This document shows, piece by piece, positions 1 to 64,000 of a stretch of DNA of 64,000 bases; position 1 is the first letter of the stretch, and the number at the start of each line of letters is the position of its first letter. Made by a program: the position numbers and the translations under genes. The notes under the pieces were generated by a model, which saw only the letters and a list, made by a program, of their open reading frames with translations, was not told where the DNA came from and searched no databases. This DNA is from Haliclystus octoradiatus (taxonomy: Eukaryota; Cnidaria; Staurozoa; Stauromedusae; Haliclystidae), in assembly GCA_916610825.1 (NCBI GenBank), contig OU744452.1, forward strand, positions 5,181,543-5,245,542. Reading direction: 5' to 3'.

Positions 1-335
1 GGTTTTTAGACGGTATCGTTCGAAATTTTTTATTTATTTTTTTATCACTATTTCACGAAAGAATTTCAAACAAATTTTTACGGAGAACATACAAAGGAGA
101 GGTTCACAAATTATATTTATATTCAAATTAATTTTTTATTCTATTTATTTTTACTTAATATGAAGTTGATGTGGGTCCATCATTACTTGCTGGATCCTAC
201 CACATCTGTTATATTGGCAACTTGTAGGGTGTTAGTGAATGGTGTTCGCTTGATTGTTTTTGAACCTCGAATGCACAAAATTGCAGATCAATTCGTCGGG
301 ATGGGATGGGATGAAAAGAGTGTCAATTGCATGGT
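1..335. other. No gene seen; AT-rich repeat flank
   Basis: I see no coding homology here. The sequence is strongly AT-rich and lies 3' of the minus-strand LINE relic that follows, so it may be that element's degraded tail or unrelated flank. Confidence 0.4.
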
Positions 336-1445
336 CTAAAAAGGGAAGATCAGTTTGAAGCTATGGGATAGTTCATAGATGTGATATGTTAGCTTATGAC
401 GAAATCCACCAACAAAGGCAGTGTATGCAGCTTGGGGTTGACTCTTTGCTATCTGAGACAAGCCCACTATTTGTTCATACCATTTTCTTACTAGCTCAGA
501 AGTGTATGCAGATGTTCCTTCTGTATTTCCAATAAAGCCACCCAGATATTTCTGCCTGCTTAGCGTAATATTGATTTGTGTGCCTTCAAACACTGATTTG
601 GCTGTTTCAGCTTTCTCTGGAGATTTCACAATTAGCCATGACTTTTTGGGGTTAGGATAGTATCCAAGTTTGGGTCCATATTCTAGGATAGTATCCCACC
701 ATATACGTAATTCGTTGAAAGTACCTGCTCCTCCAAGATCATCAGCAAAGGCAGCATGGCGTAACTCGTTTGTTGGTAGTTGTCTAATAAACGATAACAA
801 TGGAGTTATACCAAGTGTGTAGACCGGCATGGCCATTGGGTCTCCTTGAGTGGACCCTCTGCAGAAGCAATCTCATAGCCACCAGAAACAAACAATCGAG
901 ATGGTGCTTGATAGCAACTACGTACATACGTGGAAATTGGAGGGATATGTATTTGATGTTGTAGAGAAGGACATTTCTATTAAGAGCATTGAAAACGTTG
1001 CTGGCATCTACTAGCAATAACCCATCTGTTTCTTTATCAGCAAAAATATCAGACATTGCATGTACTGCTGCTTCACAGCCTGCTGATTGTCCTGCGCATA
1101 GCTGGAGATTACCTGCACTGGATATATTGTCAGGTCTAGTAACAAGAATTATGGCTTTACCTATAATTCGACGTAATACCTCTCCAACACATATTGGTCG
1201 TACTCCAGGATCTTTATCTAGTGGGATAAGGCGACATGCAGTATATGCCTCAAGGGATGAAACACAATCATCACCGTCAGTGGAAAAGTGTTCTTACTTG
1301 GAACATAATAGTCTTGCAAAAGCTGCAATGGCGCAGCGTAGCTCTTTTCCTGCCATACCAAAGTTCTTGGAGACAAGAATTCTTCTCCAGCCATCAGCAT
1401 CTAGACCTGATGGACCACATGAACCCCTTGTTTTTAAGCTGATCT
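336..1445 (-). pseudogene. Degenerate non-LTR retrotransposon reverse transcriptase (family A)
   Basis: Reading the minus strand from 1445 down in shifting frames gives the order expected of an RT: GPSGLDADGWRRI-like start (about 1420), RPICVGEVLRRIIGKAI (about 1210-1160), LLLVDASNVFNALNR (about 1020-975) and the palm motif AAFADDLGG (about 755-730; FADD in place of YADD). The thumb-like part AAYTAFVGGF follows near 425. Frame changes near 1390-1200 and 980-835 and internal stops show it is dead. This RT type, with the GPSGLDADGWRR opening, occurs in many invertebrate mobile elements; I cannot name the clade with confidence. A second piece of the same family, covering the downstream C-terminal domain, lies at 3400-4509 on the same strand. 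Confidence 0.75.
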
Positions 1446-1681
1446 TGAAATAGAATCCTCATCAATGTTATTGAACATAGGATTACCAATAAATGGTATG
1501 TCACCGCTAATTAGTATTGACTCATCTGCAGGTTTAGCTGCAGGGTGCTTTACCTTGAGTTCAGCAATTGTTTTTTCAGTATCGTTCGAAGTGGTTTTCT
1601 GTTCTCAGGACAATGCTATTTTTTGCACTAAAGTCACCAAACCATTCACATCTACTTGTGATCACTGATCTATTGGATTTA

Positions 1682-3195
1682 GCCTAGCTGTAAGCAATTA
1701 CAGTATTGACCTATTATCTAAATCAAAACCTACGAAACACCGAAATTTTTATAAAGCAGATTATGATTCTATTAATTCTTACTTGTCCACAATAAATTGG
1801 TTGGACGTGTTACAGGAAAGTCATGATGATGTTCAAACGTTTTGGAATAAAATTTGCCATATTCTTGACTTATCTACTTCAAAATATGTACCGTTATATA
1901 AAACTAATTCTAATCGGAATACCAAGTATACAAAAAACATTTGATTGCTGCGTTCTAAAAAGAGATCCCTTTACAAATCATCTAAAGAATCCCTATGTAA
2001 GAAGAAAACTTATAAAGATATGTGCAAAGATTATGAAAAGGCAGTCAAGAAATATCATCATGATTACGAAGCATATTTATTAGTTGACCCTTCATTAAAA
2101 ATGTTTTATTCATTTGTTAACCGTAAAACACGATCAAACTCTACGATTCCTGCTATTGTCAAAAATGATCTTTCTGTTACTACAGATGACAAAGAGAAAG
2201 CAACTATAATCAATGAATATTTTGCTAGCGTTTTTACGAATGACAACAACATCATACCAAACATACCACACTCTGTTAACGAAAACACGTCTTTGAATTT
2301 TATAAAGTTCTCTTTAAAAAACTTTACAAGACTTTATCATCCTTGCCTTCAAAAAAATCTCGAACAGTAGATGGTTATCCCCTACTATTTTTCAAAGAAA
2401 TAGCATCTGAACTTACTATACCTTTAGCTATGTTATTATTTGAATTGTAATTAAAAACTGGAATCTTGTCTGATGTTTGGAAACAAGCCTCAGTTTCACC
2501 AATTGTCAAGAAAGGTGACGTATCAAAACATTGTAATTATAGACCGATATTGTTAACCTGCATCTTTTGCAAAGTTATGGAGCGTATTATTGTTAATGAA
2601 CTATTAATCTATTTACATGATAACAATTTTCTATTCGATTGGCAGTATGGCTTTCTGAGAAAGCGCTCTACTTGCAGTCAACTGTTAAAAACCTTAAATG
2701 ATTGGTATGAGTCCATAAACAAGCGCTCACGTGTCGATGTTGTGTATATCGACTTCAATAAAGCATTTCATTCTGTCACACATTCAAAATGCTTAGCCAA
2801 ATTAGAATCTTACGGCATATAGTATGAACTTTTTGAATGGATTAAATCCTTTCTTTCTGGCCGTTCTCAAAGCATCATTGTCTCTAATGAAATTTCAAGT
2901 TCCCTCCCAGTTTCCACTGATGTCCCACAGGGCTCTGTTTTGGGGTCGTTACTCTTTTTATTTTATATTAACGACATAGAGAGCTGTTTGGATGGGTTGT
3001 GTGAAGTGTGTATATTTGCAGGCGATGCAAAGCTTTGTGACCTTGACCTCATTGTTACTTCAGAGCTAAAATTTTCTTATCATTGTTCATCTATCACCGC
3101 TAAAGCTAAAACAAGATCGTATCTTCTACTGAAATGCTTTATATCACGCAATGCACAATTATTAATCAAAGCTTATACTACATATGTACAGCCCA
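1682..3195 (+). pseudogene. CR1/Jockey-like LINE, central part (linker plus RT), degenerate
   Basis: Several frames on the plus strand read as one LINE ORF2. A post-endonuclease linker (FYSFVNRKTRSNSTIPAI, about 2105) is followed by EYFASVFTND (about 2215). RT motifs follow: SVSPIVKKGD..CNYRPI (about 2490-2550), YGFLRKRSTCSQL (about 2645), VVYIDFNKAFHSV (about 2740), DVPQGSVLGSLLFLFYIND (about 2920-2975) and a corrupted palm motif where FADD should stand (FAGD, about 3015). It ends at AYTTYVQP (about 3170-3195), where homology stops abruptly. The linker and RT resemble the minus-strand LINE at 18480-20960, so the two copies are related. Frameshifts and the altered FADD motif make it inactive. 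The missing C-terminal tail is found at 4560-4737, so the copy was interrupted. Confidence 0.8.
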
Positions 3196-3239
3196 TGAGT
3201 ACAGCCAATATGTACAGTATTTTCTACTAATAAAATAAT

Positions 3240-4509
3240 TTACAATATGAAACTACAACTCATAACATACAATGATGAATCTAACTAATGAAACTAACTA
3301 ACTAATCTAACTAATCAACTATTGTTCCAAGGATGCTTCCAGCATTTCCCCTCTGTTAGGTGATAGAGAGCCGTTGGTACAGCCATCGATGCTCTCTGGG
3401 GTCGCCGCTTGATCAAACAAGGCGACTGCCAAGTTCCCTTAAGAAATCTTTGGAAGATTTTCCACATGATCCCATTGTTTCAACCGCTACTGGGGTGAAT
3501 ACCGATTTTCTGTCTAGCGTGTGATACTTATTAATCTTTCTTTGCTCTGCTCGACGAGGAGCTGACCCAGAAGATATAGCACACGAAATAGCATTAGTAG
3601 AAGATAATGTATCCACACATGTAGCGTCTCAGGTGAAGCATTTCCCATTCTTCCACGGAAATGTTGTCATGCCACCTGGTCTGGTCATGACGTCAACGAC
3701 CAGCACTGAAACGGCAACTGAGGCCATGGTGACCACTGGAGTTAACAGTTTCTCCACAGCGGCGGAGGTGTGGTGAACATATTTCTGCACCAACACAGAG
3801 AGCAACAGCAATCCTTAAAGTCTCATTGTCCATAAGATTCCCAGTTGAAATAATACGAATAGCATTGATCCAGGCACCACTCTCCGGCGTTGATGTTGCG
3901 AGTAATCTTGCCCGATCGACCAGATCGGAACATTCAAATAGGGAGTTGAATACAGCAGTAACAATGGGGTCACCTCACATATTTTGTATACCTCTTTTTT
4001 CTGTGGGTTGGAGTTCCTGGCAGTCTGCCAACCAAAACCATTCATGCTCTGCTTTTAACAGATCCCGGTTTTCACCATCCGTATACTTGTTTTGGAGGAT
4101 TGTGCTAACAAGCGATTCCGTTGAATAGGTGGATGATAGCCGGCACCGCAATAGATGCTGTTTTACGGATGCCCAAACCACCTGACGTTACTGGTAGACT
4201 TGCTTGAATACATGGATTTTCTTCTAGTCTACAATTTGTAATGTCTTTAAGAATAAGATTGATCAGATTATCGGAATTACCAAGATCATCAGGGCATAAA
4301 AATAAAGGGGCAGACCTAAGAATATACATCACTCGTGGTATTAAGAGGCAATTCTTCAGCAGAAACAAAGCTTGATGTGACGGTAAAAAATATAAATTTG
4401 AAATGAAAGTCTGTAGCTTATTATGTTTTTTTAAAATAGCTGATCTCAAAGCCAGTGTATGTAAGGGTGATTCCAGTAGCGGCCACTGATCAGACACTTC
4501 CCTAGTCAC
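3240..4509 (-). pseudogene. Non-LTR retrotransposon C-terminal fragment (family A), inserted in a CR1-like LINE
   Basis: The minus strand from 4509 encodes a thumb-like segment (PLHTLALRSAILKKHNKL, then LLKNCLLIPRVMYILRSAP and SLPVTSGGLGIRK, about 4450-4160). Further down, with frame shifts, are a Cys/His-containing stretch ending GHHGLSC (about 3740) and a C-terminal block KCFTWDATCVDTLSSTNAI with FTPVAVETMG (about 3650-3470). This order is typical of the same family as the relic at 336-1445. Only the 3' half is present, as expected for a 5'-truncated LINE insertion. It sits between two parts of a plus-strand CR1-like ORF (ending at 3195, resuming near 4560), so it is a nested insertion and the younger of the two. 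Confidence 0.7.
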
Positions 4510-4559
4510 TTCTTATAAAAACTTAACATCAGTAATCTGCGAGGACATTCCATGCAGTT

Positions 4560-4737
4560 TGTTGCATGTTCACCGCCTGTAAAAAATTGCATCTTTTACT
4601 CATTTTTTTATCGCATAATTCCCTTATGGAACCAATTAACGGAAGACATTGTGACCTCCTCCTCCCTAGAAAATTTTAGTAAAAGATTAGATAAGTTTGA
4701 TTTAAGTAGTTACTGTAAGCACTCTCATTAGGCTGCA
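4560..4737 (+). pseudogene. CR1-like LINE C-terminal tail (continuation of 1682-3195)
   Basis: The plus strand reads FFYRIIPLWNQLTEDIV and then SLENFSKRLDKFDLSSYC before a stop at about 4737. It matches the tail of the minus-strand LINE near 18600-18490 (NSFFNRVIPLWNSLPEDIV). Roughly 100-130 residues expected between AYTTYVQP and this tail are absent or replaced by the inserted fragment. Confidence 0.75.
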
Positions 4738-5700
4738 TATCAGTGTAAATTATATTAATATATAATTTCCCTTTGCTTGCCTGTAAAAATACATCTTATG
4801 GTTTATTTTTTACAAATAAAAAATGATTTGAAATGAATGTAGAGTAAGCCTGTTAAAGGGACATTATTGACTGACAATAATGAATAAAAAAATACATTTT
4901 TTTCAAAACCCCATATTCAAACACCAGTTGTGACATTACCAACTCGTTTTTGAGTTTTCATAGCGATGAAATCTGGTAACTGGAATATATCACGAGAAGT
5001 GTTTCAATGGCAGTAAACTGCAAAGAAATGTTTTGTGATTTGCTAACACCGTTTACAAAAGATGTAATATGGAATAAAGCATTTTGTGGAAAGAAAGCAT
5101 AATGTAGCTAATTGTGCACATTTGATACTGTGTTTTTGTTTTCAAATCTATGAATGAGATAATTCTTGCAAAGAAGAAACATATTGAATCCAGCTTCATT
5201 TGACAACATCAAATTAACGGTTTATATTTCTGTATTTCAATTACACTGACAAAACTGAACCCTGATCAAAAAAAAAAAACATCATATGTGACTTCTGGGT
5301 GTTTGGATATTATGGTTTGCTACAAAATTGATTCCTACCGAATTAAATTATTGACCAACCGTTGCCCAGTCGTTCGTTTGTTTGCGAAAAAATCGCTATA
5401 TTTTTGGAAAGAAATATTCCGATAAAATTTCAGACTTGTTCGCTTGGAATGATGATTTTAAGGAAATATATAAATGTCGTATTTGAAACCCTGATTGTCA
5501 TCATCTTTATATTCAACTCGTATTGCTTTGCTTGTGTATTTCAAAAAATGTTACAATATTAGAAGTTGCGCTTCAGAATTCACGGCTCAACTCACTGAAA
5601 TGGCATCACGTAACTAAAAAGGCTACGAGATCAGATTTCAAAAAATTCCATACAAAGGCTGCCGGTCTTATTTGACCCTTTAATATCACTACTGTTAATC
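4738..5700. other. No gene or repeat recognised
   Basis: AT-rich sequence without convincing exons on either strand. It lies 3' of the last recognised B4GALT7-like exon, so it may be intron or 3' flank. I searched the minus strand for the missing galactosyltransferase C-terminus and did not find it. Confidence 0.3.
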
Positions 5701-5705
5701 AATGT

Positions 5706-6925
5706 CCGACAAAAGATGTACGGTAGCCTTGCAGAATCTTAAACTATCTTCATTATTTTCTTCTGAATTATTTGTTGATGTTTGACCAATAAATCATAAA
5801 AATAACAATTTTCTTTCAAAATTGCTATAATCTACCTGAATCTTAGCCTACGCGCAGACCCAAATCTTTTTTTAATCATCAGTAGGGTCTGCGTAATATC
5901 GACAGAAAGCTTGCGCTGGACTGAATTAGGGGAGTGGCTGAAACGTGAGAAATCTATTGTTTGTTTATTGTTAATCAGCCAATCGCTAGCGAGTTCTCCA
6001 AAACTAGAACCAGAACATGATTGGTTGATAAATATAAGTTTTTGACGCATTCCTTTTTATGCTCATGCACGCAAGCCGAATAGTAAAACGTCGTCCTTCT
6101 TCGATAAAATCATTGTGCTTGTGTTGGTTTCAGTTTTGTACGAGGGAGACCTCAGACTTTCCTATTCAATAAAGACTTTTTGTAATTATATTTGTAGCAA
6201 AGTGAACATAATATATTGATAAAAATTGATGCATTGATTTCTTGTTAAATTGCCTTTCACGGAGGACGGAGACACGCTATTTTACATGCAGCATCGGCCA
6301 ACAAAGACTTGATTTCATCATACTGAAATTCATTTGGATTGTGTTTGTGTTCACGGTAAATGCCAATTTGTCATGGGTAATATCGAAAGAGCAAATCATT
6401 TTATTAGATATAGAACGATTTAATCTATGGATCGTTTTCGCTGCTCCATGGCAATATTTCTTTACGAAAGACGAAAGACTAATTTTCATCATTGTTTAAT
6501 ACTGATGTCAATTTTCGAGCTTTTTTGTTAAAAACAAATGGATTGATTTCTATATTACACAACATTGGACAACTTAGATCACTTCAAATAGAACAGAAAT
6601 AATACGTTGTATCAAGTTAGTATTAATCATTTGAACGTGGTTATGAATCAACTCATTTTATTTCTTAAATAATAATTGTCAATTTTGCTTGTGAAAAGTT
6701 GTGTTACTTACGAAAAACGGATTTGCATAAATGCTGTTTGAGATGCTGTCTGTAGTTGAACAACGCTGAAGAACAGGAGTTAAAGTATAATAACATTCCA
6801 GCCACTCCCTCCAACTTCCACCCAGCGCAAGCTTTCTGTCAATATTACGCAGACCCTATTGATCATTGAAAAAAGGTTTGGGTTTGCGCGCAGGCTACCG
6901 GAATCTAGGATTGCAGGTTCCTTCT
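5706..6925. repeat. Dispersed repeat (TTGACCAATAAATC family) split by a MITE
   Basis: The segments 5706-5843 and 6898-6925 together read as one copy of a repeat that also occurs at 16741-16846 and 62315-62425. Shared words include gttgatgtttgaccaataaa and ggaatctaggatt. The copy is interrupted by the 1054-bp element at 5844-6897. Confidence 0.7.
5844..6897. mobile_element. MITE with about 100-bp terminal inverted repeats and 9-bp target duplication
   Basis: The left end tagcctacgcgcagacccaa is mirrored at the right end by the reverse complement of tagcctgcgcgcaaacccaa, and homology continues for about 100 bp (5844-5945 against about 6800-6897, including gacagaaagcttgcgctgg). The flanks are cctgaatct (5835-5843) and ccggaatct (6898-6906), one mismatch. 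The interior has no transposase. An 8-9 bp duplication fits hAT-like or MULE-like insertion; the superfamily is inferred. It lies 3' of the last recognised B4GALT7-like exon. Confidence 0.75.
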
Positions 6926-6957
6926 TTGTTGTGCCTTGAATGATAGATAGTACATAC

Positions 6958-7041
6958 CTTTAAACCAGCATCTCTAATTCTTAAAAATAACTCATCATCC
7001 TCTCTCCCCCATCCCCAGAACGAATTCGACATTCCATTCAA
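6958..7041 (-). CDS. B4GALT7: B4GALT7-like, exon with the WGWGREDDE motif
   Basis: An 84-bp exon (28 codons, both boundaries phase 0) encodes [20 protein letters not shown] followed by RIRDAGLK. It is bounded by an acceptor (gttgatag) and a consensus donor gtatgt. WGWGREDDE is the hallmark acceptor- and metal-binding block of beta-1,4-galactosyltransferases, and the GMSN before it is as in xylosylprotein galactosyltransferase 7. After this exon the family needs about 85 more residues (a segment with HxH and a C-terminal domain). I could not find them between here and base 1, so the last exon or exons are diverged, displaced by repeats, or beyond the window. Confidence 0.9.
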
Positions 7042-7232
7042 CTATCAACAAAAATGAAAGAAGTCATTTAAATAACAAATAAATAAATAAAAAAACAGAT
7101 TAAATAAAATTTTGGAAAATGTTTATGTTTTTTATGTAACTATTTAACAGATATTACTATATCATTTGATCAAACCATGTTACAGTCGAAGTTGCTAAAT
7201 ATCCCTCCTCTAAGTAAGTAATGTAGACGGTG

Positions 7233-7577
7233 TTGCCTTACCGAAGGCACCCATACCACTTCTCTATAGATGAGTGGCTTTTTTCGCTGAGAGCAATGAT
7301 TTTAAGCGCTCTTTGCTGATCTCAGCCGCGACACTGCAGATCAATTTCAACAGATTTCATGGCAGATAGGTCTTGATTGTCAATGCGCAACGATGCGCCG
7401 CAGCTACTCACAATACAATTCCCTCTGGACCATTCCATCCGCCATCCTCAGATGGTACTCAATTGATAATTCAGATAAAGTCAAGGCTGAGTTGACCTTG
7501 GGGGGATTTGAACCACGGTCGATCAGATATGATCGATCTGAAGTTCGGTTGCTCTGCCATCTGAGCTAATCCTCCGC
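7233..7577 (-). repeat. tRNA-derived SINE
   Basis: On the minus strand a tRNA-like head starts near 7577 with an A-box-like TAGCTCAGATGGCAGAGC and a B-box-like GGTTCAAATCC (about 7515-7505). The acceptor halves do not pair, so it is not a tRNA gene. The body downstream (to about 7233) includes gatctgcagtgtcgcggctg and tcattgctctcagcgaaaaa. A second, plus-strand copy of that body lies at 61588-61670. It sits in the B4GALT7 intron. Confidence 0.7.
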
Positions 7578-8298
7578 ATCCCTCCTCTGGTATGGATAAA
7601 AAGTGGGACATTAAGCGAGGTTGGATATTATTACAGGATTCAATAAAATGGGGACTGCTGGGACCAGCAGTCACTGGGACATTTTGGTAAGAATAGAATT
7701 ACTTCAGGCACAACTACCAAGGTTGAACAAATTTCTGCTTTTGGAGTGACTATTGCAGACTATTCTGAATTAGTAAACTGTTATGAATTCTAAGCATGTT
7801 TGAATCAAAGTCATTCTTACTAAAATATTGTCCTTTCATAACTCAGTAGCCTAAGCAACTTGCAGGCACACTGAAAGGGGAAAATTTGTTTGCAGGCACA
7901 AATATATTTTGTAGACTGCAGGATATTAAGTGAGGTAGGATTAAGAGAGTTTGTACGGAGAACAGAATCAGTTTTATGTGGAGAAATAAAGCAAAGTGGG
8001 GAAGCTGTGGGACATCCAAAAGCATAAACCTAGTTTGACTATAGAGCCCTTCTAAGGATGAAAGAAACTGTTGTGGCAAAATTGAGATTAATCATATTTT
8101 ATAACAATCAAATTGCAGCATTCAAATTCGTTTAAAAGGCAACCAAAAATGCTTTTTTTTACTTATATGTTGAAAATTTTCAGGTTGGATTAGTTATTAC
8201 GGTAATCTCAAAATTCAGATCAGATTCATGGATTTCATATGGTTTGTACAGTGATAAATGTTTCAAATATCTGATCCCATGCATTCTTTTACTTCGAA

Positions 8299-8460
8299 GT
8301 GGGACGTTAAGTAGTGTAGTGGTTAGGACATTGCAGCCTGACTCGCAAGGCCTTGGGTTCAATCCCTGATAGAAGCATTATTGGTTGGCGTTACACACAC
8401 TACGTTGCTACAAGCATATTAATCGACTTCCTTGACGAAAAAAGCAATGTACAATATGAA
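8299..8460 (+). repeat. tRNA-derived SINE, second family
   Basis: The plus strand has an A-box-like word GTAGTGGTTAGGAC (about 8317) and a B-box GGGTTCAATCCC (about 8354), spaced as in a tRNA promoter, followed by an unrelated body. No tRNA fold closes, so I call it a SINE relic. It lies in the intron between exons at 8622 and 7041. Confidence 0.6.
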
Positions 8461-8621
8461 ATTTCTGCTTATCTTCAACCCTGCTGTGAAACCCTATAAA
8501 ATCTTTTGAGGTCAAGTCTATTTGAACAATATCGAATAAGTACAAATTTTGATAAAATCGTTTGCAATTTTTGACTTTCACAATGATAAAAAATAACTAA
8601 TCAAAGCTGTAATAAATTAAC

Positions 8622-8850
8622 CTTTTCAAATGTCGACATTGAGAATAGTAATATACCACCAACAAATGTGGGATAATGATATTTAGGATGTATGCTAGGT
8701 CCAGAAACATGAAACGGATTATCACCAGGATAAGAATAATTTAAATGTTGATTTTTTGGTAATAAATCAACATCATGCATTGCAATATAGTCGCATGATG
8801 CATTTCTTGCAACAGAGAAGCCAATATTAATTAATGACGCCCTATTGAAT
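8622..8850 (-). CDS. B4GALT7: B4GALT7-like, exon with the DVD motif
   Basis: A 229-bp exon (one base completing an Arg codon, then 76 codons, ending phase 0) encodes [11 protein letters not shown], the manganese-binding [12 protein letters not shown] block, then [19 protein letters not shown] and [14 protein letters not shown]. The acceptor is tttcag and the donor gttaat. The joined reading [17 protein letters not shown] with the next exon matches the order in animal B4GALT7. DVD is the canonical catalytic metal-binding motif of the family. The frame is intact. Confidence 0.92.
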
Positions 8851-9473
8851 CTGAAATATAAAACAAAAGCAGTACAATTAAACCTATGAATAACAACGAG
8901 CTAGAAAACAAATTATTGCTGAAATAGGCAGGTGGTCTTTATATACAGGATTTCATTAGATACAGGATTTATTACATAAACCATTGTTATGCAAAACATT
9001 ATTTCAAAATGATACTTCAGACCAGGCTGTGAATAATAAAGAAGCAACATTGACCGGCAGTTGCTAAGAGACCAATTTGAATTAAAGCTCAGCATAAATT
9101 CAAAGATCAATGTCAGTCATGGCATCTTTATAGCTTCAAATTTCAAGTTTCAGGTTTTGGGTACAGAAACAATATGAACGACTAACACGCACATGACTCC
9201 AATCAAAACAGAACAGTTAAGCAAAACAGAAAACAAAATAAATAAATAATAACCCCTTCCCAACAAAGGCAGGAAAACCACTTTTCTAATGATATAGAAC
9301 TCACATTTCTTACTTTTAAACTCGACTGAGAAAACATAAGTAAGCTGGACCACATATGCACAGCGACTTTCGCCTTTATAGATATAGATGGTTCAAAATA
9401 ATAATTTAAACAACAACTTACGTTTTCAAGTAGTAATCACTTCAAAACCAAAATTGTAGGCCTATCAACTTAC

Positions 9474-9686
9474 CTATATTTATCAATTTGGTTGACTATG
9501 AATATTTTATGTTCAATATGTTTTGATTTTAAATAATCATTCATATAAGGTATAAATGTCAAAAGTTCATCAAAGCGATCTCTAAATGGAACAATAATCC
9601 CAAGAACATGGCCATCTTTTAATTGTGGAATTGGTAAACCAAATTGATCATCTTCTGGAACACAAAATACATAATTTCCATTACAC
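9474..9686 (-). CDS. B4GALT7: B4GALT7-like, exon starting the catalytic domain
   Basis: A 213-bp exon encodes CNGNYVFCVPEDDQFGLPIP, then LGIIVPFRDRFDELLTFIPY and HKIFIVNQIDKYR. VPFRxRFxELL and NQxDxxRFNRA are the start of the beta-1,4-galactosyltransferase fold. The donor is gtaagt, and the split Arg codon joins cleanly to the 8850 exon. The acceptor is atatag, with one base before the first full codon (phase 2). That does not join to the strong phase-1 donor of exon 1, so either a small exon in 10352-13376 was missed or exon 1 uses a different donor. The acceptor lies inside the target duplication of a MITE (see 9693-10351). Confidence 0.9.
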
Positions 9687-9692
9687 CTATAT

Positions 9693-10351
9693 GGTTACAA
9701 CAAAATCCATACAGTACCACGGCGGAAGTCGTGGACTTTAGATGCCTATTGTTTTACTGTCAGTCTATTGGATCTGTTATTTGTATCAACGCATGTGTAT
9801 TATGAAAGACACGTAACTTAGAAACAGGGTGTCACAAAAGTTTTGATCTTCCGGGAACTGTGTTGTTCGATTGTAAACCTTCTGGGATTAAATTTATAAT
9901 GATTCATAGTTTTGAAGAATTGATCTTAAGATTTCAGAAATTTGACTCACTTTGGAGCAAGTCACATGGATTTCAAAACATAAACAATATGAAATCCAAA
10001 AATAATGAATTTTGAATAAGAAAATAATCATGATAAGATTGGAAACCTTCTGATTTTGTGCTGGCCTTACGGGAACCAGGTTCCCAGGATCCCGCACTTT
10101 GTGACAGCCTGCTTAGAAACATATGGAACCATAAATAATTCTAATAAATCAATATTATCGAACGACGATAACCGGATATCAGGGTACACCAGCCAGACGC
10201 AATAAACACTATGCCACATGACTGATGAAAAACTACGAGACACGAAAGAATTCAAATACGACCGACCATAGCCTTGTGATTGGACGGTAAAACAATAGAC
10301 ATCTAACATCCACGACTTCCGCCATGGTACTGGCTGGATTTTGTTGTAACC
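9693..10351. mobile_element. hAT-like MITE inserted at a splice acceptor
   Basis: The 659-bp element starts ggttacaacaaaatccatac and ends with the mirrored ggattttgttgtaacc. Inverted similarity runs about 65 bp at each side (both carry acgacttccgcc or its complement and the gttttac block). Flanks are cacctatat (9684-9692) and cacctttat (10352-10360), a 9-bp duplication with one mismatch. On the minus strand these read atataggtg and ataaaggtg, so the duplication spans the intron/exon boundary of the B4GALT7 exon ending at 9686. It carries no transposase. Confidence 0.8.
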
Positions 10352-10980
10352 CACCTTTATAGCATACAATATTTCAACACATGTTAGCGTAGAATTTAGT
10401 TTTGATATTGTTTACAAATAATATGGTAACACAAGTTCTAAGTCTCAGTTATATCTCTCTATTTGAAGTGTTGATATTATGATTTGTATTATAAAGAAAA
10501 TGATTCAATCTCTCTGATTGGTTTAGAGTTCGATGCCGAATCATCATAGCAAGCTAGGTTCGAAAACACAATCAATCTCACAATTCAAACTTGATAACGA
10601 GTTGTCAAAAATATTTTATGAGCAAGAAAGTCGTGTAGATGCTTGTAAAAATTGGGCATCAGAAAATCTAGTGTCGCTTTGACAGCTTCGCTTTCGATTT
10701 ATCTCCTGCAGTGAATCTATATTATCCACGGTTTGCGTATTATTATTATTATTAATTTTCATTTAGATCCATTAAAGCATTAGAGCATCAACACAATAGC
10801 CCAATTATGAGCCTCATTCTGATGTAGGACGGTTGATGACGAAATCAGGATTTTTCATTTCAGAAATTTGAAGCAATACTGTTTCTGAGATATGTGGTAT
10901 ACTTTTCTTCACGTTATAGTGCCCTTGGGTGTGTTTGTGACTACTTAAAATGTCAGCCTCATTTTTGTGTAAATTAGATA

Positions 10981-11799
10981 CAGTCTGCTATCTGCTATAA
11001 CGGCCACTCATACAGAACGGCCATACCAAGTATTTCTCCTGCCATTATCTTTTTTTTCTATCCCTATAGAGAGGTCATCTCTCTAACGCGGCCACTTTTT
11101 ATCATTTGTTTTGTATCCAAACATCTCATACAATGGCCACTTTTGTAGGTAAATTTTGTCCGTGTTTCTTTGAAAGTTATAAAATTATTTTGTAAACAAG
11201 CGATTTCAAACAATAGTTTGCATGAATAGTTTATGTAATTCAAAGCCGACGTGATCGAATTGCGTTGAATTCTTTTGTTTGTTCAAGTGTGAAAGGTCAA
11301 CGCATTAGTGTGAATGTCAAAAAAACGTGAGCAGTTTTAATGAATGTAAAGCGACCCGACTAAAACAAACATAAAACAAACACGGAGAGAATATTTTCTT
11401 GCAAGTTTACAACTCTAACATGCTCTTATTATTCTAACCAAAATATCATTAAACTGAAAAAGTCTCATCTTCTTCGAAATAAATTTGATTGTTGCTGTAT
11501 TTTATTCATATTTTTTTGCTGGCAATAATTTATCATTCAACTCTGCTTGAGCTTTTCTATTTTCTTTCAACATTTACTTTTTTGTTATTTAATATAAAGT
11601 AATTTATTAATTGAAATTAATTGAAATAATTATACTACAGTTGCAGTTTCATTTCGCAATTCCCATTAATTTTATATGTGATGAATTTGAAATAAATTTG
11701 TGTTAGTTTGCTTTGTCCATTGTTCTATTCTATTGTTCAATGATTCTATTGTTTTTGACAGAACGGCCACTCTTACATGGTTATAGACAGATTTGACTG
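10981..11799. mobile_element. Tc1/mariner- or pogo-like MITE (ACGGCCAC family)
   Basis: Ends begin CAGTCTGCTATC on the left and CAGTCAAATCTG on the right (reverse complement), each flanked by TA (10979-10980 and 11800-11801). Both subterminal regions carry acggccactc-like words. A TA duplication and CAGT termini fit pogo/Tigger-type elements. Length is 819 bp, with no ORF. Related pieces lie at 31410-31565, 35321-35497 and 37620-37785. Confidence 0.65.
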
Positions 11800-11979
11800 T
11801 AGATTTGTATCAAACTCAGGTAGAAATAGTCCTTTGATTTTTATGGACTTTTAGCATGTGATAGAGGGGATTTTTCTGGTCATGTTGATGTAAAAATATC
11901 TTCAGTTGCAATTTGTGATAGGTTCGGCCAATTTTTGTGCTTCACTGACTGGACTATTATTCAAAGACTAAATAAATGA

Positions 11980-12720
11980 TATTAATGACAGCTATATAGG
12001 CCTACATTTTATGATATTACTGTTTTATATACAGTAACATATTAGGACTATACCAATTTTAAATTAAGAATTGAAAACTTATTTTTAGTAACTTCAAGGC
12101 AATATTATATGTATCACATTGATGATAGGCTTCAGACTTTCTCAGAATTTATTCCTGAATTCATTAAAAGGCGGATAAACATTTTAGAACTTTCTAACCC
12201 CTACAAATAATTGCGTGATGGATTTCATGCCAAATCACGTTCAACAATTCATGGAAAATCCTTGGCTACGGTTTACTTTTCAATCTCTTGATAAATCAAT
12301 CAAGTCTGGAACTCCATCTAGAATAAAGTCCCTGTCAATTACGACATGACAGCGACTGCCAAATTTAGCTAAGCTAGAACTTCTTTCATAACATCGAGAC
12401 GCTAAAAATCGTAAGCGGAGGTCGTAGTCAAAAATAGTGATAAAATTATGATGTACCTGAAGAAATGCTAGAACTAATTGGTGAAAGTGACACTGAGAAT
12501 GATTTTGAAGGATTTCGTGACAATGAATTATATTAACTTAGTTTTACACAAAAGAAAAGTAAAACATTTTTATTTGTTATTGTTTGATTTGTACAATCAA
12601 ATATATTTTTTAACATAAAAATGACTATTGTTTTTCTCTAATACTAGAATTTTGCTTCGAAAACGGGGGGTCGACTTATACGTAGTATCGACTTATAAAC
12701 GGCAATATACGGTATTTCCT
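11980..12720 (+). pseudogene. Relic of a pogo/Tigger-like DNA transposon, 3' end
   Basis: At 12452-12537 the plus strand encodes VPEEMLELIGESDTENDFEG and FRDNELY before a stop. An acidic tail ending in a DFEGF-like motif is common at the C-terminus of Tigger/CENP-B-like transposases. Downstream, cgacttatacgtagtatcga and aaacggcaatatacggta (12671-12714) are words I associate with ends of such elements. No catalytic part is recognisable. The segment 11980-12440 recurs at 34790-35270, so it is a multi-copy repeat. The superfamily is an inference from short motifs. Confidence 0.5.
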
Positions 12721-12724
12721 GAAA

Positions 12725-13376
12725 TACACGCAGCACGCAAGCTACAGACACCGCAGGGGAACCCTGTCTGTGAAACATGAATGCTGCACTAAATTTATTG
12801 GGTGCAGAGAAAGTGCTTGACACAAAAATATGGCTCTTCTAAGTCTGCTACAGTGAAACTCAATTAAACAATTAATATTTGGCGCACTTAGGCGTTTGGA
12901 ATTTGAATAGCGTGTTGCGAAACTTCATTTTCCAGTGCAATTTGGCTGGGAATTACCCAACATAGACCTATATCCTGACGGCAGTGTTCTAATCATTAAA
13001 GGATTCAAAAGAGGAAACCTCAATCTGTCAAGAAAACCTAAAATTAAATTAGTTACGTACTGAATATAGCAGCTCTGTGCTATTGTTAACTTTATATTGT
13101 AACTTACGTTTCAATCACATACTCTCTACGTTGTAAATAATAATGTATGATCTGTATTCCCTCTCTCACTCTTGAACCGTCATCGTGCAAACATAAACTT
13201 GTATAGCTGGTTTAATGCCATAGAGGCTCTGTTACTATGTCATATGATACTCGTTATTCATCCTCTCCCTGTCGGTGGCCAGCTACTTATATACAAATAT
13301 ATTATATATCATTGATACATATTTATTTGGTGTACTCTCTAAATCAATTTCAAATTAGAACACTACAGTTACATAC
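12725..13376. other. Intron sequence, no exon recognised
   Basis: This is presumed intron between B4GALT7 exon 1 and its next exon. I looked for a small stem-region exon that would repair the phase mismatch and found no convincing one; this does not exclude it. Confidence 0.35.
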
Positions 13377-13626
13377 CCTCTAATGATGTCCCATATGACC
13401 TAGAGAGTCGTCTATAAGCGAACAATCGATTGTCTTTGTGAAATTCTTCTTTATGATCAACATTATGCTCATTTAAATTCCACGAGTCTTGTGACGCACT
13501 GATTTTTTTATGAACCGATAAAATTGGATGTTTCTCCTGATTATTAAGTTTTATAAATAAAACCAAAGACCCCAAAATTGTCAATGAGACACACCATACC
13601 AACAATCTTCCAATATCAGACAACAT
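13377..13626 (-). CDS. B4GALT7: Beta-1,4-galactosyltransferase 7 (xylosylprotein galactosyltransferase), first exon
   Basis: The family adds galactose to xylose on the Ser-linked primer of heparan and chondroitin sulfate proteoglycans, acting in the Golgi. This exon starts at ATG 13626 and encodes a short cytoplasmic end followed by a hydrophobic signal anchor (about residues 8-26, LLVWCVSLTILGSLVLFIKL), then a polar stem, the expected type II membrane layout. The coding phase then breaks at a strong donor gtatgt after 13377 (83 codons plus one base). Together with the exons at 9686, 8850 and 7041 it gives at least 258 residues, against roughly 330 in vertebrates, so the C-terminus is missing here. 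The assignment rests on the downstream exons. This exon's link to them is by position, strand and topology, since the stem is poorly conserved. Confidence 0.75.
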
Positions 13627-14302
13627 TTGTCCAATATCATATATATAAAGTATAAAACCAAACTAATGTTACATTTTTACATTAAACAGGTACAATTGCT
13701 TTGATGTTTCACTTTAGAAGAAGCTCATTTGATCGCTGTGACCTCTGAATAGTTTCATAATTGACAGGTAAATATATTGCATAGCTAGCCGCTAGCCACG
13801 TTGCAGAAGTAATTTTGAAGAGCAAGAAGCAAGCCAGCCATGCAAGCTTCAATAAAAAGTTCTGTCCATCAATATAAATAGATAACACTTATTTCAAAAG
13901 GCTGTTGATACAGCTTCTTTTGATAGTAAACAAAAATCGAATCAGTCCTGTATATAAGAAAGTTTGTTTCAGGAAAGATTTTCAATAATTAGAAAATGCA
14001 AGTTGCAAGCATAAGCTTCACACCAAATTTATTTAAATTCACAAAATCAATAAAGCTAATTCGATATAGATTGTTCGTATGATCTCAATTTAACAAATGC
14101 TGTGAAAATAAAATTACATATCAATTGAAAATTTTTTTTTTATATTCACAGGTTTTAAAGTAAAGAATATTGACGATCTTGGCTGCTAGTTCTTCAAAGT
14201 ACTGTGAAAATAGAATATAGACTATATCGTGTTTTCATTTTGCTTGACTTTCTCCCAGTGAGTCAAGTTTGGAACTTTGGACAAAGGCCTACTGTCGAGG
14301 TT
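13627..14302. promoter_or_regulatory. Divergent B4GALT7/CPPED1 intergenic region (probable shared promoter)
   Basis: The two start codons face away from each other 676 bp apart. There is a TATA-like run (atatatataaag, about 13640) near the minus-strand start. On the plus side, two pyrimidine-rich tracts end in AG at 14151 and 14258, upstream of the CPPED1 ATG. These could be a 5' UTR intron acceptor or a trans-splice acceptor. No CpG-rich core is evident. A shared promoter is an inference from layout. Confidence 0.5.
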
Positions 14303-14750
14303 ATGGATTTCGACAGTGTCAAGGCAAAAAACCGTCATTATCCATTATTTGAAGATGAAAAGCAAAAGGAATGGGACGGCCCTTTTATATTTATCCAAGC
14401 TGCAGATACACAATTAGGATTAATAGATGATTGGAATAATGTCCCAGTAGAAGAAAGGAATTGGCTTGAAGAAATACGTTTAACAAAGCTTTCTGTCCAA
14501 TGTATAAACAAACTATGTCCAAAACCAAAATTCTTTGTTGTGTGTGGTGATCTTGTACATGCTGAACCAGATAAAGTGGAATATGAACCACAGGTCAGAG
14601 ATTTGAAAGCTGCTTTGAAAGAGCTAGACCCTTCTGTTCATTTGGTTTGTGTCTGTGGAAATCATGACATTGGCAATCAACCCACACCTGAAGCAATTAA
14701 AAGTTATCATAAAAATTTTGGAGATGATTATTTTAGCTTTTGGTGTGGAG
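14303..14750 (+). CDS. CPPED1: CPPED1-like calcineurin-like phosphoesterase, exon 1
   Basis: CPPED1 (CSTP1) is a cytosolic metallophosphatase reported to dephosphorylate Akt/PKB. The reading starts at ATG 14303 (MDFDSVKAKN), the first ATG in a frame that opens further upstream without one. Metallophosphatase motifs run in order: FIQAADTQLG (first metal ligand block, about residues 33-42), FFVVCGDLVHA (about 77-87) and CGNHDIGN (about 114-121), then the family-typical DDYFSFW. The exon ends after GGA G at a gttagt donor (phase 1). Joined with the second exon it gives 915 bp, 304 residues plus stop, close to the usual 310 or so of animal homologues. It is divergent from B4GALT7. The frame is intact, so the gene looks functional. 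Confidence 0.93.
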
Positions 14751-17464
14751 GTTAGTCTGAGCCCAATCTTAACTTGAAAATCCATAGCTATGTATGAACA
14801 TTTATTTTATCTACTTGAAGTCCGGCCTCCAACTTCAGATTTGAAAAAATAGTGAGATTTTTGAAATTCCGTATTATGGGGATAAAATATAGGGGCCTCG
14901 CTGACGGGGTGGCCCAATTGTAGGGCTTCTGGTGCATGCATTTCGTCAAGGATTCAAAATTGCTTGAAATGTAAATTTACGATTTGGATAGCCTAATGTT
15001 GACACTTGCGCATTTAGCTGAAACATAAAAGCAGTCTAGAAACAACACCCAGAATGATCCAACAGAGTATATATTAAGCTGTTGAACATTAAATCGGCAA
15101 GCATCTAATATTTAAAATATTTTTTAAGTATTTTTAGATAATAGTAATTGTAAATATTAAGGATTTAAAGACAATATTGAAATAAAATTTGTTTCCATGA
15201 TCATTATATCAATCAAAATACCATAACATTAGTATAAAGAAATGTAGACGTTAACTCGTGATACATTAGTAGTTATTCATACAATTCATAACAATGAGTG
15301 AAAACCACAGGAGACACGGAAGTAGTTATCAAGGTCATTGAATTTATTGTGGCAGTGTCTGTGGGCATTGCACCAAGGACTTCTTTGAATCTTTACACTG
15401 ATCTTTCACAGTTTGTCCAGACCGTAGTATCCACTATAATTTCACAACAATTTTACAAACTTTTTACTGAAAATAATGATTTTAAATTATTTTGGATTAC
15501 TTTTACTAAAAAGATTTTTCTTTTTGAAAAGGCCTAATTTTGCTAGGGCCTAAAGTTTGTGCTTGTTTCGCTTACGTCTAACTCCGACCCTGGTTAATTA
15601 CAGCATCAAGGAGTTTATACACAGAAGTATACACAGAAGGTACAGTAGTGGTATTTTCTCAAGATTTGACTTTGTTGTGAGAAATAGAGAGAAACCGTGA
15701 GACTGTGAGATCCAACTGTGTGTAAGCGTGAAACTCATGGCAAAGCTGTGAAACTTAAAAGGTCTGATAAAGTCTAGTGATACAGGGTTGTGGAAGATCA
15801 TTACTGCACATCACCTTGGTAGGCCTATCTAGTGGTGTCGTCCAGTTGCAACACTGTCCTAGGGCCTCCACTGAGAGGGGAGGTTAAATCAGTGTAATTA
15901 CCACAGGGTCCCGATAAAAATATGAGGGCCCGCAAGATTGTTTTCTGAATTTTTGATCGTGAATGTGTGGTCCTGTATTGGGGAAAAAACTTTTCAATTG
16001 CGATAATTGAACATTCAAAGTTGCATATATAATTCAGGCATGAGAAATTTCCACAGATCAGCGGAATTCCTCCTTTTCTATCAGCTCCAAAACAAGGAAA
16101 ATGCTAGTCTAGATATTGTTTTGATTGGTTATCAAGGGTTTTCCTCCCTTTTTGAATGAACTTTATTCTCAAGCATGACATATGCTAAAACCTCAGCAAC
16201 CCAAAAGTTTTCTTTATAGTTAAATTGAAATTAATTTAAAAATATTAATAAACTAATTTCCTAGACAATACACATGCTTCGATCAGATCAATTTTCAGTT
16301 ACTTTTTGTAAGCAGGGTCCGACAGAAGTAGAAATCCTGGAATCTTCGATGGTTAAAGCAAATTCAGAAGAAAATTGATGTTTCTGATGATTAACTGGTC
16401 AAACATCAACAAAAAAATTCAGAAGAAAAATTGCCGGAACAAATCGATGAAAATTAGGAAACAAATCAGTGAAAACTCAGCAGTTGCTAAATCAATCAGT
16501 TTATTAGAAATTTATTTGAACAAATTTCAAAATAAGAGATTTCAGAAGACTGGGTAGGCTATTAAGTATATAAAGATATAAAAATAACAGTAGTTCTGTT
16601 AGATACTTGACCGAAAACTTCATTGGAAGTTGGAACAAACACATGAAAGTTAGAAAATTAATAAACTATCCTTTTTGATATATTTAAGAAGGAGCTGACA
16701 AAAGGTTCAGCCTTCTGGAATCCTAGAGGCATTTTATTCTGAATATTTTTGTTGATTTTTGACCAATAAATCCTCAAAAATACCAATGTTCTTCTGAATT
16801 TGATCTAACCTTCCAGAATCTTGCATTCCTACTTTTTTGGACCCTGAATCTACCTAGTACTTTAGTTAAGAAGGAGGTAATACGATGTGGGCTAAATTGA
16901 GAAGAACACTGTCCACATGCAAGAGAGATCTGCCGCTCTATTACCTTAGTTGAAACAATCCCAATCTTGCATTTCCAAGTTTCAGAATTTTCATGAAAAT
17001 AACAGAAATTCAATCATCTGACATCTATATATGCTAAATACAGTAGCTTATTCAAATGACTTGAAAGCAAATATAATCAAGATTTTCAACAAATTCAAAT
17101 AATTTTTGCCACACAATACATTTTTCCCAGTCTCGTCATTTCTCATATTTTATGCATCTTTAGGCTAGCCTGCATGTAAAATAATTTCAGAGGATATTTT
17201 GATGAAAATTCGGACTCTTTATGGACAAAACATTTGTTGGACCTTGTACATCTGCTTCAATAAAATTATTTGATTTCATGAATGTTCATGAACAGTTCAT
17301 GAACGTTGAATAGTCTGTTTTTAAGAAGTTTTTCGTGAATAGTTTATGAAAATCTGACTATGTAAGAGTCCCGAACTGTTTTCACAGTGGTAACAGTCAG
17401 GTATATATTCTCTGAATTCTACTCTCAAATTGATAACATTTTTGAATTCTCTGTCTTCAATTAG
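14751..17464 (+). other. CPPED1 intron, 2714 bp
   Basis: It starts gttagt and ends ttcaattag. It contains no coding sequence that I recognise, but holds a fold-back element (16313-16846). Near 17280-17300 there is a repeated near-palindromic word ttcatgaac, which also recurs near 23840, 30350 and 30645. Confidence 0.85.
16313..16846. mobile_element. Fold-back hAT-like MITE (CAGGGTCC termini)
   Basis: The element begins cagggtccgacagaagtag and ends ctacttttttggaccctg. The arms (about 16313-16420 and 16741-16846) are inverted copies sharing the gttgatgtttgaccaa block, so the DNA can fold on itself. CAGGGTCC ends are hAT-like, but I could not read a clear 8-bp duplication. Single-arm relatives lie at 5706-5843 and 62315-62425. 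Confidence 0.65.
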
Positions 17465-17931
17465 GTGTATTTTTCATAGTCGTGAACAGTCAATTTCACA
17501 AAGATGGTTCTATGGTGCCAATAGAATCAGCAGATCATGATAAATGGCTTGGCGAACAATTAGAAGAAGCAAAGAAAAGTCAATGCAAACATATTGTGGT
17601 ATTCCAGCATATCCCATTATTTTTAAAATCATCTACTGAAGATGATGAATATTTCAACTACAGTAAAGAAAAAAGAATTGCAATAATTAAACGATTAAAA
17701 GATGCCGGTGTAAAGTATGTATTTTGCGGACATTACCATCGAAATGCGGGCGGAATGGATGGAGATTTAGAAGTGATTGTGACGTCAGCTATCGGATGCC
17801 AACTCGGATTTGATAAATCTGGGATGCGTATCGTTAGAGTGTTTGATTCTAACATTGATCATAAGTATTTTGATTTGGATCATTTTCCAGAGATAGTTTC
17901 TCTTCAGGGGGATTATGTGCCGAAGCTGTAA
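17465..17931 (+). CDS. CPPED1: CPPED1-like calcineurin-like phosphoesterase, exon 2
   Basis: The exon completes the split Gly codon and reads GVFFIVVNSQFHKDG, then HDKWLGEQLEEAKK, IVVFQHIPLFLKS and the last metal-binding block VFCGHYHRNAGG, followed by VTSAIGCQLGFDKSGMRIV. These match the C-terminal half of CPPED1 in order, with the conserved QHIP and GHYH histidines present. The stop is at 17929-17931. The acceptor ttcaattag and the phase agree with exon 1. Confidence 0.95.
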
Positions 17932-18199
17932 TTATGAAAATTAATATATGGTTAATTTTAGTCATCAATATATTTTGATTTTGTCCATTCTCAAAAATCA
18001 ATGCATGCTCAAGCATTTTCTTAAATAATATAGTAAATTTTCTTAAATTAAATATAATTTGAAATTGCAACATTATATCGGAGACAGAAAGACACATTCC
18101 ACAAATCACATCTAGATACTCTTTTCTACGTTCACATAAACTCCTATATTTGTATGTATATAGGCCTACTGTACAATGCAATTCGTATGCAACAAACTT

Positions 18200-18372
18200 A
18201 ATAAATGGTACATAATACTTCACAATGGCAATATCATAAAAAACTTTTTTCTTGATAAATGTGATAGGACAATACATGATAAAAAGACTTTATCTAATTC
18301 AATTTATATTCTCACATTTTTAAACTTGTAAATATAGATAGATAGGTATATAGATATATATTTGTCAATAAA
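18200..18372 (+). terminator. Candidate CPPED1 polyadenylation signals
   Basis: AATAAA hexamers stand at 18200-18205 and 18367-18372, about 270 and 435 bp after the CPPED1 stop and before the oppositely oriented LINE. Which one is used cannot be told from sequence. Confidence 0.45.
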
Positions 18373-18479
18373 GCATGACAGGAATAATCAGGGATAATGA
18401 AGTGCCTAAATACAAAGGAGCTACTACTAAATGAGCTTTGATTTACAAGTCAAGTTTAGAAAACAAATAAAAGGTTACA

Positions 18480-20960
18480 TTAATCTATAAAACTTTGATA
18501 ATATTGATTTTTTCTATTTTAAATTTAAATATGGATAATGTTTTGCTGGAAACAATGTCTTCTGGTAGAGAGTTCCACAAGGGAATTACGCGATTGAAAA
18601 ATGAATTTTTGGTCGTGTTTGTTCTCGGAATATATCGAGCACAAAGTTTTCTCGAATGACCGCGAGTAAACGTGGGTGAAGCCTTCACCAGGGTACCAGG
18701 CTGTAAGTCAACTAAGTTGTTCAAAACTTTGAATAACATAATCAAATCCAATTTTAAACGTCTGATTTCTAAGGATTCAAGGCCAAGCTTTTCCAGACGA
18801 TCTTCGTATGATGTGTACCCGATGTGTGATCTTTGACACAAAATCCGTGTAAATTTACGTTGAATATTTTCAATGGTGGTACTATCTTTACGCAAGAAAG
18901 GACTCCAGACGGGTTATCTGATTCAACAATAGGGCGAATATACACCTTGTAAGCCATTAGAAGAAGCATGGCATTGTTCGATGTAAAACATTTAAATAAA
19001 AAAGTAAGAGCGCGACGAATCTTTTGCAGCAAGTTTACAGCAATGCTGGGAAGATTTGAGGTCCGATGCAATAAAAATACCGATATATCTAACTGTACTT
19101 ACTTCGTTTAATGGACAGTTACTTAAGTAATACAAGTTGGATGGAATACTCCGTTTATTACCAACAGATAATGAGCTGCATTTCTCGATGGCGATACGTA
19201 GCTGCCATATGTCTGCCCATTCTGAGAAATTCAGAAGCGTTTTATCAGTGTTTCAAGAGAGGAATTATTTGACCTCGCAGAATAAAATTTAACATCATCA
19301 GCAAAAAGTTTGAGATTGCAGTGATCTTCGAGGCAGTCAACAATGTCGTTAATATAAAGTTAAAAACTAGGGGTCCGATTACTGAACCTTAGGGAACTCC
19401 ACTAGTGATATCCAGTGGTGAAGATAGAGCGCCAATTTGCCGATACTTGTTGCGTTCTATTGGAAAGGAAGGCTTTAATCCAATTTAATAGTTCAAAGGA
19501 AATACCGTAAGCTTTTAGTTTATGTAATAATTTCTCGTGAGACACCGTGTCGAAAGCTTTACTGAAATCAACGTAGATTGCATTAAGACGAAGTCTATTA
19601 TTTACTGCAAATGTCCAATCGTCTAATGTTTCTAAAAGTTGGATGCAAGTAGAGCGACGATATAAAAATCCAAATTGATGACGTGTGATGAAATGGTATT
19701 TCCTTAAATAAGTTATAATGTGTTTTGAAATTATTTACTCCATTACTTTGCAGGCTATCGATGTAAGAGAGATAGGTCTGTAGTTAGATTTGCAAGAGGA
19801 ACTACCTTTTTTGAATATGGGACAAACAGTCGCTTGTTTCCGTGACAAAGGGAGATTGCCCGTTTTCATAGAAAGTTCAAATAGGAAACATAATTTTATG
19901 GCGATTTCTTCTGCAACTGATTTAAAGAACAAAGCGTGATAATTATCCGGCGTTCGGGAGGTTTTTGATTGTAATTTGTGTAATGACTTGACGATTTCTG
20001 AATATGAAAAAGGAATAGAACTGATAAAAGTATCATCACTTATTCGCTGTTTGAGTTCAGGCTGATTTCCATCGTCTCAAGTAAAAACTGATGTGAAATA
20101 GTTGTTAAAAATAGTTGATTTCTCATATTCATCCGTGATAAGAGATCCAGTGTCATTTCTTAAGGGAGGTATAGTAGGCTTTGAGTTTAATTTAGCATTT
20201 ACAAAGTTATAAAATCGCGAAAGAGAACAGTTTTCTATTACTGATTTCTCCTTTCTAATGTTGAAATCTTTTACTTCTGTAGCATAATTTTGACTTAATT
20301 CCTTGGACAGTTTTTTAGAAGAAGGGTCTGTTTTGCTTGAGATATAGGCATCTCTCTTCGACCGGGCCAGGACGCGGATGGATTTAGGATACTTTGACTT
20401 ACGCCTATTATTTTGTTGATGTTTTGGAATAAAGTTATCTATGCAGTAATCAAGTTCATTTGTAATTGAGTTCCAAAATGTTTCTATATCATCTCTACAT
20501 TGTTCATATTTAGAAAGCCAATTGATACAGCTAAGATGATTATTTATTTCAGAGTAATTTGCCTTGCGGAAATTTGGAACTCCTTTGTTTGTTTCAATAT
20601 AATCTGACGGAGGGATATTTATAGCAAAATCAATAGAATTAGGATCGCATGTTTGAGTGAAAGGTTCCACTACTGTTACATCACTGATAAGATGAAATGT
20701 TGAAGTTAGAATAAGATCCAGTATATTATTTGATCGTGTTGGTTCAGTTATAGCTTGACGAAGATTATTTCTTACTACAGCGTCTAAAAATAGATCATAG
20801 CATGTATCTCCTGAACTCATAGGAATATTCCGGTCTATTGATGAATAATTGAAATCACCAATTAAGAAACAAGGAAATGTGCATGATGAATAAGAGTCTA
20901 TACAGACACAGAGGTCATTTGTCGAATTCATATTTATTGAATTTGATGATGGTTGATAGA
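18480..20960 (-). mobile_element. CR1-like LINE, 5'-truncated and degenerate
   Basis: Reading minus-strand frames downward from 20960: the end of an apurinic-type endonuclease (CFLIGDFNYSSIDR, about 20860), a linker with FYNFVNAKLNSKPTIPPL and NYFTSVFT (about 20220-20080), then RT. The RT blocks are CPIFKKGSSSCKSNYRPISL (about 19825-19765), FGFLYRRSTCIQLLETL (about 19670), AIYVDFSKAFDTVSHEK (about 19580) and LKLFADDVKFYSA (about 19320-19285). The C-terminal tail includes FNRVIPLWNSLPEDIV and IFKFKIEK (about 18585-18500). Several stops and frame changes make it inactive. The N-terminal part of the endonuclease is missing at the junction with the GCGCCGAA repeats near 20965. Confidence 0.88.
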
Positions 20961-20965
20961 AACGA

Positions 20966-21540
20966 ATGCAGGCCGTTGCGCCGAATGGTCGTTGCACCGA
21001 AAATCGTTTCGCCGAAAGTCCGTTGCGCCGAATGGTCGTTGCGCCGAATCACACTGCACCGATAGTCCGTTCGTCACGGTGGTTATTACGGATCGATATA
21101 AAGAATCTTTATGATCTTTATGCAGAAATACTTGGAAGTCAGATAGCCTGGATGCAGACTAAAACGGTCTAAAGGGAAAATGTAAAGAAAGCAACGTTTT
21201 CAGTCTATATCCAAATGTTTCCTTTGTTATATATATTTTCCTTTGTTATTGTTATGTATATTTGTTATAAATTTGTTATGAGTGCAGGCCATTGCGCCGA
21301 AAGTCCGTTGCACCGGATGGTCGTTGCTCTGAATCACACTGCACCGATAGTCAGTTCAACACGGTGGTTATCACGGATCGATATAAAGAATCTTTATGAA
21401 TCTTTATGCAGAAATACTTCGAAGCCAGATAGCCTAGGAAAAGGTAGAGAAAGCAACGTTTTCAGTCTATATGGCAAATGTTCCCTTTGTTATATATATT
21501 TTGCTTTGTTACTATATATTTGTTATAAATTTGTTATAGA
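20966..21540 (+). repeat. Tandem duplication carrying GCGCCGAA words
   Basis: A segment of about 315 bp occurs twice (from 20966 and from 21283). Each starts gcaggcc-ttgcgccga and continues through aatcacactgcaccgatagt and ggatcgatataaagaatctt to a TTGTTATA-rich end. The GCGCCGAA words (often ttgcgccgaatggtcgttgc) look like subterminal repeats of a DNA transposon. Confidence 0.7.
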
Positions 21541-22699
21541 TGAGAAGTTGTCCACACTTGTGTAGGTATAGTGCTCAATGATAAATATCAGAGCTTTAAT
21601 AGATAATCCATGTTCATCCTGTTCTCGCTACTCCGAGTTTCACGCCATACGGCGATCATCAAGCAAGTATCTTACGATTAGTATGCTCTTCTTTTGACTC
21701 GTTTTATTTATCAGTTATATTTTTTGTTAAAATTTTATTGAAATTTTTGAAAGCTTATTATACAATGAACTACAAAATAAATTACAAGCATCAGTTTGAA
21801 TTTAAAGTTAAGCCATCAATGTAATGCGTCTAGAACATTGCAGGTGCATACACTCATGAGAAATCAGCTCCAATTCAAGAAAACATATTTGAACTAGCTA
21901 TTGTTTATGATTGATTATTATTTATGAAATATATTAAATAAGCAACTTTATTTGTAATATTGAATTTCCCCCAAGTTTTCTCAAATCATATTCTCTCAAA
22001 ACTAGCGCTTTTGGATTACATTGTATTTTCATAAATAATAATAAATTTCCTTAATATGATATGTGATAATAAAGATTGGTCTATTACTTTTAGCAGATAT
22101 ACAGAATAGCTAGCTATAAAATACTTAATTGGTTAATAGCGGTGTTGTAATAATGGTAATTAATATAGTTATCATAGATACTAGTACACTTTTTCAAATG
22201 GCCACTTTTTGGTTTTCTCAGAACATTTAATTTTATGCAGGCATCTTTTTATTTTCATATTTTATTTTGCAAGATAATGAAATAAAGGGGCCACAATGAA
22301 GGCCAATGTGGCGATGAAATGCGTCACATGGCCTAAATACAAAAATGCAGTAGCCACTGTCAAACTAAATTACTATAGCCAAGTGGTCTTTATATACAGG
22401 GGAGGTGACATATGTTATGGCTTGTATATAGACTATAGCTATCGTTGGGTGATTTTCTCCGGTGACTATGGCACGCTTCCCAATAAAATTAAAGTTCGGG
22501 CAGAAACTTTAAGAAATATTTGAGAATAGCTACAATATACTGTAACTATCTATATTGCGAGTAACGAGTGTTTACTATTTTTGACAAAACACTTTCATCC
22601 GGCAGAGAGTTCCACCGAGGAAGGAAACGATTGCGAAATTGATGTTTACCTTCACCTTAACTGCATTAGTTAACCTTGGGAATTGTTTTGGATTTTAAT

Positions 22700-22730
22700 T
22701 TGAGGGAGACTTTCGGCGCAACGCCTGTAG
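22700..22730. repeat. Possible right end of the GCGCCGAA element
   Basis: The word ttcggcgcaacgcctgtag is the inverse of the gcaggc(c)gttgcgccgaa that opens the repeats at 20966. A composite element from about 20966 to 22725 is therefore possible. No target duplication was readable. Confidence 0.45.
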
Positions 22731-22974
22731 CCCAGTAATTACTTTAAAAATCATTGTTAGTGTTTATTGTAAACCCAAAAGAACGTGCCATGTTGAATGA
22801 TGACAGTGGCCAAAATTCTGCCAATCTCACACTGAAACGAGAAACTTAGTGGTGCGGTAAGATCACTTGACGTGATTAAATAATAGCTCACTATACAGAA
22901 ACGTGATCAAATCACATCTCGCTATATAGAAGCGTGATTAAATCTTGTCTCACTTTGTAGAAAATGTGGAATGT

Positions 22975-23140
22975 CCGCTTTCTTTGTTTGTCGATGCGCC
23001 GAAAAGCGTTGCGCCGAATGGTCGTTGCGCCGAAAGTCTCATACGCCGAAAGCCAGTTACGTCATTCGGCGCGACGGACTTTCGGCGCAACGACTTTTCG
23101 GCGTATCGGACTTTCGATGCAACGCCTGTAGCCCCCATAG
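22975..23140. repeat. Short palindromic element of GCGCCGAA type
   Basis: The left half carries aagcgttgcgccgaatggtc and the right half the inverse ttcggcgcaacgacttttcg. The two halves mirror around about 23055 and end in gcaacgcctgtagcc. It is a compact MITE relative of the repeats at 20966-21540. Confidence 0.65.
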
Positions 23141-24494
23141 ACTTATTAGAACATCTTTAATAATATAATATGGTACCCCCTTAGAATTAGAACGAGAGTT
23201 TGTTGACATTTTACGCGAAAAAGTACTATCTGATTATTATTTATTCAAGTTGCAAAAACCTGACATGAATTTTGTAATCACAATTAATAATGTGTTGATG
23301 GTTTTAAGTTGGAATATTATTAGATCTTTGAGTTAATTTTTACCTTCGTGCCTCGAACAGAATTACGCATGCGCAAATGGCGTCCGGCTACCAGACGGCT
23401 AACCACGTCGTTTTCTTCAAATGACAGGATAGAAAAACTCTGTTTTACAAATGTTTCATTTGTGACAATAATAATTTACTACATTAACAGAAGCAGACTA
23501 CTCAACTTTATTAGATAAGAAAGAAGCTGTGAAATATACAAGGAAGTCAACGTAATACCGGGCGTAATACAAATAATTCACGAAACGGAACGGAATAAAC
23601 AAAATTACACAAAATGTATTGCAATAGAGATAATTTCTAACCTTAACATCATTATGTTTTAAACTCTAATATATTATTATTGACCTTTACTTTTCAAAGC
23701 ATAATACTTACTTCTATCTGTTCTAATTATGACTGCATATTCGTAAATTATCTAAAGATGGTCGTCTATACAGCCGCAAACAGAAAAAGGTTTACAATAT
23801 TTCACAGTGCTCAGAACCAGCCTTGTGACTTTCATGCGTAGTTCATGAACAATTCATCTACTCAGAACAAAGTTGATGAACGTATTTAGCAGAGCTTCGG
23901 ATTTTCTATATTTCCTTGTGCAGACCATGTGCAGACAGAGGCTTGTGTTAAGCACTAAATAGATAAGTGTCATTGAATTTTAAATCATCCTGATATTGAC
24001 GCATCAAAAGAGGGCTTACTATAGAAAAAGGGACAATTGAAAACTGACAAACTGACAATATTTTGCCTTACAAACACAAATAGGTGAATGAATAATAGTA
24101 TACTGTTCACGTCTTGAATTATTGCAAACATATGTCTAATGTGTGTAACTTTATTGCCAACGTCTATTTTGAAATGATTGAGTAAAAAACAATAATTACT
24201 CATTCACTACAATATATATATAGTATACGTAATGGTATATAGATAAATGTATATGTTCTATAGAAATGAAAACATTAGATGTATTTCTTGACTTTCTTGA
24301 TAGTGATTACCATCACTGTATAATTAAAATCAGTCACAACAAAATAAGTGCCACTAGGCCACATTTTAGTGAGTTCATAACTAAACCTAGCCTTTGCTTT
24401 TACCTGTCATTTTTGATGAATTAAATTAATGAAAATGTACCCTCCACTGAGTCTCTGTACTGCACTGAGTAACATGATTACTGGGCGTGCTACA
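23141..24494. other. No gene recognised
   Basis: AT-rich sequence left of the E0-E3 transposon cluster. I see no exons or clear repeats apart from a partial copy of the ttcatgaac word (about 23845). Confidence 0.35.
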
Positions 24495-24503
24495 CCCTTT
24501 CAT
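24495..24503. repeat. Target duplication of E0, left copy
   Basis: The word ccctttcat stands directly before the E0 left terminus GGTAGATTC and recurs at 33481-33489 directly after the E0 right terminus. Confidence 0.85.
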
Positions 24504-25339
24504 GGTAGATTCTATAACATAGCCAAGTCGTGCGAGCGCTGACGTCACATCTGAAGAAGACTGGTGAAGAAGACACATGACTTTCTGTTCGATTTAAAAT
24601 TTTATGGTTTGCATTTGAATTTTATTTTGTAAAGCGCAGTGAAATGAATGTGGTTGTTCAAACTCTCAGCTGTAGGGAATTTAGCTCTGATTATTTGGCA
24701 TTTAGCTATTGGTATAAAGTTCTGTCAATTCGTACAATGGATATTGCTTGTGAGTAATATTGGAGTATTTAAATTAATACAAAAGGCATGTTACAGAAAC
24801 GAAAACCTTGAAAACAAGATGTCCACTAGTTTTCAAGGTAAGATTGGTTAGGGTTATATTATTTACAATAGTAGGTTATAGGCGTTATATCTTCTATATC
24901 GATTATTATCATTTTAAACAACTGAACAGTCAATTTATAGGCCTACAATTATTCATTTACTTGTTGATTGCTGTTACAAATTGTAATAGTGCTGCAGGAA
25001 GTGACCAAGTGTAGGGAAATGATAGTAACATATTGGTAAAATCCCATAGAAATATGTGTGTTGTATTTGGTATGATATTATAAAGATTAATCATGTCCAA
25101 GAATATATAAACATGTTTGATAATTTTTAGTAATAATTAACTTTTTTTGTCTACAGGTTTGAACATAGTTTTAAACTATAAATACACTATATTTACTTGA
25201 GTAGAATTTGTTTTGGAATGGAATCATGATTGTATATAACGCTTTCGATATGCAATGTAACTGTATATGAATTTGTGTTACTATATAACTATAAGCCACA
25301 TATTTGACAAGGGATTTACGACGTTATCAAACAGCTAAT

Positions 25340-25484
25340 TAACAGCCATTGTGCTGTGCAAATGATTTATGCAAGATATCCAAATAATGCTGCAAGCAGC
25401 AAAGGTTACTGATTAGTAAGATGTTTCATAAATTTGGATATATTGCATAAAGTAGACTACTTGCACAGCACAATGGCTGTTAAC
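25340..25484. repeat. Long hairpin inside E0
   Basis: The arms taacagccattgtgctgtgc (from 25340) and its complement ending near 25484 extend to about 46 bp with few mismatches, around a loop of about 45 bases. It is probably a small nested fold-back element or a remnant of one. Confidence 0.7.
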
Positions 25485-26781
25485 TGTAATGGGTCAAATA
25501 AAGGAGGTCATTGGTGTTTTTATAAAAATTCATCTCCTATCAAGGATCGAGAGTCTAGACGTTGTAGATTGTTATACACTCTCGAATATGGATTTAATAA
25601 TATCCCAATAGTAATTTGAATAGTACACTAACAACCAAATAATTTCTCCAAAGACGAAGTGATGATTTCAATGGTAATGATAGCAATATTAATAGCCTAG
25701 CCCAGTAACCCTATTCCTTTACTTCTGCCGCTGTATAATTCAAATGAAGCGAACAATGGTGACTACGTTATTTGGATCCCGAATTCTATATTTACGCCAT
25801 GTGATATCCGCTATTACGGACATCTATCATTTCCACAGACACAAAAAAATTCCCATGACACCGCAAAGTCGAGCAAATACATTGTTTAACTTCAGCAACG
25901 TGATGACATCATTTTATGCAGGAATCAATCTGAGTTTTCACAACGACATACAAAGAAAAAAGTGACTTGAAAGAATTCCAATGACATCGCTGAATTTTCA
26001 TTAAATACGATTAGAAAGCTACTTGCATGGCTCGCAGCAATAATTAATGACTATGTTGAACTGTAGGGCTAGGCTATTTTATCTTCAATAATAAATCATT
26101 CAAAATTTGCCACGAGTAGGCCTATAGATAGACCACTCTCGTACATTTGGGCATGGTTTATAGCTAAGCATATATATATGAAGCAGAAATTACATAAATT
26201 CATTTGGTGGTTCTTCACACAATTCACACTTCCAGCCAATGGCTTTAGCCGAATCCGTCGCCTTTTCGTTCACTGAAATTTGACAATTCCTGTGAAAGTG
26301 TTATTTGCAAACACAGCATTCTGTTTTCGGGTTAACTTTCGTTGCTGTTGTTTCTACTTATTCTATTTATCCACTCTCGACATCCTTAATGGAACATTTT
26401 GGGGTTCCTTTGATGTAAATTATTCTTAGTTAGTGTCAATTAATGTTGCAAATTTTCAATTTTCAGGAGAGGTCAACTGGGTAGCCTCAAGATGTCGCTA
26501 TGGTGTATTCTTGATTATTATGTGGTCATGCGTGTCATCATTACCTTGGCCTGTTCTAGATTAGTCCACAACATACAAATATTGATTATAAGATTATTGA
26601 CTTTATAATATTTGCTGGTTATATTTGATCATTATTTGTGTCATGTTTCAAAATACGTCACTTGGTACAAACTATCAGTCGACTAATCTATTTTTTGTTC
26701 GTATTCACTTGTATTTGAAGTGATAGTTATATAATATTTGAAATGAAATTCCTTGGTAGCCTACAGTTATAAATATGTGGA

Positions 26782-27082
26782 CAGGGGCGTCGGAGCTGGG
26801 GGTATAAGGGCAGTAGGTGCCCTTATGTGTAAGTATCATAAACTTTCCAGATCAACCACGTTAAAGGAAGATGAAAAAACAACAGTACAACAACAACAGG
26901 CGTATACTATACATGCCTGTGACATAGGTGGTAGGTGTCCATTTTGCTTGACGAAATGTCTCAAAATTGTGTTGGGAAATCGGGGGGGGGGGGGCAACAA
27001 CATTGTACAGTGAAAACATTTTTGCTGCAAGGTGCCCTTTATGCGGGGTCTGCCTCTGTTGTCTTATGGCTCCGGCGCCCAT
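26782..27082. mobile_element. hAT-like MITE with CAGGGGCG end
   Basis: The left end caggggcgtcggagctggg is mirrored on the right by ggctccggcgcccat. Flanks tatgtgga (26774-26781) and ggtgtgga (27083-27090) match 6 of 8. The paralogous sequence in E3 (about 52985-53010, aatgtttggaggtcatag) lacks the insert and so acts as an empty site. The interior has a run of 12 or more G at about 26982. Confidence 0.75.
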
Positions 27083-30000
27083 GGTGTGGAGGTCATAGTT
27101 TTTAAAGTCACAGTCCTCCGTTGTCCTTTCTTTGGTAAATTGACATAATTTTCCAGATTGTGTTGTTGTTTCATTCCCAATTTTTCAGGAGGAGTATTTT
27201 GCATAAAAATTCCCAAAAACCCCAACCAACAGAGAAGCTATCCCACAACTCCCACCATCTTGTTTCTTTTTTCCTTGACGATTGCATCAATATCGTTCAT
27301 CTGTTGGCATTGATAAAAACAATTGCCTGCACTTATGAATGCTATGCCATCGAAAGGGTTTAAAATTCCATCATCGTTTCCTGAAGTGGACGACCAAAGG
27401 CTTTCTAAAATTTCAGGAGAGAAGGCAAAGCTTCTTCGAATTTTTGACTAAAATACAAAAAATTGCTATTGTTTTTCTATCATTTCTTTATACATGGGTA
27501 ACGTTAAATGCAAGCGTAAAACATTCATGTCCGATTCACAGTATATTTATTTATTCTTTAATCTTTATGATATAACCGCCAACCAGAATATGTATCATCT
27601 TATGTATCATTAAAGTTTTCGAAAAGTATATCTAATCCTGTTTGTGAATTTATGTGTAGTATAGACATAGTGGACATTCATTGATAGCCTCATCGCTATC
27701 CATACTGTCATACTGTACATAGTTCGACCTATGCCGTTCGACGACATCAAATTTCATGTTTCCCGCTTATTATGTTTTGCAACAAGCCTCTGTTTAACTA
27801 TTATCATAATCTCACTTTCAAACATATGTGACGTCACGGCTTGCACGACTTGGCTATGTTATAGGGTAAACAGAATATTCAACAGGCTGCATGGAGTCAT
27901 GCGCAGTAGCACCCTGTCCCGTCTGATATTTTGGCCACATCTGAATTAAATCTGAATCTCGCACGATTGACTGTACTGCGGTTTGATTTGTATTTCAAAC
28001 TCAACTTGACTTTGAGATTTCTGATGGCGGCCAGAAAAATGGCGGTCTTGTCCGAAAGTAATGAGATTTAAGTTTCAAAATAACAGCTTTTGACAATAGT
28101 CATCGTCATATAACATAATTTGGGTGGATAAAAAGTTCTTATCCTGGTCATCGTAGAATTCCAGTACAGTTGATGTAATATTTATCAATTATTTGCACGT
28201 CTACGTTGTTACTTATCAACGAACAGTCTAACAGAGACAGAGTACACGGTGTATTTTTAAATAGCTAATATTGAATATTGGACAGGGTAAGGGAAGATAT
28301 TTGAAAAATTAACATGAAGTATGGTGTAATCTAATTCAGCTTTGAATAGTAAGATATGATAATATCAATATAACATCAAAACTAGACTAGATTGTACACA
28401 TAGAATAGGCTAGTCTATATTTTCTAAAGTCATTGATCATAGACCAGCCTACCTTAAAATCATAGTCTATAACCTACATTAATCAGGAAAGTAAGGGAAG
28501 GAGCTCACTCAATCAACTGCGGTAATAATTGATGATAGTGAGGCTTAGTGATCCACTGTCTATATGATATGATTATCATATATACATGTATTTATCAGCT
28601 TTAATTTTAATCAATTCGTTGAATAAGAAATTGATTTTTTAAATCTTAATAATCCTCAAACATTCAATATATTTCAAAATGTTAGTTATGATATGATATG
28701 TTAATATAGTACTTCTTATCGATAAAATCTCTACCAAGCCACAGAGTTTTGACTGAAACAAGTCAGTTGCAGTGTATTGCGCTGAAAGTCGTCATACCAT
28801 AAACAATTATATTGAAGCTTCAAAACTAACAGCGTGCAGTATTAATCAATTCAGAAAATATCGATTATCTGAATTCCATAAAACAATGTAAATATTTAAA
28901 AGAGCATGAATGAACGATAGGCTTTTAATCAATTTATTTCAATTTTAAAAACTACAAGTAGGCGTAACTGTAGTATAGTTCAATGATAGCAAGAGCCAGT
29001 ATATATGTTCATGTCATCTTGAAGCAAGACCATACGCATTGAAGTGTGCATCAGATCGAATTTACACAAAATTGATTACGGGTATGAATGTTGTAATGAT
29101 CCGATTCCAATCCGATTTGAAGTAATATGCCAATTATAAATATAATCCGATTCGAAGCAAATAATTTGTAATTAATGTAAACTAATCAAAGTTTTTAATG
29201 TATAAATTTATGGGTGATTGCTTGATACAGTCTCAGGCGCTTTAATCAGATATCTTTTAACTTGATGCTGGATATTCTGCGTTAGACACTTAGTTACTAC
29301 TACTGTGATAAAATACAAAACTACCACACAGCAATAATAAATACCAGCATGAATAAATGTGACGTACTATCACTGTATGTCGTATAGCTGGCTTTGCTAT
29401 AACAACAACTAATTGGTATTCGAGACCCAATGGATAGTGAGCACAATGAAGGCTAAACTGTATCTAATTTATTATTCAATCTACACATAGACAACATAGA
29501 TAGATTACAGGAATTATATAGGGTGTTGACATGAGACAGTCACATACAGCACATCAAAATGATAATACAATATGTACAATGAATCAATAATCTTGATCAT
29601 TTCCTTGAAGAAATTGTATAATTCATTTCACATCAAACGTGTAATTGATGTACTAGAGAGTGGAATACTAGAGAGTGGAACATGAATGTCGCTATATGTA
29701 GAAGAAGCGGTCAGTTGAGAGGAAACTAGAACACATTGATTAATCGCTACAAAGTACAAATACTCTTCCAAGTTTCAAAATCCAAAATCATTTGGAATCA
29801 ATAAATACAAATTTTACCCAGTCCAAAGACCTAAAATATCACTACCTGGATGCGATCCAATCTGATTGGATTCGCACATCTTTAATACGCAGGTGCAAAA
29901 TAAATGAGGCTCAAAACTTTCAGAGGTTGAATTTGTTATTCACAACTAACATAAATATGTACTTTTGGAATGGTCAAATTCTTTAATTATTATATTTTCT

Positions 30001-31409
30001 TATTCGTAATTGACAATATTGTCACTTTAGTTTAACTTTCGTTGTGGGTTTGATTTTAAACACAGCCAAAAAGGTTGAAGGTTGTTCACTTAAATTATAC
30101 CTGTCAGATATGACTCTGTGATAGTATGATTAATGTAGGTTCTATTACAAAGTTTATATTATAGACGGTATGATTTCTTCATTACTCAGAAATTTGGTCC
30201 TGATGCTTTTAAGAAAGTTCCTTTTAAATTTTATTTCATTTTATTATTACAAAATATTTCATTAATTATTATCATATGATTTTCACATAAATATATCTTT
30301 GGTTGGTGCTACGAAAATAAGTAGGCCTATTCCCCTACGAAAAATTTGTTGAGTTCATGAACTATTCATGAACCTTAAATACAAGCCTGTTTTACACATT
30401 CTGGGCAGTAGTCACTTTTCTGAGAAGTTATTTTAAATGTAGTTTTTCATTTTGAATAAGCCTTTGAAGAAACATTAGAATAACTGTTGCGTTGAGTCGT
30501 TTCAACTTTTCAAAGTGCAGTACTATACATACTGATCTTCATACTATACACTTATTTTTGTGCTGCTTTCAATTTTTCTTACTGACAATTTTTACAGCCT
30601 TGATAGTTTGGGCTGAACGTAGCTATAGCTGGTTAAATGGCCTGTTTTTCATGAACAATTCATGAATATTTGTTGGTCCATTTAAAGCTCAAGAATTGTT
30701 ATCACAGCCTGCATTTTGCGTATACTTTTACGGATTAACCAAAGAGGGCTTTACTTAGCGTATACTTTATTTCTAATCATCGATAATATAAATGACACCA
30801 ATGCCATGTATCCTTGTTCAGTAGATTATGTAGGCAATCAAGGTGTTTTTGCATACTGTTGGTTCTCCCAGACGTCAGCACAGTTTCGAAATGATGGAAA
30901 ACAAAGGCATCAAACAAAATCTTTCTTGTTTCTAGATGTAAACATCAAGTGAAACTTACTACTGTTGTGCAGGAACGTTTTCTAATTCATGATTGGTAAA
31001 TTGATAGTTGTTAAATGAATTCAATTAATTTCGACAATACAGGCAAAGAGAAATTGCTCCATAATTATTGTTATCCTGTTTATGAATAAATTTGTGAATA
31101 GGGCTAATTTGACTACCTTGAACAACGCACACTGAAAATACCCACGTGACAAGAGAGAGATTCAAAACTCAGAGGGGGTGTAAGAGGAGAGTTTCAGACA
31201 AAATCGGTACAAAATTAGAAATGCATTTGATTGATTCTGAAGTGACTTAAAAGAAGGTAGTAGGGGAGACAGATTATCTACAAGACTCGAGTAACAATGG
31301 CTTCAAAGGTTTTGGTACAGCATTGTGCTGCCCAGGGTTGCACCCATGTAGCTTTTTCTGCTACAGTATTCCAGGACCACGCCAAACGCCTAGTCTTATT
31401 AAAATTAAT

Positions 31410-31565
31410 TTGAAAACAAAGGCCACATGCTCCTTTGCCAGAATTCATAGTGGTCACCTCTATGCAGCAGCCAACCGTCTACAGTGGTCACTCTTGGTAT
31501 GCCTGAAATAGTATTTTCTATCTAATCAACCTTGCATATAAAGGCCACCTGCATATAATGGTGTG
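31410..31565. repeat. ACGGCCAC-family MITE fragment
   Basis: Words such as gtggtcactcttggtatgcc, atagtattttctat and aaaggccacctgcatata are shared with 37620-37785, and partly with 35321-35497. Clean ends were not found here. Confidence 0.5.
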
Positions 31566-31742
31566 ATGGGATCATTTTGTTTCACTTCGCAGTTTACAAT
31601 TTAAATTTAACCACGTAAGCTTCAAGCTCGTTTTCATGGGAATGAATGTCTGAACAGCAGTCAAATTTATAATCAACTAATTGAAATTACAATGAGCTCT
31701 ATTACATGAAAGTTACTGGTACATATAGATAAAATACATTGT

Positions 31743-31830
31743 GTGAGGCGACAGGCGATGAGGTATCAAACCCCGGTCTCCCACAGGAACTACATGCACT
31801 CTACTATTGAGCTACCAGTCTACATTGATC
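31743..31830 (-). repeat. tRNA-like SINE head
   Basis: On the minus strand an A-box-like TGGTAGCTCAATAGTAGAG (about 31823) and a B-box-like GGGTTTGATACC (about 31765) are spaced as in a pol III promoter. The arms do not close into a tRNA, so I take it as SINE-derived. Confidence 0.5.
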
Positions 31831-33480
31831 AATTTATCTACCTCTCATAGCTGGCTGCTATACACAGATTTCAACTGTATCTATTTCTAAACTTTCTAAA
31901 CTCATTATTTTGATGTTTGCTTGAAGAACATCAATTTTCATAAATGTATGATGATATTTTTAGTAAAAGAGTACACACACAAAAGTAGGCCCTACACGAA
32001 ATATAAACCATCCCTCTATTGTTTCATGATTTCTGCCAAGGCATGTTAGGGGCATATTTGCTATTGAAAAGTTAACATTTCTCTTTGCTGATTACTAGGC
32101 TTAATCTACAAAACATAATTTCTAGGAGGTAGTTTAATATCACGAGACATCCTGATGAAGATTACCGATGTTGCTTAAATTTTAATTATCTTGACTGATC
32201 ACCTCAGAATGCTGTCTCTTTCAACTTTGTAGGGGCCTACCCTTTATAAATCAAAAATTAGCTTAGCCCATAATCTTGTAGATTGTCCATTAGTTATTTG
32301 TTGTGTAAGTATCTCATATTGATGCATATACACACATGTTGATACATATTAATTAATAATTATTATAGGCAAGGTGTAAAGGATTATGACAAAGTAATCG
32401 TCCCAAATGCCACAGTTGTCCTGTTTCTGCAAGTGGTTAAGAGTCCATTTATTAGCTGTGCTATATCCACGGTGGAACACTTTATCAGAGGATTTTGTTC
32501 TGCAAGTAGCCTACATTTCTATGATTTTAAACAATATTACAAACATTTTCTCTGGTTCAGTGTTGCAAAGTCTACAATACAAATAGATAAGTTTGTTTAC
32601 TATTTCAGATAAGTTGTTTTTAAAAACAATAACTATTAGTTTTCAACTGAATTGAGATAATGTGTGTAGTGGAGACCAAAAGCTCTTCCATAATAGTCGC
32701 TCATTAATGTTAGCTTTTTTGTAATTTAATAACTATTATATCAGATCAAAGACAGTGGATCACTAAGCCTATCTATCATCAGTTAGTACCTTGGCCCTTA
32801 CTTGATTGAGTGAGCTCCTTCCCCTACTTTTCTGATTAATGTAGGTTATAGACTATGATTTGAAGGTAGGCTAGTCTACGACTTTTCTACGAGCAATGAC
32901 TTTAGAAAATATAGACTAGCCTATTCTATGTGTACAATTTATTCATGTTTTGATGTTATATTGATATTATCAAATCTTACTATTCAAAGCTGAGTTAGAT
33001 TACACCATATTTCATGTTAATTTTTCAAATATCTTCCCTTACCCTGTCCAATATTCAATATTAGCTATTTAAAAATACACCGTGTACTCTGTCTCTGTTA
33101 GACTGTTCGTTGATAAGTAACAACGTAGACGTGCAAATAATTGATAAATGTTACATCAACTGTACTGGATTTTTACGATGACCAGGATAAGAACTTTGTA
33201 TCCACACAAATTATATTATATGACGATGACTATGGTCGAAAGCTGTTATTTTGAAACTTTAATCTCATTACATTCGGACAAGACCGCCATTTTCTGGCCG
33301 CCATCAGAAATCTCAAAGTCAAGTTGAGTTTGAAATACAAATCAAACCGCAGTACAGTCAATCGTGCGAGATTCAGATTTAATTCAGATGTGGCCAAAAT
33401 ATCAGACGGGACAGGGTGCTACTGCGCATGACTCCATGCAGCCTGTTGAATATTCTGTTTACCATGTTATAGAATCTACC

Positions 33481-33490
33481 CCCTTTCATC
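33481..33490. repeat. 10-bp junction between E0 and E2
   Basis: These ten bases (ccctttcatc) contain the right copy of E0's duplication (bases 1-9) and the left copy of E2's duplication (bases 2-10), overlapping by eight. Confidence 0.9.
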
Positions 33491-34649
33491 GGTAAGCAGA
33501 ATATTCAACAGGCTGCAGGGCGTCATGCGCAGTAGAACCCTGTCCCGTCTGATAATTTTGGCCACATCTGAAAACATCTCGCACTTTATTTCGTTTTGAT
33601 TTGAATTTCAAATTTTGACTTGACTTTGAGATTTCTTATGGCCAGAAAAAATGGCGGTCTTGTCGGAAATTGATGAGATTGAAGATTCAACATAAAGACT
33701 TTCGACAATCTTCATATATTATATTTTGTGTAGAAATGAAGTTATTATCCTGCTCATCGTAAAATTCCAGTATAATTGATGTTTTCTTTGCTCGTCAACG
33801 CTGTTGATATATAGATCTATAGCCCAATATAATGAGCTGAAAATGTAGACTAACTTAATCATTATCAAGAGACGTTGGCTCCTTTTTATGTAGCTTGAAA
33901 TTCGGACAGGGTAAGATGTTTGAAGAATTAACATACAATTAGGTGTAACCTAACTCATCTTTCAATGGTTAGATTCCAATATCAAAAGTTTTTGATTCAA
34001 AACACGATTAGACAAATAGCCTGACATTAAAAAGTAAGTTAGGAATTCTCAATCAACTAGGCCCAATAATGATAGTTCGCCTAATGAGTCACTGTTTATA
34101 TTATAATGTGATATATTTTGTCAACTAAAATTGACATTGAAGGGTGAATAAAGGAAAGTTCTTGGCCTCCACTTACATTATAGACTTGTAGCCTAGTTGT
34201 AACTTGCAAGTGAATGTAGCCTAAGCCTATAAATATTGTAGACTACTGTAGTACATGATTAACTAACATGTATCTGTATGCCTCTTTCCTAGTGTGTTCA
34301 TGTTCAATTCTCAAACAAAGGCCGGTGTATATAACTTGTCTACAGGTGTGCTGCGCAAGATTGGAAAGTTTGCTGTTTGCGGGTAACATCTTGGCCGCGG
34401 CTGAAATTCCAGCTGCGCAATTCATAATTGTATCCGTATTTTGAAAGAAAATGAAATATTTTCCATGAAAATTTAGAAGTTATATCTAAAATGTGCCTAC
34501 ATATATCATCCACCTGCGCAAAATTACACCACAATTTGGCTTTCAGCAGCACATTTTCCGAGAAAAAATACGATCTTGGCCGTGCACAATGCATTCTTTC
34601 CAATCTGGGTGCTGCGTGCGTTTACAGGAAGTACTTCATAATCTATCAC

Positions 34650-35270
34650 CTTTTTGACTACGACCTTCGCTTACAAACTTTAGCGTCTCGATGTTATGAA
34701 AAAAGTTCTTGCTTGACTAAACTTGGCAGATTGTTGGGGACTTAATACTCAGGGCTTAATATAATATTTGATAAATATACTAACATTTTGATTATTAAAC
34801 ATTCATCATTTGACCGCTAAATAATGATATTAATGACAACTATGACATTTTATGACATTACTGTATTATATACAGTATTAAACATATATAGCCTACCAGT
34901 TTCAAATTAAAAATTTAAAACTTATTTTTACTGTATTTTTACTAATTTCAAAGCAATGTATGTGTCACATTGATGATATTGATACAGACTTAGATAAACA
35001 TTTCAGGACTTTCTAACCCATGCAAATAATTGCGTTTTCGTGTGATGGATTTCCTGCCAAATCAAGTTCAACAATTTATGGAAAATTCTTAGCTATACTG
35101 CTCTAATTTTTAATCTGTTGATAAATTATTCAAGTCTGGAACTTGGTATCGAATAAAGTCCTTGTCAATTAACACATGACAGCAACTACCAAATTTAGCC
35201 AAGCCAGAACTTTTTCATAACATCGAGACGCTAAAATTTGTAAGCGAAGGTCGGAGTCAAAAAGGTTACA
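34650..35270. repeat. Palindromic repeat inside E2, shared with 11980-12440
   Basis: The block near 34655-34730 (ttagcgtctcgatgttatga) is inverted near 35190-35265, and the right part matches 11980-12440 outside the cluster. It is therefore an independent repeat carried within E2. Confidence 0.65.
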
Positions 35271-35320
35271 GATTATGGCGTATAACGCACGCAAGTTACA
35301 GACACCGAATATAGGCTATA

Positions 35321-35497
35321 CAGTGAAACCTGTATATAACGGCCAGCTAATAGAGGTAGATAAATTGACCACTATAGACAGGTGGCCTTTATATACAGGT
35401 TTGATTCAATAGAAAATACTATTTTAGAGATTGAAAGAGTGACCACTATAGACAGGTGGCCGCTATATAGAGGTGACCGTTATAACAGGTTTGACTG
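35321..35497. mobile_element. Short MITE with CAGTGAAACCTG ends and TA duplication
   Basis: The left end cagtgaaacctgtatataac and the right end (reverse complement cagtcaaacctgttataacg) are flanked by TA at 35319-35320 and 35498-35499. It is 177 bp and carries repeated gaccactatagacaggtggc words. The structure fits Tc1/mariner or pogo MITEs. Confidence 0.8.
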
Positions 35498-36134
35498 TAC
35501 AATAAATTTGGAAAAACAAATTTTGCCTAAATATTAACATTAATCTATGTGACAGATAAAGAGCAATTTGCCTATTTGGCAAAATTGAGCAATTTTACGT
35601 AATGTAGCATCTGAAGCAGCACCATGGTTTATTAAGGGATCACTCTTGTGAGTGGGTTATCGGAATTTAGATCCACAAGTTTGTTTACGATATGGATTTC
35701 GAGTTTGTTGTTAGAGAACAAGTGGGTCTAAATTTCGATGGCCCACGAACAAAGAGTGATGTAATCATTTTAATAATCATGTAACATAACCTTTGCCTGG
35801 AACATCAATTATCTCTCATCAATTTCACTAAAACAATGATTTGTTTTCTAATTCAATGGGTCATTGCTTTTTCATTAAATAGAATTTTAATTAAATTTGT
35901 TACGAATATCATTTAAAAATATAACGCTAAGAATTCAACATGTTTGCAATATTAGAAATATATAGTAAAAGTTACATCTAATTATAGCAAATCCCAAGCT
36001 GTTACTTTTTTTAATTTCTCAATTGAAGTTTCAATTACAGAGTATACATTTAAGTTGATTTTATGAAAAAATATTCAATCTTTCGCAGCTCATCGCCATT
36101 TTCAAAACATATGTTCTAGTTTTTTGGCTAAAAC

Positions 36135-36194
36135 CGTGCAGGTATAGGTCTATATATAACTGCACACGTGCGGGTATAGACCTATACCTGCACG
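36135..36194. repeat. Perfect 20-bp stem hairpin
   Basis: The arms 36135-36154 (cgtgcaggtataggtctata) and 36175-36194 are exact inverted copies around a 20-base loop that itself contains gcacacgtgc. Confidence 0.85.
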
Positions 36195-37619
36195 CTTTTA
36201 GGGGTTGCCATGGAATTTCGTGGGTTGTCTTGACATAACTGCTAAACACATGGTACAAATCCACCAATCATGATACAAGTTTTTTTCAAGTGATTATTAA
36301 TATGTGGTACCACTGTCCACAGGGCCAATTGGGGTGAAATATGTAAGGTGATTTAATGGTGTTTCGCTCTCCCTGGACTGCCCACAACGTATTTAACTTC
36401 TATAAAATAAGGATAATTATTCAAAATAAGTCCAAAATACCAAAATATGACATTTTCATACAATGCAAATGGATGTCAAGTCATTATTTCGAAATAATAT
36501 TTTTAATTTGCTGAGAATCCTTAGAAAATCAATAATAGGAAGAATTTAAACCATAAGGACTAAGTTGTCAATGTAAACCCGACCGTACTGGCATAATGTG
36601 AACTACAGATTGCCTGAGTGTTGTGACCATCGGAAATGAAGGACCAATATACCTTCAAATTGTAGCACTTATTTCTATAACCTGTGCCTACAGGTTCAGA
36701 TGTACAGGCAGGATAGGCTCAGTCTTACGTAACACTAATATTAGTTACCTCAGGAAAGCGACCACCTATAATCAATATCAGCGAGACAACAATATTGGAT
36801 CAATGTGTTACTTCTACATTTACTGGTAAGCCATACATACACCAGATGAAATATCAAGTAACTATTCCTAATAAGGCGCCAGGTATATCTGACTTTACAT
36901 ATCGACATTTCTATAGATTACCTGAGCAAAGTGGCCGTCTGAGATAAACATTTAATTATCAACTAGGTATCCGTAACCAAATGATAACAAAGCAACCATT
37001 ATGAGATAGCTGTATAACATATCTAGGGTTTAAGTATCCTATACACCAGACTTCAAAAGTAAAGGGACATTGTGACAACTATATGACACTGCACAGTATA
37101 TAATGTGGGACCGCTGGTGAGATGAATACCTCAATGAATGAATATAGACATTAATTGAGTCTACGATCTGAGAAATTTCTTGTGCTGAAAATCAAACCAA
37201 CGTCATGTTGTGGAGAGATAACATTAGAGTTTATGAGTGGGAAAACTGCTTTGGCGACGCATCAGCATTGTAATATTGTGAGGAGCGGTAATGGCAATCC
37301 CTGCTCCCATGAGGTCCATAGACAGCTATTTTAATCAGTGTTGTTTAATAAGAAGACTTAGAGGTAGTATCCTCTACTGAGTCTACTCCATGGAACTGAG
37401 AGTTGCGGTACACAGTCAAGAGAAACTTCTTACAAAAAAGTGTCCCATATTCGCAAATAGCAAAAGGTCAATCAGTTGCTAGTTTGAGTTACGCGATTGG
37501 ATTTAATTGTTCGTGCTAACTTAGTAACTCGAAAGGAGACAGTAACATGTTGCGCTGATCGAAACATGAATCACAGCTTGACAAAGATATCAAGTCCGAT
37601 AACCTGCTATAAAGGTTAA

Positions 37620-37785
37620 TGGTTATCACTATAAAGCAGCCACCTGTCCACAGTGGTCATTCTTGGTTTGTCTAAATAGTATTTTCTATTGAAACGACCC
37701 TGCTTATAAAGGCCACCTGCATATAGCTTTGTCAATTTATCTACCTATCATAGATGGCTGTCATATACAGGTTTCACTGTGTAGT
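37620..37785. repeat. ACGGCCAC-family MITE copy
   Basis: Ends in gtttcactg-like sequence and shares aaaggccacctgcatata and atagtattttctattga with the copy at 31410-31565. The left end is unclear. Confidence 0.55.
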
Positions 37786-40531
37786 CAAACATTCCTGAGA
37801 TAATATTTAGTTCTTAGTTCATTTTGAAATTTATCGAGTTTCGTCAATTTACGAGAGTTGTAGTAAACAGAAATAAATGAGAATTCCCATTGTACTTACT
37901 GGCCTTTAGAATTACAAATTGCTAGAATTTATAGGTATAGCTGGAACAAAGTGAGAAACTGTAAAGTAAAACTCAGAATGAAATCATGATATACTTTATC
38001 ATTCAAGTTTCAACTAAATATATCTTTAGATTGGATGCAGATTACAGACTGTTAGTTCCCGTCGTCAATATGTAGAAACTCCGATCGGATGCACACCTTT
38101 ACTCTTGACTGTTTCTGATAAATCTGATCTGATTAAATTTGTGACAGAGTAGGGCTATAAAATTAAAAACCTTCCTTCTTTCGCCTTTTTTAAATCCAGA
38201 ATAATTATACAGTGCATGTAATCATATTTAGGAAAGGTATGTTTCTTCTTCTACAAATTAGAAAAAACCTGTGCTACTGTAAAAACTTAATGCTCTGAAT
38301 AAATGATGATTATTGACGATGATGATTCTACAAATTTGATGTTATTATAAATTAAATACCTGCACAGAATGTGATTGGCTGAATCCGATGCGAATATCAT
38401 TATCTGATTCATGTTTGCTGAATCCTATCCAGTGATCATGAACTCAGAATAAATGTACTAGGCTCGATCTGTGCTCAATTTTGGATTCGGACTATGAAAT
38501 TATTTAGCGATGATAATGAAAAGAAGAAATTAAAAGCATAACCTGTCAAAGATATTGTGATATTCTGTTTCTACACATCTAAATAATGCCATCATCGACT
38601 CTCAATAACTGAACTATTGTGTACAAGGAAATAATTTAGCTACTGTAATTAATTAAATATGTAAATCATATCTAAATGTGTAAGTATCTTATATTATCTT
38701 TGATGAATTAGAATTTTGATATTTGTGTTACTTATGGAGAATGCTATAGCCTCATTAGTGTGTTTGTATATAGGGTTAACAACGTAATCATTAATTAAAT
38801 ATTGTATTGGTTGACACGTTTTCCCCATGCAAGACTACCAATTGATGATAATGAATAGGCATGACAGCTCTACAACATGCATTGCATGTAATTGAATGTA
38901 TTCTAGTTTGTCGAAGATTCCCTTTACTCTAATCCGTATTTAGGTTATATGAAAAGGAGCAATCGTCCAATTGTCTCTTCTCGAATTGAGAAGATATAAC
39001 ATTGATCAACTATACTAAAATTCTACAAATATCAGGATAAGAACTTGACACAGTCACACACACAAAATATATCATATGATGATTGTCCAAAGTCTTTGAG
39101 GATCTTGCTAAATCACTTTGCTAAATCACTTTCTTGTGGCGTTGTTATTTACATTTCTGCTAAAATTCAAAGTTCGTAATTTTATGCATTGTTTATTATT
39201 CTATGCTTCATTTCGACGCTTTGTCTCGCTTAAGTAGTTTCTTCCTTGCCTCCCGCAACTTAAATTTTACCTAAATGCACCAAATGGTTGACCATCAATC
39301 TTTATGTTGAATCCCTCAATCAATGTCAATAATTAAGATCAATTAGTTCATGTTACAAGAATAAAATTTACAAAAGCATAATGTAGGCTACTACCCGATA
39401 GAGATAGATATCCAACCAACCAAGCATCTATGTCAGGGCTCATCAACGGATATACACAAAAATTAGACATCTACCTGGAAAATGTTAATATAAGGGTCAT
39501 ACTTTGAACAATGACTTCTGGTGGTCTGATATTACTGCGTGGAGTTGAGGGCCGTTATGGAATGGGGTTAATATTACTGCTCCCTCGTTTTTCTGTTTGA
39601 AACTAAAAATAAAACCACGGTGGACCATAAATCAGAAATTCGCAGTTACCACGTTCGCAATAGCTGTTAAACATGTTAAGCTATGGTGGAACACTTTATC
39701 AGAAGACATTTGATTTGATTTAGCTCTTTAACAGTCTACACACACTAGACAGCCAGACTAGGCACATAGATCTATATGGCTCTACAGGTTAGTTAATCAT
39801 GGACTACACTATTTATACACTTCGTACAAAGCTATATGTAAGTGGAGGCCAGGAAATTTATTTTATTCACCTTTCAATGTTAACTTAAGTTGACAAAATA
39901 TATCACATTATAATATAGACAGTGACTCACTAGGCGAGCTAACATTATTGGGCCTAGTTGATTGAGAATTCCTTAGAACTTACTTTTTAATGTCAGGCTA
40001 TTTGTCTAATCGTGTTTTGAATCAAAACCTTGTGATATTGAAATCTAACTATTAAAAGCTGAGTTAGGTTACACCTTATTGTATGTTAATTCTTCAAACA
40101 TCTTCTCTTACCCTGTCCGAATTTCAGGCTACATAAAAAGGAGCCAACGTCTCTTGATAATGATTAAGTTAGTCTACATTTTCAGCTCATTATGTTGGGC
40201 TATAGATCTATATATCAACAGCGTTGACGAGCAAAGAAAACATCAATTATACTGGAATTCTACGATGAGCAGGATAAGAACTTCATTTCTACACAAAATA
40301 TATTATATGACGATTGTCGAAAGTCTTTATGTTGAATCTTCAATCTCATCAATTTCCGACAAGACCGCCATTTTTTCTGGCCATAAGAAATCTCAAAGTC
40401 AAGTCAAAATTTGAAATTCAAATCAAAACGAAGTAAAGTGCGAGATGTTTTCAGATGTGGCCAAAATTATCAGACGGGACAGGATTCTACTGCGCATGAC
40501 GCCCTGCAGCCTGTTGAATATTCTGCTTACC

Positions 40532-40541
40532 CCTTTCATCT
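40532..40541. repeat. 10-bp junction between E2 and E3
   Basis: The bases cctttcatct hold the right copy of E2's duplication (1-9) and the left copy of E3's duplication (2-10). Confidence 0.9.
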
Positions 40542-42679
40542 GGTAAACGGAAAATTCAACTCGCGTCAGCTCTATTTAGTATCCAGTCTACCTTTTCAAT
40601 GCTGTCGACGCGGCTGCGTTTTCTGCGTAAAGCTACTTGGCGTTTTAGTTGACGTTCATAACTTCATATTGAGCTTTTAATCATGGCGATGGCGGTTTAA
40701 ACTTTGCAGTTTCCAGATTTTGTAAGAATGAAATTGTTGGAAACACAATGTAAAATTGTTTGAAATGATGGAATCAGTACAGCTTCATATGCAACAAAGT
40801 ATTTATTTTTATGAAGAAGATATATTTAACTGAGATGAGATGGATAAGTGAAAATATTCAAGTGAGTTTATCTGAATTCGAACTGACACGAGTTGACATG
40901 AGCCTAGCGCGAGTTGACATTCTTTTCTTCGTTATTGGCGTTGATTTCTTCATATTCTAATTCCCCATTGTGCCTCAATAACAAAGTAAGCAATACCTTC
41001 AAGTCAGTTAGTTAGTTAATTTGTATGTGGGTAATATTGCGAAGATGTTTGTGCGATTTTATGGTCGCACACATCACACAACAAGCATATTAGGCTATAA
41101 TTTTCTAAGGGTTCGGCGAAATTCACAAGCTTTGTTAAGAAAAGAACATGATACATCATCATTTATCCAGAGCCTTCAAGTTTGAATTAATTATTTTTCC
41201 AAAGAGCAGAGACATTTGAGCTCAAATTCAAGTTTGCTTCTTAAAAAGTCAGACACATAACTGCCTCGGACTTTGCTGAAATACTCTCGGAAACTACGTA
41301 AATATAATAGTGAAACTAATTTAATATAACACGGTATCACACGTTTAAGGGCCATCCATGAAGTACTCAGAGAGTCAGACTGGACCCTCCCTGTATTCAG
41401 CAGTACACTTTCAAATAACCCACCTATCTTCCATGTACGCCAGGCTACTCGCAAAGATTCCCCCTCTTCTCACTAGTCTCTGCTTTTGTTGTTGTGGTTT
41501 GAGCAAGCAAGGGAACAGATCTACTTCTAAATTGTCGCTATTCCATTTGTGTGTCTGTAATGTCTACAACAGCGGGGATTAGGGAAGCCGTTTTAGATCC
41601 AATCAATGCATGACTTATATCTTTGGATTCGTCGTAACCCGGAGGTGTCCTTCCACTGCTTTATTTCTTCGATTGGCCAAGTTTTGACGGAAAAATAACC
41701 AAAAACTGTTTTTTTATTTGTTCGCAATGCCGCGCTATTCTTCAAAGGAGCTGCTTAATCAAACAGTTTCCATACATGATAAACACTCTATTTGTCTAGA
41801 AACATTGAAGCAGAACACCCTTTTGTTATTTCTGTAAAACGGCACTTCCACATTATAATGATAGCTGGATGTGTAACAAAAGCGGCAGTGAAAACGCAAT
41901 AATATCAAAATAAATGTAAACAAACTCTTCATTCTTCGATTGCAAATATCATCAATTTAGAAATTGATCTATGAAGTTTGTTCCGATAACTAAAGGGCTA
42001 TTTACACTGCAGCAAAATAGGCACGGTACTCGTCAATTAACACATCAAAGGTGTGAAGGTGTCAAGTGGTTTTGAGCACGGGCCAAGCAAAAACACTGTC
42101 TAAACGGCTTTTTCAGACATTGAAAAGCGGCACCGTGCCTACTATTTTGATCGTGCCGAGAACATTTCTCGAGGTAGTCTCGGCCCGCTCAAAAAGTGGG
42201 CACCGTGCCGTTTTGCAGTAATTATGACGTCATCGTAGAAGTTGCGTCTCTTTACAGTGGAATTCTGAGGTTTTCTAATAAAATCAGTAACAGACTAAAG
42301 ATTAGCAAGTTAGATAAGCATATTAAGCATATTTTGTTTCGTATTTCTGTAGAAAATTGATGAAGTTTCTGTAGTATAAAGGTTTAATTATGCAAATTGT
42401 AACTGCGTGTGCGGAGCGTAAATTTAGATGTGTATTTTGTTACAGAAATACTGCTCTAGCGTGGTAGCATGTCCAGGAGGTGAAAGAGTAACTCAAATGT
42501 ATATGAATTTTGCCACGATTGGCTATTACGTCGAAAAGTTTTATGTCGAAAAGTTTAACGTCGAAAATTTAACGTTGAAAAAAATAAACCGCAAAAATGG
42601 ATGTTTAATGTCGAAAAGCGGTTTTATTGCCATTTTATTTTTCTGCGTTTTTTTTCTGCGTTTTTTAATTGTGCTGTTA

Positions 42680-45562
42680 AAGTGGGAATAATCCCCCAGA
42701 CTATCTTTACGTATGTAGTAGAACTCGACGTGAAAAAACAATGGCGTAATTTTTTTTTGATCTGGAAATTATTTCTTGGTAAAAAATGCCTTCAAAGTGG
42801 TGTTTTGACCAAATGTCGCTTAGGAAAAAAAAGGGATTGGATATAGCTTTATGACGACAAAGTCACAAGTCGTGCGGTTTTTCTAATAGACTTTAGATCG
42901 AATTAATCACGCGATGTTGCGTTTGAGATGGCGTAGCTCTGTAACGGCAATCTATTTTTCTCTCTCACAAAACTGAGGTAAGGAAGAACATATAAACTCA
43001 AGAGTAGCAAAATTCCAGATGATTTAATGATTTTGAAGTTTACGAATTTGAAGAAATTAAAAATCAGAAAATGTTTCATTCGTAGCACGTGTTATACAGA
43101 TTATATTTTAACATATCATTCTCACACATATTTAACACATATCAAAAGATTCTCTGGTGACCCACAATAGCTAGATAATTAGAATTTATTGTTGTAAGCA
43201 TGAGCCTGAACTGATAATGGAGTATTCTTTTGAGGGTAAAAATCATAACGTATGGCGGGAAACGCTATAAGAACACCATAACCATTAATTTTATAGTCCT
43301 CTTTTCACAGAAACGAAATCTGCTCATATGATTTATTTCGTCTCTGTAGCAAGGTATTTTGTGCAAAGTATAGCTTCTGCACTGTACATTACCACATCCT
43401 ATAAACTACAGATTGTGATATGAATGATGCTAACATGTTCTACTTTCTTGCCAAAGGAATGAATACTAGACTGGTAACACAATTTGGTGGCGTATGTATA
43501 ATCAGGAACGAGACTTCACATTGCAAAACCCTAATTTTGTTAATCAGATAACGTTGGTAGAGAGGATAACAATTTATGCAATGAAGATATACCGCAAAAC
43601 CGAAAAATGATAAAATATGCATAACCGTAGTTCTGGTATACGGCTGTAAATTTGAATAAGAACGTCCAAGCCCTCATATCATTGTTGTACTATTTTCCGA
43701 TATTTTATAGAATTTTAGAGTGTAATGTACTGAAGAATTTTCAATCGTTTTATAATAATTGAATGCTTAGTGAATGAATGATGAACACTTTGTTAGACTA
43801 TTGAGTATAATATATCTATCTACAGTCGTATAAACTATACGATTACATGGTTAAAGAATTACTAGACAAACATCAATTTCAACTTAAACTTTGAAATGAT
43901 AATTGAAAAATGTCTACTTAATAATTTAGTAATACTTAAAGAAATCCGAAAAAGTACAATTAATACTTTGCAGTACCAACTATTTCGAAAGAAAAGTCGT
44001 CTGTGCAAGCCTGTGCAAATCGAGTCAGTTTACATTCACATTTAGATCAAGAAAAGGATATCTTGTAGAAATATTTAATCAAGAACAAATTTCAGATAGA
44101 GTTAAAAATAGTTATAACTTATTTATATAGCGTAGGATAAAGCTATTTCGAAGGGCACGTGTCTAATTAAGATTTGAAGAAGTACTGCGGTCACACAGAA
44201 TACGTAACTAATATGTATTACTGGACTAGTCACAAAGGAACACTCGCACCGCCTGACATTTGTGTTTATCCGCAATCTATATCAGATTCTTTGTAAAGGT
44301 TTACTTGACATGAATTTCATGATGGTATATGCGATAAAAAACACACAATAATTGGCGCAACAGTTTCGATTTAATCTAAAATCATCTTCAGGCAATGTAA
44401 AAAGATAGAGTTAAAAAGTTACATGAATATTTATATAAAAATCTAATTAATTTGTCTATTGAATTTATCGGAACGGTATTATACTTTTTAACAATGGCAA
44501 ACAATAATTACAGGAGAGATATTTTAGCACAAGAACTAATTACGAATATACGATACAAACACGGTGAAATAACAGTTACAATCAAAAATAGTTTAACAGC
44601 GGCAAAATGCTCTTTGGTATTATTCTTCCATTTTCTGTATTTCTTCCGGTCGTTGTTTAATATATTGCCGACATGAGTGGTCGACATGACAGCATCGCGC
44701 ATGTCACACAAGATAACAACAGTTAGATTTAGCGTAACTATGAATATGGAATAGTAATAGTTTAGAACAAATTGACAAACAGAAAAACTAAGTACGGATA
44801 TACTTTAAGACAGATACAATGAAATAATTATTACAACCAAAAACAAATAATCCAAAATCCTCTCATCAATGGCAAAATGTTCTATCAGATTGATTACCAA
44901 CTTTCTGTATTTCCTCTGGTCGTTGTTGAATAAATTGCCGACTTGATTGGCCGACATGACAGCATCGCGCATGTCACACAAGACCATAGACAAATTAATT
45001 AGATTTTTATATAAATATTCATGTAACTTTTTAACTCTCTCTTTTTACATTGCCTGAAGATGATTTTAGATTAAATCGAAACTGTTGCGCCAATTATTGT
45101 GTTTTTTATCGCATATACCATCATATATATCAGATTCATCGCGCTTAATGGCGCTACGAGAAATTATTTCGACTGAGCGTTGCAATAGATTTTATTCTGC
45201 TCCTGTAATCACAAATTGCATCTTTTTACGTAATTCGGGAGTGTATATGTTTGTTCATGGCTCAGCCTTGTCAGAAATTTTTGTTATGTGACCTCTCGGA
45301 GCTAGGTCACCTCAAAGATAGCGTCGCGTAATTAGCCCACTCTAAAGTCTGTTAGACAAACCGCACGACTTGTGACTTTGTCGTCATAAAGCTAGATCCA
45401 ATCCCTTTTTTTCTTAGCGACATTTGGGTCAAAACACCACTTTGAAGGCGTTTTTCACCAAGAAATAATTTCCAGATCGAAAAAAAATTACGCCACTGTT
45501 TTTTTCACGTCGGGATCTACTACATACGTAAAGATAGTCTGGGGGTTTATTCCCACTTTAAA
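42680..45562. repeat. Long inverted repeat pair inside E3
   Basis: The arms 42680-42895 and about 45343-45562 are inverted copies of about 215 bp (for example cgcacgacttgtgactttgt at 45363 and its complement near 42870). The loop contains no recognised gene. Confidence 0.8.
44320..45122. mobile_element. Innermost palindromic element
   Basis: Arms 44320-44457 and 44985-45122 are inverted copies of about 137 bp that are almost identical, containing gcctgaagatgattttagat and aactgttgcgccaattattg. Between the arms a block of about 110 bp occurs twice in direct orientation (about 44625 and 44885; shared tgacagcatcgcgcatgtca). The near-identity of the arms suggests recent formation or gene conversion. 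Superfamily unknown. Confidence 0.75.
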
Positions 45563-45629
45563 ACTTTAAAGATAGTGCCGTATAACAGATAATAAATGTG
45601 TTAGTAATTATTTCCATTCAAAATACCAC

Positions 45630-45870
45630 GGCTTTTAAATATGAAGAATATTGCCAGCGTGCACCTATCGCAGGGGCGTGCACTAAAAACTTTTTAAATA
45701 TGAAGAATACTACCAGTGTAGTATTAAATTAAATATGAAGAATACTACCAGCGTGTTCCTGTAGCAGGGCGTTGTAGCAGGGCGTGCACTTTAAACTTTT
45801 AATAAAATATGAAGTGTATTACCGGCGTGCACCTATCGCAGGGGCGTGCACTTAAATACTTTTCATTTCA
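45630..45870 (-). repeat. Minisatellite of GCACGCC type, inverted orientation
   Basis: Three to four units with atatgaagaatatt(g)ccag and gcgtgcacctatcgcagg are the reverse complement of the units in the larger array at 48955-49680. Confidence 0.75.
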
Positions 45871-46115
45871 AAGAGCTTTTTCATCAAGTTATTCATTTTC
45901 GACATTAAACTTATCGGGACACAACGCCAACGCGATACAACGCAACAGTAACGCATGAATTTGATTCATTACAAACTCCTGCTAAATAGCTATAATTAAA
46001 ACTACAGACGAAGGTGTATATATATGTTATCTTTGTTTGGTATCCAATACTATTCATTTTAAAGGGGTTTTTCATCGAGTTATTCATTTTCGACATTAAA
46101 CTTATCGGGACACGG
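45870..46115 (-). repeat. Single inverted monomer of the 196-bp satellite
   Basis: The block, including attcattttcgacattaaac and tttgattcattacaaactc, is the reverse complement of the monomer repeated at 46440-48050. The junction words occur at both ends. Confidence 0.75.
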
Positions 46116-46439
46116 CTCAGTACCTGTACCTATATAGGTGAAAGTTTTATTCTTCGAATGATATATATCGTTTTCTATTACATCCTAGAAATTATTTGAC
46201 ATACAACTAATCGATATCGAACGATTATTTAATATAGAACTATTTCATAAATATTTAACAACCTCATGTAAGTTCTTTATTTTATAATCAATTTATATGA
46301 AATCAACAAGAGGCTGACAAGGTAAATATGACAACGAAGAGAATAAATATATAAAGTAATTTTATTCTATTTAATTGTAATTAGAGGATATATGATATTG
46401 TAACAGGATATACATGTTAACTTAATATAAATTGTTGTT

Positions 46440-48050
46440 AATAGAAAATGAAAAGTATTGGACACTGTAGAAAGGTAACATATAGATACACCTTCTTATG
46501 TAGTTTTAATTATCAATTATAGTTATTTAAGTATAGTTTGTAATGAATCAAATTCATGTGTTATTGTTAGTGATGAAAATCGCGTTCTGCCCCGATAGGT
46601 TTAATGTCGAAAATGAATAACTTGATTAAAAAACCCTTTAAAATGAAAAGTATTGGACACTGTAGAAAGGTAACATATAGATACACCTTCTTATGTAGTT
46701 TTAATTATCAATTATAGTTATTTAAGTATAGTTTGTAATGAATCAAATTCATGTGTTATTGTTAGTGATGAAAATCGCGTTGTGTGAAAATCGCGTTGTG
46801 TCCCGATAGGTTTAATGTCGAAAATGAATAACTTGATTAAAAAACCTTTTAAAATGAAAAGTATTGGACACTGTAGAAACGTAATATATAGATACACCTT
46901 TTTATGTAGTTTTAATTATCAATTATAGTTATTTGAGTATAGTTTGTAACGAATCAAACTCATGTGTTATTGTTAGTGATGAAAATCGCGTTGTGTCCCG
47001 ATAGGTTTAATGTCGAAAATGAATAACTTGATTAAAAAACCGTTTAAAATGAAAAGTATTGGACACTGTAAAAAGATACTATATAGATACACCTTTTTAT
47101 GTAGTTTTAACTATCAATTATAGTTATTTAAGTATAGTTTGTAATGAATCAAATTCATGTGTTATTGTTAGTGATGAAAATCGCGTTGTGTCCCGATAGG
47201 TTTAATGTCGAAAATGAATAACTTGATTAAAAAACCTTTTAAAATGAAAAGTATTGGACACTGTAGAAAGATACCATATAGATACACCTTCTTATGTAGT
47301 TTTAACTATCAATTATAGTTATTTAAGTATAGTTTGTAATGAATCAAATTCATGTGTTATTGTTAGTGATGAGAATCGCGTTCTCGCCCCGATAGGTTTA
47401 ATGTCGAAAATGAATAACTTGATTAAAAAACCCTTTAAAATGAAAAGTATTGGACACTGTAGAAAGGTAACATATAGATACACCTTCTTATGTAGTTTTA
47501 ATTATCAATTATAGTTATTTAAGTATAGTTTGTAATGAATCAAATTCATGTGTTATTGTTAGTGATGAGAATCGCGTTCTCGCCCCGATAGGTTTAATGT
47601 CGAAAATGAATAACTTGATTAAAAAACCCTTTAAAATGAAAAGTATTGGACACTGTAGAAAGGTAACATATAGATACACATTTGCATGAAGTAATAACTA
47701 TCAATTATAGTTAGTTAAGTAGAGTTTGTAATGATTCAAATTCATGTGTTATTGTTAGTGATGCAAATCGCGTTGTGTGAAAATCGCGTTGTGTCCCGAT
47801 AGGTTTAATGTCGAAAATGAATAACTTGATTAAAAAACCCTTTAAAATGAAAAGTAAATGACACTATAGAAACGTATCATATAGATACACCTTCTTATAC
47901 AGTTTTAATTATCAATTATAGTTATTTGAGTATAGTTTGTAATGAATCAAATTCATGTGTTATTGTTAGTGATTAGAATCGCGTTGTGTCCCGATATGTT
48001 TCATATCGAAAATGAATAGCTTGATGAAAAAACCGTTTAAAATTAAAAGT
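46440..48050 (+). repeat. Tandem array of a 196-bp monomer, eight units
   Basis: The word atgaaaagta begins units at 46448, 46644, 46854, 47049, 47244, 47440, 47636 and 47847, so the period is 195-196 bp. Two units are 210-211 bp because gaaaatcgcgttgtgt is doubled. Each unit carries aatgtcgaaaatgaataact and atagttatttaagtatag. The last unit decays towards 48050. Short ORFs within it arise from the repeat and are not genes. Confidence 0.92.
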
Positions 48051-48954
48051 ATACGGAATGTCGCGTTGTTACTTGATAAGTTTAATTTCGAAAACTAAAT
48101 TTGAGATTGATCAAAAGTTTCTTCGTGAAACATTTCAGAGTGAAAGATAGCAACAAAAAACTACAAATAGATTATTTATCATACCATCGTCAGTTCAAAA
48201 GAATAAATATTAATTTACAAATTATTTAATAGGCTATAATGGATTTATAAACTTAACACATTGTAATTGTTATAATACTGCTAGAAATTAAACAATGAAA
48301 AAGGAAGGAACCTAGTCAATTACAAATGTGTTATTTTTATGCAGTACTTTACAAAAGGAGTCGGGAACGGATAGAGTCACTCTGAGTGCATTGTGAGGTT
48401 TTTTATCAAGGATAATTAACATTTCATGTACTACACAGTCGAATTTATTGCTGCATTTTTCTCTACTGAAAATAAATGTTATACTATACAATACTATAAG
48501 TTATTAGATATATATATATTTTTTTTTTTTTGGGGGGGGGGTGTAACACGGTAATTCCAGCCTCTGCAAAGAACAAAACTTGAAAATGCTCCTAAAAAGT
48601 TCCTAAAATCCAACAAAATAAGGTAATTTTTTATTTTTCCAATTCAAAGTTGATTTCTCAAAACTCTCAAATTTGAAAAGGAGACTAAAATCTGAATTTT
48701 GCAATTCAATTTTTCTCATCGTAATCGTTTATCGGGGTGAACAATTTAATCCATCGTTTTATCACGTAGTTCTTTGTTTCACTATTACGTTTGACCATGG
48801 TTTGACTATTTCTCAAAAATGTAGTGTATTTCCGCAGTATCCTTTTGCCACCGGGATTGTGTCTGTTTAACAGTGGGGAATCTGTCATAACAAAGCGAAC
48901 AAAGTTAGCGTACGTGTAAATAAGATAAATTCAAATGTAATATAGTTAAAAGTT

Positions 48955-49680
48955 TCAAGTGCACGCCCCTGCTATATAGGTGCACGTTGGTTTAATGGTC
49001 TTCATATTTAATTAAAGTTTTGATTGCACCACCATGCGATAGGTACACGCCAGTAATATCCATATGTAAAAAAGTTTTTTAAGTGCACACCCTGCTATAT
49101 GTGCACGCCGGTAATAATCTTCATATTTAAATTCAAGTTTTATGTGCACGCCCTGCTATAGGTGCACACCGGTAATAATCTTCATATTTAAATTCAAGTT
49201 TTATGTGCACGCCCTGCTATAGGTACACGCCGGTACTATTCTTTATATTATTTAGTTTTATGTGCACGCCCTGCTATAGGTGCACGCCGGTAATAATCTT
49301 CATATTTAAATTCAAGTTTTATGTGCACGCCCTGCTATAGGTGCACGCCGGTAATATTCTTTATATTTAGACGATACGATAGGGTGCACGCCGGTAATAT
49401 TCTTCATATTTAAATTCAAGTTATAAGTGCACGCTCATACGATAAGTGCACTCCGGTAATATTCTTATTTAGTTTTATGTGCACGCCCCTACTATAAGTA
49501 CACGACGGTGATATTCCTCATATTTAAATTCAAGTTATAAGTGCACGCCCATACGATAGATGCACTCCGGTAATATTATTCATATTTAAAAATAAATTAA
49601 GTGCACGCCCATGAGATAGGTGCACGCTCTTAACCTTTAAAAACTTTTATGTCCACGCCTCTGTTTTAGGTGCACGCTGT
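48955..49680 (+). repeat. Minisatellite of about 62-bp units
   Basis: About a dozen units contain gtgcacgccctgctataggt, gcacgccggtaat and ttcatatttaaattcaag. The unit length varies around 58-65 bp, and the edges are more diverged than the centre. Confidence 0.88.
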
Positions 49681-50884
49681 CGATATTTTAGGTTTTCGTT
49701 TCGTGTAAAATTGCGGTAATTATTTTACTTCCGCGGCAAATCGTGCCGGCTCCTTCTTGTATCTACGTCATTTCGTGCAAAATTGCGGCGACAACTTTTG
49801 CCGCTTGGAAAAATCTCGTAGATGCACGTGGAAAAACGTACATTTCGGGATTTATGTGGAAAATTTAACGTCGAAAAATTATTTCGACGTTAAACTTTTC
49901 GACGTTATAGCGTACAATCAATTTTGCTCAATTGAGATAAGAATGTCACAAAAATATAAATATTATAATTGATAAAAAACATAGTGATTTTCAGTTCAAC
50001 GGAATCCTGACAAGTTATTTAACTTGATTGAATCTCAATTTATCGAATTTCACCGATAAAACCATTAAATAATGAGAAACCTATAATTCAGTTTGTAAGT
50101 TTTCAATCTCGGCCCGAGTAAAAATAGGCACGGGCAATCTTGAAAACAGCTTTTAATAAGCTGTGTAAACCCTGAAAATAGTCAGCACGGGCCGCATTCT
50201 TGTTAACACCTCGGGTGTTAATTGACGAGTACCGTGCCTGTTTTGCTGCAGTGTAAATGGCCCTTAAATAAGGCCTACAGCCTGCAGGAATGAAGATGTG
50301 TTTGCAGTCAAAAACATAAAAAAAGTCAATTAAAACGCGGCCTGCATCACAAATACGAATTGAATGAGTTGAAACTTGAAAATCTAAACAAGTCCAGCAA
50401 TTCATTACCTCCTCAGCCTCAGCAGTGAAACGAAATAAATTATAAACAAAGCGTTTGTGTTTAATTACAGTATTCAAAATTGTGATCTAATTATCAATGG
50501 TAATTGGCAAGATCGATCCTACAATATATACATAGCATAAACTTGAAAATACAAGCCCCAAAGTGTATCTCTGGCTCTACATCGACAGGGGGCTGGGGCG
50601 GAGTGTCACTTGGAAAAAGTGAAGTATCCAAAGAGTTCTGGAAACTTGAAAAAGCTACCCCAGAAGTTCAAAAAAACGAAAAAAAGTATTTCAACTTTTT
50701 TATTTTTCTTTCAATGTTCTTCAGACAGATTCCAAATTTATTTTTCAAAAATCTCTAGCAATTTAAAAAAAGGATCCAAAAAATATCCAAAATCTGAAAC
50801 TTTCTATAAACTACTTTTCTCAGCTGGAATATGGACTCCTCAAAATTGGCACGTCTCCAAATTCCCTTCATATTTGAGCTACCC

Positions 50885-51180
50885 CCCGGTTACAAGGAAC
50901 TATAGAGAGTGTGTAGCAAAATACAAACGGAACACTGCAAGTCCTAATGCTAGAACAAGTAGATTAAATGCTAACAGGGAGCCTGTTGCAGCTACAAGAG
51001 ATAGCTAAACACCGCGCAGTAGAGAGAGCAGATTGCAAGTGAATACAGATATTTTGGCAACTATAAGAGACAGTGAAACTCCAAACACGAGGGAAAGAAG
51101 ATTACAAGAAAATGGTAATCTGGTAGCAAATATACGAGACTCTCATAAGGCAAATACGAGGGATCCACCGAAGCGGATCT
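50885..51180 (+). pseudogene. Relic with RDSETPNTRERRL-type repeats
   Basis: Consecutive frames give degenerate repeats of about 25 residues: TASPNARTSRLNANREPVAA, then IRDSETPNTRERRLQENGNL and IRDSHKANTR. Such SET..R..RL repeats are found in N-terminal parts of invertebrate PIF1/Helitron-like helicase and other mobile-element proteins. A stop at 51006 interrupts the series. I see no helicase motif, so only a fragment is present. It may be the remains of an autonomous relative of the element to its left. Confidence 0.45.
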
Positions 51181-52579
51181 ATCAATTTTCCATCAATTTT
51201 CTAGCTTTAGTAAGGGTATAAATGCTACATTATTTTGCTGAAATTACACTCATTGAGTGTAACTTAGTGACTAGTTCTTTAAAATTGCTAATTAAAATGC
51301 CCGCATAATTGATGTTTGTAAAGCTTTTGTTACTCTTAGTGTGCCTCCAGTGCCAAACCTTTTAAGGGACGATTTGAAGATACATCTGTAGGCCTACTAG
51401 CTAGTAGGCCTACTGTGATGATTGGTACCCCTCCACCTTGTACCCGCAACTGTGTGCTTGTGATGTAATTTCCGAGATCTCCAATTTAACGAAATATCAC
51501 CAGCAATCGTCTGCAAATTATTACTGAAATGTAATTCTGTTGCCCCGAAATATTTCCAGGGAACGCTCTTTCTTCTCAGGGGTGCAATCACCCTTCTCTG
51601 CAATCTGGTTTATTGATGACCTCTGATTATTTCACATTGAATTTACATCCTACACTATTTACATCCAGAAGCGGATAAAAATTGATATTTTTTTATGATT
51701 CATAAGCCAAACCCTAGCAGAAAATTCACATTTCTTATTTATGAGAGCAATTACCATAAGGCTATGATATTTCACATAAAACTAATGCAAGTACAAGTAG
51801 GCCTAATTCATCATTTATGCTTTAAATACACCCTCAAAACGTTTCAAACTTGACTCCTGCAACCTATTGTTTCCCGCTACATGAGATCAGACTTTTCATT
51901 AGATATTGAACAACATCATATTTTGGTTGTAATCATACTGTAAGTTCTTTCAAAAGTTCTGACGGAATTTATAGAGAGAGCTCTGGATTTTTTCATGAAA
52001 TGTATCGTAAAGTTTAATTATTGACTTTCCTTCCATGCCAAGTTGTTTCTGTTGCCCAATTTTTTTTGGTTTCCAGGATTTTTCTTTGCAAAAATATGTC
52101 TTGGAAGCCATTATCAGATTGGTATCAATCTTGCAGCATCTTTTAGCATGCATTTATAATGTTGTCATTGAGGTGACCATCATCCATTTCAATTAGCTAT
52201 CAAAAAAGACATAACTAAGTTAATGATCTGTACATTCTACACATCCCACATCACACATGCCACAAGAAACATAACAGACCAAATGGTTAATCCTGTGAGA
52301 GATTGTTACAAATTCAACTTGATAATGTAGTACCTTCCTTTCATGCATCGATGATACATGTATGCGATTTATGTTGAATGGATTTCTGATATCTGTAATG
52401 CAATTGAGCAAATTTACACCTCGCTGGAAAGCTTTTGATTCAGGTCTTCATATCTGCAAATGATAATTGATTGTTTCATTGTTAACATAGTGTTATATTC
52501 AAGCTTTCTAGCAAAATTTGACCCTCCCTGGAAACAGCAGTACATTTTCAAATAACCCCTGGAGGCTATCTGTTGTTTC
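51181..52579. other. E3 interior, no gene recognised
   Basis: AT-rich sequence with no convincing exons or clear repeats apart from the word cagtacattttcaaataacc near 52540, which is shared with about 41400 at the left side of E3. Confidence 0.4.
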
Positions 52580-53165
52580 TACTTGTTCTATTTATCCACT
52601 CTCGACATCCTTGTTGGGACAATTTTTTATGTAAATTATTCTTGGTTAGTGTGGATAGATTAATGTTGCAAATTTTCGATTTTCAGGAGAGGTCAACTGC
52701 GCAGCCTCCAGATGTCGCTATGGTGTAGGCCCTATTCTAGATTATTATGTGTGTCATTAGTTGGGTCTGTTCTAGGTTTATGATATACAACTATTGATAA
52801 TAAGATTATTGACTTTATAATATTTGCTGCTTATATTTGATCATTATTAAATGGAGTGTGTCATGTTTCAAATGCATCACTTGGTACAAACTATCATTCG
52901 ACTAATATATATTTTTTGTTCATATCCACTTGTATTTGAAATAATAGCTAGATATAATATTTGAGCTTAAATTCTATGGTACAGTTATAAATGTTTGGAG
53001 GTCATAGTTTGCAAAGTTACAATTCTTTGTTGCCCTTCAGAAAATTGACATCATTTTTAGATTGTGTTGTTGTTTTGTTTCCCAATTTTTTCAGGGGCCG
53101 TTTCAGGATTTTTTCAAGGGCCGTTCTCATAAAAAATTCCCCAAGTCCCGTTAATAGAGAGGTCA
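52580..53165 (+). repeat. Segment shared by E3 and E0
   Basis: Direct paralogue of 26340-26780 plus 27083-27200. Shared words include tatttatccactctcgacat, caggagaggtcaactg and gattgtgttgttgtt. It lacks the hAT-like insert present in E0. Confidence 0.85.
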
Positions 53166-54404
53166 TTCCATTATTTCCACTTTTAAAAGAATGACGAAAG
53201 TGTTCCTTTAGCTAAATATATTGATTAACTAACTGTTTATGGATTTCATGGGAGCAGGAATCACCATTACAAGTATTTTATTAGAATAAATCTTATGAAG
53301 GATCCTTGACATTTCCTGTTTAGACAACACGCTTTCAAAGGATAATTCAATGAGTACATCAAGTCACATGGTACATTGCTACAACATTGTCATGGCTGCA
53401 ATAGACGGGTGGCTGCTGTACAGAGGTGGCAAAAATTGGGAAAATACAAAATTTTTTTTGAGATTCATCCCTTGCAAGCAGTCTTCTTACTACTGTATTT
53501 CATATTTAATTTGTATGCTGCAGAGATGGATCTGTATATGACTGACTGCTTACTTACTTTGCAAACTTTTGGTTTGGGCTGTGATTTCCCATGCTGGCAG
53601 ACATACACCTTCCGATTCAAAGCTATGTACGGCACATAATTGTTCTAAACATAATATGAATCTTCACATCAGATAGTTCTGAGATGTAAGAAATTCCTTA
53701 ATTGAGATGATTTCTCGCAAGTAACAAGACATTCCCAAAGTAGTTTTGTTGTTTGCATTTTTACAGTTGTTTAATTGTCATACCTGTTTTTCCAAAACCC
53801 TTCTAGCAGTATTCCGCACTACAAAAGTTGTTGTTGTTGCCAAGCTGAAATGCCTGATAGGTCTATCGCATCTAGGTCTTTCGCTGTCCCGCTTGACTTG
53901 GTATCTTGTCTTGAAAACAGAGATTCCCATGCTGCTTGAGGTATAATACTGGTTTGTTCTATTTGACCAGATTCTATGATGATGGGATTACGTTCCAATT
54001 CCAGAGTACTGACTTCATCTTCTTCCAATTTTTCAACTGATGCTAGATTACTGGACTGGATTGATCCATTTCAAATTGTTAATCAAAATCCATGATCCAT
54101 GTTAAAACGAACAATAAAAGGATTGATCTCTTTGATCTGACGACACGTGTGATTTGAATCATATTTCCCGCCAAAAACATTTCTATGCATTGGACGTTTG
54201 ATTTAAAAGTTACGACCTTGATTTGGAACGGGAGAAACAATTCAATTTTTTCATACTTTACGTTATATGTGAAGATATTATTACTGATTATTATTATTAC
54301 TGAACACTAAAGGAACATCATCTAAACTATTCGCGAATTATTTTGGGGATTTTTGTTCTGCAATTCTTTGGCATGTTTATTCAAAATGACTCTCAACTCG
54401 TGTC

Positions 54405-54695
54405 AGCCTTAATTCAACTTATATCAGCTTCATAAAAACATATGAAAATAACAGCCAATTTCATCGCTCTGGATGCATTCTTACAGGGCATAAATAATCC
54501 AAACTGATATAAAGTGATGCTGTAAGACTTTGATGGGTTTTCTTGGTATATCGTAAGCATAAACAACAAACTACTTCTGTTCTTTTTTATATTTCTATAC
54601 TATCAACTCGTATCAGCCTCAATTCAACTTGTATCAGCTTCATAAAAACATATCAAAATAACAGCTAACTTCATCGCTCTGGATGCATACATTAT
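54405..54695 (+). repeat. Local direct duplication in the E3 right arm
   Basis: About 90 bp beginning aactcgt(g/a)tcagcc and running through tcatcgctctggatgcat occurs at about 54405 and again at about 54604. Confidence 0.8.
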
Positions 54696-55001
54696 TGCGC
54701 TTGCCTCGCAAAATATGTTATCCTACATATTCCCCTTATAATTTTGATGAGCAATGAAGTGAAGGCAATCGCGAAAGCTCCGAAAGAAAGAAATGTTGTA
54801 GCACGCTACTCTGTGTTGCTGACCTTGAATATTGCAGTTACTAAACTACGAGACAAACGCCATTACTGAATGCGATTAAGTTGACGATAGACGCAAAAGC
54901 AACATTACGTGGAAACGTAACCGCGCTCGTACTATTGAAAAAGTAGACTGGATACTAAATAGAGCTGACGCGAGTTGAATTTTCCGTTTACCCTTTCATC
55001 T

Positions 55002-55597
55002 GTAATGTCCTAGATTAATCCCATGAAAATGAGGCGGGCACAACAGTGAGGAATTGTCAGAAAAAAAGAAGTAAAAATGGCACTCAATAGTATGAATGTT
55101 ATTGGCGGGAAAGCCGTGATATGTCTTAGAAATCAACGAATACTAGGAAGCAAGGTAAACGCAGCAACAAGATATTTTCTTTGTGATAATCCGTTGATAT
55201 ATACTGGACATGTGCTCTATTTAATTAATAGACCTCTGCGAACAAAATCGAAAGCTGATAGCAGCATAGCTCAGCTCAGTTGCCTCAGCATACAGACAGT
55301 CTGTCAGATAATCGGTCTGTCTGTCTGACAGTCTGTCTCACAGTCTGTCTGAGGTAGACCCAGACCATACCAGGTTCAGGCTGTAGATACTAGACAGTAG
55401 ACAGCAGGATCTATATAGGCATTAGCTCTAATCCTGCAGCTATAAGGCTGCTGTAGTGGTTTATATATATTGTAACTTCCGTTTGTATCAGTCTTTCTCT
55501 ACATGTAAATAATCACTGTAATACGTAATCGCCCTCTTTCTATGTCAACCTTTGTAGAGTCAACATCTACTAAATATAATCATGTACAAAACTCTAG
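55002..55597. other. Unique-looking sequence with a CTGT-rich microsatellite
   Basis: No gene recognised. At about 55288-55350 there is an imperfect cagtctgtctga-type microsatellite. A short open frame at 55077-55328 runs into it and has no recognisable homology. Confidence 0.45.
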
Positions 55598-56701
55598 GGG
55601 AGACCGGGTACACATCGGACGCTTTTCGGTTTCTTACTTCTAATTATTTTATTTTTCACTCGAAACAAATAAATCGTATATCATTTAATAGCTAATGTGC
55701 CATGTTTAAAAGGGTAAATTGTTGGAAAGTTAAATATATTCGAGTGCCAAGTATTTGATCATTCTTTTTCCCCTAGTTGAGCGGGGAGACTTCGGCCAGA
55801 CTGGGGGGACTCAAGACAGTGAATTTAAACTCTCAACAATGCACGAAACAAATGTTTATTGACATCAATCGAAAGCTTCATCATTCATCTACCCAGAGAA
55901 ATCAATGAAATTATTCATAAATTACAAACCATGCTAATATTTATAATTTCCTTGGCGCGTCGAAATAGTCATCGAAAGCCGTAGATTCAAGTGATAACTC
56001 AGCGGCCCCAAACGAAAACAAAACATGCTCGTAAATCAACAAGAGTAAACCAAACTCTTCGACATATATAAATTGAGACATATCTGTAATTAAATGCACT
56101 TCATACTTGATTTTTCATCCACAATTTGATATTCTATTTAACTAGACCATATTATTTCCATATATTCTAAGCCGACGGATCACGCGTGCTCTGAAATGTT
56201 TACACAACATCACAACTGGAGCGTGTCAAACTTGAAAGGAATGAGAAACTTGACACCCACTTAATTTCGGATTTACCATTGTTTCACAGCTTGATATTTT
56301 ACTTCTTCATCGCTTTGCTGTGTTTTGACGCTCTGACCGTAGTCACCCCGTTTATAAACATTGAAGAATATCATTTCTGCAGTTGAATTTCCAAAGCGGA
56401 CGTGCATGAAACTTCAGTATGAGGCACACAACGTCACTGGCTTCAAAATGATACCAAATATCAACATGTTGGTTGCGTGGATTTTCTTCGTCGAACTTTT
56501 TCTTTGAGAACAAATAATACACAAAAGCGGGACAAAGTTTCAAACCATAATAACTTTCTTATTACTTGATGAAATTATCTAAAATGTTGGCAATAGGTAT
56601 GTTTTACCTTTGTATTTAACATACTGAGAGATTGTATTTTTATTTAAACTAAAACCGTTCTGTCCGAAGTCACCCGCGTCCGAAGTGACCCCGGTCTCCC
56701 C
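55598..56701. mobile_element. TIR element with GGGGAGACCGGG ends
   Basis: The left end ggggagaccgggtacacatc and right end (reverse complement ggggagaccggggtcacttc) both continue into cggacgc. The length is 1104 bp. A second ggggagacttcgg word lies inside near 55790. No target duplication or transposase was readable, so the superfamily is open. Confidence 0.65.
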
Positions 56702-56867
56702 ACACTGCTCTAAGGATAAAGCTTTCAAGCCCAAGTCATTCCTCTTAAGCCCTTCTTAAATCTTGTGTTTGTGTAAACTGTAAACGGACTTCGGTCTGCC
56801 AGTCTGCAAATAATTGCAATCTCAACGAGATCTCGGGGGCAGCAACACAGAAAAAGTTAAGGGTTGT

Positions 56868-57066
56868 GGCAGCAGCTGATCAAATTTAGCTTCAGGGCAT
56901 AGCAGCTGCGCCCCTGAGATGAACATTTTTCTCGTGATTGCCATCCCTGAAACTGCAGTTTTCATCAAAAATCGGCAGCTAAAAATGAGTGTTTTGTAAT
57001 TGCATTAGTTTTGGCTGAATTGATGGATTTTGGCTCCCCTGAAGCAAATTTGATCAGTTGCCGCTA
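56868..57066. mobile_element. Small palindromic MITE next to the LTR element
   Basis: The arms gcagcagctgatcaaattta and its inverse (taaatttgatca-like, cccctgaagcaaatttgatc) pair across about 199 bp. The LTR retrotransposon begins one base after its right end. Confidence 0.6.
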
Positions 57067-57067
57067 C

Positions 57068-57972
57068 TGTTGTATTATTGGTAGTGTTATTGACAAGCTA
57101 CCATTATTGTTATGTAGGCCTACTCTATAAAAGAGGCTGGTCTTCTAGCCTCATTCTCAGTGTAGCTATGCCAAGATGGCCAAATCAGAGCCATCTATTT
57201 ACAAGAGTTGGGACACGCTTTCATGTGCCGCTATCTTCTCCTATTGGACAGATGCCATTCACATGATTTTTTGGACGCCATTTTCGTACTTTCGGCACCA
57301 GGGTTCTTGTTCTTTTGGCACCAGGTTTCCTGTTTTAAACGAAGCGCGCGGAAAGATACAACTTTTATCAGTGAAAACAAACATATGCTATTAAATTATT
57401 AATTGTTGTGTTAATAGACGAAATAGTAATCGAAATAAAATATTGTTTACTATTCCAACTGGGGACAAGAACTAGAAAAAAGTTGCCTTTGACTGCAAAG
57501 AATAAGCGTAAGAGAGTAAGAGATGTAGTCCATACTCCACAAACTCCTTGTCCATTTAGCAATTCCAATAGCATTGATCTGATTTACTTTCGAGCAACAT
57601 GCTGAAGAGATCGATAAGAAAGTATACATTGAAGTAAATTTTATTCTTATTTTGAGAGTCCAGCAAATAAATATGGAGAAAGACAACTAATAGATGGTTA
57701 TATTACTCTTGTATCATGTTAAACGATCGCAAACCATTTCACACAGTTCCAAAATGGCTGAAAAAAACACAACTTTCTCTTGCACATGCGCACTGCTGTT
57801 AAAAACGTCCTCGGGTCCAGGCCAAAAAACAAAAATGGCATGAGTGTCCCAACTCTTGTAAATAGATGGCTCTGGGCCAAATAGATCATCAAACTATCTT
57901 ATCAATTGTCTTGTATATCTACATATATCTCTGCAATCATCATCAGTTCAGAACCCTATCAATAACACAACA
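57068..57972 (+). repeat. 5' LTR of the Ty3/gypsy element, split by a MITE
   Basis: It starts TGTTGTATTATTGG and ends ACACAACA, with the 5-bp inverted ends TGTTG/CAACA. Without the 689-bp MITE and its 8-bp duplication it is 208 bp. It matches the 202-bp 3' LTR (61339-61540) except for four substitutions I counted by eye and a 6-bp indel (ggccta), so the LTRs differ by about 2%. A tata-like ctataaaaga stands near 57124. Confidence 0.9.
57186..57874. mobile_element. hAT-like MITE inside the 5' LTR
   Basis: The terminal inverted repeats are perfect for 31 bp, beginning cagagccatctatttacaag. The 8-bp duplication ggccaaat is perfect (57178-57185 and 57875-57882). The uninterrupted 3' LTR reads gatggccaaatagatc at the same place and serves as the empty site. 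The length is 689 bp. Eight-bp duplication and CAG ends fit hAT; P-type elements also make 8-bp duplications. Confidence 0.93.
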
Positions 57973-57987
57973 TGGTGTCAGATGTGG
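57973..57987 (+). promoter_or_regulatory. Primer binding site, tRNA-Leu-like
   Basis: TGGTGTCAGATGTGG follows directly after the 5' LTR. It complements the 3' end of tRNA-Leu (…CCACTTCTGACACCA) with one mismatch, as in many Ty3/gypsy elements. Confidence 0.8.
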
Positions 57988-58121
57988 ATGTTTGATTTTT
58001 GCAAAGATTACTAACTTAGATATCCAGCTATTATTGTTAAAGATTATTGAAGATTATTATTAGATATACAACTTCAGTGTAGATATACAACTCATCAGTT
58101 TCAAGAGTGCTTATATCAACA

Positions 58122-59230
58122 ATGGCATTACACCCAAAAATTGAGCCTCCAAAATCAATTAGTTTGGATGAAGACAGGGAAACCTCATTCAGAGCATTTG
58201 AAAGACAATGGAACAGATACTCATTGGTTGCAAAGTTAGATAACGAAACTGATGACTACAGAGCAGCACTCCTCATGTACACAATAGGGGAGCCTTCTGT
58301 TCGTGTTGTAGAAGCTAGCAGTGATGCAAAGGATACTGTTGCTGAAATTCTAACCATTTTAAGGAGATTTTGCATTGGGCATAAAAGTGAATTGTATCAT
58401 GATTTTGTCTTTGGGTCTTGTAATCAAAATGAGGGGGAGGATTTCGATGTTTACTTATCTCGATTAAGAGAACTAGCAGCTCTTTCTAATTTTGGAACAA
58501 TGCGTGATAGGATGCTGAGAAACCGAATAGTACTTGGAGTCAATATTGTTGAAACTAGACGGAAATGCCTAGCAGTGCAAGACCAAACACTAGCTAATAT
58601 TATTGCTCTGTGTCGTAGCGAAGAACGTGCTCAAACCACTTTGAGGAAAATTTTGCAAGAAAGCAATCCATCTGCAACCATCAACCAATTGAACAAAGGA
58701 GGGAAACAAAAGACAAAAGCATGTGGCTACTGTGGAAAACCTGGAAAATGCAAAGCCTTTGGGAAAACCTGCAACAAATGTGGAAGAAAAAATCATTTTG
58801 GAGCTGTATGCAGAAGCTCAAACAAAGCCTCAACAAATGCCATAGAAGAGCAAGATGATGAAGAGAGTGGCCATGAATTAGTTGATCAAATTGATAATGG
58901 TGGTGCCAAAGTGTTTGCAAATTTGATGGTGGAAGGTACAAGCAAACCAGTAGCATTCCAATGTGATAGTGGTTCCAGTGTGAACATTATCAACAAACGG
59001 CTTGTACCCTGTAGCGCAACTATAAAACCTAGTGTAACTCTTTTAAAATCGTGGAATCATGGCGTGAAAAAAACTCTTGGTACAGCAAAGATCATGGTGA
59101 CAAACCCTAAAAACAATCGAAAGTATTACATACTTTTCCACATAACAGAAAATAACTCAAGAACAATGATCCTTGGCTTGAAAGCTTGTGAAAAAAATGA
59201 AAATGATATCAGTCCACAGAGACAATATCC
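58122..59230 (+). pseudogene. Ty3/gypsy gag and protease region
   Basis: From ATG 58122 an open frame covers a capsid-like gag domain (FRAFERQWNRYS, then AALLMYTIG), two Cys-rich zinc-knuckle-like stretches of which CNKCGRKNHFGAVC is a CX2CX4HX4C knuckle (about 58772-58815), and an aspartic protease active site FQCDSGSSVNIIN (about 58957-58995) with ILGLKAC at its end. Gag packages the element RNA, and the protease cleaves the polyprotein. The frame then shifts by one near 59190-59230, before pol. Such a shift could be a programmed one in origin, but here it sits with other damage, so I treat the element as broken. Confidence 0.85.
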
Positions 59231-61245
59231 ATGCACTTTGCGCAATCACATCAATGACGAAAGAAGCAATTTGCACTGCATATAAAGACGTTTTTGATGA
59301 TGTAATTGGCACACTCCCTGGCAATCAAAAACTGGAAACAATTCCAGATTCAAAACCATACATAAGCCCTGTTCGACGAATTCCAATTGTACTCCACAAC
59401 GATGTAAGACAAGAATTAAGCTCAATGGAAAAGAAAGGTATCATAGAGGCAGTGGAACATCCTACTGATTGGGAAAGCAATTTGGTTATCGTGAGAAAGG
59501 CAAATGGAAGCCTAAGAATCTGCATTGGGTGCATCACTGTTGCAAGATGAACATCCATTAGCTTACTGCACTCGTGCTCTCACCCCAACAGAAGGAAGGT
59601 CTGCTGTCATTGAAAAAGAAATGTTGGCAATCGTATGGGCCATGGAAAGGTATCATCAATACACATTTGGCCGGCCTACCATTATTCACAGTGACCACAA
59701 ACCATTAGAAGACATCATGAAAAAAGCTAAAAAATGTTCCAAAGCGATTGCAACGGATGCTCATGCGCCTTCAGCAATACAATGTAAAAGTAATTTACAA
59801 ACCTGGAAAAGAACAACATCTAGCTGACTTATTGAGTAGAACTGCATTTCGAGAAGAACCAGAGAAGGCAAACTCACAAAATTTAATCAAAATAGTTGCT
59901 GACATCAATTCAATCACAAGTGTTATGAATACATCATGGGGCTTAAAGATTGCCCAAGCAACCGAAAATGACAACACAATGAAGCAGTTAAAAAGTATTA
60001 TCACTCTTGGATGGCCAGACAACAAACAAGCAATACCTGCGTGTTTACATCCATTCTTCAGCTTCCGCTATGAATTAGCTGTGTACAATGGTATTATCTA
60101 TAAAGGAGAACGTGCTATTATACCGCCTTCAATGCGTTCGGAGTTAAAGCATGAAGTACATTCAGGCCACCAGGGCATACAGGCATGTTTAGCAAGGGCG
60201 AGAGAATGTATTTATTGGCCAGGAATGAATGCTGAAATTCAGGATATGATCACTCATTGCGAAGTTTGCCAACGTCATCAAGTAAGCCAACCACGGGAAC
60301 CGATGACGATTACTTAAACTGCTAGCCATCCCTGGCAACAAATATCTACTGATTTATTCCATTGGCAGGATAAAGACTTCTTGGCAACAGTTGATCATTT
60401 CAGCAATTTCATTGAGGTTGACCTATTGAAAAGCACAAAAGCTAATGAAGTAATTGGAAAGTTGAAATCCCACATGGCAAGGTATGGTCTTCCCGAGCAA
60501 GTGACATCTGATAATGGCCCTCAGTTTGTCTCAGATGAATTTCAGCAGTTCTCCAAGGAATGGGATTTCACGCATGTCACATCCAGCACATATCATCCTC
60601 AGGGGAATGGAAAAGCTGAATCAGCAGTCAAGACAGCCAAGTCGCTTATGATGAAGGCAGATGATGCCAGATCCACAGAAAGCTCTGTTGGCCCATAGTA
60701 ATACCACACAGCCTGGACTCTTCTCTAGCCCTGCCCATCGTTTCATGGCACGACGTACAAGGACAATGCTACCGTCAACACCGACTCTCCTTAAACCGGC
60801 ACTAAAGGAAAATGCTCAAATAGGGTTATTAGCAAAGAAATTACAATCTAAAGAGGGTTTTGATCGCCACACACGAGCCCAGAAAATTCTAGAAGAAGGA
60901 TCAAGCGTTAAAATCAAACCTGTATCCCTTGGTGACAAGATATGGAGGCAAGGTACGGTTGAAAATCAGTTGGATGAACGTTCGTACCTTATCAAAACCA
61001 AGACCGGAACAATCCGCCGAAACCGGAAAGACATCAACGCCGTCCCGAAAGCGAATGAAGATGCCGTCATGAATGGAGCAATTCACCCGTCAACAGCAGA
61101 AACAATGGTAGAGCAAAGTAGAAATTTACTATCTAACAATGAGGCAAATGCATGTCCATATCAAGATGACAATGTTGAACTAGAGCCCATCACACAGAGA
61201 TGCAGTGGAAGGAAAGTCAACATTCCTGCTAGATACAAGGAATGA
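59231..61245 (+). pseudogene. Ty3/gypsy pol: truncated RT, RNase H, integrase
   Basis: RT begins with ISPVRRIPIVLHNDVRQEL and KANGSLRICI, then jumps at about 59525 straight to the RNase H block GASLLQDEHPLAYCTRAL. The RT palm, including the YxDD catalytic motif, is therefore deleted (by family expectation about 250-300 codons). RNase H has IVWAMERYHQYTFG and HSDHKPLE, then a frame change near 59750. Integrase follows: HHCC finger (HSGHQG..CIYWPG..HCEVCQRH), a stop at 60315-60317, then the DDE core with TVDHFSNF, TSDNGPQFVS and GNGKAESAV. Another frame change lies near 60660, before a C-terminal tail with LGDKIWRQGTV. It cannot make its own RT. Confidence 0.88.
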
Positions 61246-61330
61246 AAACATAATAACGTTACTGCTAGATACAGAGATTGATCTAAAAAAAAAAAAAAAA
61301 AAAAATTAAGTAAATAAAATTAAATATAGT

Positions 61331-61338
61331 AAAAGGGA
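61331..61338 (+). promoter_or_regulatory. Polypurine tract before the 3' LTR
   Basis: The bases aaaaggga stand immediately before the 3' LTR and would prime plus-strand synthesis. A run of about 20 A lies nearby at about 61286-61306. Confidence 0.65.
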
Positions 61339-61540
61339 TGTTGTATTATTGGTAGTGTTATTGACAAGCTACCATTATTGTTATGTACTCTATAAAAGAG
61401 GCTGATCTTCTAGCATCATTCTCAGTGTAGCTATGCCAAGATGGCCAAATAGATCATCAAACTATCTTATCAATTGTCTTGTATATCTACATATATCTCT
61501 GCAATTATCACCAGTTCAGAACCCTATCAATAACACAACA
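61339..61540 (+). repeat. 3' LTR of the Ty3/gypsy element
   Basis: Uninterrupted 202-bp copy, TGTTG to CAACA. The flanks outside the two LTRs (gctac on the left, gccag on the right) do not form a clear target duplication. Confidence 0.9.
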
Positions 61541-61587
61541 GCCAGCTGTAGACTGGTAAACTGTAAAGTAACTGATTAGGCTACTGA

Positions 61588-61670
61588 TCTGCAGTGTCGC
61601 AGCATAGATCAATAAAGAGCACTCACAATCATTTCTCTTAGCGAACACAGCCACTACAGGAACCCATGTT
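61588..61670 (+). repeat. SINE body fragment
   Basis: It contains gatctgcagtgtcgcagc and aatcatttctcttagcgaa, matching the body of the minus-strand SINE at 7233-7577. The tRNA-like head is not evident here. Confidence 0.65.
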
Positions 61671-63013
61671 ATGCAAGAACTGTTAGTCAAGAAATTTTAA
61701 TGCAGTATATCTTGACGCAGAATCACAATATTTCTGACATAACACCTATACAATTGATTCTTAATAGAATGTGTAACATTGACGCCTAAAATATTGATTC
61801 TTAATAAAATTTGTTAACGCAGAAAACAATTGTACAGGTAACATTCTGAAGTAAATAGAGTGAATAAAATATCATTAGATAGCTGTAATTCTCATCTCTA
61901 GAACGAATGTAAAGCCGCGTTAATAGGATAGAAAATGAATAAGATTCAAAGGTGAAGTTCTGTAAGATTGACATGCTGTAGATATTAAGGATGAGGCGAT
62001 TGTTCTGAGAATAATTGATTTTGCCGATAATTGGCGCTATTTTAGTAATTGAAAAATAATCGGCATCTACAAATACATTAATATCTAATCATTGAACCGA
62101 TTATAAGAGAGTTCTGAAATAGTCGCTTCTGTTTTGTTTACATCGTTTTGTGATTTAAAACCTATTCAAAACATTTGAATAATTCATCATGCCACTTGAC
62201 ACCTTCTATTGTTATAGCGTGAAAAAGGTCAACACATTAGCATTGATGAATGAAACAAGTGATCACGGTTGAATGAATAACACCCTTTACAACGCAACAT
62301 TTTCTTGTAAATTTTCTTGTTGATGTTTGACCAATAAATCATTAAAATTATCAATATTCTTCTGAATTTGCTCTGACATTCCGGAATCTAGGATTCCAAG
62401 ATTCCTACTTTTATCGGACCCAGGATTCCTACTTTTATATGATTTATTACAAAGAAGTAGCGCAGTTTTGACTTTGGCTCTCACACAAATAGTTCAAATT
62501 CATGTTTTATATTTGTGGGTAATATGATGATCAGATGTAATTTTTGCTAATTAACGCTTGGATTTTCCATGCTGAAAGTTTCTCAACTTTAATGGAGCCG
62601 ATTTATCTGGGCACGTCTGATGTACTTCAGATAACTAACATGCTTCAAGTAAATCAGACTTGCCCGATTTATCTATGTTTTCGGCAGAATGTTTACAAAT
62701 GCATCCTCCTTCAAAAATTAACGTAATTTTTGATCACTAGGCTTAACATATAAAAATCAGCTCACTATCACATTTTGTTTTGATGCCGCTTCCAGTAGAG
62801 TAGGCCTGCGTCACTTTGACCTTTTAACGAAATCTGACCCGTCTTGGTTAGCATACATTGCGATATCCAGTGCTAATCGATGTAAGAACCATTTTATGTT
62901 GTTCCATTTTGTTTTTTTCCTGTGTAGATTGGAAGCCAACTTTAAATGTGTCTAGAATGATAATTTGTCAATATGTATGCAAAATTCAACTACCGATTTC
63001 TGTTATATTTTAG
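61671..63013. other. Upstream or intron sequence of the LAP3-like gene; repeat copy at 62315-62425
   Basis: No exon 1 could be identified. A single-arm copy of the TTGACCAATAAATC repeat lies at 62315-62425 (ggaatctaggattccaagat). The 3' part should be intron, because a pyrimidine-rich acceptor (tatattttag) ends at 63013. Confidence 0.45.
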
Positions 63014-63150
63014 ACATTTAAGAAGGGTTTACATGGAATAGTTATTGGTTGTTATGACAACGTCTTGTCTGATGATGGAATTGATCTCACATCTTCTGGG
63101 GATAGCATTGATAATCAACTTGGAGGAAAACTTAAAAACTTTCTAAGGAG
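63014..63150 (+). CDS. LAP3: Cytosol (leucyl) aminopeptidase-like exon, N-terminal domain
   Basis: A 137-bp exon between an acceptor (ttatattttag) and a donor gtataa is open in one frame: KGLHGIVIGCYDNVL, then LTSSGDSIDNQLGGKLKNFL. This resembles the start of animal LAP3 (KGLVLGIYSKE..FTSAGE..D..LAGKL), an M17 manganese/zinc peptidase that removes N-terminal residues from peptides. Only the N-terminal non-catalytic domain is covered. The catalytic exons would lie beyond base 64000, and the first exon was not found. The exon starts in phase 0 and ends in phase 2. The match is short but ordered, with plausible splice sites. Confidence 0.72.
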
Positions 63151-63435
63151 GTATAATATTATAATTCATTATAACATGTCATTAACGTGGTTCTAGTGTG
63201 CCATAAGCTATCGCTCATAAGAGGCTGTGCTCCAGCTGTTTGTATAATAACTAGCACGCTTTAATGAACTTTTACTTGACTTTCTTACTCACAAGCCAAT
63301 CACTGTTTTTGAAATTCCTGATCAAATTAAAATTTTCAATCGTGATATCAAATTAGAGTTGCAAGATCGTGTTGATTGGTGTCATAACTCTCAGCCAATC
63401 AGAATATGAGATTGATCAAATCATTTTTGTTGTTA

Positions 63436-63993
63436 TGAAGGACTTGTAATCACATGACAATTTGCGCGCAAAAACCCAATTTTATGGCATTTGTAGCTCA
63501 CTGCATTCAAAATCATTACCGCAGAGGGTCAATCGCCTCTTAAAACGAAAATTACTAAAGCAGAAAGCAGAATAATCAAGAATGCAGCCGAGTAAGTACA
63601 GCATTTGTTATAGCTTACAAATAGAAAAACATTTCTTCTTACTTATCATCTTATTTATGGCGCTGTAATTTCATTTGAACTTTTATGGTCTTAAACACGC
63701 GGCGTTATCAAAAGAAATACAAAAGAGTGTATAATACAACATCGCTGTGTGTTTGAGACCATAAAAATCAGAGTTGAAAACACATTACAGAGCTATAAAT
63801 AAAAGGATAATTAGGAATAAATGTTAATCTACCTTTCCAGCTAAACAGAACAATATGCCTACTTACCCGTCTAAATATCTGATTATTCTTCGTAAAAAAA
63901 TATTTGTTTTTAAGAGGCAGTTAACCCTCCACAGCCATGATTTCGAATGAAATGCGCTGCGGGGGTCTACATTCCACTGCAAGTCCTTTATAG
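63436..63993. mobile_element. Fold-back MITE in the LAP3-like intron
   Basis: The left arm (gaaggacttgtaatc, aaaatcattaccgcagaggg, gcctcttaaaac) is inverted on the right (tttttaagaggcagttaacc, gcaagtccttta). An inner pair (tttatggcgctgtaatttc near 63655 and acattacagagctataaa near 63783) continues the symmetry, so the whole element folds. The right end lies only a few bases from the window edge, so a target duplication could not be judged. Confidence 0.75.
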
Positions 63994-64000
63994 AAGGACA

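Follow-up and report, generated by a model that had tools for sequence, protein, structure and literature searches.

Mutator-like elements stacked end to end in Haliclystus octoradiatus and the short-range clustering of their termini

How do several transposons come to stand end to end, each within a few base pairs of the next? The question is raised by a stretch of 64,000 nucleotides from Haliclystus octoradiatus, in the following called the window (C8:5181543-5245542 of a 261.86 Mb assembly in 33 contigs), in which four elements, E0 to E3, form such a stack. The termini of all four elements and their perfect 9-bp duplications can be read directly in the window. The first-pass annotation had described a stack of four elements with 9-bp duplications, two spacers of 10 bp, and E1 lying 8 bp inside the right terminus of E0, and all of this is borne out by the printed termini. 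The features are as follows, in positions of the window:

24495..24503, no strand: left target duplication of E0, CCCTTTCAT (letters read)
24504..33480, plus strand: E0, with GGTAGATTCTATAACAT ends, 3369 bp when E1 is subtracted
27865..33463, plus strand: E1, 5599 bp, nested in E0, 8 bp inside the right end of E0
33481..33490, no strand: 10-bp spacer between E0 and E2, CCCTTTCATC
33491..40531, plus strand: E2, 7041 bp, duplication CCTTTCATC
40532..40541, no strand: 10-bp spacer between E2 and E3, CCTTTCATCT
40542..54992, plus strand: E3, 14451 bp, duplication CTTTCATCT
42681..45557, no strand: X, an unrelated TTAA-type element nested in E3, with ends AGTGGGAATAA and TTAA on both sides (coordinates by eye)
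46445..49627, no strand: minisatellite arrays inside E3, with units of 195 bp and about 61 bp
54993..55001, no strand: right target duplication of E3, CTTTCATCT (letters read)

Architecture and family of the stacked elements

The E0 duplication flanks the element on both sides (24495-24503 and 33481-33489), and the E1 duplication, ATGTTATAG, is present on either side of E1. The spacer between E0 and E2 consists of the right duplication of E0 and the left duplication of E2, offset by one base. Successive duplications share 8 out of 9 bases, and hence the two 10-bp spacers are not independent of each other. When the insertions of E0, E2 and E3 were simulated in all six orders, followed by E1, the window from 24481 to 55020 was rebuilt letter for letter every time. 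Thus, neither the order of insertion nor the end that was struck can be inferred from the sequence, and a fixed order E0, E2, E3 was dropped. For the same reason the earlier statement that later elements always entered at a right-hand end is a reading rather than a fact.

Elements of the MULE superfamily generate target duplications of 8-11 bp, and their terminal inverted repeats commonly measure hundreds of bp. The members of the stack appear to be non-autonomous Mutator-like elements. Among the end pairs fetched, 48 were identical over 9 bp, in a set that was selected for at most one mismatch and lists one site twice. A further pair (L142/L143) also matched at 9 bp, and 7 other fetched pairs mismatched at this length, one of them matching over 10 bp and one having two mismatches. 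Long inverted repeats, a feature of MULEs, are present in E1 (about 710-730 bp, 92.9% alike) and E2 (about 700 bp, 94.6% alike), those of E3 being only about 80 bp long. Among the listed E3-type end pairs, paired by position, 23 out of 43 span 4.5-4.85 kb.

The MULE transposase domain was matched 85 times in the genome, and among the elements listed, matches to PF10551 were located inside at least 4 E2-ended elements of 12.8-17.2 kb on C1 and C4. A frame of 269 residues from one such element scored 42.1 bits against PF10551 (cut-off 27.6) and 66.4 bits against PF21056 (cut-off 27.2), and the protein collection contained 130 relatives of it at E 0.001. The MULE domain in E2-ended elements, together with the 9-bp duplications, assigns the E2 family at the sequence level to the Mutator-like elements; the transposase evidence applies to this family only and derives from a partial transposase of these 269 residues. 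This piece had no significant match in the window, E0 and E2 included. Since 16 out of the first 19 bases are identical in E1, E2 and E3, the same or a related transposase probably mobilises E1 and E3 too. E0 has only its GGTA start in common with these three.

One frame of the window gave 3 protein matches, all from invertebrates, the best of which, with 49% identity and 60% query coverage, came from the bryozoan Watersipora subatra. Searches of 20 loci against Rfam returned 4 weak matches, none of which reached the gathering score. Rehavkus, a MULE-related group, is described in the accessible part of its report as having a minisatellite before the 3' repeat and a PHD finger in the transposase (PMC6446971). 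E3 contains minisatellites, but they end more than 5 kb from its right end, and the scan of the 269 residues of the E2-family frame gave no match to a PHD finger.

Clustering of termini in the genome

Searching the genome with exact 22-base ends yielded 463 ends (125+125 for E1/E2, 110+103 for E3), and 14 ends of E0 were found with a 20-base pattern. Places were listed individually for the first 100 ends of E1/E2 and the first 100 of E3, i.e. 200 out of 463. Facing ends of E1, E2 or E3 with 0-60 bp between them were counted at 6 places, of which the window accounts for 2. The gaps outside the window were 9 bp (C7), 19 bp (C5), 20 bp (C7) and 35 bp (C8); those in the window were 10 and 27 bp, and the 27-bp gap, with the E0 end inside it, is a consequence of its neighbours. 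For exact ends about 0.012 such places are expected by chance, and as the search pattern was looser, the actual figure may be a few times as large. Insertions nested 101-161 bp inside the end of a relative were found at 3 places, at 130, 137 and 142 bp, with 0.025 expected.

A shuffle test covered C1 and C2, which do not include the window, with 142 ends including those of E0; an element was defined as an end pair by position or as a single end. On these contigs 6 out of 89 elements (three pairs) lay less than 150 bp from another, whereas 500 shuffles gave 0.064 such elements on average and never more than 2. No element was found 150-2000 bp from another, and 14 lay within 10 kb versus 2.8 in the shuffles. 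Taken together, the facing-end, nested and shuffle counts show a genuine proximity effect that is seen on several chromosomes and extends mainly over short distances. The first-pass annotation had argued that random insertion would not produce the stack. The four facing-end places outside the window, far above expectation, extend this argument to the genome, and the tally against shuffles that it had proposed, carried out for C1 and C2, left the enrichment near termini standing.

Several candidates were set aside. GGTA words at L042, L056, L061, L081, L084 and L128 and in the repeats L011/L012 and L106/L110 did not qualify as established termini; at L084 there is a large palindrome, and the word at L106/L110 sits inside a repeat. 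For this reason 3 out of 9 candidate rows (C1:25983525, C5:3147573 and C6:1071693) were excluded from the tallies. Simple counting of GGTA words around 46 insertion sites revealed no clear excess. For the range of 61-121 bp, the places listed and the flanks fetched included a gap of 71 bp on C2 and an E1 copy at a distance of about 80 bp from an E1 end of inexact sequence.

The clustering could reflect copies that survived in a tolerant region, or an artefact of the assembly. Two E3 copies on C1, at 29764211 and 29817908, have identical flanks and probably represent a segmental duplicate, and the milder excess at 2-10 kb would also fit this reading. However, tolerance predicts clusters on the kilobase scale, in conflict with the zero count at 150-2000 bp on C1/C2. 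Each member of the stack has its own clean duplication, the 262 Mb assembly consists of 33 contigs, and close pairs were found again at other places. We therefore regard survival or artefact as highly improbable.

Target preference, probable target reuse and the struck ends

A target matrix was built from 46 distinct sites out of the 48 pairs, none of them from the window stack and with 43 unpaired ends left out. These sites share a weak palindromic consensus: the second position beyond the duplication is C or G and seldom T, and the duplication itself has a T-rich followed by an A-rich part. When each site was left out in turn, the true site was in the top 10% for 23 out of 46, with a mean rank of 0.19; eight controls with random positions gave mean ranks of 0.47-0.53 and placed 1-7 out of 46 in the top tenth. 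All four elements have GG/CC ends, so that the preferred C is already present for a target that begins 1 or 2 bases beyond an end. Beside termini the matrix weight at positions 1, 2 and 3 was 7.2, 4.0 and 2.3 times background, the value for position 1 being partly circular, as the resident duplication belongs to the training set. With the order E0, E2, E3, the E2 site beside E0 ranks 10 out of 400 and the E3 site beside E2 ranks 4 out of 400, and with the reverse order the window sites rank 12, 18 and 34 out of 400. The E0 site, if it was the first, scores poorly (rank 90 out of 400). The three sites inside the inverted repeats of relatives rank 18, 9 and 3 out of 294.

The 10-bp register does not require a guided complex, as had been suggested, since the weak consensus and the regenerated duplication favour positions 1 and 2 beside an end. 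The exact spacing thus has an ordinary basis, but the gain from both is about 6-fold, which leaves a several-hundred-fold excess of proximity unexplained: 3 insertions at positions 1-2 compare with about 0.005 expected even with this gain, 2 of the 3 being the window stack itself.

Reuse of a target was also indicated elsewhere. At C7:6311902-6321656 two E3 end pairs, with spans of 4627 and 5119 bp and identified from end patterns alone, have one 9-bp spacer in common. The degenerate 9-mer beside an E3 end has 4 matches in the genome, all of them at this locus, one at each outer flank and one on either side of the spacer; these are pattern matches rather than letters. At this level the spacer and the outer flanks agree with the reuse of one 9-mer, and the simplest reading appears to be that a single 9-bp target was used twice without a shift. 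In contrast, reuse of the adjoining duplication is at odds with the pairs at 19, 20 and 35 bp, and for the 20-bp pair on C7 separate duplications, ATTAACACC and ACAACAATA, were read on both sides.

Other repeats were struck as well. Copies of one repeat were hit two bases apart by E2 (AGCCCGAGT, L024/L025) and E3 (CTAGCCCGA, L076/L077), with matching flanks for both. A palindromic repeat carried insertions of E1, E3 and E0 at its edges or close to them, and the edge of a TTAA element was struck by E3. A further sequence, GTAAAAAGC, fits both E2 (L110) and E3 (L060) in one repeat; it was not counted, as the other flank of L110 is mismatched and the duplications are putative.

The TTAA element served as a control for specificity. 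It has 678 exact ends, of which 1 faces an E end within 60 bp, with 0.037 expected. Comparing the 4 places among 463 related ends (window excluded) with 1 among 678 unrelated ends gave a Fisher p of 0.16, and counting the E2/E3 pair of the window (5 places versus 1) gave p=0.04. This control leans against specificity, because the TTAA element was chosen after its E3 hit had been seen. Of the earlier proposal that a transposition complex is guided to, or held at, existing ends, the strong enrichment of copies near existing ends has stood, whereas specificity for related ends was not established, an end of the TTAA element having been hit too.

That proposal amounts to tethered insertion, the opposite of target immunity, in which a transposase bound to an end captures DNA within about one or two helical turns. 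In its favour, pairs of ends that face each other at 60 bp or less are some 300 to 400 times commoner than expected (4 or 5 versus 0.0125), and the range of 150-2000 bp is empty in the C1/C2 sample. Gaps of 9, 10, 19 and 20 bp recur, and E1, E2 and E3, largely alike in their first bases, may be served by one transposase. The spacing pattern, however, consists of six gaps (9, 10, 10, 19, 20 and 35 bp), two of which, in the window, share one sequence, and the chance of 0.0016 obtained for it comes from a test picked after the gaps had been seen. Moreover, E0 shares just the GGTA start, an end of the unrelated TTAA element and other repeats were struck likewise, and three insertions lie 130-142 bp inside inverted repeats, away from the end. 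On balance we consider tethering unlikely. Its specific form, a transposase or synaptic complex parked on resident MULE ends that would direct strand transfer one to two helical turns outside, yielding spacers of 9-10 and 19-20 bp and end-to-end growth as a mirror image of target immunity, seems to us quite unlikely.

Alternatively, end regions may represent open, promoter-like DNA on the scale of a nucleosome, comparable to the transcription starts that attract maize Mu, and stacking may be a by-product. The 150-bp scale of the excess, the clustering of the three nested insertions 130-142 bp inside the repeat and the hits at the edges of unrelated repeats agree with this idea, and the accessible text on Mu describes a preference for 5' gene ends together with a weak consensus (PMC2774946). 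Openness by itself does not account for target reuse at C7 and in the window. As a full explanation it is possible though doubtful, and it is compatible with the one we favour.

The explanation that we favour, and hold to be probable, is that cut-and-paste MULEs with a weak palindromic consensus insert into favoured short stretches, the ends of relatives among them, and reuse the target that is rebuilt there. Strand transfer would occur at sites fitting the consensus, with some short stretches preferred, including the terminal regions of relatives. Every insertion would duplicate its 9-bp target next to its own end, and the terminal CC would supply the preferred base just outside the duplicated target. 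The target rebuilt beside the new end could then receive another insertion, in the same register or in one next to it, and repeated cycles would give an end-to-end stack with spacers of 9 or 10 bp. Target reuse is well supported, and regeneration of the target probably caused the stack. The end regions are presumably favoured for being accessible or promoter-like, which is plausible given the preference of maize Mu for 5' gene ends in the text cited above.

Relation to known transposon arrays

The multimers of rice MITEs described by Jiang and Wessler in 2001 reportedly involve other superfamilies and much shorter elements. According to the available part of a later report, 11% of rice MITEs occur in multimers, the elements being joined or nested in each other as in our stack (PMC10664404). 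A close likeness is to SaTar, non-autonomous MULEs of guayule and rice, in which microsatellites drive the formation of end-to-end, non-nested arrays; as far as the accessible text goes, these are also uninterrupted multimers of different non-autonomous MULE families at one kind of site that is targeted repeatedly (PMC5907723). In contrast, the SaTar target is a microsatellite, and members outside microsatellites are, in the same text, not in end-to-end arrays (PMC5907723). The rebuilt target of the Haliclystus stack, CTACACCCTTTCATCTGTAATG, is no microsatellite, which separates the stack from SaTar; furthermore, every element of the stack is flanked by a clean 9-bp duplication, and what is reused as target is the duplication of an earlier element.

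Plant MULEs with tandem inverted repeats likewise carry extra termini near a terminus, but in the part of the report available the inner repeat lacks a recognizable target duplication and moves within one element (PMC3310237), whereas the units of the stack are separate insertions. Maize Mu resembles the stack families in its 9-bp duplication, long inverted repeats, weak consensus and insertion hotspots, and the accessible text does not describe stacking at ends (PMC2774946). For the mosquito MULE Muta1 the text available reports little or no sequence preference (PMC5225508), a respect in which the stack families differ from it. Our literature search, which reached few subscription journals, found no report of MULE stacks formed through reuse of 9-bp duplications.

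The locus and its genomic counterparts provide a measured case, in an animal genome, of DNA transposons accumulating at their own termini. Restoration of a target through its duplication offers a concrete route to end-to-end arrays outside microsatellites. The finding also raises the question whether resident ends attract Mutator transposases, a point of relevance to the origin of composite and tandem-repeat elements.

Paired and probably duplicated E3 copies

C7:6311902-6321656, two E3 end pairs of unequal span with a single 9-bp spacer between them (G000)

The facing E3 ends on contig C7 are likely a second case of target reuse, in which a new copy inserts into the 9-bp duplication left beside the end of an earlier one. 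On C1, two E3 copies (L068/L069 at C1:29764211 and L070/L071 at C1:29817908) lie about 54 kb apart, start to start. Their flanks are identical as far as printed, and judged from these sequences the two copies probably represent a segmental duplication.

Unusual target duplications and insertion sites

C2:22262477-22269481, E2 copy (ends L110 and L111)
C4:13781331-13787086, E1-type copy (ends L126 and L127)

Comparison of the two flanks of the E2 copy revealed no matching duplication between them. On one side about 18 bases seem to be absent relative to the listed end L060, and this side looks as if a deletion accompanied or came after insertion. The duplication of the E1-type copy, ATTACTCACT, is perfect over 10 bp instead of 9 bp. 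Copies of E1, E3, and E0 were also found inserted at or near the edges of a short palindromic repeat with the core CATTTCCGCGCGGAAATG (L029, L066, L079, L124).

Other mobile elements in the window

20080-20997, retroelement remains, weak hit to an endonuclease-reverse transcriptase that falls short of the cut-off
42681-45557, TTAA-flanked element with the ends AGTGGGAATAA, nested in E3
59748-60314, retroelement remains, integrase zinc-binding domain

A genome count of the exact ends of the TTAA-flanked element family gave 345+333. At C1:15595740, a copy of this element carries an E3 insertion at its very edge.

A possible autonomous relative of E0

C2:31689776 onward, E0 end (L083) with a second GGTA-type end, GGTAGAGACGAATGG, 43 bp away

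Since a genome search for the Mutator-like element (MULE) domain located one approximately 2.7 kb beyond this second end, the latter may belong to an autonomous relative of E0.
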